A program made the position numbers and the translations under genes. From Bacteroidaceae bacterium (GTDB lineage Bacteria > Bacteroidota > Bacteroidia > Bacteroidales > Bacteroidaceae), in assembly GCA_017451645.1 (NCBI GenBank), contig JAFTNZ010000014.1:1-39404 (forward strand): DNA of 39,404 nt, read 5' to 3'. The notes beneath the pieces were generated by a model. That model was given only the letters and a program-made list of their open reading frames with translations, was not told the origin of the DNA and made no database searches. This document shows positions 1 through 39,404 of the stretch, piece by piece (the stretch's first letter is position 1; every line of letters begins with the position of its first letter).

Positions 1-2
1 AG

Positions 3-143
3 GCTGACGGCCAATTCACTGCCTTTGAGATGAAATGGAATCCCCGAAAGAGAGCAACAGCGTTGCCTGCATCCTTCCTGAAAACATATTCCGTGGCACA
101 GTCGGCTGTCATCACTCCCGAGAACTACATGGAGTGGTTGTAG
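3..143 (+). CDS. C-terminal end of a COG1373-type AAA ATPase (cut by window edge)
   Basis: An open frame runs in from the left edge and ends at TAG 141-143. Its 46 visible residues include FEMKWNP near the start and end in ITPENYMEWL. This resembles the C-terminus of the AAA/DUF4143 ATPases common in Bacteroides, where an acidic residue and a lysine in an FExKW-type stretch form part of a nuclease-like fold, followed by a short helix and a VxTPENY strand. The N-terminal ATPase domain would lie outside the window. Part of the same 3' end recurs at 4212-4312, so this gene or a relative was duplicated. It is not the parent of the complete ATPase at 389, whose C-terminus is different. The family call rests on the tail only. 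Confidence 0.6.
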   Translation, partial: ADGQFTAFEMKWNPRKRATALPASFLKTYSVAQSAVITPENYMEWL

Positions 144-243
144 GGCCTTCCTCATCGTGGCGATTGTCGTCTGCCTCACCGTCACTATCCAAAGCTGGCG
201 TGCGGCCAAAGACCGCCCGGTTGTGAGACGATAATGAAGTGAG
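41..243 (+). repeat. Long direct repeat, copy 1 (ATPase tail plus permease tail)
   Basis: This stretch is nearly identical to 4210-4396 over the ATPase 3' end and the start of the permease tail. It keeps 14 bases (after the shared CCTTCCTCA) that copy 2 lacks. Similarity falls off after the shared GCGTGCGGC but resumes at ATGAAGT. The two copies lie in the same orientation about 4.17 kb apart and bracket the ATPase/sigma-factor block. Confidence 0.9.
148..234 (+). pseudogene. Last 28 codons of a membrane protein, probably an FtsX/MacB-like permease
   Basis: Directly after the ATPase stop a different frame reads a hydrophobic segment (FLIVAIVVCLTVTIQ) followed by SWRAAKDRPV and a stop at 232-234. 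A final transmembrane helix followed by a WRAAxxxPV tail is what FtsX/MacB-type ABC permeases usually end with. No start codon or upstream part of such a gene is present, so this is a relic. A second, diverged copy lies at 4324-4395 with the tail WRAARERPVETIMK. The permease identity is inferred from about 28 residues. Confidence 0.45.
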
Positions 244-300
244 AAAACGAAGCGTACAGATTGGTTTTCCCTCCATGAGTGACAAAAAAGATTGATTTTG

Positions 301-362
301 TCCCTCATTAAGGGAAAAAACAAAGAAAAACGTCCCTTATTGAGGGAAAAGTGCTATATTTG
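301..362 (+). promoter_or_regulatory. Promoter with two palindromic operator-like sites upstream of the ATPase gene
   Basis: A perfect Bacteroidetes -7 box TATATTTG lies at 355-362, about 27 bases before the ATPase start codon. Two inverted repeats with 5-bp arms precede it: TCCCTCATTAAGGGA at 301-315 and TCCCTTATTGAGGGA at 333-347. Their starts are 32 bp apart, about three helical turns, and the two sites can also pair with each other. The second fills the region between the -33 and -7 positions, where a bound protein would block or position RNA polymerase. A degenerate third site (TTTTCCCTCCATGAG) begins near 267. The binding protein is not known. Confidence 0.6.
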
Positions 363-388
363 CCACAGAAATCAACAACGAATGTGCT

Positions 389-1564
389 ATGATTGATGTG
401 ATTCTATACAATTATATGGATGAGATGCTGAAGCGTATCCCTGTCTCTTTCCATCGCTACATATACACTCAGGTGAGTTGGGACAACAGGCTTGTGGGTA
501 TCATGGGACCTCGTGGCGTAGGAAAATCCACCATGATATTACAATACTTGCTGGAGCATCGGATTGCAGGAAACCACCTGTATGTGTCGGCAGACCACAT
601 GTACTTTTCGACACATCGGTTAGCAGATTTGGCCGATGAGTTTGTGAAGGAGGGAGGAACCCATCTCTATATCGACGAAGTGCATAAGTACAAAGGGTGG
701 TCAAGGGAATTGAAACAGATATACGATGTTCATCCCGACTTGCATGTGGTGTTCACCGGCTCTTCCGTTTTGGACATCCTGCAGGGAGAAGCAGACTTGA
801 GCCGACGGGCGCTGATGTATCAGATGCAAGGACTTTCTTTCCGTGAGTATTTGGAAATGTATCATGGAGTCTCTTCACCAACGTACACTTTGGAAGACAT
901 TTTGTCCCACAAGGTGGAATTGCCGGATGTACAACATCCGTTGCCACTGTTCAGGGAGTATCTCAAGAATGGTTATTACCCCTTTGCGTCCGAAGGGGGC
1001 TTTGAATTGAGAATGGAGCAAGTGGTGTCGCAGACGGTGGAAAATGACATCCCCCAGTATGCCGACATGAAAATGTCCACTGCCCGTAAGTTGAAGCAGA
1101 TGCTTTCGATTGTAGCTTCTTTGGCGCCTTACAAGCCGAATGCTTCGAATCTGGCAGATGAGATAGGGGTGAGCAAGAATAATATACCAGATTATCTCTA
1201 CTATCTTGAACGTGCAGGAATGATAGGCCAGTTGCGCGATGACACAGGAGGAATGCGCGGATTGGGGAAAGTGGAGAAGGTGTATGTGGATAATCCCAGT
1301 TTGATGACTGTGCTCGCAGGAGGTTCGCCTGATGTGGGAAATTTGCGCGAAACCTTTTTTTATAACCAAATGCGAGTGAGGAACGATGTCACTTCATCCC
1401 GTGAATCTGATTTCTCCATCGGCCAATACACATTTGAGGTTGGCGGAAGAAAGAAGGGGAAAAAACAGGTTGAGGGGTTGGCAAACGGTATTGTGGTGCG
1501 CGACGATATAGAGTGTGGGCATGGCATCTTCGTTCCTCTCTGGCAGTTCGGGCTCAACTATTGA
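389..1564 (+). CDS. AAA ATPase with C-terminal nuclease-like domain (COG1373 / AAA_14-DUF4143 family)
   Basis: This 391-aa protein has a Walker A motif, GPRGVGKST, at residues 40-48 and a Walker B, THLYIDEVH, at 91-99. A TGSS sensor-like motif follows after the next strand. This is the order seen in the AAA_14 ATPase domain. The middle holds a winged-helix-like region (NASNLADEIGVSKNNIPDYL) and the end a DUF4143-type stretch (ESDFSIGQYTFEVGGRKKGKK) resembling a PD-(D/E)xK core. Proteins of this family occur in many copies in Bacteroidales; their substrate is not established and no target can be read here. The start was chosen because it follows the promoter at 355-362 at a normal leader length. 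The gene stands alone on the plus strand and converges on the sigma-factor operon. Confidence 0.85.
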   Translation: MIDVILYNYMDEMLKRIPVSFHRYIYTQVSWDNRLVGIMGPRGVGKSTMILQYLLEHRIAGNHLYVSADHMYFSTHRLADLADEFVKEGGTHLYIDEVHKYKGWSRELKQIYDVHPDLHVVFTGSSVLDILQGEADLSRRALMYQMQGLSFREYLEMYHGVSSPTYTLEDILSHKVELPDVQHPLPLFREYLKNGYYPFASEGGFELRMEQVVSQTVENDIPQYADMKMSTARKLKQMLSIVASLAPYKPNASNLADEIGVSKNNIPDYLYYLERAGMIGQLRDDTGGMRGLGKVEKVYVDNPSLMTVLAGGSPDVGNLRETFFYNQMRVRNDVTSSRESDFSIGQYTFEVGGRKKGKKQVEGLANGIVVRDDIECGHGIFVPLWQFGLNY

Positions 1565-1576
1565 GACTATACAAAC

Positions 1577-1615
1577 AGAGCCAAGGCACGTCATCCCGAC
1601 GACCTTGGCTCTTTT
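1577..1615 (+). terminator. Rho-independent terminator after the ATPase gene
   Basis: AGAGCCAAGG at 1577-1586 pairs perfectly with CCTTGGCTCT at 1603-1612, with an inner CGTC/GACG extension, and a short T-run follows. It lies 13 bases after the ATPase stop, in the gap between two convergent genes. The minus-strand side lacks a clear U-run. Confidence 0.8.
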
Positions 1616-1663
1616 GCGCGCGTACATTTATTTAATCTTACTTAATGTTTCAACTCTTTCCCT

Positions 1664-2551
1664 TTAGAAACCGAGGATGAGGCCCGTGGAGATGCCTTTG
1701 AAGCTGGGGGCATAGTCGGTGTCGAGCACTTCGCAGGGCGAATATTTTACGTAGAAGCCTAATCCTTTGATGCAGACGGCGCCCATCAAATCTACGGTCA
1801 GGCGGTTGTAGTGTTGCAGGTTGTGGGTCTCCTTCTTGCCTTTCCCTTCAAGGCTGTAGCGGGTCTTCAGGCTGGCGTGGGTGTTGATGTTCACCACGGG
1901 GCCGAAGCGCAACCTCAACCAATCGTTGAACTCGTAGCTCATCAGCATGGGCACCATCCAGCTGAACACCTTCAGGCGCGAGAACTCGATGGCGGCTCCC
2001 TCGGGATAAGGGCCGATGACGATGTCGTTCCCCTCGGGGATGAAGCGGTTGCGGTCGGTCATGCGGTAGTTCTTCCAGTTGAGGCCCAAACCGATGGAGA
2101 GGAAGAACGGTGAGCGTCCCGGATACCAGGCCCATGAAAGAAGAGAAGGGGCCATCAGTTCATACGACGCACCCATATCGACATTCATCCCATCGGGCGT
2201 GTCCAGTGCATCTACAAAGCCTACGCCGAAGCCGCATATGTGTACCTCGCTATGGGCGCGTCGGGTGTTATGCTCTTTCTTCTTCTTGCTGAAGGGGATG
2301 TTGAAATCTATGATGTCTGTGCGGTGTTCGCGCGTCACTGTCACTTCGTCCTGTGCCAACACGACGGTGTGGTTGTAATGGAAGTTGGGTTCCCCTTGCC
2401 GTCCGTGTATGGTTACGCTCATCGAGTCGTTTGAACTTTCGATAATCACCTCATTGGGTTCCAGGAACACTTCGCGTGTCATCTCTTGTTGGGCCATGGC
2501 CGGGGTTGTCAGCAGGGCGAGTGCAATCAGGGTTGAAATCTTTTTCTTCAT
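1664..2551 (-). CDS. Exported outer-membrane beta-barrel-like protein, last gene of the sigma-factor operon
   Basis: This 295-aa protein has a signal peptide (KKKISTLIALALLTTPAMAQQ, cleavage near residue 20). A polar N-terminal part of about 100 residues, including a lysine run (SKKKKE), is followed by alternating aromatic and small residues typical of outer-membrane strands, and the chain ends in GLILGF, a terminal-phenylalanine strand that BAM could recognise. No enzymatic motif was seen. It is the fourth gene of a minus-strand operon headed by an ECF sigma factor, 26 bases after its neighbour, so it may be a target or sensor of that system. The specific family was not recognised. Confidence 0.75.
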   Translation of the reverse strand: MKKKISTLIALALLTTPAMAQQEMTREVFLEPNEVIIESSNDSMSVTIHGRQGEPNFHYNHTVVLAQDEVTVTREHRTDIIDFNIPFSKKKKEHNTRRAHSEVHICGFGVGFVDALDTPDGMNVDMGASYELMAPSLLSWAWYPGRSPFFLSIGLGLNWKNYRMTDRNRFIPEGNDIVIGPYPEGAAIEFSRLKVFSWMVPMLMSYEFNDWLRLRFGPVVNINTHASLKTRYSLEGKGKKETHNLQHYNRLTVDLMGAVCIKGLGFYVKYSPCEVLDTDYAPSFKGISTGLILGF

Positions 2552-2577
2552 AGTCAGTATGTGTTTTTTATTGTTTA

Positions 2578-3024
2578 TTACTTGAACATTGTCTTCAGTT
2601 GTTCCAGTGTGGCGTGTCCTTCCATGTACACCACGCTCAGGCTCAGGTCTCTGCTGTCGGATTGCAGGGCGGCATTGCGGTAGAACAGGTAGCGGTTTTT
2701 CCCCTTGTGCGGCGGCAGGCAGAAGAATCCGTAGTAGAGTCTCCCATTTATCCGGCCCACCTCCTTGTCGTAGGCATTGCGGCTGTCTGTCTCAATCCAC
2801 TTTTCTATCTTTTCCGACAGGGATTTTCCATTGTCGAAGGTCACGCTGCGGAAGAGGGTCAGATCGTATGGCTTCAGTTCCTTTCCCTGCACCATCACCT
2901 CCGTGGCTTTGTACTTCTTGATGTAGTCGTTGCCGAACAACTCTTCAATCTTCAAATCCTCTTGTGCCAGGGCCGGAAGGGTGGCCAGCACGAAGATGGT
3001 CAGTATGGTTTTCAGTCGTTTCAT
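2578..3024 (-). CDS. Small exported protein of unknown function (DUF4252/DUF6108-like context)
   Basis: This 148-aa protein has a clear signal peptide (KRLKTILTIFVLATLPALAQ), so it is periplasmic or surface exposed. It has no cysteine at the cleavage site and is probably not a lipoprotein. The mature part is mixed alpha/beta with no recognised catalytic motif. Small exported proteins of this size often sit beside ECF sigma/anti-sigma pairs in Bacteroides, and I compare it with the DUF4252 or DUF6108 groups only on that basis. It lies 12 bases after the anti-sigma-like gene and 26 before the barrel gene, consistent with one transcript. Confidence 0.7.
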   Translation of the reverse strand: MKRLKTILTIFVLATLPALAQEDLKIEELFGNDYIKKYKATEVMVQGKELKPYDLTLFRSVTFDNGKSLSEKIEKWIETDSRNAYDKEVGRINGRLYYGFFCLPPHKGKNRYLFYRNAALQSDSRDLSLSVVYMEGHATLEQLKTMFK

Positions 3025-3036
3025 ATATGTGGTTGT

Positions 3037-3513
3037 TTATTTCTTCATCAGTTCAAACATGCTTCCCAATTGTTCCTCTACGGTGGTCATCGGCTCCACC
3101 TGTTGCACGTGCGACATGGCGTGGTGCATGGCCTGTATCACTTGGGTCGGGTCGGTCACCCGGTGGCCGTTGACGTAGGCAATGCAGATGTCCTTCTCCG
3201 CACTCTCGTCGGCCGTCAGCCACTTCACGGTGGGGACTGCCACCAGCGCCAACAGGATGGAGGCTGCCGCCACCGCAGGTATCCATCGCCGTCTTGGGCG
3301 GAGGGGTATGGTGTGGGTAGTGGCGGCTTGTCCGTGTAAGCGTTTGCCAACGGTGGCATAGCCCATCACCGCACGCAGTTCGTCCCATTCGGCGCCGTCG
3401 GCTTCGGGTGAGGCGGCAAATCGTTTCAGCATCCGTTCCTCCGCTTCGGTGGTTTCGGCATCGAAGTAGCGGCGGGCCATCTCTTTCCAGTATTGATAAT
3501 CTTTTTCGGTCAT
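3037..3513 (-). CDS. Putative membrane-anchored anti-sigma factor
   Basis: The 158-aa protein starts with an acidic, helical N-terminal domain (YWKEMARRYFDAETTEAEERML) like those of Bacteroidetes anti-sigma factors. One transmembrane helix follows at about residues 77-100 (WIPAVAAASILLALVAVPTV), preceded by an arginine cluster that would stay in the cytoplasm, and then a short periplasmic tail. That topology fits an anti-sigma factor: the N-terminus binds sigma and the C-terminus senses the envelope. Its start overlaps the stop of the sigma gene by four bases (ATGA), a usual sign of translational coupling. No zinc-binding HxxxCxxC motif was seen, so this would not be a ZAS-type anti-sigma. 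Confidence 0.7.
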   Translation of the reverse strand: MTEKDYQYWKEMARRYFDAETTEAEERMLKRFAASPEADGAEWDELRAVMGYATVGKRLHGQAATTHTIPLRPRRRWIPAVAAASILLALVAVPTVKWLTADESAEKDICIAYVNGHRVTDPTQVIQAMHHAMSHVQQVEPMTTVEEQLGSMFELMKK

Positions 3514-4046
3514 AGTCTCTGTTGATTAGGGGTGTAACTCTCTCTCTTCCGGTATTCTTCTCTCAGCAGCTTTCTGACTCTTGACAGGTTCATCCTGACG
3601 GCCGTCTGCTCCATGCCCAACAGGGTGGCAATCTCTTCGTAGCTCTTCTCCTCGTATTCCTTCATGCGGAAAATCTGTTGTTGCAGGGGCGTCAGCCGTT
3701 GGTGAAACAGCGCCTCCACCAGGGCAAACTGCTCTTTTCGTTCCATCTCCTCTTGTGGCGAAGGTGCGGCCTGTTCCCTCTCCCCGTCCCGTTCGGGGGC
3801 CAGCTCCAGGGTCGGCCGTCGGTCTCGTCGGCGCACCTCGTCGATGCACAGGTTGCGCACCGTCAGGGTGGTTGCCGCCTCGGCCTGCTCGGCATTTGCG
3901 AGTGCATCTGCCCGTGGCCACAAGCGGCAGAATGCCTCTTGCAGGGCATCGTCGGCATCCTCCTCGTCGGGCAGGAATTGCATGGCCAGCCGCCTGAGCC
4001 GCTTCCTCATGTGGGTAAAGATGGATATGAGATGTTCTTCGCTCAT
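3510..4046 (-). CDS. ECF-type RNA polymerase sigma factor
   Basis: The 178-aa protein has a sigma region 2 at about residues 1-75, with the region 2.2/2.3 pattern DEEDADDALQEAFCRLW and the TVRNLCIDEVRRR stretch. Region 4 spans about 110-165, with QQIFRMKEYEEKSYEEIATLLGMEQTAVRMNLSRVRKLL as the helix-turn-helix that reads the -35 element. There is no region 1.1 or 3, as expected for ECF factors. It heads an operon with the putative anti-sigma gene (4-bp overlap), a small exported protein and an outer-membrane barrel, so it probably controls an envelope response and perhaps itself. Many Bacteroides pairs work with TonB-dependent regulators, but none is seen here. Confidence 0.9.
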   Translation of the reverse strand: MSEEHLISIFTHMRKRLRRLAMQFLPDEEDADDALQEAFCRLWPRADALANAEQAEAATTLTVRNLCIDEVRRRDRRPTLELAPERDGEREQAAPSPQEEMERKEQFALVEALFHQRLTPLQQQIFRMKEYEEKSYEEIATLLGMEQTAVRMNLSRVRKLLREEYRKRESYTPNQQRL

Positions 4047-4161
4047 GAGCAGTTATTCACTTTGATTGGTGCACGTCAGTTTGTCCTTTCTATAAAGCTA
4101 AACGATAAGCGACACGATTTGTAACAGGAGAAATGTATTTTTGGTGCAAAAGGGTAAAAAA

Positions 4162-4169
4162 CAAAGGTA
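4162..4169 (-). promoter_or_regulatory. Candidate -7 box for the sigma-factor operon
   Basis: Read on the minus strand this is TACCTTTG, a perfect TAnnTTTG. It lies about 115 bases upstream of the sigma gene start and just inside the right-hand direct repeat. No good -33 element is spaced correctly, so the call is tentative. Confidence 0.4.
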
Positions 4170-4209
4170 CAAAAAACGCAAAAAAATAGTTTACCAATAA
4201 ACTTTTGTG

Positions 4210-4396
4210 TTCCCGAAAGAGAGCAACAGCGTTGCCTGCATCCTTCCTGAAAACATATTCCGTGGCACAGTCGGCTGTCATCACTCCCGAGAACTACATG
4301 GAGTGGTTGTAGGTCCTTCCTCAGTCTGCCTCACCGTCACTATCCAAAGCTGGCGTGCGGCACGGGAACGGCCGGTGGAGACAATCATGAAGTAAG
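4210..4396 (+). repeat. Long direct repeat, copy 2, with remnants of an ATPase 3' end and a permease tail
   Basis: Copy 2 of the repeat at 41-243. Positions 4212-4312 encode the ATPase C-terminus from PRKRATALP to the stop after NYMEWL, with no gene body in front. Positions 4324-4395 encode VCLTVTIQSWRAARERPVETIMK, the permease-like tail. A 14-base deletion relative to copy 1 follows CCTTCCTCA. The upstream junction at about 4210 drops straight into non-coding AT-rich sequence, so both remnants are pseudogenes. The left end abuts the sigma-factor promoter region and the right end lies 14 bases from the murI stop. Confidence 0.85.
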
Positions 4397-4410
4397 AAGA
4401 GAGGGGGGAA

Positions 4411-5232
4411 TCATCCCAGCGTCACTCGGTGCACTTCGACGGGATAACGGAGGAAAAGGTTGGCCGAACTCGTGAATTTTTCTTCTGATTCGGTGGTAAA
4501 GAACTGGCACGAACCGTTTTTGGAACAATTGTTTTCCATTTCGGGGTGGCGCTGGAGGTAGTCTTGCAGACTGGCTGCCACGTAGTCTCCCTGGCAGACG
4601 ATGTTGATGCCGGCAGGAGTGAAACGGCGGATTTTCTCAATAAGCAATGGGTAGTGTGTGCAGCCGAGGATGACAGTGTCGATCAGCGGATCCTGTTCCA
4701 GAAGCTGTGTGATGTATTTCCGGACGAAGTAGTCCGCTCCGGGAGAATGGGCTTCGCCGTTCTCCACCAGCGGAACCCATAAGGGACAGGCCTGTCCGCT
4801 GACCTGTATGTCAGGAAAAAGTTTGTTGATTTCTATGGGGTATGAGGCTGAGAGGATGGTACCCTCGGTGGCCAGCACACCGATATGGCGCGATCGGGTG
4901 ATACCCCCGATGCTTTCCACTGTAGGGCGGATGATGCCCAACACACGGCGGTCGGAGCCGAGGCGTGCCAGATCGTTCTGCTGCACGGAGCGCAGAGCTT
5001 TGGCCGAAGCAGTATTGCAGGCCAATATGACCAGACGGCATCCCATGTCGAATAGTTTCTCTACGGCCTGACGGGTAAATTCATAGACCACCTCAAAAGA
5101 ACGGGTGCCATACGGGGTACGGGCATTGTCTCCCAAATAGATGTAGTCGTATTGGGGCATGAGGCTACGGATTTGGCTGAGGATAGTCAGTCCGCCATAG
5201 CCGGAGTCGAATATACCGATGGGAGCACTCAT
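4411..5232 (-). CDS. murI: Glutamate racemase
   Basis: Interconverts L- and D-glutamate, supplying D-Glu for the peptidoglycan stem peptide in the cytoplasm. The 273-aa protein begins MSAPIGIFDSGYGGLT, the family's N-terminal signature with the Asp-Ser pair. It has the two catalytic cysteines in ACNTAS and LGCTHYPLL, and the family LGDNARTPYG stretch. The frame is open further upstream to 5316, but that extension runs through a hairpin repeat and matches nothing in the family, so ATG 5232 was chosen. It is the last gene of the minus-strand envelope cluster, 88 bases after the third Skp-like gene. Confidence 0.95.
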   Translation of the reverse strand: MSAPIGIFDSGYGGLTILSQIRSLMPQYDYIYLGDNARTPYGTRSFEVVYEFTRQAVEKLFDMGCRLVILACNTASAKALRSVQQNDLARLGSDRRVLGIIRPTVESIGGITRSRHIGVLATEGTILSASYPIEINKLFPDIQVSGQACPLWVPLVENGEAHSPGADYFVRKYITQLLEQDPLIDTVILGCTHYPLLIEKIRRFTPAGINIVCQGDYVAASLQDYLQRHPEMENNCSKNGSCQFFTTESEEKFTSSANLFLRYPVEVHRVTLG

Positions 5233-5248
5233 CTTTTTTATAAATTGC

Positions 5249-5314
5249 GGGCCACGGGCTGCAAGGACGGAATGGACTTGTCGCCCATCGCTTGTCGCTT
5301 GCAGCCCGTAGCCC
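5249..5314. repeat. Intergenic hairpin repeat between murI and the Skp-like genes
   Basis: Left arm 5249-5265 (GGGCCACGGGCTGCAAG) pairs with right arm 5298-5314 (CTTGCAGCCCGTAGCCC), 16 of 17 positions complementary, around a 32-base loop. There is no U-run, so it is not a standard terminator. The right half (5291-5314) matches 33621-33644 inside the glycosyltransferase gene at 20 of 24 positions. Confidence 0.75.
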
Positions 5315-5320
5315 AAGGGA

Positions 5321-5881
5321 TCATTTGATGTTCAGTTTTGCTTTGACTTGTTCTGTGATGTCCAATCCGGCTGCCGGGTTGATGTAGGGGCAGGCATTGT
5401 TGTCGGTGTTCAGCACATAGTCCAGCTTGTATTCACTGCCTACTTGCCCGATGGCCTCGTTCAGTCTGGCCACAACGGGCGCAGTCAGTTCCTTACGTGC
5501 AGTTTCCAGCAACTCCTCCACTTCGTTCTTGAAGCGTATGCTTTTCTCCATCAGGTCTTGCAATTCTTTCTGACGTTTGATCAGGATGTTTTCAGGAAAC
5601 TCCTTTTGTCCTTCGAGAAACTCTGCAAACTTGAGGTTGAATTCTCTGTCCGAACGCTGTAGTTCGGCATCGTATTTTTCCTGCAATTGGTTCAGTTTCT
5701 CTTGTGAAGAGGCATACTCCGGCATCAGCCTGATAACCTCTGAATAGTTCAGATAGCCGAATCTGTGCTGCTGTTGGGCATCGGTGGTTTCTGCAGTCTG
5801 TGCTGTAGTCTCTTCTTGCGCCGGCAATGTCAGCGGCAGACAGAGCAGGAGTATTCCTATCAGTCTTCTACACATGCCCAT
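5321..5881 (-). CDS. OmpH/Skp-family periplasmic chaperone (third of three)
   Basis: Skp-like proteins hold unfolded outer-membrane proteins in the periplasm before the BAM complex inserts them. The 186-aa chain has a signal peptide (LIGILLLCLPLTLPAQ), then a Q/T/E-rich linker of about 20 residues not present in its two neighbours. The Skp pattern follows: a strand (FGYLNYSEVIRLMPEY), a long charged coiled coil at about residues 58-135, and a return strand near YVLNTDN. It ends in AKLNIK, like the second paralogue. It is separated from the next gene upstream by six bases. ATG 5875 is an alternative start. Confidence 0.88.
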   Translation of the reverse strand: MGMCRRLIGILLLCLPLTLPAQEETTAQTAETTDAQQQHRFGYLNYSEVIRLMPEYASSQEKLNQLQEKYDAELQRSDREFNLKFAEFLEGQKEFPENILIKRQKELQDLMEKSIRFKNEVEELLETARKELTAPVVARLNEAIGQVGSEYKLDYVLNTDNNACPYINPAAGLDITEQVKAKLNIK

Positions 5882-5887
5882 CGTGTT

Positions 5888-6391
5888 TTATTTGATTCCC
5901 AGTTTGGCTTTTACTTCCTCAGTTACGTCTGTGCTGAGAGTCTCGCTGATGTAGGGTACAGCACCTGTCATATCCAGAATGTAAACGTATCCGCCGGCAG
6001 CACCCACTTCTTTGATGGCATTCTTCAGCTTTTCGCTGATGGCGGCCATTTTATCCTCTGAAGCTTTCTGCATGTGTTGTTGTCCCTCCTGATAGTATTG
6101 CTGCATACGTCCGTAGAGGTCTTGCAGTTCCTTCTCTCTGCGTTCGGCAATGTTGGCAGGCAATGTGGCTTTCTGTGCCTCAAATTCTTCACTCTTCTTG
6201 GCCAGTTCGTCGTTCATACGTTTGATTTCGTCTTCGTATTGTTTCTGCAGCGACTGGAGGTCTGCCTGTGCAGCGGTGTACTCGGGCATCAGCGGGATGA
6301 TGGCCGCAGAGTTTACGTGACCGAATTTCTGTTGTGCGCACATCCCCATCGGAATGATGAGCATCAAAGCTAAGATTAATTTTCTAAACAT
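5888..6391 (-). CDS. OmpH/Skp-family periplasmic chaperone (second of three)
   Basis: The 167-aa protein has a signal peptide ending at about MCAQ (residue 19) and the Skp entry strand FGHVNSAAIIPLMPEY. A coiled coil of about 80 residues rich in K, E and Q follows, then a return strand YVYILDMTG and the C-terminus VKAKLGIK. Members of the family trimerise into a cavity that holds outer-membrane protein clients. It sits between two paralogues in the bamA operon, six bases from the next gene and 68 from the previous one. Confidence 0.9.
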   Translation of the reverse strand: MFRKLILALMLIIPMGMCAQQKFGHVNSAAIIPLMPEYTAAQADLQSLQKQYEDEIKRMNDELAKKSEEFEAQKATLPANIAERREKELQDLYGRMQQYYQEGQQHMQKASEDKMAAISEKLKNAIKEVGAAGGYVYILDMTGAVPYISETLSTDVTEEVKAKLGIK

Positions 6392-6459
6392 GATTTTCTT
6401 TAATGATTAATGATTATTGTTTTTTCTTGTTTTCACTTTGTCGTGCAAAAGTATGGAAT

Positions 6460-6981
6460 TTAATTGGAATATCCCAATTTTGAGAGCACTTCGTTACTGA
6501 TGTCGGCTTTTGGCGAAGCAAAAATGATGCTGCTGTCTGATGCACGGTCCAGTATCAGCGAGTATCCTTTGGCATCGGCTATCTCTTTGACGGCATTGTA
6601 TATCTCGTCTTGGATGGGTGCCATCAGGCTTTCGCGCTTTTTGTACAGTTCGCCGTCAGGAGCGAAGTATTTCCGCTTCAGTTCGCTGGCCTCCTTTTCT
6701 TTAGCTACTATTTCCTCTTCCTTCTTTGTTTTCTGTTCTTCAGAGAGGAAGACAGCTTCCGACTGGTAGTTCTTGTAGAGGGTTTGTGCCTCTTGTGCCA
6801 ACGCTTCCACTTCGGCCTGCCAGCGTTTGGAGATTTGGTTGAGCTGTTCGTTGGCCCGCTCATAAGCCGGTATGTTCTTCAGGATATATTCCATATCTAC
6901 CAGTGCAAACTTCTGTGCACTTGCCGTCAGTGCCGTCAGGCAGCAGATTACGGCCATCAAAAACATTCTTTTCATATCCAT
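6460..6981 (-). CDS. OmpH/Skp-family periplasmic chaperone (first of three, next to bamA)
   Basis: The 173-aa protein has a signal peptide (MFLMAVICCLTALTASAQ), the Skp strand FALVDMEYILKNIPAYE, a coiled coil at about residues 45-120 and a return strand YSLILDRASDSSIIF. It ends in NEVLSKLGYSN. It lies 50 bases downstream of bamA in the same direction, the usual place for skp, so clients would be passed directly to BamA. The three paralogues differ strongly in sequence but share the length and plan. Confidence 0.92.
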   Translation of the reverse strand: MDMKRMFLMAVICCLTALTASAQKFALVDMEYILKNIPAYERANEQLNQISKRWQAEVEALAQEAQTLYKNYQSEAVFLSEEQKTKKEEEIVAKEKEASELKRKYFAPDGELYKKRESLMAPIQDEIYNAVKEIADAKGYSLILDRASDSSIIFASPKADISNEVLSKLGYSN

Positions 6982-7031
6982 TGTGTTTTTAGGGTTTGCT
7001 TATACCTTATATTATATATGTTTCTCTGTTG

Positions 7032-9698
7032 TCAGAACTCCTGTCCCAAGATGAAGTGGAACTGGCTGCCACCGTATTGGCTTGAACCATAGACCTTGTC
7101 GAATCCGTAGGCCCAGTCGATACCCATCAGTCCCACCATGGGAAGGAAGATGCGCACACCGGCACCAGCCGAACGTTTCATGTCGAAGGGATTGAAGTCC
7201 TTCACATCTGTCCATGCATTTCCGCCTTCTACAAATCCGAGTACATAAATGTTGGTCGAACCTTCAAGCATCAGCGGATACCTCAGCTCCATGCCCAAGC
7301 GTGAATAGGCATAGCCTTCGTAGCCGTAGGGTGTGAGCGAGCCGTTTTCGTAACCGCGCAGGGCGATGGTCTCTGTGGCATAGCTCGATGAGTATCCGCT
7401 CATACCGTCGCCACCCATGTAGAAGGTTTCGAACGGCGAGCGCTTGTACCGGTTGTAGTGGCCCAACAATCCGAATTCTACGCGGGTCATCAGCACCGGA
7501 CATTTGTTTCTCGACGAGAGTGCCGTATAGGTCTTGCTCTTGAACTTCCACTTGTGATATTCCACCCAACTGTACTTCTTGTTCATGTCGTTCTGGTAGT
7601 TGGGGTCAGAGGCGCTTTGCGCATATTTTGAGTAATCCACCCCATCGAAGAGGGAGTAGGGCGGTGTCAGCTGACACGACAGCGAGAATTCGGCACCCGA
7701 ACGCGGATAAATGGGATTGTCCACTGAACTGCGTGCGAGCGTCAGCTCCAGACTGATGTTGTTGCTCTTTCCGTTGGTGACGGGGAAGTATTGCCAATCT
7801 TTCAGCACATAACGCTGGTAGGCGAGAGCAGCAGTGAAGGTGAAGTAGTCGTCGGGCCAGCGCAGGCGCTTGCCGAACATGATGGATACGCCGTAGAGTT
7901 GTACCGACTTGTCGGGGTCGTAGTACGACTCGTAGCTGTTGTAATAGCTGCTGTTGTAGTTCCCGTATCCGTAGAGATAGTTGTAGTAGTTGTTATAGTA
8001 GGCCGAGTTGTAGTAGTTGCTGCTTACATCGGTCTGTTTGGAGTAGAAGGCCGTCACGGAGAACGAGTTGGGGCGTTTGCCTCCGAACCATGGGTCGAAG
8101 AACGAGATGCTGTACGACTGATAATAATCGCCGTTAGTCTGTCCGCTCAGTGTTAGGGTCTGTCCGTCTCCCTGTGGCAGGAATCCCCGTCGGTTTTCAC
8201 TCTTCTTGAAGAGGTTTGCCATGGAGAAGTTAGTGAATTTCAAGCTCAACTTTCCGATGACTCCCGTCTGTCCCCATCCGGCTGAGAACTCAATCTGGTC
8301 GTTGGCCTTCGACTCCAGCATCCAGTTGATGTCCACCGTACCGTTTTCGGGGTCGGTCTGCACATCGGGGTTGATGGTCTCCTGATTGAAGTGTCCCATC
8401 TGTGCGATGTCGCGGTAAGAGCGCTCAATGGCCTCTTTGCTGAAGAGGTCTCCGGGTTTCGTTCTCAGTTCGCGGCGCACCACCTCTTCGTAGAGCCGGT
8501 CGTTGCCGGCGATACGCACGCGGTTGATGGAGGCTTGTCGTCCTTCGCTGATGCGCATCTCCACGTCGATGGAGTCGCCATCCACGTTCACTTCCACCGG
8601 ATCCACTTGGAAGAACACGTAACCGTTGTTCCAGTATTGGTTCTGTATAGCGTCTTCATCAGTTCCCAGGCGCTCCATCATGAGCTTCTGGTTATAGACG
8701 TCTCCCCGCTTCATTTGCAGCGTATAGGCCAGTTGGTCTGAGGTATAGACCGTGTTTCCCACCCACGACACATTCCGGAGGTAATATTTGTCTCCTTCTT
8801 CCATGGTCAGGTAGATGTCCACCGTACGGTCATCGTGCGACACCACGCTGTCGGCAACGATGGTGGCATCGCGGTAGCCCAGTTCGTTGTACTTGTCGAT
8901 GATGAATCCCTTGTCTTCCTCATATTTTTCGCTGATGAATTTTTTTCCTCCTTTGAAGAAGTTGCGGAAGCGGTTGGCCCACGTACTCTTCTCGCGGGTT
9001 TTCTTCATGGCCCGGCGGATGGTCTTGTCGGACACGGCTTCGTTGCCGTTGATATAAATCCTGTTGATTTTGATTTTCTCTTTCTTGTCGATGTTGACAT
9101 CTACAATCATCTGGTTTTCAGCCGTCACATCGTCGCGTTGCAGTATTTCCACTTCGGCATTCTTGAATCCCTTTTCGTCGAAATAGCGCTTGATGACAAT
9201 TTTGGCTCGATCCACCATGTTGGGGGTTATCTGTTTGCCCTTCACCATGCCGAGGCGCGACTCCAAGTCTTCACGTTCCGACTTTTTCACGCCGCTGTAG
9301 CGTATCTCTGAGATGCGCGGACGTTCTGCCAGCTCGATGTTGAGGTAGATTTTGTCTCCCACGATACTGTCTGCCGATATGCGTACATCGGAGAATAGGC
9401 CGTGTTTCCAGTATCTTTGGGCTGCCTTGGTTATCTCTTCGCCGGGCACCTTCACACGCTGTCCCACTGAAAGTCCGGAGAGACCTATCAGTACGAAGTC
9501 TTCGTAGTTCTTCACGCCGGACACGGCGATGCCTCCTATCTCGTAAGTGCGTGGAGTGCTGGTGTAGAGAATGGGTGGATTCACCTGTTTCTCTTCAGTT
9601 TGCTGTGCCTTTGCGGGCAACAGTGTGCACGACAGGAAACAGACAGCCAATGCGCGGAATATCATGCCGGAGAGAGCCGGTATAGGAATTGTTCTCAT
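7032..9698 (-). CDS. bamA: Outer membrane protein assembly factor BamA
   Basis: Central subunit of the BAM complex, which folds and inserts outer-membrane beta-barrels. The 888-aa protein has a signal peptide (residues ~1-31), a POTRA string from about 45 to 465 (for example YEIGGIAVSGVKNYE at the first) and a C-terminal barrel from about 468. The L6 lid motif ALRGYE is near residue 780, and the last strand ends FHFILGQEF with the terminal aromatic. At about residues 556-594 one surface loop is extremely rich in Tyr, Asn and Ser (15 Tyr in 35 residues, including SAYYNNYYNYLYGYGNYN). It is followed by three Skp-like genes and preceded by uppS with an 11-base gap. Confidence 0.96.
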   Translation of the reverse strand: MRTIPIPALSGMIFRALAVCFLSCTLLPAKAQQTEEKQVNPPILYTSTPRTYEIGGIAVSGVKNYEDFVLIGLSGLSVGQRVKVPGEEITKAAQRYWKHGLFSDVRISADSIVGDKIYLNIELAERPRISEIRYSGVKKSEREDLESRLGMVKGKQITPNMVDRAKIVIKRYFDEKGFKNAEVEILQRDDVTAENQMIVDVNIDKKEKIKINRIYINGNEAVSDKTIRRAMKKTREKSTWANRFRNFFKGGKKFISEKYEEDKGFIIDKYNELGYRDATIVADSVVSHDDRTVDIYLTMEEGDKYYLRNVSWVGNTVYTSDQLAYTLQMKRGDVYNQKLMMERLGTDEDAIQNQYWNNGYVFFQVDPVEVNVDGDSIDVEMRISEGRQASINRVRIAGNDRLYEEVVRRELRTKPGDLFSKEAIERSYRDIAQMGHFNQETINPDVQTDPENGTVDINWMLESKANDQIEFSAGWGQTGVIGKLSLKFTNFSMANLFKKSENRRGFLPQGDGQTLTLSGQTNGDYYQSYSISFFDPWFGGKRPNSFSVTAFYSKQTDVSSNYYNSAYYNNYYNYLYGYGNYNSSYYNSYESYYDPDKSVQLYGVSIMFGKRLRWPDDYFTFTAALAYQRYVLKDWQYFPVTNGKSNNISLELTLARSSVDNPIYPRSGAEFSLSCQLTPPYSLFDGVDYSKYAQSASDPNYQNDMNKKYSWVEYHKWKFKSKTYTALSSRNKCPVLMTRVEFGLLGHYNRYKRSPFETFYMGGDGMSGYSSSYATETIALRGYENGSLTPYGYEGYAYSRLGMELRYPLMLEGSTNIYVLGFVEGGNAWTDVKDFNPFDMKRSAGAGVRIFLPMVGLMGIDWAYGFDKVYGSSQYGGSQFHFILGQEF

Positions 9699-9709
9699 TA
9701 TTTATCTTT

Positions 9710-10471
9710 CTACTCTGTTACGTCGTTGGTGTTTGTTGTTGTCACTTGTTCGCTGGTTTTTCCGAAACGTCGTTCGCGTCCCTGGAAGTCGCAGATGGCC
9801 TTGGCCAGCTCCTCTTCGTTGAAGTCGGGCCACAATGTGTCGCAGAAATAGAGTTCGGAGTAGGCACATTGCCACAACAGGTAGTTGCTCAGGCGCACTT
9901 CGCCTCCTGTGCGTATCAGCAGGTCGGGGTCGGGCATGAAGTGGGTGGTCAGCTGGGCCTCGATGGTAGTGTCGTCGATGGTGTCGGGGTCGATGATGCC
10001 GGCCTTGACATCGGCTGCAATGTTGCGTACAGCCCTTGTCAGCTCCCACTTCGACGAATAGCTGAGGGCAAGCACCAGCGTCATGCTGTCGTTGCCTGCT
10101 GTGTTGGCGATGCATTGTTCCAAACGTTGGCGCACCTGTTCGGGCATCCGCTCCATGTCGCCTATCACGCGGAAGGCCACGTTGTTCTTCATGAAGATTT
10201 CCTCTTCAATGCTTTCGAAAAGCAGGCTCATCAGCGCGGCCACTTCCATCTCCGGTCGTTTCCAGTTCTCGGTTGAGAAGGTGTAGAGTGTCAAGTATTT
10301 GATGCCCATCCGTTTGGCCTCTTCCACGATGCGTTTTACGGTTTCTGTCCCGGCCTGATGGCCCCTGCTACGTTCTTCGCCGCGCCTTTTTGCCCAGCGT
10401 CCGTTCCCGTCCATGATGATGGCCACGTGTGCCGGCACTCTGGTGGGGTCAATCTGTTCTCTATAGGTCAT
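9710..10471 (-). CDS. uppS: Isoprenyl transferase (undecaprenyl diphosphate synthase)
   Basis: Condenses isopentenyl diphosphate units onto farnesyl diphosphate to make the C55 lipid carrier for peptidoglycan, capsule and O-antigen. The 253-aa protein has the cis-prenyltransferase signature [13 protein letters not shown] near residues 15-27, with the catalytic Asp, then FSTENWKRP and the C-terminal [19 protein letters not shown]. The frame is open upstream to 10600, but that part is low-complexity K/E/T sequence from a purine-rich leader. MTYREQ at 10471 gives the normal family length. It is 11 bases upstream of bamA. Confidence 0.96.
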
Positions 10472-10538
10472 ATATGTTTTCTTTCTTGTTTTTTCCGTTG
10501 TTTTTTCTTTGTCTGCTTTATCTCCTTCTTCTTCCTTC

Positions 10539-11255
10539 TCAGTCCTTGTTGCAGTTGTTGCACTTGGGCCAAAGGTCGTAGGTGAGTGTGAGTGATACAA
10601 ACGAATAGCTGTCTTTGTTTTTCAGCAGTCCGCTTTCTACCTGATAGGGGTCATCGAGCATCAGTCCGGTTTTTGCCGGTACGTCCAGTTTGTCTGTCAA
10701 TGTGAATCGCATGGATACCTCGCATCCTACGTTCCATCGCGGGGCAAACTTGTATTTCACACCGGCTCCCACCACAAAATTCATCGTCAGGATGTCGTCT
10801 GCCGGTTCCTGTGCGTAGGTGAGTCCTGTTCCTCCCAGTATGTAGGGGGTGAATCTCCGGCTTTCCCTGTAGGTCATTCCGTTGCCGTAAGGCCAGAAGT
10901 TGTATTCAAACTGTGCTCCCAAGTCATAGACGTTCCTTTCGAAACTGCACTCCTCTCCGTGTGGGAAGATGTTTTCTATCGTGCGTGTGTCGCCGGCGAT
11001 TTGTCCCATGGCGAGGTCGCACTTGATGGCCATTCGCGGATTGAGGATGAATCGTCCTACGATACCTGCCGACAGTCCCATCTCCTTGAATGGGGTGGTG
11101 TAGTTGGCATCGCCCATATAAAAGCATCCACCGAGCCTTACACCCAACTCCATGCGATACTCTTCGTCAGCATATTGCGCCTTGCCTGTGGCGGGCATCA
11201 GCAGGATGCCGGCCATCAGTGCCATCAGTCTGCAACAGATTGTTTTTATTGCCAT
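10539..11255 (-). CDS. Outer-membrane beta-barrel protein (DUF6089-like)
   Basis: The 238-aa protein has a signal peptide ([22 protein letters not shown]). It then shows a small-barrel pattern: [18 protein letters not shown] at the start, repeated amphipathic strands ([50 protein letters not shown]) and a final strand [12 protein letters not shown]. The C-terminus continues with a Cys-containing tail, [10 protein letters not shown] barrel protein of this type often lies directly before uppS-bamA in Bacteroides and has been called DUF6089; that name is from memory. The function is unknown. Assembly near BAM or peptidoglycan is only suggested by the neighbours. Confidence 0.8.
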
Positions 11256-11330
11256 CTTACTATTCCTTAACTACATAATACATAATAGTAAACGTGGTTT
11301 TGCTCCGAAAAGTGCGTCTGTTGCCGGCTT

Positions 11331-12683
11331 TTAGTCGTCCAATGCTCCGAGGTTGGCTCTGTACACAGCGCCTTCGCTTGCGGCCATCAGCCAGATGAAT
11401 CCCTTGTTGTCCACTACACACGAGTGGCTTCCTTCGAATCCGGCCAGTTCATCGGGGAGTCCCATATGGCTTGCCTGACGCTGCCAGGTGATGCCTCCGT
11501 CGGTGGAGGTGAAGATGGCTTCAAAGGGTTCTATCACTTTGTTCCGGTTGAGGCTTTTTCCTCCGAAGGCATAGAGTTTCCCTTCCCATCCCACAACAGT
11601 GAGGTCTTCCAACAGCGGGCAGCCGTACTGGATGTTGTTGTAGTATGTCCAGACGGATTCGGTTGACAGTTTGGTCCACACCACGGCACAAGTGTCTGCC
11701 GTGTAACCCTCCGGGATGCCCACCAGCGTAGTGCGTGTGATGTGGTGGTTGGTGGTCAGTGCCGAACTGATGACCGATGGCGACAGGGGGAATACCGTCT
11801 CGTCCACCTGCTGTATGGTTGTCCATCCCTCATCGGGAGTTCCGGCCAGTACGGTGTCTCCGGCTCTCAGGTAGAGTTGGCCGTCAGCTGTTCCGATGAT
11901 ATCGGAGAAGCTGGCCTCTTCGTTGCAGGGGAGCCATGTTGCACAGTCGTTGGAATTGTAGAGCTTGCCTCCGGCCAGCAGGTAGAAGTTGTCATTCAGT
12001 GCCGTCAGCGTGTGGCAGTCCGCTTCATCAGCCAGTCCGGTCACGGGCGTCAGTGCCGTCCACACCCTTCCGTCGGTCAGCAAGGTAGAGGTCAGTGCGG
12101 TCGTGCCATTGTGTTGTGCGAGCACATAGAGGCGGTCTCCTTGCGTCACCGCTTTCTGTTCCGTCATGCCTTCTCCGGGGAATCCGTTTTGTGCCGGTTG
12201 TTCCCATACCAGTGATTCAGAGTTTGTCTGATGCACATTCAGGCGGATGTAGTATGTACGGTTGCTCACCCCGTCGGTGGCATAGACCGTAAAGCGTACG
12301 GGCGAAGTGAAGTCGATGCTGTCTGTTGTCGAATAATATCTCATCTCGTCTCCTTCGCCATACACGATGTAGAGTCCTTCGTATCCGATGTCCACCGTCG
12401 CTTTGGTGATGTCCGTGCCTACGGGCAGCGAGTCCCGGTTATATATTTCCCCGTTCACATGGTCGATGGAAAAGGGGTAGAGGCTGCCGGTCACTGTCAC
12501 TGTATAGGTGGTGTCTTCTCCCGATGCGTTGGTGTCGGTCACTTGAGCTTTGAGGTTGTTGATGGAGAAAGATACGATAGAAGCGTAAGCGGTGGCCTCT
12601 TCTTCCGTATTGTCTTCCAGGCAGGAAGTCAACAGGAAAGTGGCGGCCATCAGGCTTCCTAACATTGCTAATATTTTGCGCAT
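11331..12683 (-). CDS. Surface lipoprotein with Kelch-like repeats (DUF6242-like)
   Basis: The 450-aa protein has a lipoprotein signal peptide with a lipobox ending TSC (MAATFLLTSCLEDN), so Cys near residue 21 should be lipidated. Acidic residues follow it, as in the Bacteroidetes surface-export signal. Residues ~35-160 look like an Ig-like or DUF6242 N-terminal domain. From ~165 on, repeated segments (GDRLYVLAQHNG, NDNFYLLAGGKLYNSNDCATW, EGKLYAFGG, STDGGITWQRQASHMG) suggest a beta-propeller of the Kelch or BNR kind. It heads the cluster with barrel protein, uppS and bamA. Its own promoter lies at 12711-12740. Confidence 0.8.
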   Translation of the reverse strand: MRKILAMLGSLMAATFLLTSCLEDNTEEEATAYASIVSFSINNLKAQVTDTNASGEDTTYTVTVTGSLYPFSIDHVNGEIYNRDSLPVGTDITKATVDIGYEGLYIVYGEGDEMRYYSTTDSIDFTSPVRFTVYATDGVSNRTYYIRLNVHQTNSESLVWEQPAQNGFPGEGMTEQKAVTQGDRLYVLAQHNGTTALTSTLLTDGRVWTALTPVTGLADEADCHTLTALNDNFYLLAGGKLYNSNDCATWLPCNEEASFSDIIGTADGQLYLRAGDTVLAGTPDEGWTTIQQVDETVFPLSPSVISSALTTNHHITRTTLVGIPEGYTADTCAVVWTKLSTESVWTYYNNIQYGCPLLEDLTVVGWEGKLYAFGGKSLNRNKVIEPFEAIFTSTDGGITWQRQASHMGLPDELAGFEGSHSCVVDNKGFIWLMAASEGAVYRANLGALDD

Positions 12684-12710
12684 TTAGTTCTATTATTTAG
12701 TAACAAGTCG

Positions 12711-12740
12711 CAAAAATAGTAACATTTTCCGCTTCTCAAA
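12711..12740 (-). promoter_or_regulatory. Bacteroidetes-type promoter for the envelope cluster
   Basis: On the minus strand a TTTG (-33, at 12737-12740) is followed after 18 bases by TATTTTTG (-7, at 12711-12718). This matches the Bacteroides consensus. It lies 28 bases upstream of the DUF6242-like gene start and could drive the whole cluster towards murI. Confidence 0.75.
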
Positions 12741-13043
12741 AGAGAAATACCCAAGTTTTATACTATATTATAAATAAAAAAGGGCTTGTTACCAACTTTT
12801 TGCGATTCCAAACCCGAAAAAAGGGACATTTTATACCACTTATATTACACTATTGTACAAGATTCGCATAGAAGAACCCCCACTTAAAAAATGCGGATTG
12901 TCTGAATATTGAATCGGGTTACGTATGGAATAAGCCTTCAAATAAAAAACGCCAATAATTCAGGCTGAAATGGATTCGTTTTCTATTCTTTTATTACTTT
13001 TGCAGAAAAATACAATCAGCACAAAATCGAATACCAGTAGTGT
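12741..13043. other. AT-rich intergenic region between the envelope cluster and the RHS locus
   Basis: This stretch separates divergent genes and marks the left edge of the AT-rich toxin locus. I see no gene in it. A -7 box TACTTTTG occurs at 12995-13002, about 41 bases before the small gene at 13044, with no convincing -33. No terminator or repeat was recognised. Confidence 0.6.
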
Positions 13044-13205
13044 ATGCAAAAGATACTTGCTTTTATCCTGACGATGGCGTTCATGCAGGCCCTGTCGGCA
13101 CAAATTCCACTTTCATATTCCCGCAATGCCATGCGGACTGGGGATGTATTATACAAGGTAAAGGTGGATTATGTGGATGCGGGTACACATGGAATCAATC
13201 TTTAA
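13044..13205 (+). CDS. Orphan 53-aa secreted N-terminus, probably of a lost large RHS/YD-repeat protein
   Basis: ATG 13044 opens 53 codons to TAA 13203-13205. The product has a signal peptide (MQKILAFILTMAFMQALSAQ) followed by IPLSYSRNAMRTGDVLYKVK and VDYVDAG. From memory, the mature start resembles the N-terminus of the large secreted YD-repeat proteins of Bacteroides. The frame stops just where the body should begin, and a separate short RHS core starts 28 bases downstream. It is therefore best read as the leftover 5' end of a gene that lost its middle. A -7 box lies at 12995-13002, so it may still be transcribed and a short exported peptide made. Confidence 0.5.
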   Translation: MQKILAFILTMAFMQALSAQIPLSYSRNAMRTGDVLYKVKVDYVDAGTHGINL

Positions 13206-13233
13206 GAAGAACATCAATGATAAATGATATAAG

Positions 13234-14514
13234 ATGATTATTAAACGTCATAACATATTCGAACGTATCCTGTTAGCAATAATGGTATTACTGACAGGAA
13301 TTCCCGTGCAGGCCTTAGGCATGGAGAACGAAGACTATACCTCAGAATATGGTTATGACAAGAACAGCAACTTGCTTTGGGCCTATCGTCAGGGAGTGGT
13401 GGACGATGTAGAGGAAGGGCTGTATTATGACACGATGGATGACTACAATGCCTATTACCGTGGCAACCAGAAACTCACAGTTGGTGGTACGGGCGTGGGC
13501 GAACCCTCCTACTATGGCAGTTCGTCGTTTGTGGATGGGGCGGACGAGGAGGTGGAATATGCCTACAATGCCAATGGCTCCATGACGATGGACCTGAACA
13601 AGGGCATCACGAACATTGCTTACGACCTGTTGGGGAACTTGAAGGAGATTACATTCGACAATAACCGGATTATCCGGTATGTTTACACAGCCGATGGTAC
13701 CCGATTGAGAACGGTTCACCTGCAAAAGAAGAACGGTGTCTGGTTGAAGGATTCTACAGATTACTATGGAAATTTGCTCTTGAAGAATGGAGCGATAAAC
13801 AAATATCTGTTCTCCGGTGGTTACCTTTCCTTTAGCAGTGGCACAGCCAATGGTTGTCACTACTATATTCAGGACTATCAAGGCAGTAACCGCATGGTGG
13901 TAAACAGCAGTGGTGCAACGGAACAAATCACCCACTATTACCCCTACGGCGGTGTAATCGGTGGCATAGATTTAGGGAGCAACCTGCAACCCTATAAATT
14001 TGAAGGAAAAGAGTTGGACCGTACCTATGGCCTTGACTGGTACGACATCCATGCCCGGCAGTACGACCCCATTGTACCTGCCTGGCATACCATTGACCCG
14101 CAAGCGGAAAAGAGTTATCATATATCCCCGTATGTCTATTGTGCAGGAGACCCGGTAAACAGGGTGGATAGGAATGGGGAATTACCTGATTTTCTGTGGG
14201 ATTTATTTAACATCGGACTTGGGATACAGAGCTTTACCGAGAATATTCAGAGTGGAAATTATTGGGGCGCGGCAGCGGATGCCGGTGGTATTCTTGTGGA
14301 TGCAGCCGCGGCCATTGTACCTGCAGTTCCAGGAGGAGTTGGGACAGGAATAAAGGCGGCGAGGGGAGGAAATAAAACTATTCGTCGAATTTTGCCTAAT
14401 GAAGGGAAAGAAAAGCCTCATGGAGGAGAAATACATAATAAGGCTATTGATGATTATATTGAGAACATAAGGAAGGATAATACGGTTGAAGAAATCCGAA
14501 AGAATCAAAGGTAA
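13234..14514 (+). CDS. Short secreted RHS/YD-repeat protein carrying a truncated C-terminal toxin
   Basis: The 426-aa product has a signal peptide (residues ~1-29, ending IPVQALG) and a few YD repeats (YGYDKNSNLLWAY, YAYNANGSMTMD, YDLLGNLKEITFDNNR). The conserved RHS core end follows at about 262-311 (YKFEGKELDRTYGLDWYDIHAR, then DPIVPAWHTIDPQAEKSYHI and YVYCAGDPVNRVDRNG). After the core the variable toxin region begins near residue 315, with a hydrophobic glycine/alanine stretch and then EIHNKAIDDYIENIRK. It stops at TAA 14512-14514. Sequence beyond the stop continues the toxin homology, so the stop is premature. Full RHS proteins are usually several times longer; this one keeps only the last repeats. 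Lateral acquisition is likely from the AT-rich context. Confidence 0.85.
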   Translation: MIIKRHNIFERILLAIMVLLTGIPVQALGMENEDYTSEYGYDKNSNLLWAYRQGVVDDVEEGLYYDTMDDYNAYYRGNQKLTVGGTGVGEPSYYGSSSFVDGADEEVEYAYNANGSMTMDLNKGITNIAYDLLGNLKEITFDNNRIIRYVYTADGTRLRTVHLQKKNGVWLKDSTDYYGNLLLKNGAINKYLFSGGYLSFSSGTANGCHYYIQDYQGSNRMVVNSSGATEQITHYYPYGGVIGGIDLGSNLQPYKFEGKELDRTYGLDWYDIHARQYDPIVPAWHTIDPQAEKSYHISPYVYCAGDPVNRVDRNGELPDFLWDLFNIGLGIQSFTENIQSGNYWGAAADAGGILVDAAAAIVPAVPGGVGTGIKAARGGNKTIRRILPNEGKEKPHGGEIHNKAIDDYIENIRKDNTVEEIRKNQR

Positions 14515-14693
14515 GTAGACCTTGAAGGTAACACTGTAGGTCGCAATCGACCTGATGTGCAATATAATATAATAAAGATGAGATACATTATAATGTGGAA
14601 TTTGACACTAAGGAACATTCATCTGAAGCACATAAAACTGTCATTGAAAAAAATGATCCTAAATCCAAAAATGAATTTATAATATTGAAATGA
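14515..14693 (+). pseudogene. Broken tail of the RHS toxin domain (nonsense plus frameshift)
   Basis: Past the stop codon the same frame reads VDLEGNTVGRNRPDVQYNI. A shift of one base near 14571-14576 then gives DEIHYNVEFDTKEHSSEAHK and continues to a TGA at 14691-14693. Joined, the tail has the pattern IRKNQ-QVD-NRPDVQY-HYNVEFD, resembling nuclease-like polymorphic toxins with a D..E core. A single C-to-T change would turn CAA (Gln) into the observed TAA, and one missing A in the AT-rich run explains the shift. The restored stop overlaps the next start as ATGA (14690-14693), the usual toxin-immunity junction, which supports the reconstruction. Confidence 0.75.
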
Positions 14694-15289
14694 AAGACTT
14701 TAACAATTTTAATTTTTCTGTATTTGAATGCGATTTTAACAGCTTTACAAAGGCTATGTATGAGCAATACAAACAAAGTTTTGTGGAAAATAGGGTAAAA
14801 ATCTATTCTTCACCTCTCGACGTTACAAAATATATCGACGTTCCACATGGTGGATCTCATTACCCCAAAATGTCATGGTGGGCAAATAAGTTATACAGGA
14901 ACTTAATTTTTTTCATATCTAATCGTAGAGATGGAATGAGTTCTTTATGCCATAATATTTCTCGTGAATTAGGATGTAAACTTTATAAATTTGGTATATC
15001 CAAAGGTGAAGAGGCATACTATGGATGCACATTTTTTTACTGTAATAAAGGGATAGATGAACGATCAATTCTTGCCTATATGGAAGACCGTTGGGTGTTC
15101 TGGCAAGAAGGAGAGTTGCTCCCATTTGAAAATCCAGAATATTATTCAAACCGATTCATTAAAAAAAGGTTGAATTACGATATACTTGTGGAATATCTTG
15201 GAAAAATGGGAATCAACTTATTTGATATAGATTCCAACGTTACAAACTGCATGACATTTGAACGACTAAAATGGGATAGTGAGGAATAG
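14690..15289 (+). CDS. Predicted cognate immunity protein of the RHS toxin
   Basis: A 199-aa cytoplasmic protein without signal peptide or membrane segment, rich in aromatic residues. I do not recognise its family. Its role is inferred from position: the start codon overlaps the reconstructed stop of the RHS toxin by four bases, and immunity genes normally follow their toxin this closely. Visible features are a WWANKLYRNLIFF stretch and several cysteines (CHNISRELGC, YYGCTFFYC). The AT-rich composition differs from the flanking housekeeping genes. The gene is intact although its toxin is broken, as expected for an immunity gene kept against kin. Confidence 0.65.
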   Translation: MKDFNNFNFSVFECDFNSFTKAMYEQYKQSFVENRVKIYSSPLDVTKYIDVPHGGSHYPKMSWWANKLYRNLIFFISNRRDGMSSLCHNISRELGCKLYKFGISKGEEAYYGCTFFYCNKGIDERSILAYMEDRWVFWQEGELLPFENPEYYSNRFIKKRLNYDILVEYLGKMGINLFDIDSNVTNCMTFERLKWDSEE

Positions 15290-15303
15290 AATAAGATTAT
15301 GCC

Positions 15304-15356
15304 CGTCCCTTCGCGTTTGTAACGCGAAGGTAGTGAGTATAGAGCATTTGTAATGC
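15304..15356 (+). repeat. REP-like hairpin pair after the first immunity gene
   Basis: CCTTCGCGTT and AACGCGAAGG (15308-15330) form a perfect 10-bp stem with the three-base loop TGT. GCATT/AATGC around TGT follows at 15344-15356. The block CGTCCCTTCGCGTTTGTAAC recurs at 18756 after the last immunity gene, and a degenerate form lies at 17467. Confidence 0.8.
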
Positions 15357-15379
15357 GCTAATTTCAAATAACTAGTGAT

Positions 15380-15553
15380 ATGGATTTGACAAAGGAACTG
15401 TATTTTATAACTTCAACGGTTGTTGATCAGATTATATCGTTCATCTTCCGTTTATTCGGGTTCGTCGGGTTTGATAGATGTAAGCGCATTATAAATGCTG
15501 ATACTCATGACATCCGCATTGTAAATGCGGATGGACGGGGGATGAAAAAATAG
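15380..15553 (+). CDS. Possible 57-aa ORF overlapping REP-like hairpins
   Basis: ATG 15380 to TAG 15551-15553 encodes 57 residues with a hydrophobic middle (FITSTVVDQIISFIFRLFGF). The last part (IINADTHDIRIVNADGR) is simply the translation of two REP-like hairpins. There is no clear ribosome binding site. It may be the tail of a lost gene into which repeats were inserted, or a chance frame. Listed because the frame is open between two genes 312 bases apart. Confidence 0.2.
   Translation: MDLTKELYFITSTVVDQIISFIFRLFGFVGFDRCKRIINADTHDIRIVNADGRGMKK
15486..15537 (+). repeat. REP-like hairpin pair before the second immunity gene
   Basis: GCATT-ATA-AATGC at 15486-15498 and CATCCGCATT-GTA-AATGCGGATG at 15511-15533 are hairpins. 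The second has a perfect 10-bp stem and a three-base loop, the same geometry as 15308-15330 but an unrelated stem sequence. GGATGGAC follows, also seen twice at 18808-18831. Confidence 0.75.
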
Positions 15554-15601
15554 AATTACAATATATTGAAGATATCTTTAATTATAATGATTTTGAATAA
15601 T

Positions 15602-16453
15602 ATGGATTATATAGAAGAGATAAAGTTCCCACGCAATGAGATTGTAGTATGGATTGCATCTAAGAAACTAATGCGAAGTCCACTTTGTGAGAAATACCTG
15701 CTTGATGCTTGGTCAAAAGGGGTCTATCCGGAATATGATGAATATCATGACTATATCAATAAGATAAATAAAACTTATCGTTCGGAACTGGCAAAAAAGA
15801 TAATGGATTTTCTGATGGCATATCGTGAAGGAAGTCTTTGTCCTGATAGAGGAGGAATAGGGGAGTGGACCTATAAATTCCCTGAAGATTGTCCGTTGGA
15901 CTATGCCATTTATTTAATGGGGTCGGGAGATAAAGTCCGACTCAAGAAAACAAAAGGTGTGAAATATGAAGTAAGTATTGAAGATTGCTATTCAATGTAT
16001 AGCAGGTCTGATGATAATTGCTGTATCCCTTCCTCGTATTGCAAGAGAAAAGGTGATGGTTGGGAATTGAATCTTGAAATAAAGGACTTGCCTTTTTATA
16101 GAATGATGTATTTCAGACGTATAGAATACCCCTTGATGTTTCATTTCTATTTTGATTTAAATTGCAAGAGGACGGTGGCCAAGTTCCCAATAGAGTATTA
16201 TATCAACCTGATAAAAGATGTGGGTGAGATTATTGACGCAGAATGGGCTTTTGTGGCCAATTGGAACAATGGTGAGATCCTGTATAAGTACAACGAAGCA
16301 GAAGTGGATAGATATTTAAGATTGCGTAAAGAAGAAAAGGAGTGGTCTAAAGAAGATTTTATTAAGCGTAGAGCCAAATTGGCTCAAGTTGTTGAAAAGG
16401 TTTTAGATGACAAAAAGAATGGCGAACCGAAACAAACATATATCATTGAATGA
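15602..16453 (+). CDS. Predicted immunity protein, paralogue of the next gene's C-terminal domain
   Basis: About 283 aa, cytoplasmic, no signal peptide. The family was not recognised by name. It aligns with residues ~85-326 of the next protein at matching landmarks: NEIVVWIASKKLM/NRIVVEVYSSRNLL, KGVKYEVSI/KGVKYTLAI, MFHFYFDLNC/LTFYFECTD and ANWNNGEILYKYNEAEVDRY/DERNGECLYIHDEKIYNQY. A tandem pair of diverged paralogues downstream of an RHS toxin is typical of immunity gene arrays. ATG 15602 (MDYIEEI) was chosen; ATG 15587 in the same frame is possible. The C-terminus is charged (KEEKEWSKEDFIKRR). It ends eight bases before the next start. Confidence 0.6.
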   Translation: MDYIEEIKFPRNEIVVWIASKKLMRSPLCEKYLLDAWSKGVYPEYDEYHDYINKINKTYRSELAKKIMDFLMAYREGSLCPDRGGIGEWTYKFPEDCPLDYAIYLMGSGDKVRLKKTKGVKYEVSIEDCYSMYSRSDDNCCIPSSYCKRKGDGWELNLEIKDLPFYRMMYFRRIEYPLMFHFYFDLNCKRTVAKFPIEYYINLIKDVGEIIDAEWAFVANWNNGEILYKYNEAEVDRYLRLRKEEKEWSKEDFIKRRAKLAQVVEKVLDDKKNGEPKQTYIIE

Positions 16454-16460
16454 ATAATTT

Positions 16461-17441
16461 ATGGTGAAGATAGGTAAAAGTCATAAAGGGGTAATCCCTG
16501 ATGCTTTTGATGAATTGCATATTGTGGATGTAAAAGATCGGAAATATGTCGGTGTGGACGAGCGTATGATGTCTTTAGTGGATTTGTCACGCAGTATGCA
16601 GAAGTGTGTGCAACTGATTACCCATAAGGATACGGATTTGTCTCAAGAAATAAAGGATTGTATAAAGAAGGGCAGAATAAGACTCATGTATATTGAAGAT
16701 GTATTGGATAAATGCCCAGCTTTTGTCAGTCCCGTTTGGTCAAGTAATCGTATCGTGGTGGAAGTATATAGCAGCAGGAATTTGCTCAATCCTGATTTGG
16801 AAAGTTTCCTGTTCGAGCTTTGGAGTCAAAACAAGGCTCCTGCATTTCCTTTGTACTCTCAATTGGAACATCAAATGCGGGAAACATATCAGGCACAAGA
16901 AATTAAGGATTTGCTGGATTTCCTAAATCGGTATAAAGGAGGTATTCTTGCTCCTGAAAAGTGCAGTAATATTCATTCTTGTAAATGGGATTATCCCATG
17001 GAAGTTGATAATTCTGAAATCGCAGCTTTTATCGGAAACAATTCAGGGTGGCCATGTTACATGAAACGGTTGAAAGGGGTCAAATACACTCTTGCCATAC
17101 GGAATGAACGTTTTATATATACGCGTAATGAGGAGGATGACATACTGAATCCTCGCTTTAGTTTCGCCAATCACGATTGGGTCTTGCCGATAGACGAAGA
17201 GGATGACATCAATAAAAAGCAGGACTATTTCCTGAGTAAATTGTATCCTACTAACCTGACGTTCTATTTTGAATGCACCGACAATCTGTCATCGGAATTT
17301 TATGTATGTTTTTTAAAAGAACTGAGTAAAGCGTTTCCTGTTGATTGGGGATACATTGAGGATGAAAGGAATGGCGAATGTTTGTATATACATGATGAGA
17401 AAATATATAATCAATATATGGAATTGTTCCATACATGCTAG
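16461..17441 (+). CDS. Fusion of a toxin-nuclease-like fragment with an immunity-like domain
   Basis: The 326-aa product has two parts. Residues 1-82 read GVIPDAFDELHIVDVKDRKY, then a helical stretch and LSQEIKDCIKKGRIRLMYI. This pattern (PD, then D/E-V-K, then a QL-type helix, then a G-R/D-I-x-L strand) resembles the second half of Tox-REase-7-like RHS toxins with a PD-(D/E)xK core; D14, D23 and K25 would be the catalytic triad. Residues ~85-326 are paralogous to the preceding immunity-like protein. The first half of the toxin domain is missing. The likely origin is a deletion joining an old toxin tip in frame to its own immunity gene. Whether the fusion still protects is unknown. Confidence 0.55.
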   Translation: MVKIGKSHKGVIPDAFDELHIVDVKDRKYVGVDERMMSLVDLSRSMQKCVQLITHKDTDLSQEIKDCIKKGRIRLMYIEDVLDKCPAFVSPVWSSNRIVVEVYSSRNLLNPDLESFLFELWSQNKAPAFPLYSQLEHQMRETYQAQEIKDLLDFLNRYKGGILAPEKCSNIHSCKWDYPMEVDNSEIAAFIGNNSGWPCYMKRLKGVKYTLAIRNERFIYTRNEEDDILNPRFSFANHDWVLPIDEEDDINKKQDYFLSKLYPTNLTFYFECTDNLSSEFYVCFLKELSKAFPVDWGYIEDERNGECLYIHDEKIYNQYMELFHTC

Positions 17442-17466
17442 TTGATACCCTCATTGTGTGCGTGTT

Positions 17467-17485
17467 GTCCTTTCGCTTTGCAATG
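17467..17485 (+). repeat. Degenerate REP-like sequence after the third immunity gene
   Basis: GTCCTTTCGCTTTGCAATG matches the repeat start GTCCCTTCGCGTTTGTAACG with one missing base and three changes. The stem no longer pairs. It lies 25 bases after a stop codon, the same relative place as the intact copies at 15304 and 18756. Confidence 0.45.
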
Positions 17486-17522
17486 ATAATGAACGGGTGA
17501 GATAATTAAATAAGATTAAGTT

Positions 17523-18212
17523 ATGAAACTGACAAAAGCGAAATTGATAAAAGCTGTAAGGCCTGAACTTGAAGCACTGGGATATACTTTTTTAAAAGAT
17601 TCCACATCTGGTGCTCAAGGTCTGTTTGGAAAGAAAATCGGTAGTGATATGTATTTGATGTTAGGATTGACAATACATAGATTTTATGATGACCGATTTA
17701 CGGGAGATTTTTATCTGTCAACAAACACATTGATTTATGCAGATTGGGGCGATATACCTTTTATGGAATGTCGTCGGAGACATGGTTATTTGTTGACAGA
17801 AGACAAACTTGTTGAATTGACGGGAAATGGAACTCCTGATATTTGGTGGGAGGGATTAGATGAGAGTAGTGTAAACTCTTTTATTGAGATTATTAGAAGG
17901 ACAGAGTATTTGATGATGAATAATGCGAATTTGAAAGAAAAACTAAGGACTAGTTTGGATGTTTGCAAAATCTCAGATAGGGCACGAAAAATAAAACATA
18001 TAGTATGTCACAATGCCGATGAATTTTACGGGGATTATTCTTATTTGCCTTCCAAAGAAATTGATGAAATTCCCATGATTTGGTTCAAGGCGACAGAAAG
18101 GATCTTACTTGAATCAAACGAACAAATTAATCCTCAAATTGTAAGGATGTACGCGATAGAAGCTTATCATCAGTATGTCTTAGATAAAGTATATGAAAGG
18201 ATGAATCGCTGA
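17523..18212 (+). CDS. Hypothetical protein, possible immunity protein
   Basis: 229 aa, no signal peptide or membrane segment; family not recognised. The N-terminus (KLTKAKLIKAVRPELEALGYTFLKDS) followed by an aromatic-rich beta section (MYLMLGLTIHRFYDDRFTGDFYLS, then YADWGDIPF) recalls small DUF4304-type proteins found as immunity or defence-island proteins. This is only a resemblance of pattern. The C-terminal third is helical. It is the fourth gene of the AT-rich array after the RHS toxin and has no toxin partner in the window. Confidence 0.5.
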   Translation: MKLTKAKLIKAVRPELEALGYTFLKDSTSGAQGLFGKKIGSDMYLMLGLTIHRFYDDRFTGDFYLSTNTLIYADWGDIPFMECRRRHGYLLTEDKLVELTGNGTPDIWWEGLDESSVNSFIEIIRRTEYLMMNNANLKEKLRTSLDVCKISDRARKIKHIVCHNADEFYGDYSYLPSKEIDEIPMIWFKATERILLESNEQINPQIVRMYAIEAYHQYVLDKVYERMNR

Positions 18213-18232
18213 AGATTTTGTAACAAGTGAAG

Positions 18233-18727
18233 ATGAGAAACTTAAGCAACATCATAATTATGAAGACTGGGATTGTTAAAGAATTTTATAAGGGGCATTA
18301 TTGCACGATTTTAGATTTTCCTGAACAAGACATTTTGTCTTTTATGTTGGATGAATCATATAAATATGTGTGGGGTATAAATTGTGAATTACACGGAGTT
18401 GAATGGAGTAAGGATACTGGTTTATTTAATCCGGGTGTTGACACTCTTATGAGAAAAACGAAGACTGAATTTTTGATGAATACTTCTGATTTCTTAATCC
18501 AAAAAACGAGGTTAAAGGGGGAACTTCATATCGTACAGGTAAACAAAATCCCTCCATATTATTTGAATAGAGAAATGATAAAGGGGAATAAGTGGTATGA
18601 TTTACTGAAAGAAGAAGCCGACTATTTATTTGAAATAATTTTTCCTGGAAGTCCAGATTATACGGAGGTGGTCAGTCCTGACAGATTGTTTTTAGAGAAT
18701 CTCTTAGAAAAGATAAAAGACATGTAA
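18233..18727 (+). CDS. Hypothetical protein, possible immunity protein
   Basis: About 164 aa, soluble, family not recognised. Visible features are CTILDFPEQDILSFMLDES and a C-terminal acidic helical part. ATG 18233 is used; GTG 18227 and ATG 18260 (MKTGIVKEF) are also in frame, and the last would give 155 aa. It lies 20 bases after the previous gene and ends the AT-rich immunity-like array. A REP-like repeat follows 28 bases later, in line with the other cassette ends. Confidence 0.5.
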   Translation: MRNLSNIIIMKTGIVKEFYKGHYCTILDFPEQDILSFMLDESYKYVWGINCELHGVEWSKDTGLFNPGVDTLMRKTKTEFLMNTSDFLIQKTRLKGELHIVQVNKIPPYYLNREMIKGNKWYDLLKEEADYLFEIIFPGSPDYTEVVSPDRLFLENLLEKIKDM

Positions 18728-18755
18728 TGAAGAAAAATATATGTTGTTGAATTTC

Positions 18756-18832
18756 CGTCCCTTCGCGTTTGTAACGCGAAAGTAGTGAGTATAAACATTG
18801 CAAATGCGGATGGACAGAAATGCGGATGGACA
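18756..18832 (+). repeat. REP-like composite element closing the immunity array
   Basis: CGTCCCTTCGCGTTTGTAAC matches 15304-15323 exactly and continues into GCGAAAGTAGTGAGTATA with one mismatch. The stem CTTCGCGTT/AACGCGAAA is nearly perfect with loop TGT. It is followed by an eroded second hairpin (ACATTGCAAATGCGGATGG) and a duplicated AATGCGGATGGACAG tail. The element thus merges the starts and ends of the two blocks at 15304 and 15486. Confidence 0.8.
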
Positions 18833-18923
18833 GATAACCAAAATAGCGATTGATTTAATCAACACTGCCTGCAAATAAAGTAGAAAGTGGCCATTGGAAA
18901 CAATTAAAATACAAGCCAAAAGC

Positions 18924-19007
18924 TTATCCCAAGCTTTGAGATAAGTAAACCAAACTTTGGTTTAATTATCCCAAGCCTTGGTTTAATTATCCTAAGGCTT
19001 GAGATAA
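18924..19007. repeat. Array of four near-palindromic units at a 21-bp period (array 1)
   Basis: Units start at 18924, 18945, 18966 and 18987. Examples are TTATCCCAAGCTTTGAGATA, TAAACCAAACTTTGGTTTAA and TTATCCCAAGCCTTGGTTTA. Each reads nearly the same on both strands. Outside, CAAGCCAA (18912-18919) and TTGGCTTG (19012-19019) form a flanking inverted repeat. The array sits in the 487-base gap between the immunity array and the HAF gene. No gene was found in that gap. Confidence 0.85.
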
Positions 19008-19154
19008 AGAATTGGCTTGCATGTTTTTGTTTTTCGGTGAGCTATATGCTTTTTCAGTTTGGGCGTTTTTGTTTTTCTGTATCGTCAGCGCACTGAAATA
19101 CAAATGATTCGATTGGCGAAACTTAAATAACATTAATATTTCCTCCTTTTTTCC

Positions 19155-19183
19155 TTGCACACATCCATATTATCCTATTTTTG
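19155..19183 (+). promoter_or_regulatory. Promoter of the HAF-repeat protein gene
   Basis: TTG at 19155-19157 followed after 18 bases by TATTTTTG (19176-19183) fits the Bacteroides -33/-7 consensus. The leader to ATG 19215 is about 25-30 bases and carries an AAAGGAAAAAA ribosome-site-like stretch. Confidence 0.7.
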
Positions 19184-19214
19184 CACACAAATCACTAAAA
19201 ATAAAGGAAAAAAC

Positions 19215-20696
19215 ATGAGAAAAACATTACTTGCTGCTGCAGGTTGTCTGGCTTTGTCTGCCGCTGTTGCCCAAGAGGCTGAAGTGAAGCTCGTGGCCAA
19301 AGTGCACAACCTCATTGAAGGGACAGCCCTCTGCGATTCGCTCCCCGGCTCGTTTGTACACGGTGTCTCATACAACGGTGAATATGCCGTGGGATATGGG
19401 ACAGAGTACACCAAATGGGCTTTTATCTGGAGCCGTTCGACGGGAAAGTTTGAACTGATAACCGGTGCATACGAAAACTCCTCCATAGCGAACGGAGTCT
19501 CCAACGACGGCCTGGTGGTAGGAGCCTACAATTGCGATCTCAAAGGCAATGGGGGTGAGGGATACCTCCGTCCCGGCATCTGGCGTGACGGTGTGTGGAC
19601 ACCGCTTCAGATAGAGGTGGAGGAAAACGAATTGGTGAGCGGACAAGACCCCACAGTGAACGGGGAAGCCTGCTTCATTTCCGGCGATGGCGCCTTCATT
19701 ACGGGATATATCTACAGCCCCAGTTTCCAACGCAACTTCTACGATGAGGATGGCTCTCTGTTGGAGACGAGAAACATCGGGTTGCTCCGTCCGGCCATCT
19801 GGACTTGGAATGAGAAAAAGGGAACTTACCAGCTGGAGGTGAAGTGGCGGAACACCCCCACGGGAGATGAGTTGCAGCAGGGCATGTGGTCGCACTACGG
19901 CTCTTCGCAGGATGCTACCGTGCTGGCCGGTGTGGCCGACCATCCGACGGGATGCCGCTCTCCGTCCGTGTGGGTGGGTGAACCGGGAAAACGTGCCACG
20001 CTGACCCGCATCTACGGCAAAGAGGATATTGACGTGAACAGCGAAGAGAGTCTTCCTTTTTACGATGGAGCCATGGGTAGCGTCAGCCCCAACGGCAAAT
20101 ATGCCGGCGGATATTGGGATCCCAATGGCAACGGTTACGAAATCACCGGTTTCATCTATGACACCGAGACAGAGGAGTTGGAAGAGATGCCCGGATGGGG
20201 CATGGTGACTGCCGCTCTCGACGACGGTACTCTCTTTGGTTCGGACGGATACATGGGCGGGGCATTGATTCGCACAGCCGACAAGAGCTACAACGGTGCG
20301 CTTCAGACCTATCTGGAGGAGAAGTACGGTGCGTTCACCGGCAACTTGCCAGGCACCATCCTCTCTGTGTCTGGTGATGGTACCGTCATTGGTGGGTGGT
20401 ATCCTGTGGCTGATGCCATCGGTGCATTGATGTACCCCAGCATTGTGGAAATCAAGCCTTTTGAAGAGTCGGATGCAGTGGATGCACTCACCCGCTACGA
20501 GCATAACATACTCATCATAGCCGATGAGGTGGTGGCTCCGAAAGCTGTGAAGGTGGAACTCTACAGCACACAGGGAGCTTTGCTCGCTACTGTGGATGAC
20601 AGCCGTATCAGCTTTGCCGGTATGCACGGAGTGGTTGTGGCCAAGGCCACTTATGCCGACGGACAGGTGCAGATGAAAAAAGTGGTGGCTGAATAA
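19215..20696 (+). CDS. Secreted HAF-repeat protein with a sorting-domain-like C-terminus
   Basis: The 493-aa protein has a signal peptide (RKTLLAAAGCLALSAAVAQ). Repeats of the extracellular HAF type follow, with the G-x-S-x-D/N-G pattern: GVSYNGEYAVGYG, GVSNDGLVVGAY, FISGDGAFITGYI, SVSPNGKYAGGYW, SVSGDGTVIGGWY. These would fold as a beta-propeller. The last ~80 residues (VKVELYSTQGALLATV to VQMKKVVAE) have the layout of a type IX-like C-terminal sorting domain, although a complete type IX system is not expected in Bacteroides. ATG 19215 was chosen over the upstream open frame because the signal peptide starts there and the -7 box overlaps the extension. Substrate or partner unknown. Confidence 0.8.
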   Translation: MRKTLLAAAGCLALSAAVAQEAEVKLVAKVHNLIEGTALCDSLPGSFVHGVSYNGEYAVGYGTEYTKWAFIWSRSTGKFELITGAYENSSIANGVSNDGLVVGAYNCDLKGNGGEGYLRPGIWRDGVWTPLQIEVEENELVSGQDPTVNGEACFISGDGAFITGYIYSPSFQRNFYDEDGSLLETRNIGLLRPAIWTWNEKKGTYQLEVKWRNTPTGDELQQGMWSHYGSSQDATVLAGVADHPTGCRSPSVWVGEPGKRATLTRIYGKEDIDVNSEESLPFYDGAMGSVSPNGKYAGGYWDPNGNGYEITGFIYDTETEELEEMPGWGMVTAALDDGTLFGSDGYMGGALIRTADKSYNGALQTYLEEKYGAFTGNLPGTILSVSGDGTVIGGWYPVADAIGALMYPSIVEIKPFEESDAVDALTRYEHNILIIADEVVAPKAVKVELYSTQGALLATVDDSRISFAGMHGVVVAKATYADGQVQMKKVVAE

Positions 20697-20716
20697 GGTG
20701 TTCAGATTTTAAACTC

Positions 20717-20766
20717 AAAAGTTTCAGGGTGTAAGGGCAGAGATTCTTACACCCTGAAACTTTTTT
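20717..20766. terminator. Bidirectional terminator between the HAF gene and fkp
   Basis: A perfect 19-bp stem, AAAAGTTTCAGGGTGTAAG (20717-20735) with its complement at 20746-20764, has A-rich and T-rich edges on both sides. It can end both convergent genes. The fkp stop codon starts in the T-run. Confidence 0.95.
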
Positions 20767-23623
20767 ACGACCTGCTCACTTGCAGTCCTTGTGTGGAGAG
20801 CGACATCTCCACAAAGCGGGCGCAGGCATTGAGCGGATTCTCTTGCAGCAACGTGCGGATGCGGGCAGCCGCTTCGGGGTCTTTGGCCACCATGTAGAGG
20901 TATCCGCCACCTCCGGCTCCGGGGAGCTTGTATCCCAAGCAGTAGTCCTTTATGCGGCTGATGATCTCTTCTACCGCTGGTGGGTTTGTGCCAGAGTCGA
21001 GTCGCTTGTTCTGTTCCCACGAGCGTCCGACAAGTTGTCCCATCTCGTGGAAGTTGCCTCGCTGTATGGCCTCGTAGAGGTCGATGGCATGCGCCTTCAT
21101 GTCGGCAAGCAGTTGCAGTTGGGCTGTCTCGTTGAGGAACATGCTGCGTACGATTTCCGCCAAAATGCCTTTGGCAGTGCGGGTGATGCCTGTATAGTAG
21201 AGCAGGTGGCACTTCTGGTACTCGGGGTTGGTGAAGAGGAAGTCGGGAAGCCAGCGCACGAGCGGACTCTGATTGAATCCGGAGGTAGTCTGTAGCAGTT
21301 TCACTCCGTGAAGCACACCACCATACTGGTCCTGCCAGCCACCGCCTGTGGTCAGCAGTTGTTCCAAGGCCAATGTGCGGAGGCAGATTTCGTTCTTGTC
21401 CCATGCCAGTCCGCAGAAGTCGGACACGGCTCCAAGTACCGTAGAGGCCAGAATGGAACTGGTGCCCAATCCCGAACCGGCGGGAATGGCTGAAAGCAAC
21501 GTCACCTCGATGCCCGAACCGAATGCCTGCAACTGTTGTTCGAGCGAAGCGTATTTCTCTGCAGAATGTTCGGGCGAGAATCCTGCCAAAGCCAATGCTG
21601 CCTTGGGGATGGAGAATGGGGAACCTACTTTGGCAAAGTCGCACAATTCCTCGTAGGTGCCGACTGTCTCTCTGGCTCCCAAGTCGATGGACCGGAGGAT
21701 AATCTTATATTCCCGGCAAGGTTTGACGTACGCTTGCAACGGGGGTTGCCCGTTCAGTTCGATGGCGATGTTCACCACATTGCCCCCTTCGTTCAGGCAG
21801 TAGGGTGGGGTGTCGGTCCATCCACCGGCCAAGTCGATGCGTACAGGGCTTCGTCCCCAGACAATCTGGTCGGCATAGACGGCACAGCGGGGCTGTTGTT
21901 TGGCCGCGAGGATGCGTTGGGTCAGTCCTTCGCGGAGCAGACCGAATGCCTGACTTTCCTCTTCGGTGGCGCTTTCTTCCCCCTTGAAGGAACGGAGACG
22001 TGCACGGAAGGCATGGTCGTGTATGCGGGTCATCAATCCGGCTCCGGCAGACAGCGGAGCAGGCTCTTGTAGATTGAAGCGGAAATATTCGGAGGCAGCA
22101 TCTTCCAGATTGACTTGATAGAAGACGCTTTTTTCGTGATTGGCAGCCAGTTTTTCCCAGTTGGTTGCCCGGAAAGTTTCGCGTTGCCGGTAGAGCCGGT
22201 ACAAGTTGGCTTTGACGGATATCTCGTCGGCAGAAAGCTTTTCTGCCCGCTCCCACAACGCTTTTCCTTGGGCGCATCCGGTTGGCTCTATCATCCAGCG
22301 TAGGATGGTGCCCATCTCATCTGTCGTGTGACAGATGGGGAAGAGCTTTGCTGCCTGCATGTCGTGGCTACCCTCTATTGAACTGATGGGGATATGGTGT
22401 CCGGCAGCCCAAGAGGTGAAAGGATGTTGCATGAAGGTGACACTGTCGTCAGCCAGTGGCCCTTTAAAGGAGTCGTTGAAACCGTAGGGACGGACAGCCC
22501 AGCCCGTTTCATCTACGGGGACAATGTCGATGCAGACCCCGGCGGGCAGGTTCAGCGTCCAATCGTTTTGGGGGACACCGGTGATGATGTGTTGGTGTGT
22601 CAATGTCCAGGAGGAGGGTATGTAGCTGTTCTCTATCCACACCTCATAGTTGTCTGCAGTCAGTGGTCGGGCAGTGAATGCGTTCTGGATGAACATGGCC
22701 GGATGGGCTTTCACCCGGCGATGAATGATTTCGCGTTGGTCGCTGACGATGTTCTGCACAGCTACGGTAGAGGAGATGAGTTCCCGACTGGTGCCATAGT
22801 GGTAAAACTCTCCGCCAGGCAATGGCAATACGGCTACGCTCAACTGCTGCAATTCTTCATCTGCTACGGTAGGATGTTCGCCCAAAGCACAGCCGAAGTC
22901 GGAATAGAGGTCGTAGTAGCTGATAGACGAGGGGTCGCCTGCTGTACCTCCCGAACGCTTCATCAACAGTTTGACGGCACGGTCGCTAAGTAGCCAGATG
23001 CCGATATCCATCAGAAAGAGGTGGGTCTGCAACAGTTCGGCCATACGCCCTACCGAAGGCTTTTGTAACATGAAGTCGAGTTTGTCGGGCGATTGGCGTG
23101 AGGAGACGAAGATGCCGTGGTTCTTGGCGAGGTTGGGATCTACCCACAGGCCGTAGCAGACCACATCGGCTTCGGGGATTTCCTGCAGGGGTTCGGATGA
23201 ACGGATATAGACATCACCGCTGGCTATCAGTGTGTGTAGCGATGCAGGGGCTTTTTCCATAATCCGGTCGTAGAGAGGTAATTGCAGCGAGAGCAGGTTC
23301 TGCTTGAGGCATTGCCCTTTGGCCCAACGGAAGATGGGAATCGGAGTCAGAATCTTACCTGACGGAGCATAGCCCGGCAACCGGCGGCTTTGTCCGCCGG
23401 CATGGAGCAGGATGCGCTTTTCGCTCGACAGCCATTCGTCGAAGTTCTCTCCCTCGTCAGCCCATGCCTGATGGCAGGCCGACAGCAACCAGGTGGTACC
23501 TCCTCCGGAGCCTAATTTGGCTCCCACAGGGTCGGAGGTACAAAACCACTCTTGGGCACTTACACCCTCTATCTCATGAAAACACTCCACCAGATTGGGT
23601 GGAAGTGACAGCAACTTTTTCAT
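20765..23623 (-). CDS. fkp: Bifunctional L-fucokinase / L-fucose-1-phosphate guanylyltransferase
   Basis: Salvages external L-fucose: the C-terminal kinase makes fucose-1-phosphate from ATP and the N-terminal domain adds GMP from GTP, giving GDP-fucose for capsular polysaccharide and glycoproteins. The 952-aa length is that of Bacteroides Fkp (about 950). The N-terminal domain has LHAGGQSRRLPGYAPSGKIL near residues 70-90. The GHMP kinase part starts near residue 590 with WGRSPVRIDLAGGWTDTPP, the phosphate loop IPAGSGLGTSSILAST, and the late motif LPGAGGGGYLYM. The upstream neighbour manC (20-base gap) makes GDP-mannose, the precursor of de novo GDP-fucose, so both routes to the same nucleotide sugar family are next to each other. 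Confidence 0.97.
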   Translation of the reverse strand: MKKLLSLPPNLVECFHEIEGVSAQEWFCTSDPVGAKLGSGGGTTWLLSACHQAWADEGENFDEWLSSEKRILLHAGGQSRRLPGYAPSGKILTPIPIFRWAKGQCLKQNLLSLQLPLYDRIMEKAPASLHTLIASGDVYIRSSEPLQEIPEADVVCYGLWVDPNLAKNHGIFVSSRQSPDKLDFMLQKPSVGRMAELLQTHLFLMDIGIWLLSDRAVKLLMKRSGGTAGDPSSISYYDLYSDFGCALGEHPTVADEELQQLSVAVLPLPGGEFYHYGTSRELISSTVAVQNIVSDQREIIHRRVKAHPAMFIQNAFTARPLTADNYEVWIENSYIPSSWTLTHQHIITGVPQNDWTLNLPAGVCIDIVPVDETGWAVRPYGFNDSFKGPLADDSVTFMQHPFTSWAAGHHIPISSIEGSHDMQAAKLFPICHTTDEMGTILRWMIEPTGCAQGKALWERAEKLSADEISVKANLYRLYRQRETFRATNWEKLAANHEKSVFYQVNLEDAASEYFRFNLQEPAPLSAGAGLMTRIHDHAFRARLRSFKGEESATEEESQAFGLLREGLTQRILAAKQQPRCAVYADQIVWGRSPVRIDLAGGWTDTPPYCLNEGGNVVNIAIELNGQPPLQAYVKPCREYKIILRSIDLGARETVGTYEELCDFAKVGSPFSIPKAALALAGFSPEHSAEKYASLEQQLQAFGSGIEVTLLSAIPAGSGLGTSSILASTVLGAVSDFCGLAWDKNEICLRTLALEQLLTTGGGWQDQYGGVLHGVKLLQTTSGFNQSPLVRWLPDFLFTNPEYQKCHLLYYTGITRTAKGILAEIVRSMFLNETAQLQLLADMKAHAIDLYEAIQRGNFHEMGQLVGRSWEQNKRLDSGTNPPAVEEIISRIKDYCLGYKLPGAGGGGYLYMVAKDPEAAARIRTLLQENPLNACARFVEMSLSTQGLQVSRS

Positions 23624-23643
23624 ATATAATTAATGTATCGGAT

Positions 23644-24738
23644 TTACACGTATTCGTCACCCATTTTCACTTGCGCGTCATTGATTATCTTGCGCAACAT
23701 GGCCGGGTCGTCTTTCGGGCAGATGAGCAACACTTGGTCAGTGTCGATTATCAGATAATCCTCCAACCCTTGTGCGACAATCAGTTTCTTGGGCTGACTG
23801 GTGGCGGTGAGGCAACCATGACAGTCGTAGTACATGCCGTGTGTGCTGACTGTGGCATTCTCCTCGCCGTCTTTGGGGAGGAGGTTGTGGAAGGTGCTCC
23901 ATGTTCCCAAGTCGCTCCAACCGAAGTCGCAAGTCATCACATAGACATTGTCTGCCTTTTCCAACAGGCCATACTCTATGGAAACATTGGGGCATGAAGG
24001 AAAGTGTTCTTCGATGAAGTGTCTCTCTTGTGCCGGTGTGCTATAAGGAGAGGTTTCTTCTCCATTGGCTTCGAAATGGAATGCCAACTCGGGCACATGG
24101 GTGCGGAATGCGTTGATAATGGTGTCGCTTTTCCCTAAGAATATTCCGGCATTCCAATAGAATTCACCGCTCTCCACAAAGATTTCAGCCAATTCACGTT
24201 CCGGCTTTTCCGTAAAGGTCTTGACAGAGTGGAATGTATCTTCTCCCTCATCCCCTATCTGAATGTATCCGTAGCGGGTCTCCGGGCGGTTGGGACGGAT
24301 GCCGACACATAGCAGGCAGGGGGAGCGATTGATAAATTCCATTCCTGCCTTGATGGCTTGGGTGAACTCCTCTTCCTTCATTATCAGATGGTCTGAGGGG
24401 GTGAAAACGATTGTGGCTTCGGGGTCGATGGCATGGATATGGTAAGTGGCCCATGCCAGACAAGGAGCTGTGTTGCGACGGGTAGGTTCGGACAGGATGT
24501 GTTCGACGGGCAAGGTTGGCAACTGTTCGGAGACTAATGCGGTGTAGTCGGTGTTTGTGACGACAAACACCCGGTCGGCTCCTACCAATCGGCTGTAGCG
24601 GTCGTAAGTCTGTTGCAGCAAAGTGCTTCCTGTGCCGAAGAAATCAATGAATTGTTTCGGCATTTCTTTGCGGCTCAATGGCCAAAAGCGGCTGCCGATA
24701 CCGCCTGCCATTATCACGCAGTAGTTATGGTCTTTCAT
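23644..24738 (-). CDS. manC: Mannose-1-phosphate guanylyltransferase
   Basis: Makes GDP-mannose from GTP and mannose-1-phosphate for capsule, lipopolysaccharide and GDP-fucose synthesis. The 364-aa protein begins with the nucleotidyltransferase signature MAGGIGSRFWPLSRKEMPKQF. It has FTPSDHLI and the sugar-binding block FTEKPERELAEIF, then FYWNAGIFLG. The length fits the single-domain type without the isomerase domain of ManC/AlgA fusions. It lies 20 bases upstream of fkp on the same strand and both are probably cotranscribed. Confidence 0.93.
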   Translation of the reverse strand: MKDHNYCVIMAGGIGSRFWPLSRKEMPKQFIDFFGTGSTLLQQTYDRYSRLVGADRVFVVTNTDYTALVSEQLPTLPVEHILSEPTRRNTAPCLAWATYHIHAIDPEATIVFTPSDHLIMKEEEFTQAIKAGMEFINRSPCLLCVGIRPNRPETRYGYIQIGDEGEDTFHSVKTFTEKPERELAEIFVESGEFYWNAGIFLGKSDTIINAFRTHVPELAFHFEANGEETSPYSTPAQERHFIEEHFPSCPNVSIEYGLLEKADNVYVMTCDFGWSDLGTWSTFHNLLPKDGEENATVSTHGMYYDCHGCLTATSQPKKLIVAQGLEDYLIIDTDQVLLICPKDDPAMLRKIINDAQVKMGDEYV

Positions 24739-24768
24739 GTCTTGTTTCCCCTTTTCTGATAAACACTG

Positions 24769-24800
24769 CTAAGGTAATCCTATTTTTTGGGATAAGCAAG
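24769..24800 (-). promoter_or_regulatory. Candidate promoter for manC-fkp
   Basis: On the minus strand CTTG (24797-24800) is followed after 20 bases by TACCTTAG (24769-24776), seven of eight matches to TAnnTTTG. It lies about 30 bases upstream of manC. Confidence 0.45.
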
Positions 24801-24861
24801 GAAGTGATGTGTAAAAAGTATTAATCTTGGTAAAGAATCGGGAGAAAGGGGGGGAAGTCTG

Positions 24862-24896
24862 AAAAAAAGGGTAGCCGGACAGCTAGTCGGCTACCC
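24862..24896 (-). terminator. Rho-independent terminator downstream of rubrerythrin
   Basis: GGGTAGCCG (24869-24877) pairs perfectly with CGGCTACCC (24888-24896), and the minus-strand transcript continues into a run of seven U. It follows the rubrerythrin gene after the repeat at 24907-25001, which would lie in the 3' untranslated region. Confidence 0.85.
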
Positions 24897-24906
24897 GTAT
24901 GACATA

Positions 24907-25001
24907 GTTCAGGAGTTACAGGAGTTCAGACGATAGTCCCAACTGTACTTTTGGGGTGTTCAAGACCATTGTCCGGATTCCTGTAGTTCCTGAAAGTTAA
25001 G
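24907..25001. repeat. Hairpin repeat of the AGGAGTT(C/A) family, copy A
   Basis: GTTCAGGAGTTACAGGAGTT with CAGACGATAGTC forms the left arm. The right arm (CATTGTCCGGATTCCTGTAG and onward to about 25001) is its imperfect complement with several mismatches and G-U pairs. The same unit occurs at 28289 and 29229. Confidence 0.8.
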
Positions 25002-25031
25002 CCTGCAAGACTTGAATTGTGATCTGAAAAA

Positions 25032-25610
25032 TTAATAGTTATCTGCCACCAGTTGGAAATGTCCGCGTTCGTGAAGGCAGGCCGGACATTTGGCTGGAGC
25101 CTCTTTGCCCCGGTGCAAGTATCCACACTTGCGACATTGCCATACGACCTCTTCTTCGCGAAGGAACACCTTCTCCTTCTCAATGTTCATCATCAGCTTT
25201 TGATAGCGTTTCTCATGTCCCTGTTCGGAAACAATGATGCGGCGGTACATTTCGGCTATTGCAGGAAAACCTTCTTTGTCAGCTGTTTCAGCAAAGGCCG
25301 GGTAAAGCTCGAATGCTTCTTCATGTTCACCGGCTGCAGCCTCTTTCAGGTTTTCCAGTGTGTTGCTGATGATGCCTGCCGGATAGGATGCGGTGTGGCT
25401 GACAGTGCCTCCTTCGAGAAATTCAAACATGCGTTTGGCATGCATGCACTCTTGTTCGGCCGTTTCCTGAAAAATGGCTGCAATTTGTACATAGCCCTCT
25501 CTCTTTGCTGCTTTGGCAAAGAATGTATAACGCATGTGGGCTTGCGATTCTCCGGCGAATGACGTGAGGAGATTTTTCTCCGTCAGCGTTCCTTTTACAC
25601 TTTTCTTCAT
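25032..25610 (-). CDS. rbr: Rubrerythrin
   Basis: Non-haem di-iron peroxidase that reduces hydrogen peroxide in the cytoplasm of anaerobes. The 192-aa protein has the ferritin-like domain (residues ~1-140) with the iron ligands in FAGESQAHMRYTFFA, ETAEQECMHAKRM and EQGHEKRY. At its C-terminus is a rubredoxin-like zinc-ribbon fold with two Cys pairs, CRKCGYLH and CPACLH. MKKSVKGTL at 25610 was taken as start, three codons inside the open frame, because it is the common family N-terminus. It is oriented with the kdu operon but has its own 92-base upstream gap and its own terminator at 24862. Confidence 0.95.
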   Translation of the reverse strand: MKKSVKGTLTEKNLLTSFAGESQAHMRYTFFAKAAKREGYVQIAAIFQETAEQECMHAKRMFEFLEGGTVSHTASYPAGIISNTLENLKEAAAGEHEEAFELYPAFAETADKEGFPAIAEMYRRIIVSEQGHEKRYQKLMMNIEKEKVFLREEEVVWQCRKCGYLHRGKEAPAKCPACLHERGHFQLVADNY

Positions 25611-25702
25611 GTTGTTCAAGAATTAAAGATGAATAAATGTATGAAAGGAAACAGGCTGACGGAGAAAAAGTTCAGAGAGGTTCTATAAATTAGTTCCTTC
25701 GT

Positions 25703-27010
25703 TTATTCCGTAGGAGTGACTTTCACCTTTTCTACGGTGAACGACTGTACCAGTTCTTTGTTGAACTCTGTCTTGCGTGCCTTGATGTCGAGATTGCTGA
25801 AATTGAAATCGACCAAGTCGTACTGTTCAGAACCCTTGACATTGAAGAAAGCATCGCAAGTGAACCGGATGTTGCGCATGGTGATGTTGTTGGAGCGCGA
25901 TTTCGGCATATCCTTGCGGTCTTTCAAGTCGAAGAACTGTGTCCACGGACGGATGTAGATGAAATTGTTGGCATCTCCTTCGATGTCCTCTACCGTGATG
26001 TATTCATAGTGCTGCGGTGTGTCAGGGCGCATCTTCAGCCAAAACAGGCGTTCGGCATTGTTCACCCGACAACGGCGGAAGATGATGTTGCGGTTGTGCA
26101 GCGATTCGCTACCGCAGGTCAGTGCACTGTGGCAGAAGCCATAGACGCAATCCTCGATGATGATGTTGCTGTTGCCGCCGTTGTTGGGATCTTTGTCTGC
26201 CCAAGGACCTTTTCCGCCTTTCAGGGCGATGGCATCGTCGTTGACGGAGAGGTAGCAGTTCTTCACCAGCACATTGGTGCAGGCATCGATGTCGATGGCA
26301 TCCGTACTGGGAGCTTTCACCGGTGCCTTGGGTGAGGTGATGCGCACACCCAGATATTTCACGTTCTCGCACTTGTAGATGTGTGAACTCCAGAAGGGTG
26401 AGTTGGCCAAATGCACACCAGCTATCTGCACATTCTTGCAATTGGAGATGTACACCAGACGCGGGCGTTGTTCGTCCTTGTTCGTGCACTTGGGATTCCA
26501 GCTGCGGCGATTCCAGAAAGCTTTCCAATAGCGCAAGCCGTTGCCATCGATGCGTCCTTTACCGCTGATGGTGAAGCCATCGAGTCCATCGGCGTTGACC
26601 AAAGCTGTGAAATACTTGCATGTCTCTCCTTCGATGCGGGTGGTCTTGATGGGGAAGTGGCTGATGTCATCGCTACCCTTGAGCACTGCCCCTTCGCTGA
26701 GATAGAGGTGTGTGCCGGGTTTGAAGAAGATGGCGCCACTCAGGTAAACACCTTGCGGGATGACCACTACACCACCACCATTGGCTGCCGCCGTATCGAT
26801 GGTGCGTTGGATGCTCTCTGTCTGTAGCAGTGTGCTGTCACCGGCCATGGCACCAAAGTCTGTAATCTCATAGCTTTTTCCCAGTGTAGAGACATCTACC
26901 GTCTGATAGTCGTTGAACCATGCGGGAATGGGAGTTCCGTCGGGGAACAACTCTTGACCGAATGTCTGTACGCTCATCAGTACCGACACGAATAATGCAA
27001 TATATCTCAT
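25703..27010 (-). CDS. GH28-family glycoside hydrolase (polygalacturonase-like)
   Basis: Likely hydrolyses galacturonic acid linkages in pectin or rhamnogalacturonan in the periplasm. The 435-aa protein has a signal peptide (YIALFVSVLMSVQTFGQ) and a right-handed beta-helix. The GH28 region is at about 235-330: STDAIDID in place of the usual NTD, SVNDDAIALKGG for the DD motif, CHSALTCGSE for the GHG motif, and RLFWLKM for RIK. The variant motifs place it away from classical fungal endo-polygalacturonases. It follows the DUF4861 gene by seven bases, in an operon with kduD and kduI, whose enzymes process unsaturated uronates from pectin. Confidence 0.9.
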   Translation of the reverse strand: MRYIALFVSVLMSVQTFGQELFPDGTPIPAWFNDYQTVDVSTLGKSYEITDFGAMAGDSTLLQTESIQRTIDTAAANGGGVVVIPQGVYLSGAIFFKPGTHLYLSEGAVLKGSDDISHFPIKTTRIEGETCKYFTALVNADGLDGFTISGKGRIDGNGLRYWKAFWNRRSWNPKCTNKDEQRPRLVYISNCKNVQIAGVHLANSPFWSSHIYKCENVKYLGVRITSPKAPVKAPSTDAIDIDACTNVLVKNCYLSVNDDAIALKGGKGPWADKDPNNGGNSNIIIEDCVYGFCHSALTCGSESLHNRNIIFRRCRVNNAERLFWLKMRPDTPQHYEYITVEDIEGDANNFIYIRPWTQFFDLKDRKDMPKSRSNNITMRNIRFTCDAFFNVKGSEQYDLVDFNFSNLDIKARKTEFNKELVQSFTVEKVKVTPTE

Positions 27011-27017
27011 AGGCTGT

Positions 27018-28271
27018 TTATTTGACTTGTACGTTTAACGGGTTGCGTACTTTCTGTGCAAATTCTGCCACGTAGGTATTCCAGGCTGCAGTATCGGCAA
27101 AGCCATACTTGTTCCATCCGCTACCCCAGTAATAGGTGAATTCCGTATTTGGTTGATAATCTGCTACGGCCAGTACATGACCGGTGGCACCACCTCGCAG
27201 CGTTTTGCTCTCTTCTTCAGTGAAGAGCACGGCTTTGGCCTCTTTCATCTCTTCGGGGAAGACCACTCCCACGTAGATTTCACCGTTATTGTTGTGGATG
27301 TTGTCACTCAAGTCTGTGTAAGTGATGTATCCGTTGTCGGCATCCGTTGTGTAGGCTTCCGGATTTTCGGGATGGATGACAATTCCTGCAGCAACGGGGC
27401 TTGCCACTGTAAGTCCGTTATATACAATGGTCGTTTTGTTCATTTGTGAGCCTTTGTCGAGCGAAATGATACGGGTTTCCACTACGGCAGAATCTCCCTT
27501 GATTGCGGTAGGGGCATAGTTGAGCTTCACTGTGAAGCGGAGCGGACCGTTTTCCAGAATTTCCGGTTCACCTACATAGCAATAGGGATATACGATGGCG
27601 TCGTCCACCAATAGGGCAGCGGCTCCACCTCCCAATGTGGGGCCTACCTTGTAGCAGTCGAGTCCGTTGCCATGATCTACGTGATAAGATACTGACTGGT
27701 AGAGAGCGTTGGCTTCATCAGGTTTTCCTGCCTGCTTCAAACTGTCGATGGTAGCTTTTGTTGCGGGGTTCAGTTCCTTCTCATAGCGGTCTTCCACTAC
27801 AAGTTCGGGCACACGCTTCAACCACACATCGTAGCCAAAAGCACGTTCACCGTTAGCTTGCAGGGCAGGCCCGTAGGTACGATAAGCCGTGCGGTCGTTT
27901 TCCCAAGCTACGTCGTCCACACGCTCAGGATACTTGCGCCCGAAGACTGCTGCTTCGAACAGAGCCTCTTGAGGAATGCCCTGTTGGATGGTATAGACCG
28001 ACGAGGCATTGGCTTTCACGGTAGTGGGGAAGATGAGCTTGCCATCGTAGGTTAATTGGTAGGGCACTTGCTCGTTGTTTTCATTGAGAATGACGAATTG
28101 TGTTGTGTCGTTCAGATTGAGCCGTTTGGAAACCTGCTCCATGTTTATCTCTACGAGTTCTCCGGTACGGTCGATGTCGAGAGAATTGGTCACCGTCACT
28201 TGCAACGGTCCTTCCGTGCCGCACGATGCCATCAAAAGGGCGGCGGCGAAAAATGAGAATGTTTTTTTCAT
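27018..28271 (-). CDS. DUF4861-type exported protein of the pectin operon
   Basis: The 417-aa protein has a lipoprotein-type signal (FSFFAAALLMASCGTEG, Cys near residue 17). The rest is rich in beta strands, with ENDRTAYRTYGPALQANGER and a C-terminal FTYYWGSGWNKYGF. This matches my memory of DUF4861, a family found with rhamnogalacturonan and pectin genes in Bacteroides. No catalytic mechanism is established to my knowledge. It is anchored in the periplasm or at the surface and coexpressed with the GH28 gene seven bases downstream, so a role in handling oligogalacturonides is plausible. Confidence 0.8.
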   Translation of the reverse strand: MKKTFSFFAAALLMASCGTEGPLQVTVTNSLDIDRTGELVEINMEQVSKRLNLNDTTQFVILNENNEQVPYQLTYDGKLIFPTTVKANASSVYTIQQGIPQEALFEAAVFGRKYPERVDDVAWENDRTAYRTYGPALQANGERAFGYDVWLKRVPELVVEDRYEKELNPATKATIDSLKQAGKPDEANALYQSVSYHVDHGNGLDCYKVGPTLGGGAAALLVDDAIVYPYCYVGEPEILENGPLRFTVKLNYAPTAIKGDSAVVETRIISLDKGSQMNKTTIVYNGLTVASPVAAGIVIHPENPEAYTTDADNGYITYTDLSDNIHNNNGEIYVGVVFPEEMKEAKAVLFTEEESKTLRGGATGHVLAVADYQPNTEFTYYWGSGWNKYGFADTAAWNTYVAEFAQKVRNPLNVQVK

Positions 28272-28288
28272 TTCGTTGGATAGATAAG

Positions 28289-28395
28289 AGGAGTTCAGGA
28301 GTTCGGGAGTTACAGGAGTTCAGACAAACGTCTTGATATATGCAAGCTGTACTATTGTCTGAACTCCTGAACTTCTGTAACTCCTGCTACTCCTA
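28289..28395. repeat. Hairpin repeat of the AGGAGTT(C/A) family, copy B
   Basis: Units AGGAGTTC, GGGAGTTAC and AGGAGTTCAGACAAAC form the left arm. The right arm (ATTGTCTGAACTCCTGAAC and CTCCTGCTACTCC) is its near complement. It fills the gap between kduD and the DUF4861 gene and would form a large hairpin in the leader of the latter. Confidence 0.85.
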
Positions 28396-28407
28396 TAGTA
28401 AGAAAAC

Positions 28408-29208
28408 TTAGGGTTGCTTACCGATGTAAGCCAAGATACCTCCATCTACGTAGAGAACGTGGCCGTTTACGGCATCAGATGCCTTAGAGGCAAGGAATAC
28501 GGCGGGACCACCCAATTCTTCGGGATCGAGCCAACGGCCTGCCGGAGTCTTGGCACAAATGAATGAATCAAACGGATGACGACTGCCATCGGCCTGACGC
28601 TCGCGCAAAGGAGCTGTTTGAGGTGTTGCAATGTAGCCCGGGCCGATACCGTTGCATTGGATGTTGTATTCGCCATACTCAGAGCAGATGTTGCGTGTCA
28701 ACATCTTCAAACCACCCTTGGCAGCAGCATAAGCCGACACGGTTTCGCGACCCAACTCGCTCATCATAGAGCAGATGTTGATGATCTTACCTTCGCGGCG
28801 TTCCATCATTTCAGGAATAACGGCGCTTGAGCAGATGAACGGTCCTACCAGGTCAATGTCGATAACCTGCTGGAACTCCGAACGCTTCATCTCGTGCATG
28901 GGGATACGCTTGATGATGCCGGCATTGTTTACCAGGATGTCAATCTGGCCTACTTCGGCATGAATCTTCTCTACGAGTTCCTTTACGGCCACTTCGTTGG
29001 TCACATCGCATACATATCCGTGTACGTTTTCGATACCGGCTTCCTTGTAGTTGGCCAAACCTTTAGCTAATGCATCTTCGTTGATATCATTGAAGATGAT
29101 GTTCTTGATACCTGCCTGCACAAATGCTTTGGCAATGTTGAAGCCGATTCCGTAAGATGCGCCGGTAATCCAGGCGTTCTTACCTTCTAATGAAAAAATG
29201 TTTGTCAT
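28408..29208 (-). CDS. kduD: 2-dehydro-3-deoxy-D-gluconate 5-dehydrogenase (SDR family)
   Basis: Reduces 3-deoxy-D-glycero-2,5-hexodiulosonate to 2-keto-3-deoxygluconate with NAD(P)H, the step after KduI. The 266-aa short-chain dehydrogenase has the cofactor loop TGASYGIG near residue 16, the NNAG motif, the catalytic Tyr and Lys in SAYAAAKGG, and PGYIATPQT. It lies between kduI (170-base gap holding a repeat) and the DUF4861 gene. SDR enzymes are similar to each other; gluconate 5-dehydrogenase is the main alternative, but the kduI neighbour favours kduD. Confidence 0.88.
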   Translation of the reverse strand: MTNIFSLEGKNAWITGASYGIGFNIAKAFVQAGIKNIIFNDINEDALAKGLANYKEAGIENVHGYVCDVTNEVAVKELVEKIHAEVGQIDILVNNAGIIKRIPMHEMKRSEFQQVIDIDLVGPFICSSAVIPEMMERREGKIINICSMMSELGRETVSAYAAAKGGLKMLTRNICSEYGEYNIQCNGIGPGYIATPQTAPLRERQADGSRHPFDSFICAKTPAGRWLDPEELGGPAVFLASKASDAVNGHVLYVDGGILAYIGKQP

Positions 29209-29228
29209 TTTTGTTATGCTTGTTTTGT

Positions 29229-29375
29229 GGGAGTTCAGGAGTTCAGGAGTTACAGGAGTTCAGACAATAGTCTTGCGCTCCGCCTCCATCAATCCTTCAT
29301 CCCGTTGTTATTAATAATCCTTTACAATAAGCTGTCAGTAGCTTGCTTGTTCCTGAACTCCTGTAACTCCTTGAA
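29229..29375. repeat. Hairpin repeat of the AGGAGTT(C/A) family, copy C
   Basis: Left arm 29229-29275 starts with GAGTTCAGGAGTTCAGGAGT and continues TACAGGAGTTCAGACAATAG. The right arm 29348-29372 (TGTTCCTGAACTCCTGTAAC) complements it. Nearly the whole kduI-kduD gap consists of this element. There is no U-run, so it is not a clear terminator. Confidence 0.85.
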
Positions 29376-29378
29376 AAA

Positions 29379-30221
29379 CTACTTCAAATCCGTAATCAGC
29401 GAGAAGTCCTGGTCGCCATAGTCGAGGTTTTCACCGCCCATACCCCAGATGAAGGTATAGTTGTGAGTGGCTGCAGCGCTGTGGATTGACCATTCGGGAG
29501 AGAGAACAGCCTGGTCGCCTTTCATCCAAATGTGGCGTGTCTCATCCACTTCGCCCATGAAATGGCATACGGCATGGTCTTCGGGTACCTCAAAATAGAA
29601 GTAGGCCTCCATGCGGCGGCTGTGTACATGAGCAGGCATGGTGTTCCATACACTACCGGGAGCCAACTCGGTCATACCCATCTGAATCTGACAAGTGGGG
29701 AGCACTTGGTTTACGAGCATCTTGTTGATGTTGCGGTCGTTTGAGCCCTCGAGACTACCCATGTGAGCGACTACAGCATCGGCCTTGGTCACCTTCTTGC
29801 ACGGATAGCTGGTGTGTGCAGTGCATGAGTTGAAGTAGAACTTGGCAGGATTTTTCGGGTCTTTGCTCTCGAAGATGACATCGCGGTCGCCTGAACCAAT
29901 GTAGAGTGCCTCTTTGTAATCCAATTCAAAGGTTTCGTCACCGGCTTTCACCACACCAGGTCCGCCTACGTTGAACATACCAATCTCGCGACGGGTAGTG
30001 AAGTAAGGGGCCTTCAACGGATCGATAGCTTCCAGTTTCAGTGCTTCGTTCACAGGCATAGCACCACCTACTACCATACGGTCGTACATGGAGTAAACCA
30101 TATTGACCTCATCGGCTGCAAAAACTTTCTCAATCAGGAAATCGCGGCGAATACGTTTGGTGTCGTAATTCTTGGCATCCTCAGGATGTGCCGCATAACG
30201 GACTTCATAGTTTGTTTTCAT
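29379..30221 (-). CDS. kduI: 5-dehydro-4-deoxy-D-glucuronate isomerase
   Basis: Isomerises 5-keto-4-deoxyuronate, released from unsaturated galacturonides, to 3-deoxy-D-glycero-2,5-hexodiulosonate in the cytoplasm. The 280-aa length is standard. The cupin metal site is visible in TMPAHVHSRRMEAYFYFEV, with two His and a Glu. Family landmarks DFLIEKVF and GGAMPV are present. It is the first gene of the operon kduI-kduD-DUF4861-GH28, with a -7 box at 30266-30273. Glycosaminoglycan uronates could feed the same enzyme, but GH28 points to pectin. Confidence 0.95.
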   Translation of the reverse strand: MKTNYEVRYAAHPEDAKNYDTKRIRRDFLIEKVFAADEVNMVYSMYDRMVVGGAMPVNEALKLEAIDPLKAPYFTTRREIGMFNVGGPGVVKAGDETFELDYKEALYIGSGDRDVIFESKDPKNPAKFYFNSCTAHTSYPCKKVTKADAVVAHMGSLEGSNDRNINKMLVNQVLPTCQIQMGMTELAPGSVWNTMPAHVHSRRMEAYFYFEVPEDHAVCHFMGEVDETRHIWMKGDQAVLSPEWSIHSAAATHNYTFIWGMGGENLDYGDQDFSLITDLK

Positions 30222-30265
30222 ACCAATTTATTTAAATAAAGATTGTTTTTTAAAGTTATTTGAAG

Positions 30266-30273
30266 CAAAAGTA
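30266..30273 (-). promoter_or_regulatory. -7 box for the kduI operon
   Basis: Minus strand reads TACTTTTG, a perfect TAnnTTTG, about 45 bases before the kduI start. No strong -33 is visible, which is common at regulated Bacteroides promoters. The gap 30222-30521 also holds the valS promoter in the other direction and otherwise shows no gene or repeat. Confidence 0.6.
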
Positions 30274-30401
30274 CTAAAAAGAATGACTATATCCTCTATG
30301 AAGACTATGTTTTTTACTAAATTTAAAGAACTGGGTTCAGGTTTGAGGGTGGAAATGCAGAAAAGTTGCTCTTTCACGGTGTTTAATCCGATGATTATTA
30401 T

Positions 30402-30409
30402 TACTTTTG
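30402..30409 (+). promoter_or_regulatory. -7 box for valS
   Basis: TACTTTTG, a perfect match to TAnnTTTG, lies 113 bases upstream of the valS start, leaving a leader of about 105 bases. A -33 is not clear. The long leader has no recognised T-box or hairpin, although it contains TTCCCCACAGGGCAGAAAA. Confidence 0.55.
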
Positions 30410-30521
30410 CACCAAATTCTTTTCGTGGATGGTTTTTTCTCTCCCGTCAGGAAAAAAATCTTCCCCACAGGGCAGAAAAAAAGTAAAGGCAAACAAGTAA
30501 AATAAAACATATATAACAAAA

Positions 30522-33227
30522 ATGGAATTAGCAAGTAAGTACAATCCCGCAGATGTGGAGGCCAAATGGTATCAATATTGGCTGGACAACAAGCTCTTCA
30601 GTTCAAAACCCGATGGACGCAAACCTTATACCGTCGTCATCCCTCCTCCTAATGTCACCGGAGTACTCCATATGGGACACATGCTCAACAATACCATTCA
30701 AGATATCCTGGTACGCCGTGCCCGTATGAAGGGTTATAATGCTTGTTGGGTACCGGGCACCGACCATGCCTCCATTGCCACCGAAGCTAAGGTGGTAAAA
30801 AAACTCTCTGAACAGGGAATCAAAAAGAGCGATCTCACACGCGAGGAGTTCCTCAAACATGCGTGGGAATGGACCAACGAACACGGAGGTATCATCCTAA
30901 AGCAACTGCGTAAGCTGGGTGCATCATGCGATTGGGATCGTACCGCCTTTACCATGGATGAGAAACGCAGCGAGAGCGTCATCAAGGTTTTCGTTGACCT
31001 CTACAACAAGGGACTCATCTATCGCGGATTGCGCATGGTAAATTGGGACCCCAAGGCACAAACCGCACTCAGCAACGAAGAGGTAATATATAAAGAGGAG
31101 AAAAGCAAACTCTACTACCTCAAATATTATCTAACAGAAGCCGATGCACAAACCCTCAATGAAGAAGAGGGAAACATCATCCATCGCGATGAGAAAGGAC
31201 TCTATGCAGTAGTAGCAACCACACGTCCCGAAACAATCATGGGAGATACTGCCATGTGCATCAACCCCAAAGACCCCAAAAACACTTGGCTGAAGGGAAA
31301 ACATGTCATCGTTCCGTTGGTTGGTCGCGAGATTCCCGTCATCGAAGACCGATACGTGGAAATCGAGTTTGGTACCGGCTGTCTGAAAGTAACTCCCGCA
31401 CACGACACCAACGACTATATGTTGGGCAAGAAGCACAATTTGGAGACTATCGACATCTTCAACCCCGATGGCACACTCAGCGAAGAGGCTGGTCTTTATA
31501 TCGGGAAAGACCGTATGGAAGTACGCCGTCTGATAGCCAAGGACCTTGAAGCTGCCGGTCTGCTGGAGAAGATTGAAGACTATGACAACAAGGTTGGATA
31601 CTCTGAGCGTAATGCCGACACAGCCGTCGAGCCCCGCCTCTGCATGCAATGGTTCCTGCGTATGCAACATTTTGCCGACATTGCATTACCACCGGTGATG
31701 AACGATGAACTGAAATTCTATCCTCCCAAATACAAGACCACTTACAACAATTGGCTTGAAAACATCCAAGACTGGTGCATAAGCCGCCAGCTCTGGTGGG
31801 GACATCGCATACCAGCCTACTTTCTTCCTACCACCGAGGGTGAAGAAGAGAAGTTCGTTGTAGCACAAACCGTTGAAGAGGCACTCAAGCTGGCAAGACA
31901 AATCGAAGGATATGAACATATAACCGCATCCGAACTCCGTCAGGACGAAGATGCACTCGACACCTGGTTCTCATCCTGGCTTTGGCCCATCTCACTTTTC
32001 GATGGAATCAACAACCCCGGTAACGAAGAAATCAGCTACTACTACCCTACAAGCGATTTGGTTACAGGCCCGGACATCATCTTCTTCTGGGTGGCCCGCA
32101 TGATTATGGCCGGTTATGAATACTTGGGCGATATGCCGTTCAAGAATGTATATTTCACCGGCATCGTGCGCGATAAGCTCGGACGTAAAATGTCAAAGTC
32201 TCTTGGCAATTCGCCCGACCCGTTGGAACTTATCGAACGTTTCGGAGCCGATGGGGTACGCATGGGAATGATGCTTTCTGCTCCTGCCGGAAACGATATC
32301 CTCTTCGATGATGCTCTCTGCGAGCAGGGACGTAACTTCAACAACAAGATATGGAATGCTTTCCGCCTTGTGAAGGGTTGGCAGGTTGCCGATATCGAAC
32401 AACCCGAATATGCTGCACTGGCAACCCGGTGGTTTGAATCTATGTTGGCAAAGACGGCTGCTGAAGTAGACGACCTCTTCAGCAAATACCGCTTGAGCGA
32501 AGCACTCATGGCTGTTTACAAACTCTTCTGGGACGAGTTCTCAAGCTGGTATCTGGAGATGGTGAAGCCTGCCTACATCAATGGCGAACCGCAACCTATC
32601 GACCGCGCCACTTATGAAAAGACACTCGGTTTCTTCGATAGCCTCTTGAAGTTGCTCCACCCCTTCATGCCGTTCATCACCGAAGAACTTTGGCAACACC
32701 TCTACGACCGCAAGGAGGGAGAAAGTCTGATGGTGCAGGAGTTGGACATCCCCACCGCTTGCGACGAAGAGATTGTGAAGGCCTTCGAAGCCGTGAAGGA
32801 AGTTATTGGTGGTATCCGCACCATACGCTTGCAAAAGAATATTGCTCAAAAAGAGACATTGGAATTGCAAGTAGTAGGCGCAAATCCTGTAGCAACTTTC
32901 AATAGTGTAATAGCCAAGTTGTGCAACCTTACTGCCGTATCGGCCGTTGAGAATAAGGTCGAGGGTTCAGCTTCATTCATGGTAGGCACTACTGAGTATG
33001 CTGTGCCTCTGGGTAGTCTCATCAATGTAGAGGAAGAGTTGAAGAAACTCGAAGCCGACCTGAAGTACAACGAAGGTTTCTTGCAAAGTGTGTTGAAGAA
33101 ACTCAGCAACGAAAAGTTTGTAAGCAAAGCACCTGCCGCCGTCATCGAGATGGAGCGCAAGAAACAAGCCGATGCCGAGAGCAAGATTGCTGCATTGAAG
33201 GAAAGCATTGCTGCACTGAAAAAGTAA
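30522..33227 (+). CDS. valS: Valyl-tRNA synthetase
   Basis: Charges tRNA-Val with valine. The 901-aa class I synthetase has the HIGH motif as HMGH at residues 50-53 ([13 protein letters not shown]), the KMSKS motif [11 protein letters not shown] near 556, the editing domain in between ([13 protein letters not shown]) and a C-terminal coiled-coil arm from about residue 835 to the end, rich in K, E and L. All are intact. It is monocistronic on the plus strand, with a promoter at 30402 and a terminator at 33240-33295. Confidence 0.97.
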
Positions 33228-33239
33228 AAAATGATATTC

Positions 33240-33295
33240 GGAGAGGAGCTGTGTCAGAATACTACCGGTTGATTGGCACCTCCTCTCCTTTTTTT
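33240..33295 (+). terminator. Rho-independent terminator between valS and the glycosyltransferase
   Basis: GGAGAGGAG (33240-33248) pairs with CTCCTCTCC (33280-33288), followed by seven T (33289-33295). The stem is strong though the loop is about 31 bases. The next start codon lies only five bases after the T-run. Confidence 0.85.
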
Positions 33296-33300
33296 ATGGT

Positions 33301-34056
33301 ATGAATGACGAAAAAGTCCTGACGTTTACCTTTATCACCGTCACCTATAATGCGGAAGAGACCTTGGAGCGTACTCTACGGAGTGTGGCAGAACAGACCT
33401 ATCCGCACATCGAACACATTCTCATTGACGGGGCTTCGAAAGACCGTACATTGGAGATTGCGCATACCCATGGGGGGCATTTGGCAAAAATCGTAAGCGA
33501 ACCCGACCGTGGTCTTTACGACGCCATGAACAAAGGGATTCATCTGGCCACGGGGGATTATGTTTGTTTCCTCAATGCGGGAGACAAATTGCATGATAGC
33601 GAAACGTTGGAGCACATTCACTCGTCACTTGTAGCCTGTAGCCCGTCACTCATGACTCTCCCCGGAGTCCTTTATGGTCATACCGACATTGTAGATGACG
33701 ATGGATGTTATCTTGGACCTCGTCACCTCTTGCCACCCGAGCAACTTTCTTGGAAGAGTTTCAGGCAAGGGATGCTTGTCTGTCATCAGGCTTTTTATGC
33801 AAGACGCGACCTTTGTCTGGAGTACGATACGGATTTCCGATTCTCTGCCGACTTTGATTGGTGTATCCGTGTGATGAAGCAGACGGACGATTTGCTTCAC
33901 TTGCCCTTCACCGTGGTTGATTATCTGCAAGAAGGAATGACGACACGCAACCATCGCGCCTCGCTTGTCGAACGCTTCCGGCTGATGTGTCGTCATTATG
34001 GTGTGGCAAGTACCATTGTCCGCCATTTTGGTTTTCTGTTGCGAAGCCTCAAATAA
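33301..34056 (+). CDS. Family 2 glycosyltransferase
   Basis: Transfers a sugar from a nucleotide donor, probably in surface polysaccharide synthesis. The 251-aa protein shows the GT2 core: FTFITVTYNAEETLERTLRS at the N-terminus, then ILIDGASKDRTLEIA, SEPDRGLYDAMNKGI, and GDYVCFLNAGD, where NAGD replaces the DxD metal motif. No transmembrane helix was seen. The start is fixed because the first strand begins eight residues later. Residues SSLVACSPSLM are encoded by a copy of an intergenic repeat (33621-33644). It lies directly behind the valS terminator with no room for a promoter and overlaps the convergent birA by eight bases. Confidence 0.88.
   Translation: MNDEKVLTFTFITVTYNAEETLERTLRSVAEQTYPHIEHILIDGASKDRTLEIAHTHGGHLAKIVSEPDRGLYDAMNKGIHLATGDYVCFLNAGDKLHDSETLEHIHSSLVACSPSLMTLPGVLYGHTDIVDDDGCYLGPRHLLPPEQLSWKSFRQGMLVCHQAFYARRDLCLEYDTDFRFSADFDWCIRVMKQTDDLLHLPFTVVDYLQEGMTTRNHRASLVERFRLMCRHYGVASTIVRHFGFLLRSLK
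33621..33644 (+). repeat. Intragenic copy of the repeat seen near murI
   Basis: CTCGTCACTTGTAGCCTGTA with GCCC matches 5291-5314 at 20 of 24 positions. It lies in the reading frame of the glycosyltransferase and adds residues there without breaking the frame. Confidence 0.55.
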
Positions 34057-34849
34057 CGTACTCCACTTCTTTGAATCCAAAGGTTCGGATGTTTCCTTCG
34101 CGGTCTTCCAACAACAGATGACCGTCCGTTTTCACTCCACGGATACGTGCATCGAACTGCGTATCCCCCTGTCGGAAAAGGTGATACCCTACGCGTCTGA
34201 ACAGTCCCTTATGATAGTGGTCAATGAGGTCGTGGGTCTGTCCTTGACGTATCTGATTGTAATATGTGACAAATCTTTGGATTATTTTCTTCATGATGGT
34301 CAGTGGCTCGGTGGCATGTCCGGTTATCTGCCACACAGAGACGGGGTTAGGCGCATCACTGTGGAAGGTTTCCTGATTCAGGTTGATGCCCACACCGATG
34401 ATGCAAGTTTCCATATTCTTTCCCATCAAGTCGGTTTCAATCAGGATGCCGCATAGTTTCTTCTTGTTCCAGTAGATGTCGTTCGGCCATTTGATACGTG
34501 GATGTGGCGAGCGGACATAGTCATCAAGCGTCTCTTTTACACTGAGTGCCATTGCTTGCGACAAGATGAATTGTTCGTTCGCCGTCAGGAATGTGGGATG
34601 CATCATGATGCTGAACGTCAGATTCTTATTGGGAGCTGATTCCCACGAATTGCCCCGTTGTCCCCGACCTGCAGTCTGCGACTTGGCCACTACGGCTACA
34701 AACTCCTTTTCCACCTTGTCTGCGGGCAGATTGCGCAGATAGCTATTTGTTGAATCCACCTCCTTCAAAGTGATTACCTGTACCTGCTCCAGGTTACTGC
34801 TGCTGCCGTAGCCATAGCCGTGCAACGGATGTTTCTTCTTTTTTTCCAT
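34049..34849 (-). CDS. birA: Biotin--[acetyl-CoA-carboxylase] ligase
   Basis: Attaches biotin to the carrier protein of biotin-dependent carboxylases through biotinyl-AMP. The 266-aa protein has the family block VDSTNSYLRN, the biotinyl-AMP loop GRGQRGNSWES (consensus GRGRRGRxW) near residue 62, and RIKWPNDIYWNKKKLCGILIE with the catalytic Lys region, then IIGVGINLN. There is no N-terminal helix-turn-helix, so it is the non-repressor type. The first ~25 residues (KKKKHPLHGYGYGSSSNLEQ) are not conserved in my memory of the family. It precedes nothing in its own direction and overlaps the convergent glycosyltransferase by eight bases. Confidence 0.93.
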   Translation of the reverse strand: MEKKKKHPLHGYGYGSSSNLEQVQVITLKEVDSTNSYLRNLPADKVEKEFVAVVAKSQTAGRGQRGNSWESAPNKNLTFSIMMHPTFLTANEQFILSQAMALSVKETLDDYVRSPHPRIKWPNDIYWNKKKLCGILIETDLMGKNMETCIIGVGINLNQETFHSDAPNPVSVWQITGHATEPLTIMKKIIQRFVTYYNQIRQGQTHDLIDHYHKGLFRRVGYHLFRQGDTQFDARIRGVKTDGHLLLEDREGNIRTFGFKEVEYVI

Positions 34850-34876
34850 GAGTTTCTTATTTAGGGGTTCATAATT

Positions 34877-35245
34877 TCAGTTCCACATGGGAGGGAAAAA
34901 GGCATCGCAGATGTGCTCTATCCTGTATGGGGCTTCTTCACCAATGACGGTAATGATATCGAAACGCACCGGTAGGTCAATGGCGAACTTGCGTAAGTAG
35001 GCATCGGTCGAAGCCACTATGCGGCGTATTTTCCTGCCATCTACCGCATCTTCCGGTTGGCCGAACAGCGTATCTTTCCGACTTTTTACCTCTACCACCA
35101 CCAGTTCGTTGCCTTGGCGTGCTACGATGTCGAGTTCTTTGTGCCCGCTCCGCCAGTTGCGGTGCAAGATGGTGTAGCCATTTGTCAGAAGATGTTTAGC
35201 GGCTTCTTCTTCACCCCTTTTTCCCCGTAGATTATGTTCTGCCAT
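34877..35245 (-). CDS. YraN/UPF0102 family endonuclease-like protein
   Basis: The 122-aa protein has the UPF0102 pattern: LRGKRGEEEAAKHLLTNGY, then LHRNWRSGHKELDIVARQGN followed by ELVVVEVKSRKDTLFG. Acidic residues (E, D and ExK in VVEVKSR) form a PD-(D/E)xK-type site like Holliday-junction resolvases. The physiological role of the family is not settled. It lies 27 bases upstream of birA on the same strand and is probably in the same transcript. Confidence 0.92.
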   Translation of the reverse strand: MAEHNLRGKRGEEEAAKHLLTNGYTILHRNWRSGHKELDIVARQGNELVVVEVKSRKDTLFGQPEDAVDGRKIRRIVASTDAYLRKFAIDLPVRFDIITVIGEEAPYRIEHICDAFFPPMWN

Positions 35246-35287
35246 AGGTTTGTCGGAAGTTTATTCGCAAAAATAAAAACTTTTTTC

Positions 35288-35318
35288 TTGTAAATCAAAC
35301 AAGTTAGCATTATTTTTG
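35288..35318 (+). promoter_or_regulatory. Promoter directly in front of a small gene
   Basis: TTG (35288-35290), then 20 bases, then TATTTTTG (35311-35318), a perfect -7 box. The start codon ATG 35328 is only nine bases after the box, so the transcript should start at or a few bases before the start codon. Confidence 0.7.
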
Positions 35319-35327
35319 CACTTGATT

Positions 35328-35564
35328 ATGAGAAACAATGCCAAAAGACGTGTAAAGGTGCTTTCCACGGAGCCAAAACGTCACCAGCGGTTGGTCTGTC
35401 TGGTCAGTGAGGAGGAGGCACAGATAGTGGATCGTTATCTGAAGAAATACAAGATAACGAACAAGGGGCGGTGGGTGCGTGAGACGCTACTGGCTTTCAT
35501 TCATCGCAACATGATGGAAGAGGACTATCCGACGTTGTTCAACGAACACGAAATGCGTCGGTAG
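35328..35564 (+). CDS. Small basic protein, ribbon-helix-helix-like
   Basis: 78 aa, cytoplasmic, with a basic N-terminus (RNNAKRRVKVLSTEPKRHQR). The pattern RLVCLVSEEEAQIVDRYLKK then GRWVRETLLAFIHRN reads as a strand followed by two helices, as in ribbon-helix-helix DNA-binding proteins and some mobilisation accessory proteins. The family was not identified. Open frame exists upstream to 35316, but that part overlaps the -7 box, so ATG 35328 is used. It would be read from an mRNA with almost no leader. The next gene, tadA, starts 56 bases later. Confidence 0.6.
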   Translation: MRNNAKRRVKVLSTEPKRHQRLVCLVSEEEAQIVDRYLKKYKITNKGRWVRETLLAFIHRNMMEEDYPTLFNEHEMRR

Positions 35565-35620
35565 GTCGGACGTTGGAGATGCACATCCCGTAGATTATAT
35601 ATATAATAAGGTATAGAATC

Positions 35621-36067
35621 ATGAATTCCACAGAAGAAAAAGACATCCGATACATGAAAAGAGCTTTAGATGAAGCTCGGGCAGCATTCGATGAAGGTGA
35701 GGTGCCCGTGGGGGCTGTCATTGTATGTCAGGATAGGGTGATAGCCCGTGCCCATAACTTGACGGAAACGCTTACTGATGTGACGGCCCATGCAGAAATG
35801 CAAGCATTGACGGCAGCAGCCAATACATTGGGTGGGAAGTATCTGAACGAGTGTACGCTTTACGTCACAGTGGAGCCGTGCATCATGTGTGCCGGAGCTA
35901 TCGGATGGGCTCAAGTGAGTCGTGTGGTTTTCGGTGCTTCTGACGAGAAACGTGGGTATCAGCGTTTTGCTCCCGAGGCATTGCATCCCAAGACAGAAGT
36001 GGTACAAGGAGTGTTGGCCGATGAGGCGGCTGCCCTGATGAAGGATTTTTTCAGAATGAAAAGGTAA
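35621..36067 (+). CDS. tadA: tRNA-specific adenosine deaminase
   Basis: Deaminates adenosine 34 of tRNA-Arg(ACG) to inosine. The 148-aa protein has the zinc site of the cytidine-deaminase fold: H57-A58-E59 in VTAHAEMQAL and P86-C87-x-x-C90 in EPCIMCAGAI. Family landmarks EVPVGAVIV and RVVFGASDEKRGY are present. The length is normal. It follows the small ribbon-helix-helix-like gene on the same strand. Confidence 0.93.
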   Translation: MNSTEEKDIRYMKRALDEARAAFDEGEVPVGAVIVCQDRVIARAHNLTETLTDVTAHAEMQALTAAANTLGGKYLNECTLYVTVEPCIMCAGAIGWAQVSRVVFGASDEKRGYQRFAPEALHPKTEVVQGVLADEAAALMKDFFRMKR

Positions 36068-36090
36068 CTTCGGCTTCCCTCCTATGTGTC

Positions 36091-36495
36091 TTACATGCTT
36101 TTTATCAGTTCTTTCAGCTGTGAAGAAGACACCCCTTCGGTGCGTGGCATGATTACCACCTGTTTGCCATTTTCCCTGCAATAGGCTTCAGCCTTGCAGA
36201 ACCCTTCGTGATTCTGATCCGGCCCTTTGGCAAAAACGTCAAAGTCTATCTCGTTTACCAGTTCGTCAACACCCCGATAAACGACGACTTCATCTACATA
36301 CCTGATGGATTTCACCATATAGCACCGCTCTTCGGTACTATATACCAGGTTGACATCCGGTTTGTATTGGAGCACAACTTCCGAGTCCTGTACGGCTACA
36401 ATCAGATGGTTGCCCAGTGCTTTGGCTTTGCGGAACAGTTCTATGTGTCCGATATGCAAGAGGTCGTAAACCCCGACAGTCAATACCTTTTTCAT
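36091..36495 (-). CDS. Cytidylyltransferase-like protein (TagD/RfaE-C type)
   Basis: The 134-aa nucleotidyltransferase has GVYDLLHIGHIELFRKAK at the N-terminus with the HxGH motif, and near the end TEGVSSSQL for the ISSS-like loop. The family transfers CMP or AMP to phosphorylated sugars or polyols, for example glycerol-3-phosphate (TagD) or heptose phosphate (RfaE C-terminal domain). The substrate cannot be read. Its neighbour, one base overlapping, is a lipid A-type acyltransferase, so an envelope role is likely. Confidence 0.85.
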   Translation of the reverse strand: MKKVLTVGVYDLLHIGHIELFRKAKALGNHLIVAVQDSEVVLQYKPDVNLVYSTEERCYMVKSIRYVDEVVVYRGVDELVNEIDFDVFAKGPDQNHEGFCKAEAYCRENGKQVVIMPRTEGVSSSQLKELIKSM

Positions 36496-37448
36496 TACTT
36501 CTGTTGTTGGTTTTGTCTGATTCTCTCCTGTTTCCCTCGTTCGCGCTCTTCCATCTTCCGCTCATACACTTCATGCTTGCGCTTCCATCGGTTGTGTGAC
36601 CACAGCCAATAGGCCGGCGCTTCCTTTATACTTTGCTCCAGCATGTGCATATAGGTTTCAGTGATGGGGTATTCGGATGTTGCATCTTTGTCCACCTGCA
36701 TCGGGCGGAAAGTGGCGCGGTAATATCCTCTTTTAGGACGCGTTATGTCAATGTAGTAGAGGCATCCGTTAGTCTGTTGGGCCAAGCGTTCGGTACCTGT
36801 GAACACCGGAGTGTCCTGGTGTAGGAAATCCATCCACAAATGGATGTTGTTCCAATGGGGAGTTTGGTCTGAGATGAATCCGATAATGCTTTTTTCCCCT
36901 TTGCGTTGCATTGTGACGATGCGGCGAAGGGTCTGGTTCATGGAGATGTTTTCGGCCCCATAGCGTGAGCGTTGCTCAAGGAACAGTTTGTCGAACACCT
37001 TGCTTTCCAATGGATGGTAAATTTGTGCGCAGTGCAGTTTCTCTCTGGTCCACAAGGGGAGGGAGGCTACCCATTCCCAATTGCAGTAGTGTCCCAAATA
37101 GGCAAAGCAGAGAGTGTGTCCTCCCCGTTCCATCTCTTCGTAGATGGCGTCCAGTCCGTCGAAGGTCATTCGTCGGTGCATCTCTTCGCTGCTCATGGTA
37201 CGCACTTTGATTGTCTCCACCACATAGTCGCAGAACCAGGAGTAGAACCCTTTCTCAATCTCCAAAATCTCCTTCCCCGTTTTTTCAGGGAAGGAGTTCA
37301 CGAGATTCTTGTGTACCACCTTGCGCCGGTAGCGGACACAGTAAAAGAGCGGATAATAGATGATATCCGACAAGATATAGAGTATCCGCAAAGGCAGCAG
37401 AGAGAGCAAATGCCACAGTGTGCCTACAAGGTGATATGTGATATTCAT
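36495..37448 (-). CDS. Lipid A biosynthesis acyltransferase-like protein (LpxL/HtrB family)
   Basis: Family members transfer a fatty acyl chain to the lipid A precursor at the inner membrane. The 317-aa protein has an N-terminal hydrophobic stretch (LLSLLPLRILYILSDIIYYPL) and the catalytic HxxxxE motif as H120-YCNW-E125 in LGHYCNWEW. The C-terminal part is highly basic and Q-rich (RKMEERERGKQERIRQNQQQ). Ornithine- or other lipid acylation cannot be excluded. The stop overlaps the following gene by one base (TAATG). Confidence 0.88.
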   Translation of the reverse strand: MNITYHLVGTLWHLLSLLPLRILYILSDIIYYPLFYCVRYRRKVVHKNLVNSFPEKTGKEILEIEKGFYSWFCDYVVETIKVRTMSSEEMHRRMTFDGLDAIYEEMERGGHTLCFAYLGHYCNWEWVASLPLWTREKLHCAQIYHPLESKVFDKLFLEQRSRYGAENISMNQTLRRIVTMQRKGEKSIIGFISDQTPHWNNIHLWMDFLHQDTPVFTGTERLAQQTNGCLYYIDITRPKRGYYRATFRPMQVDKDATSEYPITETYMHMLEQSIKEAPAYWLWSHNRWKRKHEVYERKMEERERGKQERIRQNQQQK

Positions 37449-37470
37449 GTTGTGTTTTCTCCGAGTCTTC

Positions 37471-38967
37471 TTATTTGGTGTATCTTGCCCAGTCCGTCAG
37501 GCGCATGTCTCCCTGCTTGGCCAGTGTGTCGTGCATTCCCAGTGCGGCAGCCACGTTGTGGCAGGTCTGACCTTTGGAGGTTATCTTCAGGTAGTCCCAC
37601 AAGAGGTTCTTGTAGTCGGGGTGTGCACAGTTCTCAATGATAGTTTGTGCACGCTGCATGGGGCTTTTGCCTCTGAGGTCTGCTATACCCTGTTCGGTGA
37701 TGATGATGTTTACATCGTGTTCCGTATGGTCGTGGTGCGACACCATGGGGACGATGGCGCTGATTTTTCCCTCTTTGGCCACCGACGGGCAGGTGAAGAT
37801 GGAGATGTAGGCATTGCGGGTGAAGTCGCCCGAACCGCCGATGCCGTTCATCATCTTTGTGCCACCGATGTGTGTAGAGTTGATGTTGCCGTAGATGTCG
37901 GCCTCGATGGCAGTGTTGATGGAGATGATGCCCAATCGGCGCACAATCTCGGGGCTGTTGCTGATTTCACTCGGTCGGAGCACCAGCTTGTCGCGGAAGA
38001 AATCCATGTCCTCATAGATTCCGTTGAGGCACTCGTTGGTCACGGTGAGCGAGCAGGTGCTTCCGAATTTCACACGTCCTTGTCGGATGAGGGCGACCAC
38101 AGCATCCTGCAGCACCTCGGTGTACATCTCAAAAGCAGGTATTGTCGTGTCGCGTCCCAAGGCACCGAGCACGGCATTGGCGATGTTTCCCACACCACTC
38201 TGCAGGGGCAGGAATGTAGAAGGGATGATGCCGCGGCGCATGTCTGCAGCAAGGAAATCTGCCACATTCTGTCCGATCTGGTCGGTCACTGGGTCCGGAG
38301 CCGTGAAGGCACGTGCCTCATCCGGCTTGTTCACTTCCACAATACCCACAATCTTGGCCGGATCTACCTGTACATAGGGAGAACCTATGCGGTCGCTGGG
38401 CTTGAAGATAGGGATTTCGCGACGACACGGGGGGTCGAGCGGTTCATATACATCGTGCAGTCCGATGCTGTTCCGGCTGTGTGCTGCATTGAGTTCTATC
38501 ACCACCTTGTCAGCCAGGCGGGCGATGGTGGGCGATATACCTCCGGCTGCTGTCAGATACACCTTGCCGTCGGGAGTCACTTCGCAAGCCTCAAGGATGG
38601 CCAGATTAACCTTTCCCATGAATCCGTAGCGCACCTCCTGGGCCATTTGCGAGAGGTGGATGTCGTTGTAGGCTATTTCTCCATTGTTGACAGCCTTGCG
38701 GAAGTCGGGGTTGGTTGTGTAAGGAGCCCGGTATCGGATAGCCTTTGCCCGCGACAGGATGCCGTCGCACGAGTCACCGGTAGATGCACCGGTAAAGATT
38801 CCAATCTGGTAAGGATTTCCTTTGGCATGTTCCGATTCCGCTATTTTTGCGATTTCTTGAGTCACTGCTTTCGGTGTACCGGCGGGAGTAAATCCGCTAA
38901 GTCCGATGTTGTCGCCATGTTTCACAAGGCTGGCAGCCTCAGCTGCCGAGATGAATTTCAAGCTCAT
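37471..38967 (-). CDS. Acetyl-CoA hydrolase / succinate-type CoA-transferase
   Basis: Family enzymes move CoA between carboxylic acids, for example succinyl-CoA to acetate, or hydrolyse acetyl-CoA. The 498-aa protein has GLSGFTPAGTPKAV near the start, GASTGDSCDG, SGVGNIANAV, and AFEMYTEVLQD with Glu284 as the likely CoA-bound catalytic residue, then NSTHIGGTKMMNGIGGSGDF. In succinate- and acetate-producing Bacteroides it would act in fermentation. The exact acid pair cannot be read. A perfect -7 box TACCTTTG lies at 39010-39017 on the minus strand. Confidence 0.9.
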   Translation of the reverse strand: MSLKFISAAEAASLVKHGDNIGLSGFTPAGTPKAVTQEIAKIAESEHAKGNPYQIGIFTGASTGDSCDGILSRAKAIRYRAPYTTNPDFRKAVNNGEIAYNDIHLSQMAQEVRYGFMGKVNLAILEACEVTPDGKVYLTAAGGISPTIARLADKVVIELNAAHSRNSIGLHDVYEPLDPPCRREIPIFKPSDRIGSPYVQVDPAKIVGIVEVNKPDEARAFTAPDPVTDQIGQNVADFLAADMRRGIIPSTFLPLQSGVGNIANAVLGALGRDTTIPAFEMYTEVLQDAVVALIRQGRVKFGSTCSLTVTNECLNGIYEDMDFFRDKLVLRPSEISNSPEIVRRLGIISINTAIEADIYGNINSTHIGGTKMMNGIGGSGDFTRNAYISIFTCPSVAKEGKISAIVPMVSHHDHTEHDVNIIITEQGIADLRGKSPMQRAQTIIENCAHPDYKNLLWDYLKITSKGQTCHNVAAALGMHDTLAKQGDMRLTDWARYTK

Positions 38968-39009
38968 AATATTTTCTGTAAAAAATCTCTCTTCTTATAT
39001 AGAATTGGA

Positions 39010-39017
39010 CAAAGGTA
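39010..39017 (-). promoter_or_regulatory. -7 box for the CoA-transferase gene
   Basis: Minus strand reads TACCTTTG, a perfect TAnnTTTG, 42 bases before the start codon. A matching -33 was not found. Confidence 0.5.
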
Positions 39018-39198
39018 CGGGTTTTCTTTCAAATATCCATGTTTTTCAGTCAAAAAACCGCTGAAAAGGGACATCTTCCCGACTTCATCAGAATTTTCAT
39101 CCCTCCGCTCCGAAAGCGGAAGAACGTGGGAACATTCGATTTGCAGCACTCCAAAACCTGTTTGCCTCTTGCTTTTTATGATCAGAGTGAAGAGAAAA

Positions 39199-39286
39199 GT
39201 TTAATCATCGGTGCAAACTATATAATCATCGTCGATGATTACATAGTTATCGTCGATGATTACGTAATCATCGTCGATGATTAAAC
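39199..39286. repeat. Array of four near-palindromic units at a 21-bp period (array 2)
   Basis: Units start at 39202, 39223, 39244 and 39265. Units 2 and 4 are the perfect-arm palindrome TAATCATCGTCGATGATTA, unit 3 differs by two bases (TAGTTATCGTCGATGATTA) and unit 1 is degenerate (TAATCATCGGTGCAAACTA). GTTTAATCATC at the left end and GATGATTAAAC at the right end close the array as an inverted repeat. The rest of 38968-39404 holds no gene that I can see. Confidence 0.9.
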
Positions 39287-39404
39287 TTCTCTGTTGTATG
39301 TTAACGATTTTAGTTGACTACTTTTCGTCTTATTTGTATAGCAAGTTGACCCAGTTAAACAATATTTTTAATTATGGTTGACTTGTTTTTTATTTAGTCA
39401 TACA

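Follow-up and report, generated by a model that had tools for sequence, protein, structure and literature searches.

The two intergenic arrays analysed here belong to an element class that is widespread in the Bacteroidales. Each array of this class very probably offers four binding sites to a single, specific member of the little-studied HU-HIG family, whose proteins combine an HU domain with a winged helix. From the sequence comparisons described below, we put the probability of this reading at roughly 0.8. In our best reading, the arrays would be operators to which HU-fusion proteins bind sequence-specifically, with autoregulation at the protein's own gene and an architectural or regulatory role elsewhere.

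Both arrays lie in the window, which is the whole stretch of 39,404 nucleotides from the Bacteroidaceae contig that was analysed. Array 1 (family 1) spans positions 18924..19007 (no strand assigned) and consists of four 21-bp near-palindromic units that start at 18924, 18945, 18966 and 18987 and are built from the half-sites TTATCCCAAG (A) and TTAAACCAAG (B). As read from the sequence, it is enclosed by an outer inverted repeat with CAAGCCAA on the left (18912..18919, plus strand) and TTGGCTTG on the right (19012..19019, minus strand). Array 2 (family 2; 39201..39284, likewise without strand) comprises four 21-bp units with the core ATCGnCGAT and the arms TAATCA/TGATTA, and its outer inverted repeat, read in the same way, is formed by AGAGAAAAGT (39191..39200, plus strand) and ACTTCTCT (39285..39292, minus strand). 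A previous sequence-only reading had described two arrays of four units each at exactly 21 bp, with outer inverted repeats and unrelated cores. All of this was confirmed, including a period of 21 for both arrays by Tandem Repeats Finder, although the layout behind the unlike cores is common to one class. For array 2, the four-unit plan stood while the start positions did not: in array 1's register, the units begin one base earlier, at 39201, 39222, 39243 and 39264, and unit 1 is degenerate, with 4 of 9 positions paired against scores of 9, 7 and 9 for units 2-4.

Palindromes were scanned in 423,885 bases of the source genome, i.e. the window and 20 further stretches (14 around known copies and six arbitrary ones). 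When four good palindromes were required and all periods from 14 to 40 allowed, the scan yielded eight arrays, all with a period of 21, and the remaining 26 periods were empty. In a three-unit version, ten arrays had a period of 21 and a single further one a period of 14, with the other periods again empty. Five shuffles per source yielded no arrays in either version, and the arrays thus occur beyond chance. Array 2 passes the three-unit scan only, and several weaker known copies (in L030, L032, L033, L036 and L037) pass neither. Of the 68 arrays upstream of HU-HIG genes, which were tested for periods of 19-23, 60 had a period of 21 and eight of 22, while 19, 20 and 23 did not occur. The spacing therefore does not vary freely around 21 bp, and the centres lie two helix turns apart, as had been proposed. 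A local leave-one-out test on each unit supported four units in 87 of 87 arrays, which had been selected by their four-unit score, so that shorter arrays would be missed; two of these were nevertheless seen, one with three units (L051) and one a two-unit remnant (L319). An extension test found a full fifth unit in one of the 87, and under a more permissive threshold, 7 of the 174 adjoining 21-mers passed. A minisatellite grown by slippage, which the sequence-only reading had suggested in the form of a self-copying palindrome, was rejected on these unit numbers.

Arrays 1 and 2 each belong to a family dispersed through the source genome, with six further places for family 1 and eight for family 2. 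The neighbourhood of array 2, the CoA-transferase region, was matched in 14 of the 15 genomes of the genus that were searched, among them the source genome. In the 13 relatives read, no clean empty site for array 2 and no insertion point could be made out, because the homology ends near the CoA-transferase start codon; one relative (L292) has an array of a different core some 580 bp upstream. A plasmid search with the IS-like sequence adjoining array 2 gave no match.

The same plan of four 21-bp units, with cores that differ from those of the window's arrays, was found in front of HU-HIG genes, in line with the view that the arrays form an element class and not a single family of repeats. An array, called when it scored above the 99.5th percentile of 800 shuffles, was present within 350 bp upstream of 68 of 80 HU-HIG genes, compared to 10 of 329 other ORFs in the same loci. 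Four of these ten control arrays precede a gene that lies directly before a same-strand HU-HIG gene that itself has no array; accordingly, four of the 12 HU-HIG genes that lack an array by the upstream test may be served by the array before the preceding gene. Family 3 of the source genome matches its HU-HIG gene on C9, and all 19 arrays examined in Parabacteroides faecalis share the core of one HU-HIG gene. The cognate gene of family 1 was found in two genomes (G006 and G002) but not in the source genome, which is 72.6% complete.

The -7 promoter box has the consensus TAnnTTTG. Among 52 odd-centred 21-bp arrays before HU-HIG genes, 49 are followed by a downstream -7 box, and the distance between array and box is exactly 20 bp in 28 cases, 41-45 bp in 14, 63-64 bp in three and of another length in four. 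Hence the box lies at one of these three steps in 45 of the 52, and 34 of the 49 pairs share one phase modulo 21. Since the array adjoins the promoter, or overlaps with it, in steps of roughly 21 bp, the HU-HIG protein most likely controls its own promoter. No fixed -7 box distance was found for the dispersed arrays; the 38 array edges tested bear 20 -7 boxes at positions 35-172, compared to 5.6 expected from shuffles. In the window, the closest outward -7-like boxes are TATTTTTG to the right of array 1 (19176..19183, plus strand; 168 bp past the array and before the ORF at 19215) and TACCTTTG to the left of array 2 (39010..39017, minus strand; 183 bp past the array and before the CoA-transferase gene at 37471-38967).

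HU-HIG proteins are reportedly expanded in Bacteroidetes, with a predicted role against invading elements (Burroughs et al., 2017). To our knowledge, no DNA target has been reported for them, and no DNA sites, arrays, autoregulation or recognition code have been described. Four HU proteins scanned against PF18291, which Pfam describes as an HU domain fused to a wHTH, Ig or glycine-rich motif, scored 40.8, 56.0, 48.5 and 50.1 bits (gathering cut-off 26.2), and the remaining surveyed proteins were found by similarity; the one protein scanned against TIGR01201 (HU_rel) stayed below the cut-off (51.5 vs 68.6 bits). In the AlphaFold model of the L127 protein (mean pLDDT 85.6, pTM 0.54), helices at 144-157, 163-170 and 174-186 are followed by strands at 192-195 and 202-205, and the modelled C-terminal domain is a winged helix. 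Winged-helix proteins were among the Foldseek matches, all weaker than E 0.001. The best match among solved structures was the putative DNA-binding protein 4fmr from Bacteroides vulgatus, and the HU-fold matches (E above 0.001) included 1ihf, 2np2 and 5l8z, so that the architectural proteins IHF, HU and Hbb have this fold in common with HU-HIG. We know of no winged helix and no four-site array in IHF, HU or Hbb. A phage origin was rejected, as none of 76 pattern stretches in viral contigs was confirmed as an HU-HIG relative.

Which protein reads which array is suggested by covariation. Residues 175, 178, 179 and 182, all within the predicted helix 174-186, form one face of the predicted recognition helix and covary with half-site bases. 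A pyrimidine at -4 occurs with 18 of 19 proteins that have Arg or Lys at 179, compared to 3 of 25 with other residues; residue and base thus agree in 40 of 44, a level that none of 6228 simulated traits reached on the HU-domain tree. Motif distance also tracks recognition-helix distance after removal of HU-domain distance (partial r 0.42, p 0.0005, 43 loci). When every variable protein column was scanned, 179/offset 4 ranked first and 178/offset 7 second, with 175/offset 5 and 182/offset 6 within the best seven, as were columns 10, 12 and 163, which lie outside the helix. A strict independent-pairs test gave three supported pairs, too few for this test. Furthermore, two proteins with near-identical helices (L091 in G000 and L076 in G006) go with the inner cores ATCG and AGCA, and part of the core is therefore unexplained by the helix. 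Together, the upstream arrays and this covariation support the earlier suggestions of multi-site docking for dimeric proteins or of nucleoid-associated binding, with HU-HIG as the likely partner.

Based on the covariation, the C-terminal winged helix would read the half-sites, with one dimer per 21-bp palindrome; four dimers would therefore sit on one DNA face, two helical turns apart, and the HU domains may bend or wrap the DNA together with the phased flanks. At its own promoter, where the geometry is observed, the protein would probably act as a repressor. The many further arrays that carry a matching core, including the two in the window, would be trans targets beside unrelated genes, where the complex might shape or regulate local DNA, the most tentative step of this model. 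That the two arrays are alike in geometry and unlike in sequence would be due to different paralogues reading different cores.

The most serious, yet rather improbable, alternative is that the arrays are non-coding mobile elements of the MITE or REP type and that their association with HU-HIG genes reflects hitch-hiking. Genomes carry many similar copies, the P. faecalis copies have common 5-bp ends (ATTCT/AGAAT) of a kind also present in family 3, part of the HU promoter region accompanies the array at two loci (L010 and L013), and gain and loss are apparent upstream of thyA, where, of 19 loci from sister Parabacteroides, a single one bears an array, whose core is different. However, hitch-hikers would not be expected to show covariation of core and recognition helix, a promoter phase or a four-unit plan, some array places are kept between species, and neither a target duplication nor a transposase was noticed in passing. 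REP/BIME palindromes go with a RAYT transposase. They are GTAG- or CGTC-tagged (PMC3733652). The BrickBuilt MITE of Porphyromonas gingivalis, as portrayed in the consulted passages of PMC4596501, resembles the arrays in being intergenic (19 copies in one strain) and in having promoter elements, ends that form inverted repeats, and tandem units roughly two helix turns long, and one of the 19 copies lies beside a gene for a PF00216 DNA-binding protein. Unlike the arrays, it has a 23-nt unit with the non-palindromic consensus AGAYCATARTATCCTCTCRTRTG, and 18 full repeats in one element. Its leader and tail have IS5-family-like ends, and the consulted passages mention no cognate DNA-binding protein. 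The window arrays, with 21-bp palindromic units of other sequences, do not show the 23-nt direct repeat of BrickBuilt.

Operator palindromes are common near promoters, and the arrays might thus serve an unrelated dimeric regulator encoded elsewhere, with HU-HIG genes as merely one target; this is quite unlikely, as each paralogue's core differs and covaries with its own helix, which points to the encoded protein. Least credible of all is an action as RNA, through hairpins or a long double-stranded stem: every unit is palindromic and the outer ends are complementary, but on the gene-sense strand, G-U is not favoured among the mismatches (GT/TG 155, AC/CA 199), which argues for DNA and led us to reject an RNA element. 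Similarity is lowest between those half-sites that meet across a junction (permutation p 0.0005 for each of the four sets), which speaks against long pairing, and a whole-array hairpin was rejected as the selected structure on this ground. An Rfam search of the window returned nothing at gathering score.

In ParB/parS, MatP/matS and similar systems, too, a single protein with its own gene goes with palindromic sites dispersed along the chromosome. They differ in that their sites are usually single and of one sequence, compared to four-site arrays, several paralogues and different cores here. We did not find the arrays described in the literature searched on the HU superfamily and HU-HIG or on Bacteroidetes palindromes and repeats, including passages of PMC5771137; PMC11035120, the single paper found under the name HU-HIG, concerns a different subject.

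A broader proposal, to which we give even odds, is that orthogonal pairs of HU-winged-helix protein and four-site array constitute a so far undescribed class of genome-organising system in Bacteroidales. Protein and site would switch specificity jointly via a short helix code (175, 178, 179 and 182 to offsets 5, 7, 4 and 6), and arrays would have been placed close to as many as tens of genes in a genome, where they would form phased nucleoprotein hubs, each about 200 bp long. For HU-HIG proteins, the arrays supply a candidate target, reveal a phased geometry at promoters and suggest a recognition code. Their sites are listed for named strains such as Parabacteroides faecalis AGMB00274, and HU-HIG function therefore becomes directly testable. 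If true, a modular HU fusion directed to defined half-sites would also offer a new way to position bends in DNA.

The sequence-only reading had described two intergenic arrays, each of four palindromic units at an exact 21-bp spacing, and this description was borne out: array 1 occupies positions 18924-19007 and array 2 positions 39201-39284, where unit 1 is degenerate. When 423,885 bases of the window's genome were scanned for sets of four good palindromes, with all periods from 14 to 40 allowed, eight arrays came up at 21 bp and none elsewhere. The three-unit version, the only one to catch array 2, gave ten at 21, one at 14 and none elsewhere. Shuffled sequence gave no arrays in either version. 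As 14 of the 20 extra stretches were picked around known copies and six were arbitrary, the scan speaks for the uniqueness of the period and not for array density. A covariance model from arrays of other species recovered all arrays of the scan plus two new ones in the six arbitrary stretches. Other repeats in the window include an approximately 54-bp dispersed repeat with a palindrome (TTCGCGTTTGTAACGCGAA; 18755-18808 and 15303-15357), with further copies in the same genome and six other genomes of the genus, and, between predicted genes, short tandem repeats with units of the AGGAGTTC / CTGAACTC kind (28289-28386, 29230-29263 and 29351-29371).

Both arrays belong to dispersed families. Family 1 occurs at six places beyond array 1 in the window's genome, one of which (C12:122145, on contig C12) is a partial blastn match that the covariance model aligns over all 84 positions; family 2 occurs at eight places beyond array 2. 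Among 41 genomes searched, family 1 was present in five, all within the genus, and family 2 in eight, namely seven in the genus and a marginal one outside the family (G032). The genes neighbouring the dispersed arrays are unrelated to one another. The inner core of family 2 depends on the species (ATCGnCGAT in the window's genome, AGCAnTGCT in several relatives), and its outer arms are constant despite this change. An IS-like sequence lies at 39296-39404, near the ends of contigs C13, C30, C31 and C10, and also in C19; three family 2 arrays (C4, C13, C30), each at a contig end, are followed by it within about 15 bp. This is possibly an IS inserting next to family 2 arrays; the copy beside array 2 had no match among plasmids. 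On C12 (L031:10783-12473), an AbiLi-like ATPase gene lies 3' of a family 2 array together with a second ORF, with which it makes up a candidate defence pair; the flank copied with this array includes the HU-HIG promoter region.

The arrays are associated with genes for HU-HIG proteins (PF18291; HU domain and C-terminal winged helix), which are their putative binders. Such a gene adjoins three family 2 arrays of the window's genome, in other species another paralogue (47-49% identity) adjoins two family 1 arrays, and a third family in the window's genome (loci L047, L048) matches the HU-HIG gene of contig 9. A search of 15 genomes of the genus gave 24 HU-HIG matches in 12 of them. Immediately upstream of 15 of the 24 genes, the best set of four palindromes at 21 bp scored at least 24 of 36, with cores specific to the paralogue. 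The remaining nine scored 17-23, one of them (L074) being interrupted by a contig end; by eye, some resemble worn arrays, and no array was seen at L089, L094 and L097.

Across the family, HU-HIG matches, many of them weak, were found in 39 of 61 sampled genomes. From a scan of GTDB genomes we took the best 80 of 114 loci, all with titles naming Bacteroidales, and scored symmetric repeats at periods 19-23 against the 99.5th percentile of 800 shuffles. Here, 68 of the 80 upstream regions passed, with a best period of 21 in 60 and of 22 in eight (L178, assigned 22, is perhaps 21), compared to 10 of 329 upstream regions of other ORFs at the same loci. Four of these ten ORFs directly precede a HU-HIG gene without an array of its own, and three of the four are VapE/BT4734-like. 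These PrimPol-type genes (L186:796-2880, L189:776-2857, L196:697-2868) have upstream arrays with a 22-bp period. A subgroup of HU-HIG genes (L202, L193, L200, L194, L146, L149 and L152) is preceded by even-centred palindromes at 22 bp, suggesting that one clade follows another spacing rule. By a simpler palindrome score, 42 of the 80 regions passed versus 1 of 800 shuffles, and 21 outscored every other period from 13 to 32 in 53 of the 80. In a plasmid collection, 12 records contained a relative, and arrays are present in the best three of these, each under the strain name TSDC17.2-1.1 (P. massiliensis, P. distasonis and B. finegoldii; scores 0.50, 0.62 and 0.67 versus 0.483).

Most arrays in front of HU-HIG genes are also in phase with the promoter. 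TAnnTTTG is the -7 box consensus. We located the first such box, or else TAnnTTTA, downstream of 52 odd-centred 21-bp arrays: 28 arrays had it exactly 20 bp away, 14 at 41-45, three at 63-64 and four at another distance, and three had none. Modulo 21, a single phase holds 34 of the 49 boxes; these counts are not independent, since the loci are mutually related. The -33 box would be the ..TTTG with which many arrays of the 20-bp class terminate.

Half-sites and the winged helix of the protein covary. Motif distance tracked the distance over residues 172-186 with HU-domain distance removed (partial Mantel r 0.42, p 0.0005, 43 loci); once the winged helix was removed, the HU-domain distance contributed little (r 0.13, p 0.02). 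Scanning every variable protein column against half-site bases (60 permutations each) ranked highest 179/offset 4 (z 14.1), 178/offset 7 (13.5), 10/offset 2 (13.4) and 175/offset 5 (10.8), followed by 163/offset 7 (10.2), 12/offset 2 (9.4) and 182/offset 6 (8.4). In a model of the L127 protein, residues 175, 178, 179 and 182 all lie on the same side of helix three in the predicted winged helix. A pyrimidine at -4 occurs in 18 of 19 loci with Arg/Lys179 versus 3 of 25 with other residues, and Thr175 goes with C at -5 in 28 of 33, other residues at 175 with T in 11 of 11. On the HU-domain tree, the 179 and -4 traits both change 10 times, jointly 12; their agreement (40/44) was matched by none of 6228 traits simulated on this tree, and an independent-pairs test held only three supported pairs.

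Four units were supported in all 87 arrays of a set chosen by four-unit score, and a fifth in one; L051 is a three-unit array. The half-sites fall into two types, A and B, and at unit junctions in Parabacteroides faecalis type A meets type B in 56 of 57, by which most arrays are polar. Halves facing across junctions were the least alike in all four sets tested (permutation p 0.0005), perhaps because an 84-bp palindrome free of mismatches would not be stable; directional assembly would be another reason.

Arrays with the same core also occur in trans. Covariance model R1 was built from 32 arrays. With the scoring limited to 150 candidates in each genome, it detected arrays in 18 of 19 genome handles, which are 17 of 18 distinct genomes because G101 duplicates G005, with 4 to 92 strand-wise matches each, often two per array. 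Despite a weak array at its HU-HIG gene, Phocaeicola faecalis (G093) had no R1 match among the 150 candidates scored. For Parabacteroides faecalis AGMB00274, which has 56 strand-wise matches, 20 stretches were sampled, 19 at places among the matches listed and one arbitrary. The 19 hold arrays whose core is that of the strain's HU-HIG gene in L267, and its second HU-HIG gene (L253) has an array with a different core. By mechanical ORFs, nine of the 19 lie between divergent genes, nine between tandem and one between convergent genes, and an extra ORF crosses the array in six. The distance of dispersed arrays to a -7 box is not fixed. Outside P. faecalis, 61-82% of 38 array edges share A at positions 21, 43 and 65 and TTT at positions 24-26 and 46-48, prolonging the array phase at 21-22 bp. 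The place of an array can be conserved between species (e.g. L006 and L029, 95% over 762 bp). Upstream of thyA, an array is present in P. faecalis and, with another core, in one of 19 loci retrieved from 20 sister genomes; in another of the 19, from a Parabacteroides relative (L319), a two-unit remnant between ATTCTT and AAAGAAT is visible by eye.

HU-HIG is an already known protein family, and no account of its DNA sites was found in the literature searched, which mostly left out subscription papers. The closest named DNA element is BrickBuilt, whose unit, number and symmetry, as given in PMC4596501, are unlike those of the 21-bp arrays; there, one of its 19 elements, BrickBuilt_14 of P. gingivalis, adjoins PGN_0872, a PF00216 (HU-type) DNA-binding gene. 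We propose that one HU-HIG dimer would bind each unit, with the HU domain wrapping the DNA. The protein may thereby repress its own gene, and the arrays at other genes may exert an effect there.
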